Assembly: GCF_048771995.1 (NCBI RefSeq)
Contig: NC_133060.1
Location: forward strand, 1,855,501-1,919,500
DNA length: 64,000 bases
Reading direction: 5' to 3'
Source: Taeniopygia guttata
Lineage: Eukaryota; Chordata; Aves; Passeriformes; Estrildidae
A program made the position numbers and the translations under genes. This document shows, piece by piece, positions 1 through 64,000 of the stretch; position 1 is the first letter of the stretch; every line of letters starts with the position of its first letter. The notes beneath the pieces are model-generated. The model saw nothing but the letters and a program-made list of their open reading frames with translations, ran no database searches and was not told the origin of the DNA.

Positions 1-894
1 GTTCCCACTCTATTCCCAGTCTATCCCTCCAAGTCTATCCCAGTCCATTCTCTGTCGTTTCCCAGTCCCTCCCAGTCCATTCCCAGTCCCACCTAATCCA
101 TCCCAGTCAATTCCCAGTCCCATCCAGTGTATTCCCAATCCATCCCATTCCATTCTCACTCCATGCGCAGGCTCTCCCAGGCCCTTCCCAGACCATCCCA
201 GTACATTCTCTTTCCCTCCCAGTCCATTCCCAGTCCATCCCAGTCCATTCCCAGTCCATTCCAGTTCATTTTCTGTCCATCCCAGTCCATCCCAGTCCAT
301 TCCCAGTCCATTCCAGTTCATTTTCTGTCCATCCCAGTCCATCGCATTCCATTCCCATTCCATGCTCAGTCTTTCCCAATCCATTCCCAGACCATTTCCA
401 GTCTATTCCCAGTCCAGTCTCTGTCCATTCCCATTCCTCCCAGTCCCTCCCAGTCCCTCCCAGTCCATTCCAGTCCATTCCCATTCCATTTGCAGTCCCC
501 TCCCAGTCCATCCCCAGTCCCTCCCCGTCCATTCCCAGTCCCTCCCAGTTGATCACAATATCTCCCGGTCCTTCCCAATCGATTCCAACCCATTCCCAGT
601 CCCGCCCAGTCCATCCCAGTCACCCCCAGTACATTCCCAGTTCCTCTGTGTCCATTCCCAGTCCCTTCCCAGTCCCTCCCAGTCCCTCCCAATCCATTCC
701 CAGTCCATCCCAGTCTTTCCCAGTCCATTCCCAGCCCATTCCCAGTCCATTCCCAGTACCTCCCAGTCCATTCCCAGTCCCTCCCAGTCCATTCCCAGTC
801 CCTCCCAGTCCCCCCCAGCCCCACCCCAGTCCCTCCCCTCCCTCTCCCAGTGCCCCCAGCCGATCCCAGTCCGTCCCCGCTCTCTCTCTCCCAG
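1..894. repeat. Intron 2 minisatellite of IIB gene 1
   Basis: This stretch is made of short units of about 10-14 bp around CCCAGTCCATTC and CCCAGTCCCTC. It is the left-truncated intron 2 of the + strand class II beta gene and ends in a polypyrimidine tract and AG at 893-894. The same array, inverted, fills intron 2 of the four - strand genes. Open frames here are translations of the repeat and are not genes. Confidence 0.9.
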
Positions 895-2165
895 TGCCCC
901 CCAGCGTCTCCATCTCGCTGGTGCCCTCGAGCTCCCAGCCCGGCCCCGGCCGCCTGCTCTGCTCCGTGCTGGATTTCTACCCTGCCCCGATCCAGGTGAG
1001 GTGGTTCCAGGGCCAGCAGGAGCTCTCGGAGCACGTGGTGGCCACCGAGGTGGTCCCCAACGGGGACTGGAGCTACCAGCTGCTGGTGCTGCTGGAAACC
1101 CCCCCCCGGCGCGGGCTCACCTACAGCTGCCAGGTGGAGCACGGCAGCCTGGAGCACCCCCTGAGCCAGAGCTGGGGTACGGGGGAGCCGCTGGGGCCGG
1201 GCCAGAGCCGCGGGCGGGGGCTGGGAGCCACTGGGAGGGAGCTGGAGAGAGCCGGCCGGCAACTGGGAGAGGGGCTGGGGGCTGGGGGAGGGCTGGGAAG
1301 GGCTTTGGGGGGTGCTGGGGAGGGTGGGATGGGGTTGGGGGGGTGCTGGTGGGCACTGGGAGGGAGTTTGGGGGTTCTGGGAGTGGCTGGGAGGGAGTTT
1401 GGGGGTGCCGGGTGTGGCTGGGAGGGAGTTTGGGGGTGCTGGGATTTACTGGGAGTGGGTTTGGAAGTGCTGGGTATGACTGGGAAGGATTTTAGAGGGT
1501 CTGGTTTTAATTACGATTGAATTTGGGGGTACTGGAATTTCCTGGGAGGGAGTTTGGGGGTGCCGGGTGTGGCTGGGAGGGAGTTTGGGGGTGCCGGGTG
1601 TCACTGGGAGGGAGTTTGGGGGTGCTGGGAGTGACCGGGAGGGAGTTTGGGGGTGCTGGGAGTGACTGGGAGGGAGTTTGGGGGTGCCGGGAGTGACTGG
1701 GAGGGAGTTTGGGGGTGCCGGGTGTGACTGGGAGGGAGTTTGGGGGTGCCGGGTGTGGCTGGGAGGGAGTTTGGGGGTGCCGGGTGTGGCTGGGAGGGAG
1801 TTTGGGGGCGCCGGGTGTGGCTGGCAGGGATCGGGGGGAGGTTTCGGGGGGTCCCGGCCGGGCCGGGGGGGGCGAGCGGGAGGGCGGCGGGAGGGGCTGG
1901 GGGTGTCGGGGGGAGGTTTTGGGGGCGCTGAGCCCCGCGGACCCCCCAGAGATGCCGCCGGACGCCGCCCGCAGCAAGATGCTGACGGGCATCGGGGGCT
2001 TCGTCTTGGGCTCGCTCTTCCTGGCGCTGGGGCTCGGCTTCTACCTGCGCAAGAAGGTCCGGGGGGGTGCCGGGGGTCGTGTCCCCCCCGGGCCGGAGCG
2101 GCTGCGCTCCCCCCGGGGCCCCCGGCCCGGCCTCACCCCCTTTTCTCTGCCCGCAGAGCTCCTGA
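895..2165 (+). CDS. DAB: MHC class II beta chain, gene 1 (5' end off window)
   Basis: This is the 3' part of a class II beta gene. Exon 3 (895-1176, 282 bp, phase 1 to 1) encodes the Ig-like beta-2 domain with both disulfide cysteines, in LLCSVLDFYP and YSCQVEH, and the NGDWSYQ loop. Exon 4 (1950-2056, 107 bp) encodes the connecting peptide, a transmembrane helix with KMLTGIGGFVLG and the basic stop FYLRKK. Exon 5 (2157-2165) adds Ser-Ser and TGA. Exon 1 (signal) and exon 2 (beta-1) must lie left of position 1; in the complete genes here exon 2 lies about 1.0-1.7 kb from exon 3. All splice sites are GT/AG and no lesion is visible. The DRB-like transmembrane motif places it in the classical beta family. 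It is tail to tail with gene 2. Whether the unseen 5' part is intact is unknown. Confidence 0.93.
1350..1835. repeat. Intron 3 minisatellite of IIB gene 1
   Basis: About 15 tandem units of roughly 31 bp run here, with core GGGAGGGAGTTTGGGGGTGC. The coding strand is strongly G-rich, with many runs of three or more G. The same unit occupies intron 3 of genes 2 to 5, so it is a family trait. Confidence 0.88.
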
Positions 2166-2309
2166 GCCGCCGGCGGCCGCAGCCGCTCCCCGCGGCCTCG
2201 GGCCCGGCCGGGACCCCCCGCTCCGTCCCCGCGGGGATTTTGGGGGGGTCCCGTGTCCCCCCCAGCCCCGCTGCCGCTCTGCCCCCGCCCGCCCGCTCCC
2301 AGTGCTCCC

Positions 2310-2315
2310 AATAAA
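2310..2315 (+). terminator. Poly(A) signal of IIB gene 1
   Basis: An AATAAA lies 145 bp after the stop codon in the context CCCAATAAAGCTTCCC. The same sequence occurs at the matching place after every IIB gene here. The next 230 bp hold GC-rich 3' flank without a gene. Confidence 0.85.
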
Positions 2316-2544
2316 GCTTCCCAGTTGGCCCCGGGGCCGTTTGTGGGGGGCGGCTTGGGGGGAGGGGTTTGGGGGGGCCGTGATCTGGGGGGCAAAGCCT
2401 GTGCTGGGATTGATAGGGAACTGGGACTCCCGCGTGTCCCCCCGCTCCGGAACCTCATTGAGTTGTAGTCGAACCCCACCGCGGCACCCGGGGAACCCCA
2501 AAAGGCGCCGGGAACCCCCGAAGCTGCACGGGGAGGGGGCGTAG

Positions 2545-3038
2545 GGGGATGTTCCCAATGCACACAGGGGGATGTTCCCAATGCACACAGGGGGATGTTC
2601 CCAATGCACACAGGGGGATGTTCCCAATGCACACAGGGGGATGTTCCCGGGGCTCTCAGGGGGATGTTCCCAATGCACACAGGGGGATGTTCCCAATGCA
2701 CACAGGGGATGTTCCCAATGCACACAGGGGGATGTTCCCGGGGCACACAGGGGGATGTTCCCAATGCACACAGGGGGATGTTCCCAATGCACACAGGGGG
2801 ATGTTCCCGGGGCACACAGGGGGATGTTCCCAATGCACACAGGGGGATGTTCCCAATGCACACAGGGGGATGTTCCCAATGCACACAGGGGGATGTTCCC
2901 AATGCACACAGGGGGATGTTCCCAATGCACACAGGGGGATGTTCCCAATGCACTCAGGGGGATGTTCCCAATGCACACAGGGGGATGTTCCCAATGCACA
3001 CAGGGGAATGTTCCCGGGGCTCTCAGGGGGATGTTCCC
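2545..3038. repeat. 23-bp minisatellite A, copy 1
   Basis: About 21 tandem 23-bp units share the imperfect palindromic core GGGATGTTCCC followed by AATGCACACA; variants carry GGGGCACACA or GGGGCTCTCA. It separates the convergent genes 1 and 2. The same array recurs downstream of genes 4 and 5 but not gene 3. Because 23 is not a multiple of 3 and stops are absent, several frames stay open; these are not proteins. Confidence 0.95.
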
Positions 3039-3502
3039 CATTCCTTGGCCTTCCCGCACCCCGGGAATGACAAATCCCGCTCAGGGGTGCCGAAAGCCGG
3101 AGCGCTCCCGGCGCTGGAGATCGCAGCCGGCCGCGGGAATCGATGGGAATCGCCGGGGCCGTTGAGCAGCGACGCTTCGAAGGCGGTGGCGGCCCCGGCT
3201 TCCTGCGGGGGCTGAGCCGGGAGCGGCTCCGGTTGGGCCGGGAAAGGCTCGGGAGGGCAGGAGGGGAGCGGCGGCCCCGGGGCTGCAACGCTGCGGGGGC
3301 TGCGTGAGCGCAGCAACCCCAAAACAGCGCGGGGGAGCCCAAAAACCGTCCTGGGAGTTCCTCTCTGCTCCTCCTCCTCCTCCTCCTCCTCCTCCTCCAT
3401 CCCTCTGTCCCCCTCCCTTTTCCCAAACCCGTCCCCACCGCCCCCCCAAACCCCTCCCCCCAACCCGCCCCCCACAAACGGCCCCGGGGCCAACTGGGAA
3501 GC
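3039..3502. other. GC-rich 3' flank of IIB gene 2, with (TCC)n
   Basis: No gene is visible. The sequence is GC-rich and nearly the same as 18268-18725 and 26204-26660, so it travels with the IIB duplication unit. It holds a (TCC)n microsatellite at about 3366-3398 and then a C-rich stretch leading into the gene 2 poly(A) signal. The microsatellite differs in length between copies. Confidence 0.75.
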
Positions 3503-3508
3503 TTTATT
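3503..3508 (-). terminator. Poly(A) signal of IIB gene 2
   Basis: TTTATT on the + strand is AATAAA on the gene strand, 145 bp past the stop codon and in the same context as the other IIB copies. Confidence 0.85.
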
Positions 3509-3652
3509 GGGAGCACTGGGAGCGGGCGGGCGGGGGCAGAGCGGCAGCGGGGCTGGGGGGGACACGGGACCCCCCCAAAATCCCCGCGGGGACGGAGCGG
3601 GGGGTCCCGGCCGGGCCCGAGGCCGCGGGGAGCGGCTGCGGCCGCCGGCGGC

Positions 3653-6600
3653 TCAGGAGCTCTGCGGGCAGAGAAAAGGGGGTGAGGCCGGGCCGGGGGC
3701 CCCGGGGGGAGCGCAGCCGCTCTGGCCCGGGGGGGACACGACCCCCGGCACCCCCCCGGACCTTCTTGCGCAGGTAGAAGCCGAGCCCCAGCGCCAGGAA
3801 GAGCGAGCCCAAGACGAAGCCCCCGATGCCCGTCAGCATCTTGCTGCGGGCGGCGTCCGGCGGCATCTCTGGGGGGTCCGCGGGGCTCAGCGCCCCCAAA
3901 ACCTCCCCCCGACACCCCCAGCCCCTCCCGCCGCCCTCCCGCTCGCCCCCCCGGCCCGGCCGGGACCCCCCGAAACCTCCCCCCGATCCCTGCCAGCCAC
4001 ACCCGGCACCCCCAAACTCCCTCCCAGCCACACCCGGCACCCCCAAACTCCCTCCCAGTCACACCCGGCACCCCCAAACTCGATCACACTTAAAACCAGA
4101 CCCCCCAAAATCATTCCCAGTCATACCCAGCACCCCCAAACCCACTCCCAGTAAATCCCAGAACCCCCAAACTCCCTCCCAGTCACTCCCAGCACCCCCA
4201 AATTCCTTCCTAATAAATCGCAGCACCCCCAAACTCCCTCCCAGTAAATCTCAGCACCCCCAAACTCCCTCCCAGTAAATTTCAGCACCCGTAAACCCAC
4301 CCCGAGTCACTCCCAGCACCCCAAAACTCCCTCCCAGCCACACCCGGCACCCCCAAACTCCCTCCCAGTCACACCCGGCACCCCCAAACTCGATCACAAT
4401 TAAAATCAGACCCCCTAAAATCCCTCCCGATCACATCAAGCATCCACAAACCCGCTCCCAGTCACACCCAGCACCCTTAAACTGTATCCCAGTACATCCC
4501 AAAACGCCCAAATTCTTTCCCAGTCACACCCGGCACCCCCAAACTCCCTCCCAGTCACACCCGGCACCCCCAAACTCCCTCCCAGTCACACCCGGCACCC
4601 CCAAACTCCCTCCCAGTCACTCCCAGCACCCCCAAACTCCCTCCCAGCCACTCCCAGCTCCCCCAAACTCCATCCCAGTCACACCCAGCACCCCCAAAAC
4701 CCCTCCCAGTGCCCACCAGCACCCCCAAACTCCCTTCCAGTCACTCCCAGCACCCCCAAACCCCCTCCCAGTGCCCACCAGCACCCCCCCAACCCCATCC
4801 CACCCTCCCCAGCACCCCCCAAAGCCCTTCCCAGCCCTCCCCCAGCCCCCAGCCCCTCTCCCAGTTGCCGGCCGGCTCTCTCCAGCTCCCTCCCAGTGGC
4901 TCCCAGCCCCCGCCCGCGGCTCTGGCCCGGCCCCAGCGGCTCCCCCGTACCCCAGCTCTGGCTCAGGGGGTGCTCCAGGCTGCCGTGCTCCACCTGGCAG
5001 CTGTAGGTGAGCCCGCGCCGGGGGGGGGTTTCCAGCAGCACCAGCAGCTGGTAGCTCCAGTCCCCGTTGGGGACCACCTCGGTGGCCACCACGTGCTCCG
5101 AGAGCTCCTGCTGGCCCTGGAACCACCTCACCTGGATCGGGGCAGGGTAGAAATCCAGCACGGAGCAGAGCAGGCGGCCGGGGCCGGGCTGGGAGCTCGA
5201 GGGCACCAGCGAGATGGAGACGCTGGGGGGCACTGGGAGAGAGAGAGCGGGGACGGACTGGGATCGGCTGGGGGCACTGGGAGAGGGAGGGGAGGGACTG
5301 GGGTGGGGCTGGGGGGGACTGGGAGGGACTGGGAGGGACTGGGAATGGACTGGGATGGACTGGGATAGACTGGGAGAGACTGGGAATGGAGTGGGAGATG
5401 TTGGAAGGGACTGGAAATGGATAAGGAGGGAATGGGAATGGACTGGGATGGACTGGGAATATACTGGAAATGGACTGGGAGGGACTGGGAATGGTCTGGT
5501 AGGGACTGAGAATTTACTGGGAATGGATTGGGAATGGACTGGAAATTGTCTTGGAATGGACTGGGAAAGACTGAGCATGGATAGGGAATGGACTGAGACG
5601 GACTGGGACGCACAGAAAATGGACTGGGAGGGACTGGGAGGGACTGGAAATGGACTGGGAAGGATTAGGGATGGGACTGGAAGAGACTGGGAGGGATTTG
5701 GAACGGACTGGGAATGGTGTGGGAGGGTCTGGCAATGTACTGGAATGGACAGGGAATATGCTGGGAGGGACTGGGAGGGATTGGGATCAACTGGGATCAA
5801 TTGTGAGGGACTGGGATTGACTGGGAATGGACTGGGAGAGACTGGGACTGGACTGAGAATGGACTGGGAATGGACTGGAATGTACTGGGGGAGACTGGGG
5901 TGGACTGGGAATGTACTGGGAATGCACTGGATGTTATTGGGAATGGAGTGGGTTGGAAAAGGGGGGTCTGGCAATGGACTGGAATGGACTGGGATGGACT
6001 GGGATGGACTGGGGAAGGCTGGAATTGACTGGAAATGGATGGAAAATGGACTGGGAATGGACCAGGAACACACGGGGTGGGAATGGGAATGGGTTGGGGC
6101 AGACTGGGATGGAAAAGGAGGGATGGGGAACAGACTGCAAGGGATGGGGATGGACAGGGAATGGACTGGGATCAACTGGGAGGGACTGGGAATGGATTGG
6201 TTATGGACTGGAAATTGTCTTGGAATGGACTGGGAAAAGCTGAGCATGGAATGGGAATGGACTGGGACGGACTGGGACGGACAGAGAATGGACTGGGAGG
6301 TACTGGGAGGGACTGGAAATGGACTGGGAGGGATTAGGGATGGGACTGGAAGAGACTGGGAGGGATTTGGAATGGACTGGGAATGGTGTGGGAGGGTCTG
6401 GCAATGGACTGGGAATGGACTGGGAAGGACTGGGAGGTATTGAGATCAACTGGGATGGACTGTGGGGGACTGGGAATGGACTGTGAGGGATTGGAAGGTT
6501 CTGGAATGGACTGGAAAGGAGTGGGATTGACTGGGAATGCACTCGGAGGAACTGGGAATGCACTGGGAGGGACTTGGCGGGACTTGGAATGGACTGGGAT

Positions 6601-7699
6601 AGATTGGGAATGGGCAGAGAATGGACTATGATGGACTAGGATGGACTGGGAGGGACTGGGAATGCACTGGGATTGGACTGGGAGGGACTGGGATGGACTG
6701 GGAGAGACAGGGAGGAACTGGGAATGGACTGTGACAGACTGGGAATGGATTGGGAATGGACTGGGAGGGATTTGGAGGGTCAGGAGGCCCCGGGGATGGG
6801 CCCAGGGAGGGCTGAGGGCTCTGGGCCGGTTCCCAGGGAGGTTTTGAGGGGCTCCGGGGTCGTTGGCAGGGCCGGGCCCGAGGGGACACGCTCTGCCCGC
6901 GCTCACCTCGGCGCTCCGTGAGGAACGGGTCGTACCAGTCCAGGCAGAACCAGTCCACCGCAGCCCGTCTGCGCTCCATTATTTCCGGGTCGTTGTTGAA
7001 GCGCTTGGCATTCTTCTCCCCAAGGGGGGTGAACCCCACATACTCCCCCACGTCACTGTCGAACATCAGGTACTGCTCGCGGTTGTAGATGTAGCGCTGC
7101 ACGTACCTCACCCTCTCCGTGCCGTTCGTGAAGTGACACTCAGCGTTAAACATGTGCTGGAGCACCGCTGTGAGTGCAGGACACAGCTCAGGGGGTGCCC
7201 CCCCAGCTCCCCCCCAGCACCCCCAGAGCTCCGGGGCCCACCCCGGATCCCCACTCCGCACCCCCTGTGCCCCACGGCCGCCCTGGGACCCTCCTGCCCG
7301 CGCTGCCGCTTCCTCTTGGCCGCCCTTCCCCCATTTCCCCTTCCGCATCCTCTCCCCTCCCGCCTCCGGCCGCACCCCAAAATCACTGCTGGGCTCCCGA
7401 ATTTCCCACTTTCCCACCCATTTTAACACTATTGTCCCAACCCCCAGCCCCTCGGGCTCAGGTTTGGGGTCCCCCCTCCCCATTTCCCTCCTCCCTCCCC
7501 TCCCGCTCTCCCTTTGGGGGTCCCCTCCTCCTCCCCCTCCATCCCGGGCTCCCCCTTTTCCCCCTGTTCCCCCTTCTCCCCCCCGGCCCAGCGCCTCCCG
7601 CGCCCCCCGCTCACCCGAGAGCTCCGCGCCCGCAGCCGGGGCGGCTCCCAGCGCCACCAGTGCCACCAGCACGGCCCCGGCTGCCGCCCCTCGCCCCAT
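3653..7699 (-). CDS. DAB: MHC class II beta chain, gene 2 (shortened beta-1 domain)
   Basis: This is a complete class II beta gene of 247 residues. Exons in reading order are 7699-7615 (signal peptide, 85 bp), 7167-6907 (beta-1, 261 bp), 5232-4951 (beta-2, 282 bp), 3868-3762 (connecting peptide, membrane helix) and 3661-3653 (Ser-Ser-stop). All introns are GT/AG. The start has a GCCATGG context. Beta-1 has NGTERVRY with an N-glycosylation site, FDSDVGEYVGF and both cysteines. It is three codons shorter than genes 3-5: after the second cysteine it reads LDWYDPFLTERR where RHNY is usual. His81 and Asn82 (HLA-DR numbering), which bond the peptide backbone, are therefore absent, and residue 61 is Phe instead of Trp. 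The frame stays open, so it could be expressed but may bind peptide atypically. It could also be an early pseudogene. Confidence 0.92.
3990..4790. repeat. Intron 3 minisatellite of IIB gene 2
   Basis: This is the 31-bp unit of IIB intron 3, C-rich on the + strand (CACCCCCAAACTCCCTCCCA). It is longer here than in genes 3 and 4 and interspersed with units containing ATCACAATTAAAA. Confidence 0.88.
5233..6785. repeat. Intron 2 minisatellite of IIB gene 2
   Basis: About 1.5 kb of irregular short units built on GACTGGGAATGG and GACTGGGAGG, which are the reverse complement of the array at 1-894. It fills nearly all of intron 2 and is longer than in genes 3, 4 and 5. Confidence 0.9.
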
Positions 7700-8100
7700 G
7701 GCAGCGCCGCACCGGCACCACCAGCCCCGCAGCTTTAGGGACGCGCTCCCTGATTGCTCGGGCGTGGTTTTTGGCCGCGATCTGATTGGCTGTGCTGTTT
7801 TTTGGCTCCTCTATTACTGACCGAGGAGTTTTTCGCCCGCTCTAATTGGCCGGTTCCGTTGGGAGCCCGATTTTCAGACGCTCTACCCAGCAACCGATGA
7901 GGTAATTAACGCTCCGAGCTCCCATTGGCTGTGCCGCGTCCTGCCCGCGCTCTGATTGGCTGAGGGGTTTCGGGCCGCTGCAGCCCCGGGTGGGGATTTT
8001 TGGGCAGGGGGAGCCTTGGGGCGCGGGGCAGGCGGGGGCGGGGATGGGGGCGCGGGCTGTGCCGGGCCAGCCAATCAGAGCCGTTCTTTTCGTGTTTCAC
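7700..8100 (-). promoter_or_regulatory. Upstream region of IIB gene 2 with reversed X-Y module
   Basis: Several Y-box-like motifs occur: CTGATTGGCT near 7777, TAATTGGCC near 7843 and CTGATTGGCT near 7951. An X1-like CCCAGCAACCGATGA lies at 7886-7900 with a Y-like CCCATTGGCT at 7921-7930. Known S-X-Y modules bind RFX, CREB and NF-Y and lie 5' to 3' toward the gene. Here X lies nearer the gene than Y and both read on the + strand, away from gene 2. One Y-like motif in the gene's own direction, AGCCAATCAG on the + strand, lies near 8069. The true start site is not visible. Confidence 0.65.
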
Positions 8101-8216
8101 CCCAATTTTTGGGGCTGTGCACTGGTACAGAATTTCCTGCTCCGACCCCTTCGTCCCAGTCATCCAAAAGAACGAAACTTGCCGAACTAGCAGTCAACAA
8201 AATGATAAACTGGTAA

Positions 8217-8440
8217 TGGAACTATAGTAAAATTATTTATATTGAAATGATATTATAATTTTTATATAATAACATGTGATTAATAGTTATTAACAGTAAT
8301 TTATACAATTAATACGTAATAATACTAAAATGATACTAATTATAATGAAATCATAATATTTTAAAAATTTTAAATATATATATTTTTTAAACATATTAAA
8401 TATATTTTAAAAATAAATAATATATTAACAACTAGGGGTG
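8217..8440. repeat. AT-rich low-complexity stretch, copy 1
   Basis: About 220 bp of almost pure A and T lies in otherwise very GC-rich DNA, directly next to the LTR start. Equivalent stretches lie at about 14540-14760 and 21940-22170 but not upstream of gene 5. No gene is visible. Confidence 0.85.
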
Positions 8441-8446
8441 AGCGCC

Positions 8447-10122
8447 TGTCATGGTTTGACACTGGCACAATGCCAGTGCCCCCATGAAAATGTAACCTCT
8501 CAATTGAATGCTGTGAAATGTGATTGAGAACAGAGCAAAGCAGCCCCAAGCTCAATAACAAGGAAAAAAACTTTATTAAGCCACTGCTACTATAGTACTA
8601 TAGAAGGAAAAAGAAAGAGAAAAAAATCCACACAGAAAATTCAAAATGAAAACCTTCCAAAGCATTCCTCCTCCCACCACCCACCTCCAACAAACCACAG
8701 CGAGACACAACCGGGACCCCAATCAGGTTTCCACCCTCCAGATAATCAACACCCAGTGCATCGACAGATAATCAACACCCAGTCCATTGACAGATAATCA
8801 ACACCCAATCCATCGACAGATAATCAACACCCAGTCCATCGATAGATAATCAATACCCAATCCATCGACAGATAATCAAGACCCAGCCCATTGACAGATA
8901 ATCAACACCCAGTCCATTGACAGATAATCAACACCGAGCCCATTGACAGATAATCAACACCCAATCCACTGACAGATAATCAACACCCAATCCATTGACA
9001 GATAATCAACACCCAATCCATTGACAGATAATCAACACCCACTCCATTGACAGATAATCCACACCCAGCCCATCTGCAGGGAGAGAGGAGCCCCTCCTGT
9101 GCCACAGACCCCCCAAAAACACAGCTGCCACACCCTGTGCTTCCATGGCACTCCCGGCACCGCCCGGAGAGAAAAGTTTCCCATGGTGACCCTCTCCTTT
9201 CCATGCACGGCGCTCTCAGCACCAATGCATGCATGGACAGACTGCTTTGAGGATTTTTCCTTTCAAGGCTGCCCTGCCAAGAGGGGAAAAACAACAGTTC
9301 AGTTTGTCATTTTTGGGACCGCAGTGCCCCCCATTTTCCCCTGGGGCCGAGGGTGCAAGAACAGAGATCTTCTTCTCTTCTTCCTCTGCGAAGACAGGGG
9401 GCACCACCACAAACCTCCCTGACTTTTCTCTGTTGGCTCCACTTCTGTCTTTTCCCAGCTGCAGCAGGTCTCTGTGGCTCACCGGCATCCTCCTAAAATA
9501 CCGTCTCTCTTGGAGGAGAAGATCGGTTCAGTCTGTGGCTACCAAGGAAAAGTCCGGCCAAAAGCCGCTCCATCATCTCCTCCCACCTGGAATTTCTCCT
9601 TCCAACATCCCAGCTCCCAGGCTGTCCCTCTGCCTCTCTTTCAACCCGAGGAGGAGAAAAATCCCACACAGCTTTCATTTCTCAGGAAGGGTTAAAAGTG
9701 CCGACTCCCAAGGGTGGCTCTGGGCCCAGGCTGCAGCTCCCAGGGCCGGCTGGGCCTTCCCCGTGGTGTATCGCTGATAAACCACCGCTGCCTCTTTCTC
9801 TCTCCCTTTCTCTCCAGAGAGACTCTGGGGGGGAACGGAGACATCCCAGATTTCTCCACCCTTCCATCTGCAGGGGGTTCCATCCCCCCACCCTTGGGCC
9901 CACCTCAGTGCGGCCGTGGGCCTTCCCCTGCCCCACCCAGCCACGGCCGGGCAGGGGAGAGGCTGCGCTGAGCGCTGAGCGGAACCAGAGAGAGCGAGTT
10001 CTGCTGGGAATTCTGCTTGGAACCCCTCGCTGTTCTCAGAGCCGTGTCCACCTTCAGTTGGTCAATGTCCAAACTGACCTCTTCCTTCCCAGAAAATTCA
10101 TTTTCCGTCTCAAACCGCGACA
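8447..10122 (-). mobile_element. Solo LTR of an endogenous retrovirus (outer LTR, complete copy)
   Basis: The ends are TGTCATGG and CGCGACA (TG..CA with a short inverted TGTC/GACA), flanked by a 5-bp target duplication GCGCC at 8442-8446 and 10123-10127. A poly(A) signal on the - strand near 8570 sets the orientation. At 1.68 kb it is long for an LTR, partly because of an internal 26-bp tandem array. No internal retroviral genes are present, so it is a solo LTR fossil. Five-bp duplications occur in several ERV classes, so the family is not assigned. It predates the duplication that made the blocks of genes 2, 3 and 4, because all three carry its left end. Confidence 0.8.
8739..9074. repeat. 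26-bp tandem array inside the outer LTR, copy 1
   Basis: About 13 units contain CAGATAATCAACACCCA followed by a CCATTGA-type ending. The array begins and ends at the same LTR positions in all three LTR copies but differs in length (about 13, 22 and 25 units). Confidence 0.92.
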
Positions 10123-10127
10123 GCGCC

Positions 10128-10812
10128 CCAGGCTGGGAGTTCCTCCAGCCCAGGCCCAGCTCTGGAGCTCCCCGCGGGTTTTCTGTCCATAAAAGCCCCA
10201 AACCACCAGGATTCAGCCCAAATTCAGATTTGGGGTCCCTCAGGCTCCGAGCATCCCCTCCCCACACACGAAACCCTCCCGGTGCCCCCCAGAGATTTTG
10301 GGGCTCCATCCCGGTTCCATCCCAGTTCCATCCCGGCCCCATCCCGATTCCATCCCGGTTCCATCCCGGCTCCTTCCTCCTCCTCGTCCTCCTCCATCCC
10401 TCTGTCCCCCTCCCTTGTCCCGAACCCCCCACCCCGAGCATCCCCTCCCCACACACGAAACCCTCCCGGTGCCCCACAGAGATTTTGGGGCTCGATCCCG
10501 GAATCTGCGAGCCGCGAACCCCCCCAAGGGAAAATCCCGGCCCGGGGACCCCCCGAGGGATTTGGGGCGAGCTCCCCCTCCCCGCTGGCTGCGGGATTTG
10601 GGGAGGGGGCGATGCTGAGGGGGCCGGGGGGCTGCGGGTGCTATGGGGGGCTGGGGAACCGCGGGGTTCCGGGGCTGCTTCTCTTCCTCCTCCTCCTCCT
10701 CCTCCTCCATCCCTCTGTCCCCCTCCCTTTTCCCAAACCCGTCCCCACCACCCCCCCAAACCCCTCCCCCCAACCCGCCCCCCAAAAACGGCCCCGGGGC
10801 CAACTGGGAAGC
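10128..10812. other. 3' flank of IIB gene 3, different from other copies
   Basis: No gene is visible. The segment holds two diverged copies of a stretch starting CGAGCATCCCCTCCCCACAC (10247 and 10436), a short array around CATCCCGGTTC at 10311-10378, and (TCC)n near 10684-10709. Only the last about 130 bp before the poly(A) site match the flanks of genes 2, 4 and 5, which carry minisatellite A instead. This block therefore has a distinct junction. Confidence 0.7.
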
Positions 10813-10818
10813 TTTATT
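10813..10818 (-). terminator. Poly(A) signal of IIB gene 3
   Basis: AATAAA on the gene strand, in the same place and context as the other IIB copies. Confidence 0.85.
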
Positions 10819-10962
10819 GGGAGCACTGGGAGCGGGCGGGCGGGGGCAGAGCGGCAGCGGGGCTGGGGGGGACACGGGACCCCCCCAAAATCCCCGCGGG
10901 GACGGAGCGGGGGGTCCCGGCCGGGCCCGAGGCCGCGGGGAGCGGCTGCGGCCGCCGGCGGC

Positions 10963-13900
10963 TCAGGAGCTCTGCGGGCAGAGAAAAGGGGGTGAGGCCG
11001 GGCCGGGGGCCCCGGGGGGAGCGCAGCCGCTCCGGCCCGGGGGGGACACGACCCCCGGCACCCCCCCGGACCTTCTTGCGCAGGTAGAAGCCGAGCCCCA
11101 GCGCCAGGAAGAGCGAGCCCAAGACGAAGCCCCCGATGCCCGTCAGCATCTTGCTGCGGGCGGCGTCCGGCGGCATCTCTGGGGGGTCCGCGGGGCTCAG
11201 CGCCCCCAAAACCTCCCCCCGACACCCCCAGCCCCTCCCGCCGCCCTCCCGCTCGCCCCCCCCGGCCCGGCCGGGACCCCCCGAAACCTCCCCCCGATCC
11301 CTGCCAGCCACACCCGGCACCCCCAAACCCCCTCCCAGCCACACCCGGCACCCCCAAACTCCCTCCCAGCCACACCCGGCACCCCCAAACTCCCTCCCAG
11401 TCACACTCAGCACCCCCAAACTCCCTCCCAGTCACACCCAGCACCCCCAAAACTCAATCGCAATTAAAACCAGACCCTCTAAAATCCTTCCGAGTCATAC
11501 CCAGAACCCCCAAACCCACTCCCAGTAAATCCCAGAATCCCCAAACTCCATCCCAGTCACACCCAGAACCCCCAAACTCCCTCCAAGCCAATCCCAGAAC
11601 CCCCAAACCCCCTCCCAGTGCCCCCCAGCACCCCCCCAACCCCATCCCACCCTCCCCAGCACCCCCCAAAGCCCTTCCCAGCCCTCCCCCAGCCCCCAGC
11701 CCCTCTCCCAGTTGCCGGCCGGCTCTCTCCAGCTCCCTCCCAGTGGCTCCCAGCCCCCGCCCGCGGCTCTGGCCCGGCCCCAGCGGCTCCCCCGTACCCC
11801 AGCTCTGGCTCAGGGGGTGCTCCAGGCTGCCGTGCTCCACCTGGCAGCTGTAGGTGAGCCCGCGCCGGGGGGGGGTTTCCAGCAGCACCAGCAGCTGGTA
11901 GCTCCAGTCCCCGTTGGGGACCACCTCGGTGGCCACCACGTGCTCCGAGAGCTCCTGCTGGCCCTGGAACCACCTCACCTGGATCGGGGCAGGGTAGAAA
12001 TCCAGCACGGAGCAGAGCAGGCGGCCGGGGCCGGGCTGGGAGCTCGAGGGCACCAGCGAGATGGAGACGCTGGGGGGCACTGGGAGAGAGAGAGCGGGGA
12101 CGGACTGGGATCGGCTGGGGGCACTGGGAGAGGGAGGGGAGGGACTGGGGTGGGGCTGGGGGGGACTGGGAGGGACTGGGAATGGACTGGGTTAGACTGG
12201 GAGAGACTGGGAATGGAGTGGGAGGGGTGGGAGGGACTGGAAATGGATTGGGAATTGTCTTGGAATGGACTGGGAAACACTGAGCATGGAATGGGAATGG
12301 ACTGGGATGGACTGGGTCAAACAGGGAATGGACTTGGATGGACTGGGAATGGGCTGGGGGGGACTGGGATGGGCTGGATGTTATTTGGAATGGACTGGGT
12401 TGGAAAAGGAGGGTCTGGCAATGGACTTGAATGGACTGGGATGGACTGGGAGGGACCAGGAGGTATTGGGATCAACTGGGAAGGACTGGGGATGGACTGC
12501 GAATGGACTGGGAGGTACTGGGAATGGGTTGGGAGGGACTGGGAGGGACTGGGAATGGACTGGGAGAGACTGGGAATGGACTGGGAATGGACTGGGAATG
12601 GACTGGGAGGGACCGGGATGGACTGGGAGGGACTGGGAGGGACTGGGAATGGACAGAGACTGGACAGGTAATTTTCTGGAAATGGTCTGGGAGTGGATTG
12701 GGAAAGACTGAGCATGGAATGGGAATGGGCTGGGATGGACTGGGAGGGACTGGGAGAGTCTAGGATGGACTGGGATTGGACTGGGGAAGGCTGGCATTGA
12801 CTAGAAATGGATGGAAAATGGACTGGGAAGGGACCAGGAACACAAGGGGTGGGACTGGGAATGGGTTGGGGCGGACTGGGATGTATGATAGGGACTGGGA
12901 ATGGACTTGGAGGGGACTGGGAATGGAGTGGGATGGACTGGGAGGCATTGGGAGGGACTGGGATGGACTGGGAGGGGCAGAGAATGGACTATGAATGGAC
13001 CTGGAATACAATGGATGGAACTGGGAATGGACTGAGCTGCAAATGGAGGGACGGGGACAGACTGGGAAGGACTGGGAGACAAAGGAGCCCCCGGGGATGG
13101 GCCCAGGGAGGGCTGAGGGCTCTGGGCCGATTCCCAGGGAGGTTTTGAGGGGCTCCGGGGTCATTGGCAGGGCCGGGCCCGAGGGGACACGCTCTGCCCC
13201 GCGCTCACCTCGGCGCTCCATGCTGAACGGGGCGTACAGCCGGTAGTTGTGCCGGCAGACTAGGTCCACCTCAGCCCGTTTGCGCTCCATGAATTCCGGG
13301 TTGCTGTTCCAGCACCTGGCCCATTTCTCCCCAAGGGGGTTGAACCCCACATACACCCCGACATCGCTGTCGAACATCGCGAGCTGCTCCCGGTTGTAGA
13401 GGTATCTGTGCACGTACCTCACCTTCTCCGTGCCGTTCATGAAGTAACACTCGAACTTCCCCAAGAACTGAAACACCCCTGAGAGTGCAGGACACAGCTC
13501 AGGGGGTGCCCCCCCAGCTCCCCCCCAGCACCCCCAGAGCTCCGGGGCCCACCCCGGATCCCCACTCCGCACCCCCTGTGCCCCACGGCCGCCCTGGGAC
13601 CCTCCTGCCCGCGCTGCCGCTTCCTCTTGGCCGCCCTTCCCCCATTTCCCCTTCCGCATCCTCTCCCCTCCCGCCTCCGGCCGCACCCCAAAATCACTTC
13701 TGGGCTCCCGAATTTCCCACTTTCCCACCCATTTTAACACTATTGTCCCAACCCCCAGCCCCTCGGGCTCAGATTTGGGGTCCCCCCTCCCCATTTCCCC
13801 CGCTCCCCACCCTCCCCGCCCCTCCCGCTCTCCCTTTGGGGGTCCCCTCCTCCTCCCCCTCCATCCCGGGCTCCCCCTTTTCCCCCTGTTCCCCCTTCTC

Positions 13901-14021
13901 CCCCCCGGCCCAGCGCCTCCCGCGCCCCCCGCTCACCCGAGAGCTCCGCGCCCGCAGCCGGGGCGGCTCCCAGCGCCACCAGTGCCACCAGCACGGCCCC
14001 GGCTGCCGCCCCTCGCCCCAT
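10963..14021 (-). CDS. DAB: MHC class II beta chain, gene 3
   Basis: This is a complete class II beta gene of 250 residues. Exons are 14021-13937, 13478-13209 (270 bp), 12079-11798, 11178-11072 and 10971-10963, all with GT/AG introns. Beta-1 carries NGTEKVRY, FDSDVGVYVGFNPLG and CRHNY. It is the only complete beta chain here with Trp61, His81 and Asn82 all present, so it looks the most classical. An additional cysteine sits just before Trp61 (ARCWNS, codon 13312-13314) and has no obvious partner. Beta-2 and the membrane exons translate the same as in the other genes. The start has the GCCATGG context and the signal peptide matches its neighbours. Its likely role is antigen presentation with the alpha chain encoded at 30721-51708. 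Confidence 0.94.
11310..11620. repeat. Intron 3 minisatellite of IIB gene 3
   Basis: The 31-bp intron 3 unit is present in a short array of about ten units, far shorter than in gene 2 or gene 5. Confidence 0.85.
12080..13080. repeat. Intron 2 minisatellite of IIB gene 3
   Basis: The GACTGGGAATGG-type array makes up intron 2. Its order of variants differs from gene 2, so the arrays turn over faster than the exons. Confidence 0.88.
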
Positions 14022-14430
14022 GGCAGCGCCGCACCGGCACCACCAGCCCCGCAGCTTTAGGGACGCGCTCCCTGATTGGCCGGGCGTGGTTTTTGGCCGC
14101 GATCTGATTGGCTGTGCTGTTTTTTGGCTCCTCTATTACTGACCGAGGAGTTTTTCGCCCGCTCTAATTGGCCGGTTCCGTTGGGAGCCCGATTTTCAGA
14201 CGCTCTACCCAGCAACCGATGAGGTAATTAACGCTCCGAGCTCCCATTGGCTGTGCCGCGTCCTGCCCGCGCTCTGATTGGCTGAGGGGTTTCGGGACGC
14301 TGCAGCCCCGGGTGGGGATTTTTGGGCAGGGGGAGCCTTGGGGCGCGGGGCCGGCGGGGGCGGGGATGGGGGGCGCGGGCTGTGCCGGGCCAGCCAATCA
14401 GAGCCGTTCTTTTCGTGTTTCACCCCAATT
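14022..14430 (-). promoter_or_regulatory. Upstream region of IIB gene 3 with reversed X-Y module
   Basis: It is nearly identical to the region upstream of gene 2. The X1-like box is at 14208-14222 and the Y-like box at 14243-14252, both reading away from the gene. A further CTGATTGGCT lies near 14273, and AGCCAATCAG, which reads toward the gene, near 14392. Confidence 0.65.
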
Positions 14431-14539
14431 TTTTGGGAGCTGTGCTCGTACAGAACTTCCTGCTCCAATCCCTTTGTCCCCCTGTTCTATAGGAACGAAA
14501 TTTGCCGAATTAGCAGTCAACAAAAGGATAAACTATGAA

Positions 14540-14760
14540 TGGAATTGGAGTAAAATTATATAAATTCTAATTATAATATAATTTTTATATAGTAACCTAT
14601 GATTAATAACTATTAACATAATTTTATACTATTAATACATAATAATACTAAAATTATACTAATTTTAATAAAATCGTATTATTTTAAAAATTTTAAAATA
14701 TTAATTTTTAAAACACTTGTAAATGTATTTTTTAGATAAATAATATATTATTAAATAGGG
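14540..14760. repeat. AT-rich low-complexity stretch, copy 2
   Basis: The second copy of the AT-rich block, between the promoter and the outer LTR. No gene is visible. Confidence 0.85.
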
Positions 14761-14787
14761 GCGAGCGCCTGTCATGGTTTGACACTG

Positions 14788-15636
14788 TGTCACGATCCAC
14801 TTATAGCGGGGTGTCGTGATGGTTCGTTAGCCAATCCCAAAGTGCAAAAGACAAACAGCAGGGGACTATCAGTTTAATCACCACAGATGCACCTTTATTA
14901 AGGGCCAAAAAACAATAAATGCGATAGTGGGGTCAGAAAAGGAATAAAAAGGAGAGAGAGAGAGAGAGAGAGGCAAGGGGAGATGGGAACAGCTACCAAC
15001 ACAGGCGAGGTTCTCACTGGTCCGGACGATGGGGATCCGTCTTGTTGTGTTGGGGAGAGTCTCCAAAGTCATGCCCAGCCCAGGGGTCCAGTTATAGTCC
15101 ACAGAGGGAAAGGGGGGACCGTGCAGAACAATGAGAGTCTATTGAAATTGCTGTGGGGGGAACAGGTGACCTATAGAAAATCATCCAGGCAGAACAAACA
15201 CAACGATGAATAAGTCCATTGAAGTTACTGGAGAAGGACAGGTCATGTCATTCCCCCCACCACCACTCTCTGTGGTCAGGGTCTCAGTCTCAGTCCTTGG
15301 GGAGAGGGTTCTTGATCTCCGTCTGTCACGGTGGTAAGGAGGCAGATGAGGGGTCTTCAGTGAGAGACCACCAGAGTCACCCCAACAGTTCATTTGGCTT
15401 AAAGGTGGAGAGTGAAGCAGGAATTGCAGAGGGCCGCTCTGTGCTGGGTCCACGCTGGGTCTTCACCAACTCCTTGCCAAGTTCTTGCCGGGCCTCATTC
15501 GGAACAGAACGTAACGGTGCAGCGGCTGCACCTGCACTGTTGCCTCCTCCAAGCCGGAACTGCAGTGGGGGAAGGGAGTTCCTTCTCGTGGCAATCGGCA
15601 GGCAAATGAGTGAGGGTCTTCAGATTGCCTCCTACA
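14788..15636 (-). mobile_element. Inner solo LTR nested in the outer LTR, copy 1
   Basis: This is an 849-bp element with ends TGTCACGATCC and TTGCCTCCTACA, flanked by the 5-bp duplication CACTG (14783-14787 and 15637-15641). A poly(A) signal on the - strand near 14893 gives the orientation. It contains a (GA)n run. The matching site near 8463 in the first outer LTR is empty and reads continuously through GACACTGGCACAATG, which proves the insertion. No retroviral genes are present. Confidence 0.88.
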
Positions 15637-15915
15637 CACTGGCACAATGCCAGTACCCCCAAGAAAATGCAACCTCTCAATTGAATGCTGTGAAATGCGA
15701 TCGAGAACAGAGCAAAGCAGGCCCAAGCTTAATAACAAGGAAAAAAAACTTTATAAAGCCACTGCTACTATACTACTATAGAAGGAAATAAAAGGGAAAA
15801 AACTCCCCACACAAAATTCAAAATGAAAACCTTCCAAAGCATTCCTCCTGCCACCACCCACCTCCAACAAACCACAGCGAGACACAACCGGGACCCCAAT
15901 CAGGTTTCCACCCTC

Positions 15916-16483
15916 CAGATAATCAACACCCAGTGCATCGACAGTAAATCAACACCCAATCCATTGACAGATAATCAACACCCAATCCATTGACAGATAA
16001 TCAACACCCAATCCATTGACAGATAATCAACACCCAGCCCATCGACAGATAATCAACACCCAGTTCATTGACAGATAATCAACACCCAATCCATCGACAG
16101 ATAATCAACACCCAATCCATTGACAGATAATCAATACCCAGCCCATCGACAGATAATCAACACCCAATCCATGGACAGATAATCAATACCCAATCCATTG
16201 ACAGATAATCCACACCCAGTCCATTGACAGATAATCAACACCCAATCCATTGACAGATAATCAACACCCAATCCATGGACAGATAATCAATACCCAATCC
16301 ATGGACAGATAATCAACACCCAGCCCATCGACAGATAATCAACACCCAGTCCATCGACAGATAATCCACACCCAGTCCATTGACAGATAATCAACACCCA
16401 ATCCATTGACAGATAATCAACACCCAATCCATTGACAGATAATCAACACCCACTCCATTGACAGATAATCCACACCCAGCCCA
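15916..16483. repeat. 26-bp tandem array inside the outer LTR, copy 2
   Basis: About 22 units of the AGATAATCAACACCCA array, longer than in the first copy. Confidence 0.92.
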
Positions 16484-16929
16484 TCTGCAGGGAGAGAGGA
16501 GCCCCTCCTGTGCCACAGACCCCCCAAAAGCACAGCTGCCACACCCTGTGCTTCCATGGCACTCCCGGCACCGCCCGGAGAGAAAAGTTTCCCATGGTGA
16601 CCCTCTCCTTTCCATGCACGGCGCTCTCAGCACCAATGCATGCATGGACAGACTGCTTTGAGGAGTTTTCCTTTCAAGGCTGCCCTGCCAAGAGGGAAAA
16701 AACAACAGTTCAGTTTGTCATTTTTGGGACCGCAGTGCCCCCCATTTTCCCCTGGGGCCGAGGGTGCAAGAACAGAGATCTTCTTCTCTTCTTCCTCTGC
16801 GAAGACAGGGGGCACCAGCACAAACCTCCCTGACTTTTCTCTGTTGGCTCCACTTCTGTCTTTTCCCAGCTGCAGCAGGTCTCTTTGGCTCACCGGCATC
16901 CTCCTAAAATACCGTCTCTCTTGGAGGAG

Positions 16930-17270
16930 TGTGGTAGATAGGGACAGGCGAACGGAAGATCCCGGGATGTGACAGAAAGAAAGACCCTTCCCCCTCTCAC
17001 CCTGTAACATGTTATCTACCACCCCCAGAACATGTAACCACACCTAACCCAGTAGTTTTCCACTCCTGACTAACCCTAGAGACCATACCAACCCCCCCTG
17101 ACGTAGCAAAGTCCCCAAGACTATTTAAACCCATGAGATAAGATAATAAACGCTTTCGACCGTCCACCACATTGGTGTCAGCGTGTGTCGTTAGCCCGAG
17201 TGGCCCGGACAGGCCGGGCTGCCGTGCTGCTCCTTGTGACCAGGTCACCATTGCCTCCCCTGAAGGAACA
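16930..17270 (+). mobile_element. Short ERV fragment: LTR plus leader, copy 1
   Basis: The LTR spans 16930-17171 with perfect 6-bp inverted ends TGTGGT/ACCACA. It contains a TATA-like CTATTTAAAC near 17122 and AATAAA near 17147, both on the + strand. Directly after it, TTGGTGTCAGCGTG resembles a tRNA primer-binding site, as in ERV-L-type elements that use tRNA-Leu; this match is by eye. About 100 bp of leader follow, and then minisatellite A begins. No genes remain, so it is a broken remnant. Confidence 0.75.
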
Positions 17271-18267
17271 GGGATGTTCCCAATGCACACAGGGGGATGT
17301 TCCCAATGCACACAGGGGGATGTTCCCAATGCACACAGGGGGATGTTCCCAATGCACACAGGGGGATGTTCCCGGGGCACACGGGGGGATGTTCCCAATG
17401 CACACAGGGGGATGTTCCCAATGCACACAGGGGGATGTTCCCGGGGCACACAGGGGGATGTTCCCAATGCACACAGGGGGATGTTCCCGGGGCACACGGG
17501 GGATGTTCCCAATGCACACAGGGGGATGTTCCCAATGCACACAGGGGATGTTCCCAATGCACACAGGGGGATGTTCCCAATGCACACAGGGGGATGTTCC
17601 CAATGCACACAGGGGATGTTCCCGGGGCACACAGGGGGATGTTCCCAATGCACACAGGGGGATGTTCCCAATGCACACAGGGGGATGTTCCCAATGCACA
17701 CAGGGGGATGTTCCCAATGCACACAGGGGGATGTTCCCAATGCACACAGGGGGATGTTCCCAATGCACTCAGGGGGATGTTCCCAATGCACACAGGGGGA
17801 TGTTCCCAATGCACACAGGGGGATGTTCCCAATGCACACAGGGGGATGTTCCCGGGGCACACAGGGGGATGTTCCCGGGGCTCTCAGGGGGATGTTCCCA
17901 ATGCACACAGGGGGATGTTCCCAATGCACACAGGGGGATGTTCCCAATGCACACAGGGGGATGTTCCCGGGGCACTCAGGGGGATGTTCCCAATGCACAC
18001 AGGGGGATGTTCCCAATGCACACAGGGGGATGTTCCCAATGCACACAGGGGGATGTTCCCAATGCACACAGGGGGATGTTCCCAGGGCACACAGGGGGAT
18101 GTTCCCGGGGCACACAGGGGGATGTTCCCAATGCACACAGGGGGATGTTCCCAATGCACACAGGGGGATGTTCCCGGGGCACACAGGGGGATGTTCCCGG
18201 GGCACACAGGGGGATGTTCCCAATGCACACAGGGGGATGTTCCCGGGGCTCTCAGGGGGATGTTCCC
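17271..18267. repeat. 23-bp minisatellite A, copy 2 (longest)
   Basis: About 43 units of the GGGATGTTCCC array, the longest of three, directly joined to the retroviral leader on the left and the IIB 3' flank on the right. Confidence 0.95.
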
Positions 18268-18725
18268 CATTCCTTGGCCTTCCCGCACCCCGGGAATGAC
18301 AAATCCCGCTCAGGGCTGCCGAAAGCCGGAGCGCTCCCGGCGCTGGAGATCGCAGGCGGCCGCGGGAATCGATGGGAATCGCCGGGGCCGTTGAGCAGCG
18401 ACGCTTCGAAGGCGGTGGCGGCCCCGGCTTCCTGCGGGGGCTGAGCCGGGAGCGGCTCCGGTTGGGCCGGGAAAGGCTCGGGAGGGCAGGAGGGGAGCGG
18501 CGGCCCCGGGGCTGCAACGCTGCGGGGGCTTCGTGAGCGCAGAAACCCCAAAACAGCGCGGGGGAGCCCAAAAACCGTCCTGGGAGTTCCTCTCTGCTCC
18601 TCCTCCTCCTCCTCCTCCTCCATCCCTCTGTCCCCCTCCCTTTTCCCAAACCCGTCCCCACCGCCCCCCCAAACCCCTCCCCCCAAGCCGCCCCCCAAAA
18701 ACGGCCCCGGGGCCAACTGGGAAGC
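18268..18725. other. GC-rich 3' flank of IIB gene 4
   Basis: No gene is visible. It is nearly identical to 3039-3502, with a shorter (TCC)n at about 18598-18620. Confidence 0.75.
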
Positions 18726-18731
18726 TTTATT
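18726..18731 (-). terminator. Poly(A) signal of IIB gene 4
   Basis: AATAAA on the gene strand in the conserved IIB context. Confidence 0.85.
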
Positions 18732-18875
18732 GGGAGCACTGGGAGCGGGCGGGCGGGGGCAGAGCGGCAGCGGGGCTGGGGGGGACACGGGACCCCCCCA
18801 AAATCCCCGCGGGGACGGAGCGGGGGGTCCCGGCCGGGCCCGAGGCCGCGGGGAGCGGCTGCGGCCGCCGGCGGC

Positions 18876-21433
18876 TCAGGAGCTCTGCGGGCAGAGAAAA
18901 GGGGGTGAGGCCGGGCCGGGGGCCCCGGGGGGAGCGCAGCCGCTCCGGCCCGGGGGGGACACGACCCCCGGCACGCCCCCGGACCTTCTTGCGCAGGTAG
19001 AAGCCGAGCCCCAGCGCCAGGAAGAGCGAGCCCAAGACGAAGCCCCCGATGCCCGTCAGCATCTTGCTGCGGGCGGCGTCCGGCGGCATCTCTGGGGGGT
19101 CCGCGGGGCTCAGCGCCCCCAAAACCTCCCCCCGACACCCCCAGCCCCTCCCGCCGCCCTCCCGCTCGCCCCCCCGGCCCGGCCGGGACCCCCCGAAACC
19201 TCCCCCCGATCCCTGCCAGCCACACCCGGCACCCCCAAACTCCCTCCCAGCCACACCCGGCACCCCCAAACTCCCTCCCGGCCACACCCGGCACCCCCAA
19301 ACTCCATCCCAGTCACACCCGGCACCCCCAAACTCCCTCCCAGCCACTCCCAGCACCCCCAAACCCCCTCCCAGTGCCCCCCAGCACCCCCCCAACCCCA
19401 TCCCACCCTCCCCAGCACCCCCCAAAGCCCTTCCCAGCCCTCCCCCAGCCCCCAGCCCCTCTCCCAGTTGCCGGCCGGCTCTCTCCAGCTCCCTCCCAGT
19501 GGCTCCCAGCCCCCGCCCGCGGCTCTGGCCCGGCCCCAGCGGCTCCCCCGTACCCCAGCTCTGGCTCAGGGGGTGCTCCAGGCTGCCGTGCTCCACCTGG
19601 CAGCTGTAGGTGAGCCCGCGCCGGGGGGGGGTTTCCAGCAGCACCAGCAGCTGGTAGCTCCAGTCCCCGTTGGGGACCACCTCGGTGGCCACCACGTGCT
19701 CCGAGAGCTCCTGCTGGCCCTGGAACCACCTCACCTGGATCGGGGCAGGGTAGAAATCCAGCACGGAGCAGAGCAGGCGGCCGGGGCCGGGCTGGGAGCT
19801 CGAGGGCACCAGCGAGATGGAGACGCTGGGGGGCACTGGGAGAGAGAGAGCGGGGACGGACTGGGATCGGCTGGGGGCACTGGGAGAGGGAGGGGAGGGA
19901 CTGGAGTGGGGCTGGGGGGGACTGGGAGGGACTGGGAATGGACTGGGAAAGAGTGGGCATGTAATGGGAATGGGCTGGGATGCACTGGGAGGGATTGCAA
20001 TCGACTGGGAGAGAGCGGGATTGGACTGGGAGGGGCTGGGAATGGACTGGGAGGGACAGAGAATGGACTGGAATGAACTGGGAATGCTCTGGAATGGACT
20101 GGGGAAGACTGGAATTGACTGGAAATGGATGGAAAATGGACTGGGAATGGACCAGGAATACACAGGGTGGGAATGGGAAGGGGTTGGGGTGGACTGGGAT
20201 GGAGGATAGGGACTGGGAATGGACTGGGAGGGGACTGGGAATGGAGTGGGATGGACTGGGAGGCATTGGGAGGCATTGGGAGGGACTGGGATGGACTGGG
20301 GGGCCTGGGAATGAACAAAGAAATGACTGGGCATGGAATGGGAATGAACTGGGATGGACTGGGATGGACTGGGAGGGGCAGAGAATGGACTATGAATGGA
20401 CCTGGAATACAATGGATGGAACTGGGAATGGACTGAGTTGGAAATGGAGGGATGGGGACAGACTGGGAACGGACTGGGAAGGACTGGGAGACAAAGGAGC
20501 CCCCGGGGAGGGGCCCAGGGAGGGCTGAGGGCTCTGGGCCGATTCCCAGGGAGGTTTTGAGGGGCTCCGGGGTCATTGGCAGGGCCGGGCCCGAGGGGAC
20601 ACGCTCTGCCCCGCGCTCACCTCGGCGCTCCACGCTGAACGGGGCGACACCCCGGTAGTTGTGCCGGCAGAACCTGTCCACCTCAGAGCGTTTGTCCTCC
20701 ATTATTACCGGGTCGCTGTTGAAGCGCCTGGCATTCCTCTCCCCATGGGGGGTGAACCCCACGAACTCCCCCACGTCGCTGTCGAACATCAGATACTGCT
20801 CGCGGTTGTAGATGTAGCGCTCCACGAACCTCACCTTCTCCGTGCTGTTCATGAAGTGACACTCAGCCTTAAACATGTACTGGAGCACCGCTGTGAGTGC
20901 AGGACACAGCTCAGGGGGTGCCCCCCCAGCTCCCCCCCAGCACCCCCAGAGCTCCGGGGCCCACCCCGGATCCCCACTCCGCACCCCCTGTGCCCCACGG
21001 CCGCCCTGGGACCCTCCTGCCCGCGCTGCCGCTTCCTCTTGGCCGCCCTTCCCCCATTTCCCCTTCCGCATCCTCTCCCCTCCCGCCTCCGGCCGCACCC
21101 CAAAATCACTTCTGGGCTCCCGAATTTCCCACTTTCCCACCCATTTTAACACTATTGTCCCAACCCCCAGCCCCTCGGGCTCACGTTTGGGGTCCCCCCT
21201 CCCCATTTCCCCCCTCCCCCACCCTCCCCGCCCCTCCCGCTCTCCCTTTGGGGGTCCCCTCCTCCTCCCCCTCCATCCCGGGCTCCCCCTTTTCCCCCTG
21301 TTCCCCCTTCTCCCCCCCGGCCCAGCGCCTCCCGCGCCCCCCGCTCACCCGAGAGCTCCGCGCCCGCAGCCGGGGCGGCTCCCAGCGCCACCAGTGCCAC
21401 CAGCACGGCCCCGGCTGCCGCCCCTCGCCCCAT
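18876..21433 (-). CDS. DAB: MHC class II beta chain, gene 4
   Basis: This is a complete class II beta gene of 250 residues. Exons are 21433-21349, 20890-20621 (270 bp), 19835-19554, 19091-18985 and 18884-18876, all GT/AG. Beta-1 reads NSTEKVRF, so the glycosylation site is kept as N-S-T, then FDSDVGEFVGFTPHG and CRHNYRG. His81 and Asn82 are present but residue 61 is Phe (codon 20721-20723) in place of the usual Trp. Beta-2 and membrane exons translate the same as in the other genes. It is the most compact gene, because its intron 2 and 3 arrays are short. No lesion is seen, so it is probably functional. Confidence 0.94.
19210..19375. repeat. Intron 3 minisatellite of IIB gene 4
   Basis: Only about five units of the 31-bp repeat are present, the shortest array of the five genes. 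Confidence 0.82.
19836..20500. repeat. Intron 2 minisatellite of IIB gene 4
   Basis: GACTGGGAATGG-type units fill intron 2 over about 0.66 kb. Confidence 0.87.
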
Positions 21434-21840
21434 GGCAGCGCCGCACCGGCACCACCAGCCCCGCAGCTTTAGGGACGCGCTCCCTGATTGGCCGGGCGTG
21501 GTTTTTGGCCGCGATCTGATTGGCTGTGCTGTTTTTTGGCTCCTCTATTACTGACCGAGGAGTTTTTCGCCCGCTCTAATTGGCCGGTTCCGTTGGGAGC
21601 CCGATTTTCAGACGCTCTACCCAGCAACCGATGAGGTAATTAACGCTCCGAGCTCCCATTGGCTGTGCCGCGTCCTGCCCGCGCTCTGATTGGCTGAGGG
21701 GTTTCGGGACGCTGCAGCCCCGGGTGGGGATTTTTGGGCAGGGGGAGCCTTGGGGCGCGGGGCTGGCGGGGGCGGGGATGGGGGCGCGGGCTGTGCCGGG
21801 CCAGCCAATCAGAGCCGTTCTTTTCGTGTTTCAATCTAAT
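21434..21840 (-). promoter_or_regulatory. Upstream region of IIB gene 4 with reversed X-Y module
   Basis: It is nearly identical to the gene 3 promoter. The X1-like CCCAGCAACCGATGA is at 21620-21634 and the Y-like CCCATTGGCT at 21655-21664, both facing away from gene 4. Confidence 0.65.
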
Positions 21841-21939
21841 TTTTAGGGCGCTGTGCTCGTACCGAATTTCCTACTCGGACCCTGTCCCGCTCTTCTATAG
21901 GAACGAAATTTGCCGAATTAGCAGTAAAAAATATGATAA

Positions 21940-22170
21940 ACTATGAACGGAATTGGAATAAAACTATATAAATTCTAATTATAATATAATTTTTATATAG
22001 TAACCTATGAATTATAGCTATTAACATAAGTTTATACTATTAATACATAATAATACTAAAATTATACTAATTATAATAAAATCGTATTATTTTAAAATTT
22101 TTAAAATATTAAGTTTTAAAACACTTTTAAATGTATTTTTTAGATAAATAGTATATTATTAAATAGGGGC
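21940..22170. repeat. AT-rich low-complexity stretch, copy 3
   Basis: The third copy of the AT-rich block, closer in sequence to copy 2 than to copy 1. No gene is visible. Confidence 0.85.
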
Positions 22171-22195
22171 GACCGCCTGTCATGGTTTGACACTG

Positions 22196-23052
22196 TGTCA
22201 CGATCCGCTTATAGCGGGTGTCGTGATGGTTCGTTAGCCAATCCCAAAGTGCAAAAGACAAACAGCAGGGGACTATCAGTTTAATCACAACAGATGCACC
22301 TTTATTAAGGGCCAAAAACAATAAATGCGATAGTGAGATCAGAAAAGAAATAAAAAGGAGAGAGAGAGAGAGAGAGAGAGACAAGGGGGGATGGGAATAG
22401 CTGCCAACACAGGCGAGCTCCTCAGTGGTCCGGACCATGGGGATCCGTCTTGTTGTGTTGGGGAGAGTCTCCAAAGTCCTGCCCAGCCCAGGGGTCCAGT
22501 TACAGTCCACAGAGGGAAAGGGGGAAACATGCAGAACAATGAGAGTCTATTGAAATTGCTATGGGGGGAACAGGTGTATCTACAGAAAATCATCCAGGCT
22601 GAACAAACACAATGAAGAATAAATCCATTGAAGTTACTGGAGAAGAACAGGTCATGTCATTCCCCCCACCACCACTCTCTGTGGTAGGGGTCTCAGTCTC
22701 AGTCCTTGGGGAGAGGGTTCTTGATCTCCGTCTGTCATGGTGGTAAGGAGGCAGATGAGGGGTCTGCAGTGAGAGACCACCAGAGTCACCCCAGCAGTTC
22801 ATTCAGCTTAAAGGTGGAGAGTGAAGCAGGAATTGCAGAGGGCCGCTCTGTGCTGGGTCCATGCTGGGTCTTCGCCAACTCCTTGCCAACTCCTTGCCAA
22901 GTTCTTGCCGGGCCTCGTTGGGAACAGAACGTAACGGTGCAGCGGCTGCACCTGCACTGTTGCCTTCTCCAAGCCGGAACTGCAGTGGGGGGAGTTCCTT
23001 CTCGTGGCAATCGGCAGGCAAATGAGTGAGGGTCTTCAGATTGCCTCTTACG
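22196..23052 (-). mobile_element. Inner solo LTR nested in the outer LTR, copy 2
   Basis: The same LTR as at 14788-15636 in the same place, flanked by CACTG at 22191-22195 and 23053-23057. It is 857 bp and was inherited by duplication. Confidence 0.87.
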
Positions 23053-23332
23053 CACTGGCACAATGCCAGTACCCCCAGGAAAATGCAATCTCTCAATTGA
23101 ATGCTGTGAAATGCGATCGAGAACAGAGCAAAGCAGCCCCAAGCTCAATATCAAGGAAAAAAAACTTTATTAAGCTACTACTACTATACTACTATAGAAG
23201 GAAAAAGAAAGGGAAAAAAATCCCCGCACAAAATTCAAAATGAAAACCTTCCAAAGCATTCCTCCTCCCACCACCCACCTCCAACAAACCACAGCGAGAC
23301 ACAACCTGGACCCCAATCAGGTTTCCACCCTC

Positions 23333-23981
23333 CAGATAATCAACACCCAAATCCATCGACAGATAATCAATACCCAATCCATTGACAGATAATCAACACC
23401 CAGCCCATTGACAGATAATCCACACCCAGCCCATTGACAGATAATCAACACCCAATCCATTGACAGATAATCAACACCCAATCCATTGACAGATAATCAA
23501 CACCCAATCCATCAACAGATAATCAACACCCAATCCACTGACAGATAATCAACACCCAGTCCATCGACAGATAATCAACACCCAATCCATGGACAGATAA
23601 TCCACACCCAATCCACTGACAGATAATCCACACCCAGTCCATTGACAGATAATCAACACCCAATGTATTGACAGATAATCAACACCCAATCCATTGACAG
23701 ATAATCAACACCCAGTCCATCAACAGATAATCAACACCCAATCCATTGACAGATAATCAACACCCAATCCATTGACAGATAATCAACACCCAATCCATTG
23801 ACAGATAATCAACACCCAGCCCATCGACAGATAATCAACACCCAGCCCATCGACAGATAATCAACACCCGGTGCATTGACAGATAATCAACACCCAATCC
23901 ATTGACAGATAATCAACACCCAGTGCATTGACAAATAATCAACACCCAGCCCATTGACAGATAATCCACACCCAGTCCATC
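23333..23981. repeat. 26-bp tandem array inside the outer LTR, copy 3
   Basis: About 25 units of the AGATAATCAACACCCA array, the longest of the three. Confidence 0.92.
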
Positions 23982-24099
23982 TGCAGGGAGAGAGGAGCCC
24001 CTCCTGTGCCACAGACCCCCCAAAAACACAGCTGCCACACCCTGTGCTTCCATGGCACTCCCGGCACCGCCCGGAGAGAAAAGTTTGCCAGTGGTGAGC

Positions 24100-24970
24100 T
24101 GTAGGATTTGTAATTTTTTCTTCTTCCCTCCCTCACTCCCCTTCCCCCGCGGTCCCTTGTCCCGACCCTTTGTTCCCTTATCTCTCCCTCTCACCACGCG
24201 GTCTGGTCCCTGTCCCCCGCCCCTCTGCCTTTCCCATCACCACGCGGCTGTCCCTGCCCTCCCCGCGGCTTTCCCGTCACGGTCCCTCGGGTTTCCCTGC
24301 CCCTGTCCCCTGTCCCCTGTTCCCTGTCCCCTGTCCCCTGTCCCTGCCCCTGTCCCTGTCCCCTGCCCCTGTCCCCTGTCCCTGTTCCCTGTCTCCTGTC
24401 CTCTGTCCCCTGTCCCTGTCCCCTGTCCCCTGCCCCTGTCCCCTGTCCCTGTCCCCTGCCCCTGTCCCCTGCCCCTGTCCCCTGTCCCCTGTCCCCTGCC
24501 CCCTGTCCCCTGTCCCCTGTCCCCTGCCCCTGTCCCCTGTCCCCTGTCCCTGTCCCCTGTCCCCTGTCCCCTGTCCCCTGTCCCTGTCCTCTGTCCCTGT
24601 CCCTGCCCCTGTTCCCTGCCCCTGTCCCTGTCCCCTGTCCCCTGCCCCTGTCCCCTGTCCCTGTCCCCTGTCCCTGTCCCTGTCCCCTGTCCCTGTTCCC
24701 TGCCCCTGTCCCCTGTCCCCTGTCCCTGTCCCTGTCCCCTGTCCCCTGTCCCCTGCCCCTGTCCCCTACCCCCGTCCTCTGTCCCCTGCCCCTGTCCCTG
24801 CCCCTGTCCCCTGTCCCCTGCTCCTGTCCCCTGTCCCCTGTCCCTGTCCCCTGCCCTTGTTCCCGCATGAACTGAGCCTCGCAGAGACGAGGGGAAAGCG
24901 GCCGCCGCCCTCTCCTTCCCTCCTCGCCGTGCCCACAGCGTCCTCCCGGAGCCGATCTCGCACGGCAACA
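24100..24970. mobile_element. Solo LTR unique to the gene 4 block
   Basis: An 871-bp insertion starts TGTAGGATTTG and ends CACGGCAACA (TG..CA). It is flanked by the near-perfect 6-bp pair GTGAGC (24094-24099) and GTGACC (24971-24976). The matching sites at about 9185 and 16594 read straight through GGTGACCCTCTCC, so they are empty. A 6-bp duplication fits a beta-type (ERVK) element; orientation is uncertain. It is the youngest clear insertion here, since only one block has it. Most of it is a CCCTGT array. Confidence 0.72.
24290..24865. repeat. CCCTGT/CCCCTGT/CCCCTGC array
   Basis: About 575 bp of mixed 6- and 7-bp units on one strand lie inside the solo LTR. On the + strand they give Pro-Cys-Pro-Leu-type frames with no biological meaning. 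Confidence 0.93.
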
Positions 24971-25303
24971 GTGACCCTCTCCTTTCCATGCACGGCGCTC
25001 TCAGCACCAATGCATGCATGGACAGACTGCTTTGAGGAGTTTTCCTTTCAAGGCTGCCCTGCCAAGAGGGGAAAAACAACAGTTCAGTTTGTCATTTTTG
25101 GGACCGCAGTGCCCCCCATTTTCCCCTGAGGCCGAGGGTCCAAGAACAGAGATCTTCTTCTCTTCTTCCACTGCGAAGACAGGGGGCACCACCACAAACC
25201 TCCCTGACTTTTCTCTGTTGGCTCCACTTCTGTCTTTTCCCAGCTGCAGCAGGTCTCTTTGGCTCACCGGCATCCTCCTAAAATACCGTCTCTCTTGGAG
25301 GAG

Positions 25304-25645
25304 TGTAGTAGATAGGGACAGGTGAACGGAAGGTCCCGGGGTGTGACGGAAAGAAAGACCCTTCCCCCTTCACCCTGTAACACGTTATCTACCACCCCCA
25401 GAACATGTAACCACACCTAACCCAGTAGTTTTCCACTCCTGACTAACCCTAGAGACCCTACCAACCCCCCTGACGTAGCAAAGTCCCCCAAGACTATTTA
25501 AACCCATGAGATAAGATAATAAACGCTTTCGACCGTCCACCACATTGGTGTTTGTGTGTGTCGTTAGCCCGAGTGGCCCGGACAGGCCGGACTGCCGTGC
25601 TGCTCCTTGTGACCAGGTCACCATTGCCTCCCCTGAAGGGAACAG
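25304..25645 (+). mobile_element. Short ERV fragment: LTR plus leader, copy 2
   Basis: The LTR at 25304-25544 is followed by the same leader and again runs directly into minisatellite A. It is the duplicate of 16930-17270 with the same left and right junctions. Confidence 0.75.
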
Positions 25646-26203
25646 GGATGTTCCCAATGCACACAGGGGGATGTTCCCAATGCACACAGGGGGATGTTCC
25701 CAATGCACACAGGGGGATGTTCCCAATGCACACAGGGGGATGTTCCCAATGCACACAGGGGGATGTTCCCAATGCACACAGGGGATGTTCCCGGGGCACA
25801 CAGGGGGATGTTCCCAATGCACACAGGGGGATGTTCCCAATGCACACAGGGGGATGTTCCCAATGCACACAGGGGGATGTTCCCAATGCACACAGGGGGA
25901 TGTTCCCGGGGCTCTCAGGGGGATGTTCCCGGGGCTCTCAGGGGGATGTTCCCGGGGCACACAGGGGGATGTTCCCAATGCACACAGGGGGATGTTCCCA
26001 ATGCACACAGGGGGATGTTCCCGGGGCTCACAGGGGGATGTTCCCAATGCACACAGGGGGATGTTCCCGGGGCTCTCAGGGGGATGTTCCCAATGCACAC
26101 AGGGGGATGTTCCCGTGGCTCTCAGGGGGATGTTCCCAATGCACACAGGGGATGTTCCCAATGCACACAGGGGGATGTTCCCGGGGCTCTCAGGGGGATG
26201 TTC
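25646..26203. repeat. 23-bp minisatellite A, copy 3
   Basis: About 24 units of the GGGATGTTCCC array, with more GGGGCTCTCA variants than copy 2. Confidence 0.95.
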
Positions 26204-26660
26204 CCCATTCCTTGGGCTTCCCGCACCCCGGGAATGACAAATCCCGCTCAGGGCTGCCGAAAGCCGGAGCGCTCCCGGCGCTGGAGATCGCAGCCGGCCG
26301 CGGGAATCGATGGGAATCGCCGGGGCCGTTGAGCAGCGACGCTTCGAAGGCGGTGGCGGCCCCGGCTTCCTGCGGGGGCTGAGCCGGGAGCGGCTCCGGT
26401 TGGGCCGGGAAAGGCTCGGGAGGGCAGGAGGGGAGCGGCGGCCCCGGGGCTGCAACGCTGCGGGGGCTGCGTGAGCGCAGAAACCCCAAAACAGCGCGGG
26501 GGAGCCCAAAAACCGTCCTGGGAGTTCCTCTCTGCTCCCCCTCCTCCTCCTCCTCCATCCCTCTGTCCCCCTCCCTTTTCCCAAACCCGTCCCCACCGCC
26601 CCCCCAAACCCCTCCCCCCAACCCGCCCCCCACAAACGGCCCCGGGGCCAACTGGGAAGC
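26204..26660. other. GC-rich 3' flank of IIB gene 5
   Basis: No gene is visible. It is nearly identical to 3039-3502 and 18268-18725, with the shortest (TCC)n (about 26536-26557). Confidence 0.75.
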
Positions 26661-26666
26661 TTTATT
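26661..26666 (-). terminator. Poly(A) signal of IIB gene 5
   Basis: AATAAA on the gene strand in the conserved IIB context. Confidence 0.85.
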
Positions 26667-26810
26667 GGGAGCACTGGGAGCGGGCGGGCGGGGGCAGAGC
26701 GGCAGCGAGGCTGGGGGGGACACGGGACCCCCCCAAAATCCCCGCGGGGACGGAGCGGGGGGTCCCGGCCGGGCCCGAGGCCGCGGGGAGCGGCTGCGGC
26801 CGCCGGCGGC

Positions 26811-29800
26811 TCAGGAGCTCTGCGGGCAGAGAAAAGGGGGTGAGGCCGGGCCGGGGGCCCCGGGGGGAGCGCAGCCGCTCCGGCCCGGGGGGGACACGAC
26901 CCCCGGCACGCCCCCGGACCTTCTTGCGCAGGTAGAAGCCGAGCCCCAGCGCCAGGAAGAGCGAGCCCAAGACGAAGCCCCCGATGCCCGTCAGCATCTT
27001 GCTGCGGGCGGCGTCCGGCGGCATCTCTGGGGGGTCCGCGGGGCTCAGCGCCCCCAAAACCTCCCCCCGACACCCCCAGCCCCTCCCGCCGCCCTCCCGC
27101 TCGCCCCCCCGGCCCGGCCGGGACCCCCCGAAACCTCCCCCCGATCCCTGCCAGCCACACCCGGCACCCCCAAACTCCCTCCCGGCCACACCCGGCACCC
27201 CCAAACTCCATCCCAGCCCCACCCGGCACCCCCAAACTCCCTCCCAGCCACACCCGGCACCCCCAAACTCCCTCCCAGCCACACCCGGCACCCCCAAACT
27301 CCCTCCCAGCCACACCCGCACCCCCAAACTCCCTCCCAGTCATTCCCAGCACCCCCAAACTGGATCGCAATTAAAACCAGACCCTCTAAAATCCTTCCCA
27401 GTCACACCCGGCACCCCCAAACTCCCTCCCAGCCACACCCAGAACCCCCAAACTGGATCACAATTAAAACCAGACCCCCTAAAATCCCTCCCAGTCATAC
27501 CCAGCACCCCCAAACCCACTCCCAGTAAATCCCAGCACCGCCAAACTCCCTTCCGGTCACACCCAGCACCCTCAAACTCTGATCCAGTCACACCCGGCAC
27601 CCCCAAACTCCCTCCCACCACTCCGACACCCCCAAACTCGATCACAATTAAAACCAGACCCCCTAAAATCCCTCCCACGCACATCCAGCACTCCTAAACC
27701 ATTTCCCAATACATCCCAAAACTCTCAAATTCTTTCCCAGCCACACCCGGCACCCCCAAACTCCCTCCCACTAAATCGCAGCACCCTCATATTCCCTTCC
27801 GGCCACACCCAGCACCCCCAAAGTCGATCACAATTAAAACCAGACCCTCTAAAATCCTTCCCAGTCATACCCAGCACCCCCAAACCCACTCCCAGTAAAT
27901 CCCAGAACCCCCAAACTCCCTCCCAGTCACTCCCAGCACCCCCAAACCCCCTCCCAGTGCCCACCAGCACCCCCCCAACCCCATCCCACCCTCCCCAGCA
28001 CCCCCCAAAGCCCTTCCCAGCCCTCCCCCAGCCCCCAGCCCCTCTCCCAGTTGCCGGCCGGCTCTCTCCAGCTCCCTCCCAGTGGCTCCCAGCCCCCGCC
28101 CGCGGCTCTGGCCCGGCCCCAGCGGCTCCCCCGTACCCCAGCTCTGGCTCAGGGGGTGCTCCAGGCTGCCGTGCTCCACCTGGCAGCTGTAGGTGAGCCC
28201 GCGCCGGGGGGGGGTTTCCAGCAGCACCAGCAGCTGGTAGCTCCAGTCCCCGTTGGGGACCACCTCGGTGGCCACCACGTGCTCCGAGAGCTCCTGCTGG
28301 CCCTGGAACCACCTCACCTGGATCGGGGCAGGGTAGAAATCCAGCACGGAGCAGAGCAGGCGGCCGGGGCCGGGCTGGGAGCTCGAGGGCACCAGCGAGA
28401 TGGAGACGCTGGGGGGCACTGGGAGAGAGAGAGCGGGGACGGACTGGGATCGGCTGGGGGCACTGGGAGAGGGGGGGGAGGGACTGGGGTGGGGCTGGGA
28501 GGGACTGGGAGGGACTGGGAGGGACTGGGATTGGACTGGGAGGGACTGGGAGGGACTGGGAATGGACAAGGAGGGAGTGGGAATGGACTGGGAGGGACTG
28601 GGATGGACAGAAAATGGACTGGGCGGGACTGGGAGGGACTGGGAGGGACTGGGAGTTACTGGGAAGTACTGGGAGGTATTGGGATCAACTGGGAGGGACT
28701 GGGAGGGATTAGGGATGGGACTGGAAGGGACGGGGGGGATTGGGAACGAACTGGGAATGGTGTGGGAGGGTCTGGCAATGTACTGGAATGGACTGGGAAT
28801 ATGCTGGGAGGGACTGGGATGGATTGGGATCAACTGGGATTAATTGTGAGGGACTGGGAATGGATTGGAATGTACTGGTATGGACTGGTAATGCACTGGG
28901 ATGAACTGGGACAGACTTCCCATCAACTGGGAATGGACTGGGATGAACTGAGTGAGACTGGGGGGAATGGGAATGTACTGGGAATACACTGGATGTTATT
29001 GGGAATGGACCGGGTGGGAAAAGGAGGGTCTGGCAATGGACTGGAATGGACTGGGATGGACTGGGATGGATGGGATTGGTCTGTGGAAGACTGGAATTGA
29101 CTGGAAATGGATGGAAAATGGACTGGGAATGGACCAGGAACACACGGGGTGGGATTGGGAATGGGTTGGGGTGGACTGGGATGGAAAAGGAGGGATTGGG
29201 AACAGACGGCACGGGATGGGGATGGACAGGGAATGGACTGGGATTAACTGGGAAGGGGCAGAGACTGGACTAGGAGGGACTGGGAGGGACTGGGAGGGAC
29301 TGGGAGTGATTTGGAGAGTCAGGAGCCCCCGGGGAGGGGCCCAGGGAGGGCTGAGGGCTCTGGGCCGATTCCCAGGGAGGTTTTGAGGGGCTCCGGGGTC
29401 ATTGGCAGGGCCGGGCCCGAGGGGACACGCTCTGCCCCGCGCTCACCTCGGCGCTCCACAGTGAATGGGGCGTCAACCTGGTAGTTGTACCGGCAGAGCC
29501 AGTCCACCGCAGTCCGTCTGCGCTCCATTATTACCGGGTTGCTGTTCCAGCGCTTGGCATTCCTCTCCCCATAGGGGGTGAACCCCACGAACTCCCCCAC
29601 GTCGCTGTCGAACATCGCGTACTGCTGTCGGTTGTAGATGTACCGCTGCACGTACCTCACCTTCTCCGTGCCGTTCGTGAAGTGACACTCAGCCTTAAAC
29701 ATGTACTGGAACACTCCTGTGAGTGCAGGACACAGCTCAGGGGGTGCCCCCCCAGCTCCCCCCCAGCACCCCCAGAGCTCCGGGGCCCACCCCGGATCCC

Positions 29801-30258
29801 CACTCCGCACCCCCTGTGCCCCACGGCCGCCCTGGGACCCTCCTGCCCGCGCTGCCGCTTCCTCTTGGCCGCCCTTCCCCCATTTCGCCTTCCGCATCCT
29901 CTCCCCTCCCGCCTCCGGCCGCACCCCAAAATCACTTCTGGGCTCCCGAATTTCCCACTTTCCCACCCATTTTAACACTATTGTCCCAACCCCCAGCCCC
30001 TCGGGCTCAGATTTGGGGTCCCCCATCCCCATTTCCCCGCTCCCCACCCTCCCCGCCCCTCCCGCTCTCCCTTTGGGGGTCCCCTCCTCCTCCCCCTCCA
30101 TCCCGGGCTCCCCCTTTTCCCCCTGTTCCCCCTTCTCCCCCCCGGCCCAGCGCCTCCCGCGCCCCCCGCTCACCCGAGAGCTCCGCGCCCGCAGCCGGGG
30201 CGGCTCCCAGCGCCACCAGTGCCACCAGCACGGCCCCGGCTGCCGCCCCTCGCCCCAT
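26811..30258 (-). CDS. DAB: MHC class II beta chain, gene 5 (head to head with IIA)
   Basis: This is a complete class II beta gene of 250 residues. Exons are 30258-30174, 29716-29447 (270 bp), 28418-28137, 27026-26920 and 26819-26811, all GT/AG. Beta-1 has NGTEKVRY, FDSDVGEFVGFTPYG, Trp61 and Asn82, but residue 81 is Tyr (CRYNYQ, codon 29487-29489) instead of His. Beta-2 and membrane exons translate the same as in the other four genes. It starts only 462 bp from the oppositely directed alpha gene, so the two form a divergent alpha-beta pair that probably shares control elements. It lacks the AT-rich and LTR block of genes 2-4, so this is plausibly the ancestral arrangement. Confidence 0.94.
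27150..27950. repeat. Intron 3 minisatellite of IIB gene 5
   Basis: A long version of the 31-bp array, mixed with ATCACAATTAAAACCAGACC units as in gene 2. Confidence 0.87.
28419..29325. repeat. Intron 2 minisatellite of IIB gene 5
   Basis: GACTGGGAGGGA and GACTGGGAATGG units fill intron 2. Confidence 0.88.
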
Positions 30259-30480
30259 GGCAGCGCCGCACCGGCACCACCAGCCCCGCAGCGGCCGCGC
30301 TGGACTGGGGGAACCAGCCCGGAGCAGCGCGGGGTCATTAGCGACGCGCTCCCTGATTGGTCGGGCGTGGTTTTTGGCCGCGATCTGATTGGCTGTGCTT
30401 TTTTTTGGCTCCTCTCTGATTGGCCGAGGCGCTTTTTCCGCGCTCTAATTGGCCGGTTCCGTTGGGAGCCCGATTTTCAG
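30259..30480. promoter_or_regulatory. Cluster of Y-box-like motifs between gene 5 and IIA
   Basis: On the + strand there are CTGATTGGTC (30353), CTGATTGGCT (30384), CTGATTGGCC (30417) and TAATTGGCC (30446) within about 100 bp. Each resembles an inverted CCAAT (NF-Y) site. All read toward the IIA gene. No TATA box is evident for the beta gene. Confidence 0.6.
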
Positions 30481-30532
30481 ACGCTCTACCCAGCAACCGA
30501 TGACTCATCAACGCCCCTCGCTCTGATTGGCT
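30464..30532 (+). promoter_or_regulatory. S-X-Y module 1, distal to IIA
   Basis: An S-like stretch GGGAGCCCGATTTTC (30464) is followed by X1 CCCAGCAACCGATGA (30489-30503), X2 TGACTCATC (30501) and Y CTCTGATTGGCT (30521-30532). In known class II promoters S, X1, X2 and Y occur in this order and spacing and bind RFX, CREB and NF-Y under CIITA. This module is conserved, reversed, upstream of genes 2-4. Confidence 0.7.
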
Positions 30533-30543
30533 GCAATTTTCTA

Positions 30544-30613
30544 GGGAGCTCACTTTTTCAAGCCTCTACCCGGCAACCGATGACGACACACCCACGCCGC
30601 GCTCCCATTGGCT
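30544..30613 (+). promoter_or_regulatory. S-X-Y module 2, proximal promoter of IIA
   Basis: An S-like GGGAGCTCACTTTTTC (30544) is followed by X1 CCCGGCAACCGATGA (30569-30583), X2 TGACGACA (30581) and Y TCCCATTGGCTG (30603-30614). It sits 107 bp before the IIA start codon in the standard orientation. It looks like a tandem duplicate of module 1, about 80 bp away. Confidence 0.75.
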
Positions 30614-30720
30614 GCGCGCTTTTTGGGGTGCTGCTCCCCCACTCCCGGTCCCCCCAGTTGGGCGCCGCTTTCCCGGGAGCAGCACCGGCCCTTCCCCGTG
30701 TCCCGGGAGCCCGAGGCGCC

Positions 30721-33700
30721 ATGGACGGAGCGCGGAGCCTCCCGCGGCTGCTGCCGCTGCTGGCCCTGACCCTGCCCGCGGGTTGGGGGGTCCAAGGTGG
30801 GGTTTGGGGGGTCCCGGAGCCGCGGGGTTGGGATTTGGGGTTCGCTGTATTTGGGGCAGGTCGGCAGTGAAGGGGTTAAAGGGATCCAACCCCGTTTTTC
30901 GCGGTTTTTGGGGGATTTTTGGGGGGGTTTGGGGAAGGGCGTGGTCCCGAGATGTTTTTTTGGGGGGGGGTTTCGCCCCTTTTTCGCCATTTTGGGGGTT
31001 GGGTGTGGCCGAATTCCGCTTTTTTCCAGGATTTTGGGGCTCTCGGATTTCCCAACCCCCCCTGTCCCCGGGATTTTGGGGGGCTGGGCGTGCCCGGACC
31101 CCCCTGTTCCAATTATTGGGGGGGGCTGTGAGTGCCCAAACCCCCCTGGACCCGAAATTTTGGGAACTCAAACCTTCCAAAATCATCTTCTCTCGAGATT
31201 TTTGGGGTTCTGAAAGTGCCCAAATTCCTCTTTTTCCACGATTTTTTGGGACCTGGGTGTGCCCAGACCCCCCTGTACCCAAAATTTGGGGAACTGAGAA
31301 TTCCCAAATCCCAATTTTTCCAGAATTTTGGGGATCTGGGAGTGCCTAAATCCCAATTTTCCACGATTTTTGGGATCTGGGAGTGCCTAAATCCCTTTTT
31401 TTTAGGATTTTTGGGGTCTGGGAGTGCCCAGACCCCCCTGTACCCAAAATTTGGGGAACTCAAAATTCCCAAATTCTCTTTTTCCGGAATTTTGGGGATC
31501 TGAAAGTGCCCAAATTCCTCTTTTTCCACGATTTTGGGGATCTGGGAGTGCCCAAACCCCCCTGGACACGAAATTTGGGGAACTGAGAATTCCCAAATCC
31601 CAATTTTCCCACAATTTTGTTGTTCTGGAAGTGCCTAAATCCCAATTTTCCAGGATTTTCAGAGTTTGGTGCTCCCAAAAATCCGATTTTTTGTGGAATT
31701 TTGGGCTCTGGGAGTGCCCAAACCCCCCTGTACATGAAATTTGGGGAACTGTTAATTCCCAAATCCTCTTTTTCCGGAATTTTGGGGTTCTGAAAGTGCC
31801 CAAATTCCTCTTTTTCCGCAATTTTGGGGATCTGGGAGTGCCCAGACCCCCCTGGACCCAAAATTTGGGGAACTGAGAATTCTGAAATTCTCTTTTTCCA
31901 GAATTTTTGGGATCTAGGAGTGCCCAAATCCAATTTTTCCCTGATTTTTGGGCTCTGGGAGTGCCCAAATCCCAATTTTTTAGGATTTTTGGAGTCTGGG
32001 AGTGCCCAAACCCCCCTGTACCCAAAATTTGGGGAACTCAAAATTCCCAAATTCTCTTTTTCCGGAATTTTGGGGTTCTGAAAGTGCCCAAATTCCTCTT
32101 TTTCCATGATTTTGGGGATCAGGGAGTGCACAAACAACCCTGTACCCAAAATTTGGGGAACTGAGAATTCCCAAATCCCAATTTTCCCACAATTTTGGGG
32201 CTCTGGAAGTGCCTAAATCCCAATTTTTTAGGATTTTTGGAGTCTGGGTGTTCCCAAACCCCCCTGTACCCGAAATTTGGGGAACTCAAACCTTCCCAAA
32301 TTCTCTTTTTCCGGAATTTTGGGGTTCTGAAAATGCCCAAATTCCTCTTTTTCCACCATTTTGGGGATCTGGGAGTGCCCAAACCCCCCTGTACCCAAAA
32401 TTTTGGTATCTGAGAATTCCCAAATTCTCTTTTCCCGGAATTTTGGGCATCTGGGAGTGCCTAAATCCCAATTTTTTAGGATTTTTGGGATCTGGGAGTG
32501 CCCGGACCCCCCTGTACACGAAATTTGGGGAACTGGGAATTCCCAAATCCCAATTTTCCAGAATTTTTGGGGATCTAGGAGTGCCCAAATTCCAATTTTT
32601 CCACAATTTTGGGCTCTGGAAGTGCCTAAATCCCAATTTTCCAGGATTTTTGGAGTCTGGGGTTCCCAAAAATCCGATTTTTTGTGGATTTTTGGGGTCT
32701 GGGTGTTCCCAACCCCCCCGTTCCCAAAATTTGGGGAACTGGTTTTTCTCACATCCTCTTTTCCCGGAATTTCGGGGCTGGGCGAGCCCAAATTTCCTTT
32801 TTTTTTCCAAATTTTTGGGGTCTGGGGCCTCCCAAATTCTCCTGATCCCAAAATTTTGGGGGTCTGGGAGGGCCTAAATTCCGATTTTCCGGAATTTTGG
32901 GGTTCTCGGTGTCCTCAACCTCAATTTTCCTGGGATTTGGAGTAAAAATCCTGATTTTTCTGGGATTTTGAGTAAAAAATCCTGATTTTTCCTGGGATTT
33001 TGAGTATAAATCCTTATTTTTCCTGGGATTTTTAGTAAAAATCTTGAATTTCCTGTGATTTTGAGAAAAAAATTCTGAATTTTCCCTGGATTTTGAGTAG
33101 AAATCCTCAATTTTCTGGGATTTTGAGAAGAAATTCCAAAAATTCCCAGGATTTTGAGCCGAAATCCCCAATTTTCCTGGGATTTTGTGTAAAAATACTG
33201 ATTTTTCTGGGAATTTTGAGAAAGAATCTTGAATTTTCCAGGGATTTGGAGTAGAAATTCCCAATTTTCTGGGATTTTCAGCAGAAATCACAGATTTTCC
33301 TGGAGATTTGAATAAAAAAATCCCAATTTTCCTGGGATTTTGAGTAAAAATCTATATTTTTCCTGGGATTTTGAGAAAAAAATCCCGATTTTTCTTGGAT
33401 TTTCAGCAGAAATCCCAAATTTTCCAGGAGTTTTGAAAAAAATTCCCCAATTTTCCTGGGATTTTGAGTAGAAATCTCAAATTTTCCTGTGATTTTGAGT
33501 GGAAATCCTGATTTTTTTTTCAGATCCCAAATTTTCCTGTGATTTTGATGAAAAGTCCCCAATTTTCCTGGAATTTTGATCAAAAATCCCCAAATTTCCT
33601 GGAATTTTGAGTAGAAATCTCCAATTTTCTTGGAATTTTCAACAGAAATCTCCAATTTCTCCAGGATTTCGACCAGAAATCCTAATTTATTTTTAATTTT

Positions 33701-36700
33701 TAATTCCGAACCCCAATTTCCCAGGATTTTAACCCAAAACTCTCCCCCCCAGTGGAGCACAGCATCATCCAGACGGAATTCTACCAGAAATCCCTGGATT
33801 CAAATTTCAATTACAAATCCTCAATTTTCCAGGGATTTTGAGCGGAAATCCTGATTTATTTTGAATATTAATTACAAATCCCCAATTTTCCCATGATTTT
33901 AATCTAAAATCCCAATTTTCCTGGGATTTTGAGTAGAAATCTCCAATTTTCTTGGGATTTTGAGTAAAAATCCTCAATTTTCCCAGGATTTTGAGTGGAA
34001 ATCCTGATCTTTTTTTCAGATCCCAAATTTTCCTGGGATTTTGATCAAAAATCCCCAATTTTTCTGGGATTTTGAGTAGAAATCTCCAATTTTCCTGGGA
34101 TTTTGAGTAGAAATCTCCAATTTTCCTGGAATTTTGAGTAGAAATCTCCGATTTTCTTGGAATTTTCAACAGAAATCTCCAATTTCCCATGATTTTGATA
34201 AAAAATCCCCAATTTTCCTGGAATTTTGAATAGAAATCTCAAATTTTCATGGATTTTAAGTTCAAATTCCCAATTTCCTGGGATTTTGATCAAAAATCCC
34301 CAATTTTCGTGGGATTTTGAGTAGAAATCTCCAATTTTCTTGGGATTTTGAGTAGAAATCTTCAATTTTCCCGGGAATTTGGGTGGAAATCCTGATTTTT
34401 TTTCAGATCCCAAATTTTCCTGGGATTTTGATCAAAAATTCCCGATTTTCCTGGGACTTTGAGTAGAAATCTCCAATTTTCCTGGGATTTGGAGTAGAAA
34501 TCCCAAATTTTCCTGGAATTTACATACAAATCCCCAATTTCCCATGATTTTGATAAAAATTCCCAATTTTCCTGGAATTTTAATTTTAAATCCCCAATTT
34601 TCCTGGAATTTTGAGTAGAAATCTCCGATTTTCTTGGAATTTTCAACAGAAATCTCCAATTTCCCATGATTTTGATCAAAAATTCTCGATTTTCCTGGGA
34701 TTTTGAGTAGAAATCTCCAATTTTTCCTGGGATTTTGAGTACAAATGCCAAATTTTCTTGGATTTTAAGTACAAATCCCCAATTTTCCTGAGATTTTGAG
34801 TAGAAATCCCAAATTTTCTTGGATTTTAAGTAGAAATCCCCAACTTCCCATGATTTTGATCAAAAATCCCCCATTTTCCTGGAATTTTGACCAAAAATCC
34901 CAATTTTCCTGGGATTTTGAGTAGAAATCTCCAATTTTCCTGTGATTTTGAGTGGAAATCCTGAATTTTTTTTCAGATCCAAAATTTTCCTGGAATTTCG
35001 AGCAGAAATCTCCAATTTTCTTGGAATTTTCAACAGAAATCTCCAATTTTCTTGGAATTTTCATTAAAAATCCCCAATTTTCCTGGGATTTTGAGTAGAA
35101 ATCTCAAATTTTCTTGGATTTTAGGTACAAATCCCCAATTTCCCATGATTTTGACCAAAAATCCCTAATTTTCCTGGGATTTTGAGTAGAAATATCAAAT
35201 TTTCCTAGGATTTTGAGTGGAAATCCTGATTTTTTTTTCAGATCCCAAATTTTCCTGTGATTTTGATCAAAAATTTCCGATTTTCCTGGGATTTTGAGTA
35301 GAAATCTCCAATTTTTCCTGGGATTTTGAGTACAAATGCCAAATTTTCTTGGATTTTGAGTAGGAATCCCCAATTTTTCTGGAATTTTGAGAAGAAATCC
35401 CAAATTTTCTTGGATTTTAAGTAGAAATCCCCAATTTCCCATGATTTTATTCAAAATCCCCAAATTTCCTGGAACTTTCATTAAAAATCCCCAATTTTCC
35501 TGGGATTTTGAGTAGAAATCTCCAATTTTCTTGGAATTTCCAACAGAAATCTCCAATTTCTCCGTGATTTCGAGCCAAAATCCTAATTAATTTTTATATT
35601 TTAATTCCAAACCCCCAATTTCCCAGGATTTTAACCCAAAATCCCTCTCCCCCCCAGTGGAGCACAGCATCATCCAGACGGAATTCTACCAGAAATCCCT
35701 GGATTCAAATTTAAATTACAAATCCTCAATTTTCCAGGGATTTTGAGTGGAAATCCTGATTTATTTTGAATATTAATTACAATTCCCCAATTTTCCCATG
35801 ATTTTGATGAAAAATCCCCAATTTTCCTGGAATTTTGAGTAGAAATCCCAAATTTTCTTGGATTTTAGGTACAAATCCCCAATTTCCCATGATTTTGATC
35901 AAAAATTCCTGATTTTCCTGAGATTTTGAGTAGAAATCCCAAATTTTCTTGGATTTTAATTACAAATCCCCAATTTCCGGTGATTTTGATCAAAAATTCC
36001 CGATTTTCCTGGGATTTTGAGTAGAAATCTCAAATTTTCTTGGATTTTAAGTACAAATCCCCATTTTTCCTGGGATTTGGAGTAGAAATCCCAAATTTTC
36101 CTGGAATTTACATACAAATCCCCAATTTCCCATGATTTTGATAGAAATTCCCAATTTTCCTGGAATTTTCATTAAAAATTCCCAATTTTCCTGGAATTTT
36201 CATTAAAATTCCCCAATTTTCCTGGGATTTTGAGTAGAAATCTCAAATTTTCCTGGGATTTTGAGTGGAAATCCTGATTTTTTTTCATATCCCAAATTTT
36301 CCTGGAATTTTGAGTAGAAATCTCAGATTTTCTTGGAATTTCGAGCAGAAATCCCCAATTTTCCTGGAATTTCGAGCAGAAATCTCCGATTTTCTTGGAA
36401 TTTTCAACAGAAATCTCCAATTTTTTCCAAAATTATTTTTATTTTTTAATTCCAAACCCCAATTTCCCACGATTTTAACCCAAAATCCCTCTCCCCCCCA
36501 GTGGAGCACAGCATCATCCAGACGGAATTCTACCAGAAATCCCTGGATTCGGCTCCGGACAGCGAGGAGTTCATGTTCGACTTCGACGGCGACGAGATTT
36601 TCCACGTGGAGAAGGAGGAGACGGTTTGGAGGCTGCCGGAATTCCAGGAATTCGCCAGTTTCGAGGCGCAGGGAGCGCTGCAGAACCTCGCCATCGACAA

Positions 36701-39700
36701 GCAGAACCTGGAGAGCTCCATGGCCGCCTACAACCGATCCCGCATCCCCAGCGGTAACCCGATCCCACACGGAATTCCCAAAAATTTTTGGGGGAGTTTT
36801 GGGGAATTTTGGTGGTTTGGGATGAGGTTGGAGGGGTTTGAAGCGATTTCGGGGGGTTTCGACCCCGATTTCAGAAGGTTCTTCCTGGTGGAATCCCAAA
36901 ATTTGGTGTTCCTCAAACCCAATCCCAGTTGGATCTGACCCAATCCCAGTTGGATCTGACCCCAATTCCATGGAATTTAAACCAAATTCCAGAAGGTTCC
37001 TGGTGGAATTCCAAAGTTTGGTGTTCCTCAAACCCAATCCCAGTTGGATCTGATCCAAATTTCAGGGGATTTCAACCCAATTTTAGGGAAATCCGACCCC
37101 AATTCCAGAAGGTTCCTGGTGGAATCCCAAAATTTGGTGTTCCTCAAACCCAATCCCAGTTGGATCCGACCACAATTCCAGGAATTTCAACCCAAACATC
37201 CAACCAGAGCTCCATGGCCGCCTACAACCGATCCCGCATCCCCAGCGGTAACCCCAGCCCGGATGGAATTCCCAAAAATTTGGGCGGTTTGGGATGAGGT
37301 TGGAGGGGTTTGAAGTGATTTTGGGGGGTTTCGACCCCGATTTCAGAAGGTTCTTCCTGGTGGAATTCCAAAATTTGGTGTTCCTCAAACCCAATCCCAG
37401 TTGGATCCAACTCAACCCAACTGGATCCAACCCAATCCCAGTTGGATCCAACCAAATTTTAGGGGATTTTGACCCAATTTTAGGGAAATCCGACCCCAAT
37501 TCCAGAAGGTTCCTGGTGGAATCCCAAAATTTGGTGTTCTTCAAACCCAATCCCACTTGGATCCGACCCCAATTCCATGGAATTTAAACCCAATTCCAGA
37601 AGGTTCCTGGTGGAATCCCAAATTTTGGTGTCCCTCAAACCCAATCCCAGTTGGATCCAACCCCAAATCCAGAGGATTTCAACCCAATTCCAGAAGGTTC
37701 CTGGTGGAATTCCAAAATTTGGTGTCCCTCAAACCCAATCCCAGTTGGATCCAACTCAACCCCAGTTGGTTCCAACCCAATCCCCATTGGATCCGACCCA
37801 ATTCCAGGGGATTTCAACCCAAATATCCAACCTCAATTCCAGAAGGTTCCAGGTGGAATTCCAAAATTTGGTGTCCCTCAAACCCAATCCCAGTTGGATC
37901 CAACCCAATGAAAGATGGATCTAACCCAATCCCAGTTGGATCCAACCCAATTCCAGGAGATTTCAACCCAAACATCCAAACCCAATTCCAGAAGGTTCCT
38001 GGTGGAATCCCAAACTTTGGTGTTCCTCAAACCCAACCCCAGTTGAATCCAACCCAATTCCAGGGGATTTCAACCCAAACATCCAACCAGAGCTCCATGG
38101 CCGCCTACAACCGATCCCGGATCCCCAGCGGTAACCGGATCCCACACGGAATTCCCGAAAAATTTGGGAGGGTTTTGGAGAATTTTGGGGGTTTGGGATG
38201 AGGTTGGAGGGGTTTGAAGCGATTTCGGGGGGTTTCGACCCTGATTTCAGAAGGTTCTTCCTGGTGGAATTCCATAATTTGGTGTTCCTCAAACCCAATC
38301 CCAGTTGGATCCAACTCAACCCAACTAGATCCAACCCAATCCTCGTTGGATCCAACCCCAATTCCATGGAATTTAAACCCAATTCCAGAAGGTTCCTGGT
38401 GGAATCCCAAAATTTGGTGTTCCTCAAACCCAATCCCAGTTGGATCCGACCCAATCCCAGTTGGATCCGACCCAATCCCAGTTGAATCCAACCCAATTCC
38501 AGGGGATTTCAACCCAAACATCCAACCAGAGCTCCATGGCCGCCTACAACCGATCCCGGATCCCCAGCGGTAACCCGATCCCACACAGAATTCCCGAAAA
38601 TTTGGGGGGTTTGGGATGAGGTTGGAGGGGTTTGAGGCGACCGACCCAGTTTCAAGGGATTCAAACCCAAAAATCCAACCCCAATTCCAGAAGGATCCTG
38701 GTGGAATTCCAAAATTTGGTGTTCCTCAAACCTAATCCCAGTTGGATCCAAGTTAATCCAACTGTTTCCAACCCCATCCCAGTTGGATCCAACCCAATTT
38801 CAGGGTATTTCAACCCAAAAATCCAACTCCAATTCCAGAAGGTTCCTGGTGGAATCCCAAAATTTGGTGTCCCTCAAACCCAATCCAAACTTGATCCAAC
38901 CCAACCCCAGTTGGATCCAGCCCAATCCCAGTTGGATCCGACCCAATTCCAAGGGATTTCAACCCAAAAATCCAACCCCAATTCCAGAAGGTTCCTGGTG
39001 GAATCCCAAACTTTGGTGTTCCTCAAACCCAACCCCAGTTGGATCCAACTCAACCCAGTTGGTTCCAACCCAATCCTAGATGGATCCGACCCAGTTCCAG
39101 GAGATTTCAACCCAAACATCCAACGGCAATTCCAGAAGGTTCCTGGTGGAATTCCAAACTTTGGTGTCCCTCAAACCCAACCCCAGTTGGTTCCAACTCA
39201 ACCCAACTGGATCCAACCCAACCCCAGTTGGATCCGACCCAATTTCAGGGGATTTGAACCCAAAAATCTGACCCCAATTCCAGAAGGTTCTTGGTGGAAT
39301 CCCAAAATTTGGTGTTCCTCAAACCCAATCCCAGTTGGATCCAACTCAACCCAACTGGATCCAACCCAATCCCGGTTGGATCCAACCCAATCCCAGTTGG
39401 ATCCGACCCAATTTTGGGGCATTTAAACCCAATTTTAGGGAAATCCAACCCCAATTCCAGAAGGTTCCTGGAGGAATTCCAAAATTTGGTGTTCCTCAAA
39501 CCCAATCCCAGTTGGATCCGACCCCAAATCCAGAGGATTTCAACCCAATTCCAGAAGGTTCCAGGTGGAATCCCAAATTTTGGTGTTCCTCAAACCCAAT
39601 CCCAGTTGGATCTAACTCAACCCAACTGGATTAAACCCAATCCTCATTGGATCCAAATCCAATTCCATGGAATTTTAACCCAATTCCAGAAGGTTCCTGG

Positions 39701-42700
39701 TGGAATTCCAAAATTTGGTGTTCCTCAAACCCAATCCCAGTTGGATCCAACCCCATCCCAGTTGGATCCGACCCCAAATCCAGAGGATTTCAACCCAATT
39801 CCAGAAGGTTCCTGGTGGAATCCCAAACTTTGGTGTCCCTCAAACCCAATCCCAGTTGGATCCGACCCCAATTCCAGGAATTTCAACCCAAACATCCAAC
39901 CAGAGCTCCATGGCCGCCTACAACAGATCCCGCATTCCCAGCGGTAACCCCAGCCCGGGTGGAATTCCCAAAAATTTTTGGGGGAATTTGGGAAAATTTC
40001 GGGGATTTGGGATGAGGTTGGAGGGGTTTGAAGCGATTTCGGGGGGTTTTGACCCCGATTTCAGAAGGTTCCTGGTGGAATCCCAAAATTTGGTGTTCCT
40101 CAAACCCAATCCCAGTTGGATCCAACCCCAATTCCATGGAATTTAAACCCAATTCCAGAAGGTTCCTGGTGGAATTCCCAAAATTTGGTGTCCCTCAAAC
40201 CCAATCCCAGTTGGATCTGACCGAATTTTAGGGGATTTCGACCCAATTTTAGGGAAATCCGACCCCAATTCCAGAAGGTTCCTGGTGGAATTCCAAACTT
40301 TGGTGTCCCTCAAACCCAATCCCAGTCGGATCCGACCCCAAATCCAGAGGATTTCAACCCCATTCCAGAAGGTTCCTGGTGGAATTCCAAAATTTGGTGT
40401 CCCTCAAACCTAATCCCAGTCCGATCCGACCCCAATTCCATGGAATTTAAACCAAATTCCAGAAGGTTCCTGGTAGAATCCCAAAATTTGGTGTCCCTCA
40501 AACCCAATCCCAGTTGGATCCGACCCAATTTCAGGGCATTTCAACCCAATTTTGGGGAAATCCGACCCCAATTCCAGAAGGTTCCTGGTAGAATCCCAAA
40601 TTTTGGTGTTCCTCAAACCCAATCCCAGTTGGATCCGACCCCAATTCCATAGAATTTCAACCCAAACATCCAACCAGAGCTCCATGGCCGCCTACAACCG
40701 ATCCCGCATTCCCAGTGGTAACCCCAGCCCGGACGGAATTCCCAAAAAATTTGGGGGGTTTTGGGGAATTTTGGGGGTTTGGGATGAGGTTGGAGGGCTT
40801 AGAAGCGATTTCAGGGGGTTTCGACCCCAATTCCAGAAGGTTCTTCCTGGTGGAATTCCAAAATTTGGTGTCCCTCAAACCCAATCCAAACTTGATCCAA
40901 CCCAATGAAAGATGGATCCAACCCAATCCCAGGGGATTTCAACCCAAAAATCCGACCCCAATTCCAGAAGGTTCCTGGTGGAATTCCAAAGTTTGGTGTT
41001 CCTCAAACCCAACCCCAGTTGGATCTGACCCAATCCCAGTTGGATCCGACCCAATTCCATGGAATTTAAACCCAATTCCAGAAGGTTCCTGGTGGAATTC
41101 CAAAATTTGGTGTCCCTCAAACCCAATCCCAATTGGATAGACCCAATTCCAGGAATTTCAACCCAAACATCCAACCAGAGCTCCATGGCCGCCTACAACC
41201 GATCCCGCATTCCCAGCAGTAACCCCATCCCGGACGCAATTCCCAAAAAATTTGGGGGGTTTGGGATGAGGTTGGAGGGGTTTGAAGCGATTTCGGGGGG
41301 TTTCGACCCTGATTCCAGAAGGTTCTTCCTGGTGGAATTCCAAATTTTGGTGTTCCTCAAACCCAATCCAAACTTGATCCAACCCAATGAAAGATGGATC
41401 CAACCCCAGTCCCAGTTGGATCCGACCCAATCCCAGTTGGATCCAACCCCAATTCCAGAAGGTTCCTGGTGGAATTCCAAAATTTGGTGTCCCTCAAACC
41501 CAATCCCAGTTGAATCCAACCAAATTTTAGGGGATTTCGACCCAATTTTAGGGAAATCCGACCCCAATTCCAGAAGGTTCCTGGTGGAATCCCAAATTTT
41601 GGTGTTCCTCAAACCCAATCCAAACTTGATCCAACCCAACCCCAGTTGGATCCGACCCAATCCCAGTTGGATCCGATCCCAATTCCATGGAATTTAAACC
41701 CAATTCCAGAAGGTTCCTGGTGGAATTCCAAAATTTGGTGTCCCTCAAACCCAATCCCAGTTGGATCCAACCCAATCCCAGTTGGATCCGACCCCAATTC
41801 CAGGGGATTTCAACCCAAAAATCCAACCCCAATTCCAGAAGGTTCCTGGTGGAATCCCAAAAATTGGTGTTCCTCAAACCCAATCCCAGTTGGATCCGAC
41901 CCAATTTTAGTGGGTTTCAACCCAATTTTAGGGAAATCCGACCCCAATTCCAGAAGGTTCCTGGTGGAATCCCAAAATTTGGTGTTCCTCAAACACAATC
42001 CCAGTTGGATCCAACCCAATTCCAGGGGATTTCAACCCAAACATCCAACCCCAATTCCAGAAGGTTCTTGGTGGAATCCCAAACTTTGGTGTTCCTCCGA
42101 CCCAACCCCAGTTGGTTCCAACCCAACCCCAGTTGGATCGACCTCAACCCCAACTGGTTCCAACTCAATCCCAGTTGGACCCAACCCAATTTCAGAGGAT
42201 TTCAACCCAAAAATCCAACCCCAATTCCAGAAGGATCCTGGTGGAATTCCAAACTTTGGTGTCCCTCAAACCCAATCCAAACTTGATCCAACCCAATGAA
42301 AGATGGATCCAACCCAATCCCAGTTGGATCCAACCCAATCCCAGTTGGATCTCACCCAATTCCAGGGGATTCAAACCCAAAAATCCAACATCAATTCCAG
42401 AAGGTTCCTGGTGGAATTCCAAAATTTGGTGTCCCTCAAACCCAATCCAAACTTGATCCAACCCAACCCCAGTTGGTTCCAACTCAATTCCAGTTGGATC
42501 CGACCCAATTCCAGGGGATTTCAACCCAAAAATCCGACCCCAATTCCAGAAGGTTTCTGGTGGAATTCCAAAATTTGGTTTCCCTCAAACACAACCCCAC
42601 TTGGATCCAACTCAATGAAAGATGGATCCAACCCAATCCCAGTTCAATCGAACTCAATCCCAGTTAGATCCAACCCAATCCTAGATGGATCCAACCCAAT

Positions 42701-45700
42701 TCTAGGAGATTTCAACCCAAAAATCCAACCCCAATTCCAGAAGGTTCCTGGTGGAATTCCAAAGTTTGGTGTCCCTCAAACCCAACCCCATTTGGTTCCA
42801 ACCCAATTCCAGGAGATTTCAACCTAAACATCCAACGGTAATTCCAGAAGGTTCCTGGTGGAATCCCAAAATTTGGTGTCCCTCAAACCCAATCCCAGTT
42901 GGATCCAACTCAATGAAAGATGGATCCAACCCAATCCCAGTTGGATCCGACCCAATTTCAGGGGATTCCAACCCAAAAATCCAACCCCAATTCCAGAAGG
43001 TTCCTGGTGGAATCCCAAACTTTGGTGTTCCTCCGACCCAATCCCAGTTGGATCCAACTTAATCCCAATTGGATCCAATTTAACCCCTGTTGGTTCCAAC
43101 CCAATCCCAGTTGGATCCAACCCAATCCTAGATGGATCCGACCCAATTTCAGGGGATTTGAACCCAAAAATCCGACCCCAATTCCAGAAGGTTCCTGGTG
43201 GAATCCCAAAGTTTGGTGTCCCTCAAACCCAAACCCAGTTGGATCCAACCCAATGAAAGATGGATCCAACCCAACCCCAGTTGGATCCGACCCAATTTCG
43301 GCAGATTTCAACCCAAACATCCAAGCCAAATTCCAGAAGCTTCCTGGTGGAATCCCAAACTTTGGTGTCCCTCAAACCCAATCCCAGTTGGTTCCAACCC
43401 AACCCAACTGGTTCCAACCCAATCCCAGTTGGATCCGACCCAATTTCAGGGGATTTCAACCCAAAAATCCAACCCCAATTCCAGAAGGTTCCTGGTGGAA
43501 TCCCAAAATTTGGTGTCCCTCAAACCCAACCCCAGTTGGATCCAACCCAATTCCAGGGGATTTCAACCCAAACATCCGACCCCAATTCCAGAAGGTTCCT
43601 GGTGGAATCCCAAACTTTGGTGTCCCTCAAACCCAATCCCAGTTGGATCCAACCCAATCCTAGATGGATCCGACCCAATTTCAGGGGATTTCAACCCAAA
43701 CATCCATGCCAAATTCCAGAAGGTTCCTGGTGGAATCCCAAACTTTGGTGTCCCTCAAACCCAATCCCAGTTGGATCCAACCCAATCCTAGATGGATCCG
43801 AACCATTTCCAAGGGATTTCAACCCAAACATCCAACGGCAATTCCAGAAGGTTCCTGGTGGAATTCCAAACTTTGGTGTCCCTCAAACCCAACCCCAGTT
43901 GGATCCAACCCAATTTCAGGAGATTTCAACCCAAGAATCCAGCCCCAATTTCAGAAGGATCCTGGTGGAATCCCAAAATTTGGTGTCCCTCAAACCCATC
44001 CCCAGTTGGTTCCAACCCAACCCCAGTTGGATCCAACCCCATTCCCGACCACCCCACCCCAAATCCCACCTTTTCCCGATTCCCGGCCCCCAGAGCCCCC
44101 GGAAGTGGCCGTGTTCCCCAAGCACCCGGTGGAGGACGAGGAGCCCAACATCCTGATCTGCTCCGTCACCAAGTTCTGGCCGGCGGCGCTGGGGGTGACG
44201 TGGCTGCGCAACGGGGCGCCGGTGACGCGCGGCGTCCTGGAGACGCCAATCCCGGCCGGGCCCCGCCCGATCCCGGGGGATTCCAACCCAGTTCCGGCCT
44301 CGGGGGTTCCTCAGCCCAATCCCAGTTGGATCCGACCCAATTTCAGGGGATTCAAACCCAAAAATCCGACCCCAATTCCAGAAGGTTCCAGGTGGAATCC
44401 CAAACTTTGGTGTTCCTCAAACCCAACCCCAGTTGGATCCAACCCAATCCCAGTTGGATCCGACCCAATCCTAGATGGATCCGACCCAATTCCAGGGGAT
44501 TTCAACCCAAACATCCAAGCCCAATTCCAGAAGGTTCGTGGTGGAATTCCAAAGTTTGGTGTCCCTCAAACCAAAGCCCAGTTGGTTCCAACCCAATCCC
44601 AGTTGGATCCGACCCAATTCCAGGGGATTTCAACCCAAAAATCTGACCCCAATTCCAGAAGGTTCCTGGTGGGATCCCAAACTTTGGTGTCCCTCAAACC
44701 CAATCCCAGTTGGATCCAACCCAATCCCAGTTGGTTCCAACCCATTTTCAGGGGATTCAAACCCAAAAATCTGACCCCAATTCCAGAAGGTTCCTGGTGG
44801 AATCCCAAACTTTGGTGTTCCTCAAACCCAATCCAAACTTGATCCAACTCAATGAAAGATGGTTCCAACCCAATCCTAGATGGGTCTGACCCAATTTTGG
44901 CAGATTTCAACCCAAACATCCAAGCCAAATTCCAGAAGGTTCCTGGTGGAATTCCAAACTTTGGTGTCCCTCAAACCCAATCCCAGTTGGATCCAACCCA
45001 ATCCTAGATGGATCCGACCCATTTCCAGGGGATTTCAACCCAAACATCCAACCCCAATTCCAGAAGGTTTCTGGTGGAATTCCAAACTTTGGTGTCCCTC
45101 AAACCCAATTGCATCTAACTTAATCCAACTGGTTCCAACCCAATCCCAGTTGGATCCAACTCAACCCCAGTTGGTTCCAACCCAATTCCAAGGGATTTCA
45201 ACCCAAACATCCAACGGCAATTGCAGAAGGTTCCTGGTGGAATTCCAAACTTTGGTGTCCCTCAAAGCCAATCCCACTTGGATCCAACCCCAATTCCATG
45301 GAATTTAAGCCAAATTCCAGAAGGTTCCTGGTGGAATCCCAAACTTTGGTGTCCCTCAAACCCAATCCCAGTTGGATCCGACCCAATTTCAGGGGATTTC
45401 AACCCAAGAATCCAACCCCAATTCCAGAAGGTTCCTGGTGGAATCCCAAACTTTGGTGTCCCTCAAACCCAATCCCAGTTGGATCCAACCCAATTCCCGA
45501 CCACCCCACCCCAAATCCCAACTTTTCCCGATTCCCGGCCCCCAGAGCCCCCGGAAGTGGCCGTGTTCCCCAAGCACCCGGTGGAGGACGAGGAGCCCAA
45601 CATCCTGATCTGCTCCGTCACCAAGTTCTGGCCGGCGGCGCTGGGGGTGACGTGGCTGCGCAACGGGGCGCCGGTGACGCGCGGCGTCCTGGAGACGCCG

Positions 45701-48700
45701 TTCTACCCCGACCGCGACTTCACCTTCCGCAAGTTCTCCTACCTGCCCTTCGTGCCCGCGCCCGGCGACTACTACGACTGCCAGGTGGAGCACGAGGGGT
45801 TGGCCAAGCCCGCCAAGATGCATTGGGGTGAGATTTGGGGGTTTTGGGAAAAAAAAATCCAAATTTTGGGGGAAAAAATTATGGTTTTTTTGGGGGAAAA
45901 TGGGGGTTTTTGGGGAAAAAATGTGGGGTTTTGGTGGAAAAAATTGGATTTTTGGGGTTTTGGAGAAATTGGGATTTGGGGTTATCAGGACTGCCAGGTG
46001 GAGCACAACGGGATTTGGGGTTTTTGGGATTTTTGGAAAAAAATTATTGGTGTTTTTTGGGAAAAAATGGAGGTTTTGGGGGAAAAATTGGATTTTTCGC
46101 GGAAAAAAAATTGGATTTTTGGGGTTTGGAAAAGTGGGATTTGGGGTCTGCAAGGTGGACCATGAGGGCTTGGCCAAGCCCACCAAGATGCATTGGGGTG
46201 AGATTTGGGGGTTTTGGGAAAAAAAATCTGAATTTTGGGGGAAAAAATATGGGGTTTTGGGTGGAAAATGGGGTTTTTTTGGGAAAAAAAATGGGATTTT
46301 TTGGGTTTTTGGTTTGGGAAAATTGGGATTTGGAATTTGTAAGGGTTGGCCAAGCCCACCAAGATGCATTGGGGTGAGATTTGGGGGTTTTGGGAAAAAA
46401 AATCTGAATTTTGGGGAGAAATATGGGATTTTTTGGGAAAAAATTGGATTTTTGGGTTAAAAATAAGGGTTTTTTGAGAAAAAAATAGGATTTTTGGGGT
46501 TTGGGAAAATGGGGATTTGGGGTTGTCAGGTGGGCCATGAGGGGATTTGGGGTTTTTGGCATTTTTGGGAAAAAAATTATGGTGTGTTTGGGGAAAAATA
46601 TGGGGTTTGGGGGGAAATGGGGGTTTTGGGGGAAAAAAATGGGATTTTTGAGGGATTGGGATTTGGAATTTGTAAGGGATGGCCAAGCCTGGAAAGATGA
46701 GATTTGGGGTTTTTGGGGAAAAAAATGGGGTTTTTAGGAAAAAAATGGGATTTTTGGGGGAAAAATGGAGGTTTTGGAGGAAAAATGGGATTTTTCGCGG
46801 AAAAAAAAATTGATTTTTAGGGTTTGGGAAAATTGGGATTTGGGATTTGCAAGGTGGAGCAGGAAGGGATGGCCAGGATGCATTGGGGTGAGATTTGGTG
46901 TTTTTGGGAAAAAATGGGACAAAATTTGGGGTTTTTAGGGAAAAAACGGGATTTTTGGGAAAAAATAATGGGGTTTTGGGGAAAAAATGGGATTTTTGGG
47001 GTTTGGGACAATTGGGATTTGGGTTATTAGGATGGCAAGGTGGAGTAGGAAGGGATGGCCAAGCCCACCAAGATGCATTGGGGTGAGATTTGGGGGTTCT
47101 GGGAAAAAAAATTATGGGGTTTTTGGGGAAAAATGGGATTTTTGGGGAAAAATAATGGGGTTTTGGGGAAAAAAATTGGATTTTTGAGGTTTTTGGTTTG
47201 GGAAAATTGGGATTTGGAATTTGTAAGGGATGGCCAAACTTGGAAATATGAGATTTGGGGCTTTTGGGAAAAAAATTATGGTGTTTTTAGGGTAAAATGG
47301 GATTTTTGGGAAAAAAATAAGGGTTTTTTGGAGAAAAAATGGGATTTTTGGGGTTTGGGAAAAGTGGGATTTGGGGTTTGCAAGGTGGAGCAGGAAGGGA
47401 TGGCCAAGCCTGGAAAGATGCTTTGGGGTGAGATTTGGGGGTTTTGGGAAAAAAAATCTAAATATTGGGGGGAAAATATGGGGTTTTTGGGGGAAAAATG
47501 GGGGGTTTTGGGAAAAAATGGGATTTTGGTGGAAAAAAAATTGGATTTTTGGGGTTTGGGAAAATGGGGATTTGGGGTTATCACGACTGCCAGGTGGAGC
47601 ACGAGGGGATTTGGGGGTTTTGGCATTTTTGGGATTTTTTTGATTTTTGGGAAAAAAAATCATGGTGTTTTTTGGGAAAAATGGAGGTTTTTGGGAAAAA
47701 AATGGGGTTTTGGTGGAAAAAAATTGATTTTTGGGGTTTGGGAAAAGTGGGATTTGGGATTTGCAAGGTGGAGCAGGAAGGGATGGCCAAGCCCACCTAG
47801 ATGCATTGGGGTGAGATTTGGGGATTTTGGGAAAAAAAATTATGGGGTTTTGTGGAAAAAATGGGATTTTTGGGGAAAAAACCCCAAGATTTTGGGGGAA
47901 AAAATTGGATTTTTGGGGTTTGGGAAAATTGGGATTTGGGGTTATTAGGATGGCAAGGTGGAGCAGGAAGGGATGGCCAAGCCCACCAAGATGCATTGGG
48001 GTGAGATTTGGGATTTTTGGGAAAAAAATGGGACAAAATTTGGGGTTTTTAGGAAAAAATGGGATTTTGGGGAAAAAAATATGGGGTTTTGGGGAAAAAA
48101 TTGGATTTTTGGGGTTTGGGACAATTGGGATTTGGGATTTGCAAGGTGGAGCACGAGGGGTTGGCCAAGCCCACCAAGATGGATTGGGGTGAGATTTGGG
48201 GGTTTTGGGAAAAAAATTTAAATTTTGGGGGAAAAAATATGGGGTTTTGGGGGGAAAAAAATGGGTTTTTGGGGTTTGGGAAAAGTGGGATTTGGGGTTT
48301 GCAAGGTGGAGCAGGAAGGGATGGGCAAGTCCACCAAGATGCATTGGGGTGAGATTTGGGGGTTTTGGGAAAAAAATGGGACAAAACTATGGGGTTTTTG
48401 GGGGAAAAAAAGGGATTTTTGGGAAAAAATAAGGTTTTTTTTGGAGAAAAAATGGGATTTTTGGGGTTTGGGAAAAGTGGGATTTGGGATTTGCAAGGTG
48501 GAGCAGGAAGGGACGGCCAAGCATGGAAAGATGGATTGGGGTGAGATTTGGGGATTTTGGGAAAAAAAATTATGGGGTTTTTGGGGGGAAATATGGGATT
48601 TTTTTGGGAAAAAATGGGATTTTTTTGGGAAAAAAATGGGATTTTTGGGGTTTGGGACAATTGGGATTTGGGTTATTAGGATGGCAAGGTGGAGCAGGAA

Positions 48701-51700
48701 GGGGTGGCCAAGCCCACCAAGATGCATTGGGGTGAGATTTGGGGGTTTTGGGAAAAAAATTATGGTGTTTTTGGGGAAAAATATGGGATTTTTGGGGAAA
48801 AAATTGGATTTTTGGGGAAAAAATTATGGGGGTTTTGCAGGAAAAACAGGATTTTTGGGGTTTGGGAAAATGGGGATTTGGGGTTATCAGGTGGGGCATG
48901 AGGGGATTTGGAGTTTTTGGGATTTTTGGGGAAAAAATATGGGGTTTTGGGGGAAAATGGGATTTTTGGGGAAAAAAATATGGGGTTTTGGGGGAAAAAA
49001 TAGGATTTTTGGGGTTTTGGGAAAATTGGGATTTGGGGTTATCAGGACTGCCAGGTGGAGCATGAGGGAATTTGGGGTTTTTGGCATTTTTGGGATTTTT
49101 GGGAAAAAAATTATTGGTGTTTTTGGGGAAAAATGGAGGTTTTTGGGGAAAAAAATGGGGTTTTGGGGAAAAAATTGGATTTTTGGGGTTTGGGAAAAGT
49201 CAGATTTGGGATTTGAAAGGTGGAGCATGAGGGGATGGCCGAGCATGGAAAGATGCATTGGGGTGAGATTTGGGGGTTTTGGGAAAAAAATGGGACAAAA
49301 TTTGGGGTTTTTAGGAAAAAATGGGATTTTGGGGAAAAAATATGTGGTTTCAGGGGAAAAATGGGGGTTTTGGGAAAAAAATGGGATTTTTGAGGTTTTT
49401 GGTTTGGGAAAATTGGGATTTGGAATTTGCAAGGGATGGCCAAGCCTGGAAAGATGAGATTTGGGGTTTTTGGGGAAAAAAATGGGGTTTTAGGAAAAAA
49501 ATGGGATTTTTGAGAAAAAAAATGGGGTTTATGGGGAAAAAAAGTGGATTTTTGGGGTTTGGGAAAAGTGGGATTTGGGATTTGCAAGGTGGAGCAGGAA
49601 GGGATGGCCAAGCCCACCAAGATGGATTGGGGTGAGATTTGGGGGTTTTGGGAAAAAAATTTAAATTTTTGAGGGAAAAATATGGGTTTTTTTGGGGGGA
49701 AAATGGGATTTTTTGGGGGGAAATGGGGGGCTTTTGGGAAAAAATAAGGGTTTTTTTGAGAAAAAATTGGATTTTTGAGGTTTGGGAAAATGTGGATTTG
49801 GGGTTATCAGGTGGGGCATGAGGGGATTTGGAGTTCTTGGGATTTTTGGGGAAAAATTATGGGATTTTTGAGGAAAAAATGGGGGTTTTGGGAAAAAATA
49901 ATGGGGTTTTGGGGAAAAAAATTGGATTTTTGGGGTTTGGGACAATTGGGATTTGGGTTATTAGGATGGCAAGGTGGAGCACAAGGGGTTGGCCAAGCCC
50001 ACCAAGATGCATTGGGGTGAGATTTGGGGGTTTTGGGAAAAAAATCCGAATTTTTGAGGGAAAAAATATGGGGTTTTGGGTGGAAAAATGGGATTTTTGG
50101 GGAAAAATTATGGGGGTTTTGCAGGAAAAATAGGATTTTTGGGGGTTTAGGAAAATGCGGATTTGGGGTTGTCAGGTGGGCCATGAGGGGATTTGGAGAT
50201 TTTGGGATTTTTGGGAAAAAATTATGGGGTTTTCGGAGTAAAATGAGATTTATTGAGGAAAAAAATATGGAGTTTTGGGGGAAAAAATTGGATTTTTGAG
50301 GTTTTGGGGAAATTGGGATTTGGGGTTATCAGGACTGCCAGGTGGAGCATGAGGGAATTTGGGGTTTTTGGCATTTTTGGGATTTTTGGGAAAAAAAAAA
50401 ATGGTGTTTTTGGGGGAAAAATGGAGGTTTTGGGGGAGAAAGGGGATTTTGGGGAGAAAAAATTTGGATTTTTGGGGTTTGGGAAAATGGGGATTTGGGA
50501 TTTGAAAGGTGGAGCAGGAAGAGATGGCAAAGAGGCATTGGGGTGAGATTTGGGGGTTTTGGGAAAAAAAATTATGGTGTTTTTGGGGAAAAATGGGATT
50601 TTTGGGGAAAAAAATATGGGGTTTGGGGAAAAATGGGGGTTTTGGAGAAAAAAATGGGATTTTTGGGGTTTTTGGTTTGGGAAAATTGGGATTTGGGATT
50701 TGCAAGGGATGGCCAAGCCTGGAGAGATGAGATTTGGGGTTTTTGGGGAAAAAAAATAGGGAAAAATGGGGTTTTTAGGAAAAAAAATGGGATTTTTGGG
50801 AAAAAATAATGGGGTTTTGGGGAAAAAATTGGATTTTTGGGGTTTTGGAAAAGTGGGATTTGGGATTTGAAAGGTGGAGCATGACGAGATGGCCAAGCAT
50901 AGAAAGATGCATTGGGGTGAGATTTGGGGGTTTTGGGGAAAAAAAATCCAAATTTTGGGGGAAAAAATATGGGGTTTTGGGGGAAAAATATGGGGGGTTT
51001 TGGGAAAAAATAAGGGTTTTTTGAGAAAAAATTGGTTTTTTGGGGTTTGGGAAAATGTGGATTTGGGGTTGTCAGGTGGGCCATGAGGGGATCTAGAGTT
51101 TTTGGGATTTTTTGGGAAAAAATTATTGTGTTTTTGGGGAAAAATGGAGGTTTTGGGGGAAAAATTGGATTTTTCGCGGAAAAAAAATTTGATTTTTGGG
51201 GTTTGGGAAAAGTGGGATTTGGGATTTGCAAGGTGGAGCAGGAAGGGATGGCCAAGAGGCATTGGGGTGAGATTTGGGGTTTTGGGGAAAAAAATGGGAA
51301 AAAATTTGGGGTTTTTAGGGAAAAAACTTTGGGTATTTTTGGGATTTGGGGTGGAAATTGCAGGATATGGGAAAATTGGGATTTGGGATTTGGGAAAATG
51401 GGAATTTGGGAGGAGAAACAATTTGGGAAGAGTCAAAATTCGGGAATTTTACGATGAGCAGCGAACGGGACGAAGCCGAGGAAGGATTTGGGACGAGGAA
51501 GAGATTTGGGATCGCCCCAAAATTTTGGGAATTTGGGATTTTTTTTCCTTCAGAACCCCAAATCCTGGCGCCGGCGTCGGAGGCCACGGAGACGGCGATT
51601 TGTGCCCTGGGCCTGGCCGTGGGCATCGTGGGCATCACCGCGGGCACCATCCTCATCATCCGCGGGATGAAGCTCGGCCGCGCCCGCCCCGAGCGCGGCG

Positions 51701-51708
51701 TGCTCTGA
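30721..51708 (+). CDS. DAA: MHC class II alpha chain (DRA-like)
   Basis: The coding sequence makes 254 residues, the same length as HLA-DRA. Exons are 30721-30796 (signal peptide), 36502-36753 (alpha-1, 252 bp), 45546-45827 (alpha-2, 282 bp) and 51554-51708 (connecting peptide, membrane, tail). All junctions are GT/AG and phase 1. Alpha-1 contains QTEFYQKS, DGDEIFHVEKEETVWRLP, FASFEAQGALQNLAIDKQNL and the N-glycosylation site YNRS. Alpha-2 has the Ig cysteines in ILICSVTKFWP and YDCQVEHEGL. The membrane helix ALGLAVGIVGITAGTILII keeps the glycine spacing that pairs with the beta helix. DRA-type features place it in the DR lineage. Introns of 5.7, 8.8 and 5.7 kb are almost wholly satellite, which is extreme for this family. 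Start context is GCCATGG. It is the only alpha gene in the window. Confidence 0.95.
31130..32935. repeat. Intron 1 array a of IIA
   Basis: Tandem units of about 60-90 bp combine CCCAAATTTCGGG-type blocks with CTGGGAGTGCCCAAACCCCC and CCCAAAATTTGGGGAACT. The region before it, 30797-31130, is related but more irregular and G-rich. Confidence 0.88.
33753..33801 (+). pseudogene. Copy of the first 49 bp of IIA exon 2 (a)
   Basis: It matches 36502-36550, from TGGAGCACAGC to CTGGATTC, and is preceded by the same polypyrimidine tract and AG, so the 3' splice site was copied too. After it the sequence returns to array b. It cannot encode an alpha-1 domain. Confidence 0.93.
35658..35706 (+). pseudogene. 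Copy of the first 49 bp of IIA exon 2 (b)
   Basis: The same 49 bp with the same break point as the copy at 33753, including the acceptor. The identical break shows that one captured piece was later duplicated with the array. Confidence 0.93.
37206..37247 (+). pseudogene. Copy of the last 42 bp of IIA exon 2 (a)
   Basis: It matches the end of exon 2 from AGAGCTCCATGGCC to CCCAGCG and keeps the following GTAAC donor. It forms part of a larger repeat that also contains the intron bases after exon 2 (GGTTTGGGATGAGGTTGG). Confidence 0.93.
38089..38130 (+). pseudogene. Copy of the last 42 bp of IIA exon 2 (b)
   Basis: The same fragment with intact GTAAC donor. Confidence 0.93.
38528..38569 (+). 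pseudogene. Copy of the last 42 bp of IIA exon 2 (c)
   Basis: The same fragment with intact GTAAC donor, 439 bp after copy b. Confidence 0.93.
39902..39943 (+). pseudogene. Copy of the last 42 bp of IIA exon 2 (d)
   Basis: The same fragment with donor. An Arg codon is changed from CGA to AGA without altering the encoded residue. Confidence 0.92.
40676..40717 (+). pseudogene. Copy of the last 42 bp of IIA exon 2 (e)
   Basis: The same fragment; the last exon bases read AGTG before the GTAAC donor. Confidence 0.92.
41177..41218 (+). pseudogene. Copy of the last 42 bp of IIA exon 2 (f)
   Basis: The same fragment; the last exon bases read AGCA before GTAAC. It is the most distant from exon 2. 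Confidence 0.92.
44094..44247 (+). pseudogene. Copy of the first 154 bp of IIA exon 3
   Basis: It matches 45546-45699 with no difference that I could see, preceded by the same acceptor and about 60 bp of the same flank. It stops at GGAGACGCC, before the second cysteine and the donor, so it cannot make a working alpha-2 domain. Its distance from the real exon is 1.45 kb. Confidence 0.94.
45840..51340. repeat. Intron 3 array of IIA with about 17 exon-3 ends
   Basis: Units of about 170-190 bp consist of GGGGTTTTGGGGAAAAAA-like sequence, nearly free of C on the + strand. Each includes a degraded copy of the end of exon 3 (CAAGGTGGAGCA ... AAGATGCATTGGGG) with the donor GTGAGATTTG. Copies of the end and donor lie near 46191, 46367, 46881, 47075, 47421, 47804, 47994, 48182, 48342, 48534, 48725, 49255, 49625, 50010, 50536, 50910 and 51260. 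Confidence 0.93.
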
Positions 51709-52868
51709 GCGCCCCAAATTCCCAAAAAACGGCCCCAAAACCCAGACCCAAAATCCCAAAAAACGGCCCCAAAACCCGGCCCCAAATCCCAAAAAACAGC
51801 CCCAAAATCCCAAAAAACAGCCCCAAAACCCAGCCCTGAATCCCAAAGCATGACCCCAAAATCCCAAAGAACAGCCCCAAAATCCCAAAGAACAGCCCCA
51901 AATTCCAGCCCCAAAATCCCAAAAAAATGACCCCAAAATCCAGCCCTGAATCCCAAAAAATGACCCCAAAATCCAGCCCCAAATCCCAAAAAACGGCCCC
52001 AAAATCCAGCCCCAAAATCCCGAAGCATGACCCAAAATCCCAGAAAATGGCCCCAAAATCCAGCCCCGAATCCCAAAGCATGACCCCAAAATTCCAAATA
52101 ATGGCCCCAAATTCCAGCCCCAAATCCCAGAAAATGACCCCAAAATCCAGCCCTGAATCCCACATAATGGCCCCAAATCCCAGCCCAAAATCCCAGAAAA
52201 TGGCCCCAAAATCCCGAGGAATGGCCCCGAATTCCAGCCCCAAATCCCAAATAATGCCCCCAAAATCCAGTGTGAATCCCAAAGCATGACCCCAAAATCC
52301 CAAAGAACGGCCCCAAAATCCAGCCCCGAATCCCAAAGAATGGCCCCAAAATCCAGCCCCGAATCCCAAATAATGACCCCAAAATCTGTCCCCAAATCCC
52401 AAATAATGGCCCCAAAACCCAAAGCATGACCCCAAAATCCCAAAAAAGGCCCCAAATTCCAGCCCCGAGTCCCAGAAATTGACCCCAAATTCCAGCCCCA
52501 AGTCCCAAATAATGGCCCCAAAATCCAACCCCAAATCCAGCGTGAAATCCCAAAAATCGACCCCAAAATCCATCCCCAAACCCCAAATTCCAGCCCCAAA
52601 TCCCGCAGAATTGTCCTGAAATCCCAAAAAGTGATCTCAAAAAATGACCCCAAATCCCAAAATTTGACCCCAAAACCCAGCCCAAAATCCTGCAAAATGT
52701 CTCTGATAAATGTGTGCAAAACCCTGCAAAATGACCCCAAAATCTGTCCTGAAATCCAGCCTGAAATCCCAAAAAATGACCCCAAAACCCAGCCCCAAAT
52801 CCCGCCTGAAATCCCATAAAATGACCCCAAAACCCAGCCCCAAAATCGGCTGAAATTGCCCCAAACTC

Positions 52869-52976
52869 TGTGCCCTGGGCCTGGCCGTGGGCATCGTGGG
52901 CATCACCGTGGGCACCATCCTCATCCTCCGCGGGATGAAGCTCGGCCGCGCCCGCCCCGAGCGCGGCGTGCTCTGA
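52869..52976 (+). pseudogene. Copy of the last 108 bp of IIA exon 4 (a)
   Basis: It matches exon 4 from TGTGCCCTGGGCC to the TGA, with the tail frame and stop kept. It has no acceptor. It encodes the membrane helix and tail only, with CTC in place of ATC at one codon (Leu for Ile). Confidence 0.93.
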
Positions 52977-54204
52977 GTGCCCCGAATCCCGAAAAACGGC
53001 CCCAAAAAACGGCCCCAAAACCCGGCCCCGAGTCCCAAAAAACGGCCCCAAAATCCAGCCCCAAAATCCCGAAGCATGACCCCAAAATCCCAAAGAACGG
53101 CCCCAAATTCAAGCCCCGAGTCCCAAAACATGGCCCCAAAATCCAGCCCCGAGTCCCAAAGCATGACTCCAAAATCCCAAAGAACGGCCCCAAAATCCAG
53201 CCCCAAATCCCAAATAATGGCCCCAAATTCCAGCCCTGAATCCCAAATAATGACCCTAAAATCCAGCCCCAAAATCCCAAAAATTGATCCCAAAACCCAG
53301 CCCTGAATCCCATAAAATGGCCCCAAATTCCAGCCCCGAGTCCCAAATAATGGCCCCAAACCCCAGCCCCAAATCCCAAATAATGACCCCAAAATCCCAA
53401 AGGACGGCCTCAAATTCCAGTCCCAAATCCCAAATAATGGCCCCAAAATCCAGCCCCAAATCCCAAAATTTGACCCCAAAACCCAGCCCCAAATCCTGCA
53501 AAATGTCTCTGATAAACGTGTGCAAAACCCTGCAAAATGACCCCAAAATCTGTCCTGAAATCCAGCCCCAAATCCCACAGAAAGACCCCAAAATCCAGCC
53601 CCAAAATCCCAAAACTTGACCCCAAAACCCAGCCCCAAAATCCCAAAGCATGACCCCAAAATCCCAAATAATGGCCCCAAAATCCAGCCCCAAATCCCAA
53701 ATAATGGCCCCAAAATCCAGCCCCAAATCCAGCATGAAATCCCAAAAATTGACCTCAAAATCCAGCCCCAAACCCCAAATTCCAGCCCCAAATCCCATGG
53801 AATTGTCCTGAAATCCAGCCTCAAAATCCCAGAAAATGGCCCCAAAATCCAACCCCAAATCTTTAATAATGGCCCAAAAATCCAGCCCCAAATCCCAGAA
53901 AATGGCCCCAAAATCCAGCCCCAAATCCCAGAAAATGGCCCCAAATCCCAAAATTTGACCCCAAAATCCAGCCCCAAATCCTGCAAAATGTCTCTGATAA
54001 ATGTGTGCAAAACCCTGCAAAATGACCCCAAAATCTGTCCTGAAATCCAGCCCCAAATCCCATAAAATGACCCCAAAACCCAACCCCAAATCCAGCCTGA
54101 AATCCCACAGAATGACCCCAAAACCCAACCCCAAATCCCGCCTGAAATCCCATAAAATGACCCCAAAACCCAGCCCCAAAATCGGCTGAAATGGCCCCAA
54201 ACTC

Positions 54205-54312
54205 TGTGCCCTGGGCCTGGCCGTGGGCATCGTGGGCATCACCGCGGGCACCATCCTCATCCTCCGCGGGATGAAGCTCGGCCGCGCCCGCCCCGAGCGC
54301 GGCGTGCTCTGA
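54205..54312 (+). pseudogene. Copy of the last 108 bp of IIA exon 4 (b)
   Basis: The same 108 bp and left break point as copy a, 1336 bp further on. Confidence 0.93.
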
Positions 54313-55291
54313 GCGCCCCAAAATCCCAAAAAACGGCCCCAAAAAACGGCCCCAAATCCCAGAAAATGGCCCCAAAATCCAGCCCCAAATCCCAGAAAAT
54401 GGCCCCAAAATCCAGCCCTGAATCCCAAAGCATGACCCCAAAATCCCAAAAAGTGGCCCCAAACTCCAGCCCCAAATCCCAAAGAACGGCCCCAAAATCC
54501 AGCCCCGAGTCCCAAATAATGGCCCCAAAATCCCAAATACGACCCCAAATCCCAGCCCCAAAATCCCAAAGAATGGCCCCAAAACCCAGCCCTGAATCCC
54601 AGAAAATGGCCCCAAAACCCAGCCCCGAGTCCCAAAAAACGGTCCCAAAATCCAGCCCCAAAATCCCGAAGCATGACCCCAAAATCCCAAAGAACAGCCC
54701 CAAATTCCAGCCGCAAATCCCAAATAATGGCCCCAAAATCCAGCCCTGAATCCCAAAGTAAGGACCCCAAAATCCCAAAGGACAGCTCCAAAATCCAGCC
54801 CCAAAATCCCAAAGCATGGCCCCAAATCCCAAAAAATGGCCCCAAATTCCAGCTCCGAATCCCAAATAATGACCCCAAAATCCAGCCCCAAATCCCAAAA
54901 ATCGACCTCAAAATCCAGCCCCAAACCCCAAATTCCAGCCCCAAATCCCGTGGAATTGTCCTGAAATCCAGCCTCAAAATCCCAGAAAATGGCCCCAAAA
55001 TCCAGCCCCAAATCCCAGAAAATTACCCCAAATTCCAAAATTTGACCCCAAACCCCAGCCCCAAATCCTGCAAAATGTCTCTGATAAATGTGTGCAAAAC
55101 CCTGCAAAATGACCCCAAAATCTGTCCTGAAATCCAGCCTGAAATCCCTCAAAATGACCCCAAAACCCAACCCCAAATCCAGCCTGAAATCCCTCAAAAT
55201 GACCCCAAAACCCAACCCCAAATCCAGCCTGAAATCCCATAAAATGACCCCAAAACCCAGCCCCAAAATCGGCTGAAATTGCCCCAAACTC

Positions 55292-55399
55292 TGTGCCCTG
55301 GGCCTGGCCGTGGGCATCGTGGGCATCACCGCGGGCACCATCCTCATCCTCCGCGGGATGAAGCTCGGCCGCGCCCGCCCCGAGCGCGGCGTGCTCTGA
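55292..55399 (+). pseudogene. Copy of the last 108 bp of IIA exon 4 (c)
   Basis: The same 108 bp, 1087 bp after copy b. Confidence 0.93.
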
Positions 55400-56095
55400 G
55401 CGCCCCAAAATCCCAAAAACGGCCCCAAAATCCAGCCCCAAATCCCAAATAATGGCCCCAAAACCTGGGCCCGAGTCCCAAATAATGGCCCCAAAACCCA
55501 GCCCCAAAATCCCGAAGCATGACCCCAAAATCCCAAAGAATGGCCCCAAAATCCAGCCCTGAATCCCAAATCTTGGCCCCAAAATTCAGCCCCAAAATCC
55601 CAAAGCATGACCCCAAAATCCCAAAGAACAGCCCCAAAATCCAGCCCCAAAATCCCAAAAAATGGCCCCAAAACCCAGCCCCAAATCCCAAAGCATGACC
55701 CCGAATTCCAGCCCCAAATCCCAGAAAATGGCCCCAAAACCCAGCCCCAAATCCCAAACCATGACCCCAAATTCCCAAATAATGGCCCCAAAACCCAGCC
55801 CCAAAATCCCAAATAATGGCCCCAAAATCCAGCCCCGAATTCCAAAGCATGACCCCAAAATCCCAAATAATGTCCCCAAAATCCAGCCCCGAGTCCCAAA
55901 GCATGACCCCAAATTCCAGCCCGAAATCCCAAATAATGGCCCCAAAACCCAGCCCCAAATCCTGCAAAATGTCTCTGATAAATGTGTGCAAAACCCTGCA
56001 AAATGACCCCAAAATCTGTCCTGAAATCCAGCCTGAAATCCCATGAAATGACCCCAAAACCCAGCCCCAAAATCGGCTGAAATTGCCCCAAACTC

Positions 56096-56203
56096 TGTGC
56101 CCTGGGCCTGGCCGTGGGCATCGTGGGCATCACCGCGGGCACCATCCTCATCCTCCGCGGGATGAAGCTCGGCCGCGCCCGCCCCGAGCGCGGCGTGCTC
56201 TGA
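56096..56203 (+). pseudogene. Copy of the last 108 bp of IIA exon 4 (d)
   Basis: The same 108 bp, 804 bp after copy c. After it the array continues for over 3 kb with no further copy. Confidence 0.93.
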
Positions 56204-59200
56204 GCGCCCCAAAATCCCAAAAAACGGCCCCAAAATCCAGCCCCGAGTCCCAAAAAACGGCCCCAAAATCCAGCCCCGAGTCCCAAAAAATGGCCCCAAA
56301 ATCCAGCCCCAAATCCCAATAATGACCCCAAAATCCCAAAGAACGGCCCCAAAATCCAGCCCCAAAATCCCAAATAATGACCCCAAAATCCCAAAGAACG
56401 GCCCCAAAATCCAGCCCCAAATCCCAGAAAATGGCCCCAAAATCCAGCCCCAAATCCCAAATAATGGCCCCAAAATCCAGCCCTGAATCCCAAAAAACGG
56501 CCCCAAAACCCAGCTCCGAATCCCAAAAAAATGGCCCCAAAACCCAGCCCCGAATCCCAAATAATGACCCTAAAATCCAGCCCCGAGTCCCAAAAAATGG
56601 CCCCAAAATCCAGCCCTGAGTCCCAAAAAAACGGCCCCAAATTCCAGCCCCAAGTCCCAAAGCATGACCCCAAAATCCCAAAGAATGGCCCCAAAATCCA
56701 GCCCCGAGTCCCAAAAAACGGCCCCAAAACCCAGCCCCGAATCCCAAATAATGACCCCAAAATCCAGCCCTGAGTCCCAGAAAATGACCCCAAAACCCAG
56801 CCCCGAATCCTGAAGCATGACCCCAAAATCCCAAAGAACAGCCCCAAAATCCAGCCCCAAATCTCAGAGAATGGCCCCGAATTCCAGCCCCAAATCCCAA
56901 ATAATGGCCCCAAAATCCAGCCTCAAATCCCAAATAATGACCCCAAAATCCAGCCCCGAGTCCCAAATAATGACCCCAAAATCCAGCCCTGAATCCCAAA
57001 TAATGGCCCCAAAATCCAGCCCCAAATCCCAAAAAATTCCCCCAAATTCCAGCCCCAAGTCCCAGAAAATGGCCCCAAAATCCAGCCCCAAATCCCAGAA
57101 AATGGCCCCAAAATCCAGCCCCAAAATCCCAAAGCATGACCCTAAAATCCAGCCCTGAGTCCCAAAGCATGACCCCAAAATCCCGAAGAATGGCTCCCAA
57201 AATCCAGCCCCAAAATCCCATAAAATGACCCCAAAACCCAACCCCAAATCCAGCCTGAAATCCCAAAAATCGACCCCAAAATCCAGTGCCAGATCCCAAA
57301 AAATTACCTTGAAATCCAGCCCCAAAATCCCAAATAACGGGCCCAATATCCAGCCCCAAATCCCAAAATTTGACCCCAAAACCCAGCCCCAAATCCTGCA
57401 AAATGTCTCTGATAAATGTGTGCAAAACCCTGCAAAATGACCCCAAAATCTGTCCTGAAATCCAGCCCCGAGTCCCACAGAATTACCCCAAATCCAGCCC
57501 CAAAATCCCAAAGCATTACCCCAAAATCCCAAAGAATGGCCCCAAAATCCAGCCCTGAATCCCAAAAAATGGCCCCAAAACCCAGCCCCAAATCCCAAAG
57601 AACGGCCCCAAAATCCCAAAGAACGGCCCCAAAATCCAGCCCCAAATCCCAAATAATGACCCCAAAATCCAGCCCCAAATCCCAAATAATGACCCCGAAT
57701 TCCAGCCCGGAATCCTAGAAAATGGCCCCAAAATCCATCCCCAAATCCCAAAAAATGGCCCCAAAATCCAGCCCTGAATCCCGAAGCATGACCCCAAAAT
57801 CCCAAAGAACAGCCCCAAAATCCAGCCCCGAGTCCCAAAAAATGACCCCAAAATCCAAGAAAATGGCCCCAAAATCCAGCCCCGAGTCCCAAATAATGAC
57901 CCCAAAATCCCGAAGAATGGCCCCCAAAATCCAGCCCCAAATCCCAAATAATGGCCCCAAAATCCAGCCCCGAGTCCCAGAAAATGGCCCCAAATTCCAG
58001 CCCCAAGTCCCAAATAATGGCACCAAAATCCCAAATAATGGCCCCAAAATCCAGCCCCGAATCCCAAATAATGGCACCAAAATCCAGCCCCAAAATCCCA
58101 GAAAATGGCCCCAAAATCCAGCCCCGAATCCCAAATAATGACCCCAAAATCCCGAAGAATGGCCCCCAAATCCAGCTCCAAATCCCAAATAATGGCCCCA
58201 AAATCCAGCTCCAAATCCCAAATAATGGCCCCAAAATCCAGCTCCAAATCCCAAATAATGGCCCCAAAATCCAGCCCCAAAATCCCAAATAATGGCCCCA
58301 AAACCCAGCCCCGAGTCCCAGAAAATGGCCCCAAAACCCAGCCCCGAATCCCAAAGCATGACCCCAAAATCCCAAATAATGGCCCCAAAACCCAGCTCCA
58401 AATCCCAGAAAATGGCCCCAAATCCCAGCCCAAAATCCCAAAAAATGGCACCAAAATCCAGCCCCAAGTCCCAGAAAATGGCCCCAAAACCCAGCCCCAG
58501 ATCCCAAAGAATGGCCCCAAATTCCAGCCCCGGATCCCAAAAAATGGCCCCAAAATCCCGAAGAATGGCCCCCAAAATCCAGCCCCAAGTCCCAGAAAAT
58601 GGCCCCAAAATCCAGCCCCGAATCCCAAAAATTGACCCCAAATTCCAGCCCCAAATCCCAAAAAATGGCCCCAAAATCCAGCCCCGAATCCCAAAGCATG
58701 ACCCCAAAATCCCAAAGAACCGCCCCAAAATCCCAAAGAACAGCCCCAAATTCCAGCCCCAAAATCACAGAAAATTGCCCCAAAACACAGCCCTGAATCC
58801 CAAATAATGGCCCCAAAATCCAGCCCCAAATCCCAAAGAATGGCCCCAAAATCCAGCCTGAAATCTCAGAAAATGGCCCCAAAACCCAGCCCTGAATCCC
58901 AGAAAACGGCCCCAAATTCCAACCCCGAGTCCCAAATAATGGCCCCAAAATCCAGCCCTAAAATCCCAAATAATGGCCCCAAAATCCAGCCCCGAATCTC
59001 AAAGCATGACCCCAAATTCCCAAAGAACGGCCCCAAAACCCGTCCCCAAATCCCAAATAATGGCCCCAAATTCCAGCCCAGAATCCCAGAAAATGGCCCC
59101 AAAATCCCAAATAATGGCACCAAAATCCAGCCCCAAATCCCAAAAAAACGGCCCCAAAATCCAGCCCCAAATCCCAAAAAATGGCCCCAAAATCCAGCCC

Positions 59201-59470
59201 CAAAATCCTGAAGCATGACCCCAAAATCCCAAAAAAGGCCCCAAAATCCAGCCCTGAGTCCCAAAAAACGGCCCCAAAATCCAGCCCCAAATCCCAAATA
59301 ATGACCCCAAAATCCAGCCCCAAATCCAGCGTGAAATCCCAAAAAACGGCCCCAAAATCCAGCCCCAAAACCCCGCAGCATGACCCCAAAATCCAAACCC
59401 AAATCCAGCCCCAAATTCCAGCCCCAAATCCCAAAAAATGGCCCCAAAATCTGTCCCCAAATCCCAAAAA

Positions 59471-59958
59471 TATCTAATGTCCCCAAATCCCAAAAATGTC
59501 CCAAAATCCCCAAAATGTTTCTAAATCCCAAAAATGTCCCCAAATCCCAAAAACGTCCAAATTCCCCAAAATGTTCCTAAATCCCAAAAATATCCCAAAT
59601 GTCCCCAATGTCCCCAAATCCCCAAAATGTCCCCAAAAGTCCCTAAATCCCAAAAATGTTCTCAAATCCCAAAAATACCCCAAATGTCCCCAAATCCCCA
59701 AATGTCCCCAAATGTCCCCAAATCCCAAAAACGTCCCAAATTCCCCAAAATGTTCCTAAATCCCAAAAATATCCCAAATGTCCCCAATGTCCCCAAATCC
59801 CTAAAATGTCCCCAAAAGTCCCTAAATCCTAAAAATGTCCCCAAATCCCAAAAATACCCCAAATGTCCCCAAATCCCAAAAATACCCCAAATGTCCCCAA
59901 ATCCCAAAAATACCCCAAATGTCCCCAAATCCCAAAAATGTCCCCAAATTCCTAAAAA
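59471..59958. repeat. Short-unit array, CCCCAAATCCCAAAAATGTC
   Basis: Units of about 20-24 bp related to the array before it but with AAAAATGTCC. No gene is visible. Confidence 0.88.
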
Positions 59959-60059
59959 GTTCCTCCAGCACCTGCATTTCCCTCTGATTTTTTTTCCATT
60001 TTTTCCTTAATTTTATTCCCCAAATCCTCATTTTTCTCCCCAAATCCCCATTTTTTCCC

Positions 60060-61690
60060 AAAATCCCCATTTTTTCCCCCAAACTTATCCACACACTCAT
60101 CTCCTCCTCATCCTCACACTTTAATCATGATTTGCCACACCATCAAAAATGATTAAAAAAACCAAAAAAATTCCCCCAAAAAACCCCAAAATTCCCATTC
60201 CAAACCCCAAATCCCTATTTTTTCCCAAAATTCCCATTTTTTCCCAAAATCCCCATTTTTCACCCCAAATTTACTCCACACACTCATCTCCTCCTCATCC
60301 TCACACTTTAATCATGATTTGCCACACCATCAAAAATGATTAAAAAACCCCAAAAATTCCCAAAAAAACCCAAAAATTCCCGTTTCAAACCCCAAATTTT
60401 CCATTTTTTCCCAAAATCCCCTTTTTTTACCCCAAATTTATCCACACTCATCTCCTCCTCATCCTCACACTTTAATCATGATTTGCCACACCATCAAAAA
60501 TGATTAAAAAACCCCCAAAATTCCCAAAAAACCCCAAAATTCCCATTCCAAACCCCAAATTTTCCACTTTTTTCCCAAAATCCCCATTTTTTACCCCAAA
60601 TTTACTCCACACACTCATCTCCTCCTCATCCTCACACTTTAATCATGATTTGCCACACCATCAAAAATTATTAAAAAAAACCCAAAAATTCCCCCAAAAA
60701 ACCCCAAAATTCCCATTCCAAACCCCAAATTTTCCTTTTTTTCCCAAAATCCCCATTTTTTAACCCAAATTTATCCACACTCATCTCCTCCTCATCCTCA
60801 CGTTTTAATCATGATTTGCCACACCATCAAAAATGATTTAAAAAAACCCCAAAAATTCCCAAAAAACCCCGAAATTCCCATTCCAAACCCCAACTTTTCC
60901 ATTTTTTTCCCAAAATTCCCATTTTTTACCCCAAATTTACTCCACACACTCATCTCCTCCTCATCCTCACACTTTAATCATGATTTGCCACACCATCAAA
61001 AATGATTAAAAAACCCCAAAAATTTCCCCAAAAAACCCCAAAATTCCCATTCCAAACCCCAAATTTTCCATTTTTTCCCAAAATCCCCATTTTTCACCCC
61101 AAATTTACTCCACACACTCATCTCCTCCTCATCCTCACGTTTTAATCACGATTTGCCACACCATCAAAAATTATTAAAAAACCCCAAAAATTCCCCCAAA
61201 AAACCCCAAAATTCCCATTCCAAACCCCAAAATCCCCATTTTTTCCCAAAATCCCCATTTTTTACCCCAAATTTACTCCACACACTCATCTCCTCCTCAT
61301 CCTCACACTTTAATCATGATTTGCCACACTATCAAAAAACCCCAAAAATTCCCAAAAAACCCCGAAATTCCCATTCCAAACCCCAAATTTTCCATTTTTT
61401 CCCAAAATCCCCATTTTTTACCCCAGATTTATCCACACACTCATCTCCTCCTCATCCTCACGTTTTAATCATGATTTGCCACACCATCAAAAATGATTAA
61501 AAAAACCCCAAAAATTCCCCCAAAAAACCCCAAAATTCCCATTCCAAACCCCAAATTTTCCATTTTTTTCCCAAAATTCCCATTTTTTACCCCAAATTTA
61601 CTCCACACACTCATCTCCTCCTCATCCTCACACTTTAATCATGATTTGCCACCGCGCATCAAAAATGATAAAAAAATCCATCCCCACCCC
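60060..61690. repeat. Satellite of about 165 bp, ten copies
   Basis: Each unit contains ACTCATCTCCTCCTCATCCT, TTTAATCATGATTTGCCACA and usually GATTAAAAAA. Copies start near 60070, 60260, 60430, 60600, 60770, 60930, 61095, 61265, 61425 and 61590. The ATTAAA in most units is a possible weak poly(A) signal. No gene is visible. Confidence 0.9.
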
Positions 61691-61739
61691 TCCAAAATTC
61701 CCAAAAAACCCCCAAAAATTCCCATTCCAAAACCCCAAA

Positions 61740-64000
61740 TTTTTTATTTTTTCAGGATAATTTTTTAGCTCTAAAACCCCAAATTTTCCATTTTTTGGGG
61801 CTGATTCTTTACCCCCAAAACCCCAAATTTTCCATTTTTTCAGAGTGATTCTTTACCTCCAAACCCCCAAATTTTCCATTTTTTGGGGTGATTTTTTACC
61901 CCCAAAACCCCAAATTTCTCATTTTTTCAGGATGATTTTTAAGCTCCAAACCCCCAAATTTCTCATTTTTTGGGGTGATTTTTTACCTCCAAACCCCAAA
62001 TCTCCCATTTTTTCAGGCTGATTTTTTACCTCCAAAACCCCAAATTTCTCATTTTTTGGGGTGATTCTTTACCTCCAAACCCCAAATCTCCCATTTTTTC
62101 AGGCTGATATTTTAACACCCCCTAAACCCCAAATTTTCCATTTTTTGGAGATGATTCTTTAGCTCTAAAACCCCAAATTTACCTTTTTTTTCAGGATGAT
62201 TTTTAAGCTCCAAACACCCAAATTTTCCATTTTTTGGGGTGATTTTAAACCTCCAAAACCCCAAATTTTCAATTTTTTTGGGATGACTTTTTAGCTCCAA
62301 AACCCCAAATTTTCCATTTTTTCAGGATGATTTTTAAGCTCCAAAACCCCAAATTTCTCTTTTTTTTGGGCTGTTTTTTTACCGCTAAACCCTAAATTTT
62401 CCATTTTTTGGAGTGATTCTTTACCCCCAAACCCCAAAATTCTCATTTTTTTAGGCTGATTCTTTAGCTCTAAAACTCCAAATTTCTCATTTTTTGAGGT
62501 TATTTTTTACTTCCAAAACCCCAAATTTTCCATTTTTTTCAGGATGATTTTTAAGCTCCAAACCCCCAAATTTTCCATTTTTTCAGGATGATTTTTTAGC
62601 TCCAAACCCCCAAATTTCTCGGTTTTTTGAGGTGATTCTTGAGCTCTAAAACCCCAAATTTCTCATTTTTTCGGGCCAATTTTTCACCTCCAAAACACCA
62701 CATTTTCCATTTTTTCAGGCTGATATTTGAACACCCCCAAAACCCCAAATTTCTCATTTTTTGGGATGATTCTTTACCCCCAAAACCCCAAATTTTCCAT
62801 TTTTTCGGGCTGATTCTTTACCTCCAAAACCCCAAATTTTTCATTTTTTGGGGTGAGGTTTTAACCCTAAAACCCCAAATTTCTCATTTTTTCGGGCCGA
62901 TTTTTTACCTCCAAAACCCCAAATTTTCCATTTTTTCAGGCTGATTCTTTAGCTCTAAAACCCCAAATTTTCCATTTTTTCAGGTGATTTTTTTACCGTC
63001 CAAAACCCCAAATTTCTCATTTTTTGGGGTTATTTTTTACCTCCAAACTCCCAAATTTCTCATTTTTTCAGGCTGATATTTTAAACACCCCCTAAAACCC
63101 CAAATTTTCCATTTTTTCAGGATGATTTTTATGCTCCAAAACCCCAAATTTCTCATTTTTTGGGGTTATTTTTTACTTCCAAACCCCCAAATTTTCCATT
63201 TTTTCAGGCTGATTCTTTAGCTCTAAAACCCAAAATTTCTCATTTTTTGGGCCGATTTTTTAACACCCCCTAAATCCCAAATTTTCCATTTTTTTGGAGA
63301 TGATTCTTTACCTCTAAAACCCCAAATTTTCCATTTTTTCAGGGTGAGGTTTTAACCCTAAAACCCCAGATTTCTCTTTTTTTCGGGCCAATTTTTCACC
63401 TCCAAACCCCCAAATTTTCCATTTTTTCAGGATGATTTTATAGGTCCAAACCCCCAAATTTCTCATTTTTCGGGCTGATTTTTAAGCTCCAAAACCCCAA
63501 ATTTCTCATTTTTTGGGCCGATTTTTTACCTCCAAACCCCCAAATCTCCCATTTTTTCAGGCTGATATTTTAACACCCCCTAAACCCCAAATTTTCATTT
63601 TTTCAGGCTGATTCTTTACCTCCAAAACCCCAAATTTCTCATTTTTTTGAGATGATTCTTTAGCTCAAAAACCCCAAATTTTCCATTTTTTCAGGGTGAG
63701 GTTTTAGCTCCAAAACCCCAAATTTTCCATTTTTTGGGCTGATTTTTTACCTCCAAAACCCTAAATTTCTCATTTTCTCAGGGTGAGCTTTTAGCCCTAA
63801 AACCCCAAATTTCTCATTTTTTGGCTGATTTTTTACCTCCAAGACCCCAAAATTTCTCATTTTTTCGGGCCAATTGTTTAACACTCCCTAAACCCCAAAT
63901 CCCCCATTTTTTCAGGCTGATTCTTTACCCCCTAAACCCCAAATTTTCCATTTTTTCAGAGTGATTTTTACCCAAAACCCCAAATTTCCCATTTTTCTCC
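61740..64000. repeat. Satellite of about 55-60 bp running off the window
   Basis: Units combine CCCCAAATTTTCCATTTTTT, CAGGCTGATTCTTTA and CCTCCAAAA. It continues to the right edge. No gene is visible. Confidence 0.9.

Follow-up and report, generated by a model that had tools for sequence, protein, structure and literature searches.

Exon edges of an MHC class II alpha gene in Taeniopygia guttata are copied into its introns and 3′ flank, very probably through exon stuttering

Results

Gene content of the window

The window, by which we mean the whole 64,000-nucleotide stretch of DNA that was analysed, contains a single MHC class II alpha (IIA) gene, with at least five IIB genes upstream of it. 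A single IIA gene accompanied by many IIB genes has also been found in the great reed warbler and zebra finch (PMC10349553). The IIA gene has four exons and is intact. When the exons were joined and translated, a coding sequence of 765 bp (255 codons with the stop) was obtained, with canonical GT/AG splice sites and no internal stop. The product harbours the Pfam domains MHC_II_alpha and C1-set, and its top match among solved structures was HLA-DR alpha. A phospholipase meaning of "IIA" was dropped, because the motif scan was empty. The exons are positioned as follows.

30721-30796, plus strand: exon 1, signal peptide (coding join without stop; 3′ border not copied)
36502-36753, plus strand: exon 2, alpha-1 domain, intact (coding join, Pfam)
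45546-45827, plus strand: exon 3, alpha-2, C1-set domain, intact (coding join, Pfam, profile)
51554-51708, plus strand: exon 4, connecting peptide/TM/tail/stop, intact (5′ border not copied)

In the stretch that separates the divergently oriented IIB and IIA genes (30500-30640), TGACTCATCAACG and CTGATTGGCTG resemble the X2 and Y boxes of the class II promoter. The IIB genes themselves combine strong homogenisation with diversification: exon 3 of five of them (894-1178, 4949-5233, 11796-12080, 19552-19836 and 28135-28419) is identical across 345 bp, a span that takes in 30 bp on either side, next to an exon 2 that is 10-20% different between genes. Their intron arrays, as detected by TRF, consist of 10- and 31-bp units. 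At 1-7165, IIB genes A (plus strand) and B (minus strand) lie tail to tail, with a 23-bp array between them (2543-3038). Since the similarity of the two genes over long stretches is only 81-87%, this arrangement is not a fold-back assembly palindrome.

Exon edges are copied into introns 1 and 2

Tandem repeats make up nearly all of introns 1-3 of the IIA gene, as delineated by TRF and profile arrays, as well as the DNA 3′ of the gene. The first-pass annotation had listed five captures of exon edges in these repeats and had suggested a tandem-repeat finder as a check. TRF returned arrays in introns 1 and 2, and when each exon was searched against the 64-kb window with BLASTN, all five exon-edge families were recovered where they had been placed. 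The E-values of the BLASTN matches were as low as 1e-78, and when the IIA intervals were shuffled 20 times no match of 20 bp or longer was obtained, which excludes a chance origin. No middle parts of exons were among the BLASTN matches in the window. The features of introns 1 and 2 are the following.

31031-32906, plus strand: intron 1 array, unit of about 41 bp, no captured exon (TRF)
32919-36426, plus strand: intron 1 array, unit of about 31 bp, holding both exon 2 start captures (TRF)
33753-33801, plus strand: exon 2 first 49 bp, copy 1, with acceptor (49/49 identical, acceptor intact)
35658-35706, plus strand: exon 2 first 49 bp, copy 2 (49/49 identical, 3′ junction as in copy 1)
36860-45497, plus strand: intron 2 array, 21-bp and about 94-149-bp period units, ending just short of exon 3 (TRF and reading)
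37206-37247, plus strand: exon 2 last 42 bp with donor and intron start, copy 1 (identical to the exon)
38089-38130, plus strand: exon 2 last 42 bp, copy 2 (BLASTN/alignment)
38528-38569, plus strand: exon 2 last 42 bp, copy 3 (BLASTN/alignment)
39902-39943, plus strand: exon 2 last 42 bp, copy 4 (BLASTN/alignment)
40676-40717, plus strand: exon 2 last 42 bp, copy 5 (BLASTN/alignment)
41177-41218, plus strand: exon 2 last 42 bp, copy 6 (BLASTN/alignment)
44094-44247, plus strand: exon 3 first 154 bp with acceptor, single copy in intron 2 (154/154 exon positions identical)

Along with the acceptor, the exon 2 start copies bring about 70 bp of non-array sequence from the intron end; in the exon 2 end copies, the donor is included together with about 100-130 bp from the intron start. 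The six 42-bp exon 2 end copies differ from the exon at 0, 1, 1, 2, 2 and 2 positions, and substitutions that they have in common divide them into two subgroups. The capture of the exon 3 start, fairly described before as half of the exon (154 of 282 bp), carries about 52 bp of the intron end (51/52 identical). At its junction, the stretch 44248-44311 is GC-rich and array-like with many A/T to G/C changes; a close parent of this stretch was looked for in intron 2 and none was found.

It had been claimed that every array in and after the IIA gene had captured an exon edge. This is true for the arrays that hold the five families, but no copies of the exon 1 3′ border or the exon 4 5′ border were obtained by BLASTN of the exons or by the published screen described below. 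The 41-bp array at 31031-32906 gave no exon match either, and the arrays beyond 59470 likewise yielded no exon copy. Five of the seven exon borders that face an array or intron are captured, and at least two arrays are without a capture.

The intron 3 array consists of exon-headed units

45780-51410, plus strand: intron 3 array, 31 units in tandem (132-239 bp), each with the exon 3 end at the head (iterated nhmmer, unit alignment)

Unit 1 of this array is the real exon end (the last approximately 50 bp of exon 3) and the other 30 units start with a version of the exon 3 end, some much reduced. About 20 of these copies were detected by BLASTN and 30 by profile, and the exact donor, GGG followed by GTGAGA, is retained in 17 of the 30. 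In the unit alignment the mean identity among units is about 78%. The exon 3 frame runs on without a stop for about 110 codons of the intron (45828-46162), up to the first intact copied donor, and DCQVEH recurs in this frame.

The arrays had been proposed to grow outward from the exon borders. Intron 3 agrees with this proposal in that 31/31 units start with the exon 3 end, but elsewhere it is not supported. Outside intron 3, one to six captures lie amid dozens to hundreds of exon-free units, and were therefore probably added to pre-existing arrays. Even in intron 3 an ordered outward series was not borne out, as similarity does not drop with distance from the real edge (Spearman rho −0.10, p 0.60).

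The end of exon 4 is copied beyond the stop codon

51709-59470, plus strand: array 3′ of the stop codon, related CCCCAAAATCC-type units (reading; G4 motifs on the template strand)
52869-52976, plus strand: exon 4 last 108 bp including the stop, copy 1 (BLASTN/alignment)
54205-54312, plus strand: exon 4 last 108 bp including the stop, copy 2 (BLASTN/alignment)
55292-55399, plus strand: exon 4 last 108 bp including the stop, copy 3 (BLASTN/alignment)
56096-56203, plus strand: exon 4 last 108 bp including the stop, copy 4 (BLASTN/alignment)

Each exon 4 end copy has 1-2 mismatches (98-99% identity to exon 4). A private A-to-C difference at 51658 is common to all four, and human DRA has Ile-Ile at this site, in agreement with the real exon 4. 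The four copies therefore probably derive from one founder, in which the change at 51658 probably arose before the spread.

On the plus strand after the stop, no canonical or close poly(A) signals were found other than ATTAAA sites from 60152 onward, so the 3′ UTR may include the 3′ array together with the exon 4 copies. At 60038-61753 a unit of about 168 bp is repeated ten times, several of the repeats having ATTAAA, and the 3′ end of the IIA gene may itself have been multiplied.

Each multi-copy family has one junction

The break points given before (49, 42 and 108 bp) were exact in the alignments and common within the families. According to the first-pass annotation, captured pieces with unshared break points would speak against its reading; instead, a single exon cut site is joined to the same array sequence within each multi-copy family. 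At the exon 2 start GGATTC is joined to AAATTT, at the exon 2 end ATCCAACC to AGAGCTCC and at the exon 4 end CAAACTC to TGTGCC. The single exon 3 start copy has GACGCC joined to AATCCC. The exon 3 end break lies near 45778, the heads of the intron 3 units being too diverged to display the cut in each unit. These common junctions and the private substitutions point to one founding event for each family. No microhomology was present at the exon 2 end junction; at the other founding junctions the parent repeat has diverged.

All five families are in direct orientation on the same strand, with exon starts upstream and exon ends downstream of their own exon. That most copies bring contiguous intron DNA, directly oriented and on the expected side, argues for an origin by tandem duplication, and the contiguous intron sequence excludes a cDNA origin. 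As noted before, splice sites were amplified along with the exon parts: at least 26 copied sites are intact, namely 6 exon 2 donors, 17 exact exon 3 donors and 3 acceptors.

Divergence is near zero for the exon 3 start and about 1% for exon 4, while in the intron flanks it reaches about 5% for the exon 2 start and about 10% for the exon 2 end, and in intron 3 about 20%. Since these values are unequal, the captures look like a continuing process and not a single burst. Between real and copied sequence, 8 of 504 positions differ in the exon parts and 62 of 814 in the flanks. Gene conversion between exon and copies was considered and is unsupported, as the contrast at the exon 2 end reaches only p 0.05 and the intron 3 heads are less conserved than the rest of the unit. 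Likewise, selection on the copies finds no support in a comparison of exon-derived parts with their surroundings, the former being not clearly more conserved in intron 2 (p 0.05) and having lower identity in intron 3.

Published screen and comparison with the IIB genes

The screen of Hron et al. 2026 was rerun (blastn-short, bit score of at least 42.1, plus strand only), and the 3′ flank was included as a further interval. For the IIA gene 24 matches were obtained, 24/24 in adjacent (proximal) intervals, and the rerun gave no distal exon matches in non-adjacent intervals. The same screen gave no exon-edge copies in IIB genes B-E (4/4), despite their arrays. Because these genes, situated within the same 30 kb, have arrays without captures, location alone does not produce captures.

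Discussion

Exon stuttering in the IIA gene

Sequence stuttering and exon stuttering were described on chicken dot chromosomes by Hron et al. (Genome Biol Evol, February 2026; PMC12954441). The term denotes local intron expansions, some of which come from a lateral exon part with its splice donor or acceptor (PMC12954441). The growth seen here had been presented as novel, a claim that is superseded by the exon stuttering found in 115 chicken genes and 236 introns (PMC12954441). Strong length variation of the stuttered introns among individuals is a main feature in chicken, and stuttering is strongly but not absolutely tied to dot chromosomes (PMC12954441). Chr16 is among the chicken dot chromosomes (PMC9974502), and chicken MHC genes are listed on chr16 in a published table (PMC2907588); the IIA gene, too, may lie on a dot chromosome. 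"MHC" and "chromosome 16" are absent from the main text of the stuttering paper (PMC12954441), and the searched passages of the MHC literature make no mention of intron repeats in IIA genes.

The IIA gene fits the definition of stuttering, with exon 2 copies in introns 1 and 2 and exon 3 copies in introns 2 and 3, all direct. The copied parts reach the border base with contiguous flank, and all 24 matches passed the bit-score threshold, were proximal and stood against shuffles that gave none. In addition, intact coding exons are combined with introns heavily covered by imperfect tandem repeats. We give a probability of roughly 0.88 to the reading that exon stuttering accounts for the structure of this MHC class II alpha gene.

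As a mechanism, we propose that duplication continues in the tandem arrays of the introns and of the DNA beyond the stop codon, presumably through replication slippage, repair or unequal recombination. Occasionally a direct tandem duplication would have one end in an exon and the other in the adjoining array, and would leave an intact exon together with a partial exon copy that carries a splice site and flanking intron. Duplications that damage an exon would be purged by purifying selection, so that harmless border copies remain, and later duplication within the array would multiply the exon copy along with its private junction. G4 structure was suggested by Hron et al. as a possible driver of stuttering (PMC12954441). 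G4-forming motifs number 25 in intron 3 (coding strand) and 26 in the 3′ flank (template strand), but are scarce in introns 1 and 2 although both hold captures; G4 can therefore not be the sole driver.

Alternative explanations

The exon copies are most likely passengers. It is improbable that alternative or extended IIA transcripts which tune class II expression make use of the copied donors and acceptors and of the exon 4 ends that precede the first canonical poly(A) signal, array length setting the splicing and output of the single alpha chain common to many beta chains. The intact copied splice sites (at least 26) and the exon 3 extension, open for about 110 codons up to the first intact copied donor, would allow such use, and a potential for alternative transcripts was noted for chicken (PMC12954441). 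However, the copied acceptor in intron 2 lies downstream of the copied donors, and introns 1 and 3 have one kind of site each, so that no copied pair brackets a ready-made exon. Moreover, the exon 2 extension and both captured acceptors of intron 1 run into stops, and the exon-derived parts are not distinctly better conserved than their surroundings (intron 2 p 0.05; lower identity in intron 3).

An assembly artefact, in which long-read errors collapsed or expanded repeats and created the exon copies, seems slightly less probable again. The region is strongly repetitive and exact copy numbers may be wrong, but the copies sit in diverged repeats (intron 3 units average about 78% alike), with nested family-specific substitutions and common junctions, and a like structure in chicken PHF8 was confirmed by raw nanopore reads (PMC12954441).

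Least probable of all are decayed relics of whole duplicated exons or IIA gene copies: MHC genes often duplicate, as the five or more IIB copies in the window illustrate, but within each family the copies cover a single edge of a single exon, break off at an identical base and adjoin array sequence there, and neither exon middle parts nor copies in non-adjacent intervals were found.

Implications

Exon stuttering in the IIA gene would extend the phenomenon to an MHC class II gene and suggests that the process is able to run past the last exon. What appears to be new is that an MHC gene is involved, that copies derive from five of its seven borders and that the terminal exon is copied beyond the stop. 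Since each family has one junction, the IIA gene can separate the start of stuttering, a duplication ending in an exon, from its spread. With a divergence between almost nil and about 20%, the captures should be datable across related birds, and the IIB genes alongside (at least five, with arrays without captures in the four tested) offer a built-in comparison. Exon-based probes, short reads and annotation pipelines are liable to misread the IIA gene.

Comparison with known systems

Within the locus itself, both IIA and IIB genes have intron arrays, whereas exon-edge copies are absent from IIB genes B-E. In the human interferon-induced 6-16 (IFI6/G1P3) gene, a minisatellite supplies multiple splice donors. 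As in the IIA gene, a tandem repeat across an exon-intron border multiplies the donor there; unlike in the IIA gene, the unit is short and confined to one place, and is not known to involve many borders and multiple kilobases.

The IIA gene resembles chicken exon stuttering in its partial edge copies with splice sites, its imperfect tandem arrays of adjacent intron and its intact coding exons. Its exon parts of 42-154 bp, in 1-30 copies and without distal matches, are within the chicken ranges of 20-187 bp (median 36) and 1-44 copies, where more than 90% of the parts lie within one base of the border (PMC12954441). The exon 4 family lies in the 3′ flank and not in an intron, and thus falls outside the strict wording of stuttering and the published intron-only screen. 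The IIA gene further differs from the chicken cases in belonging to MHC class II alpha, in the number of borders copied within one gene (five of seven), in the copying of a terminal exon end with its stop and in an intron 3 that consists entirely of exon-headed units.
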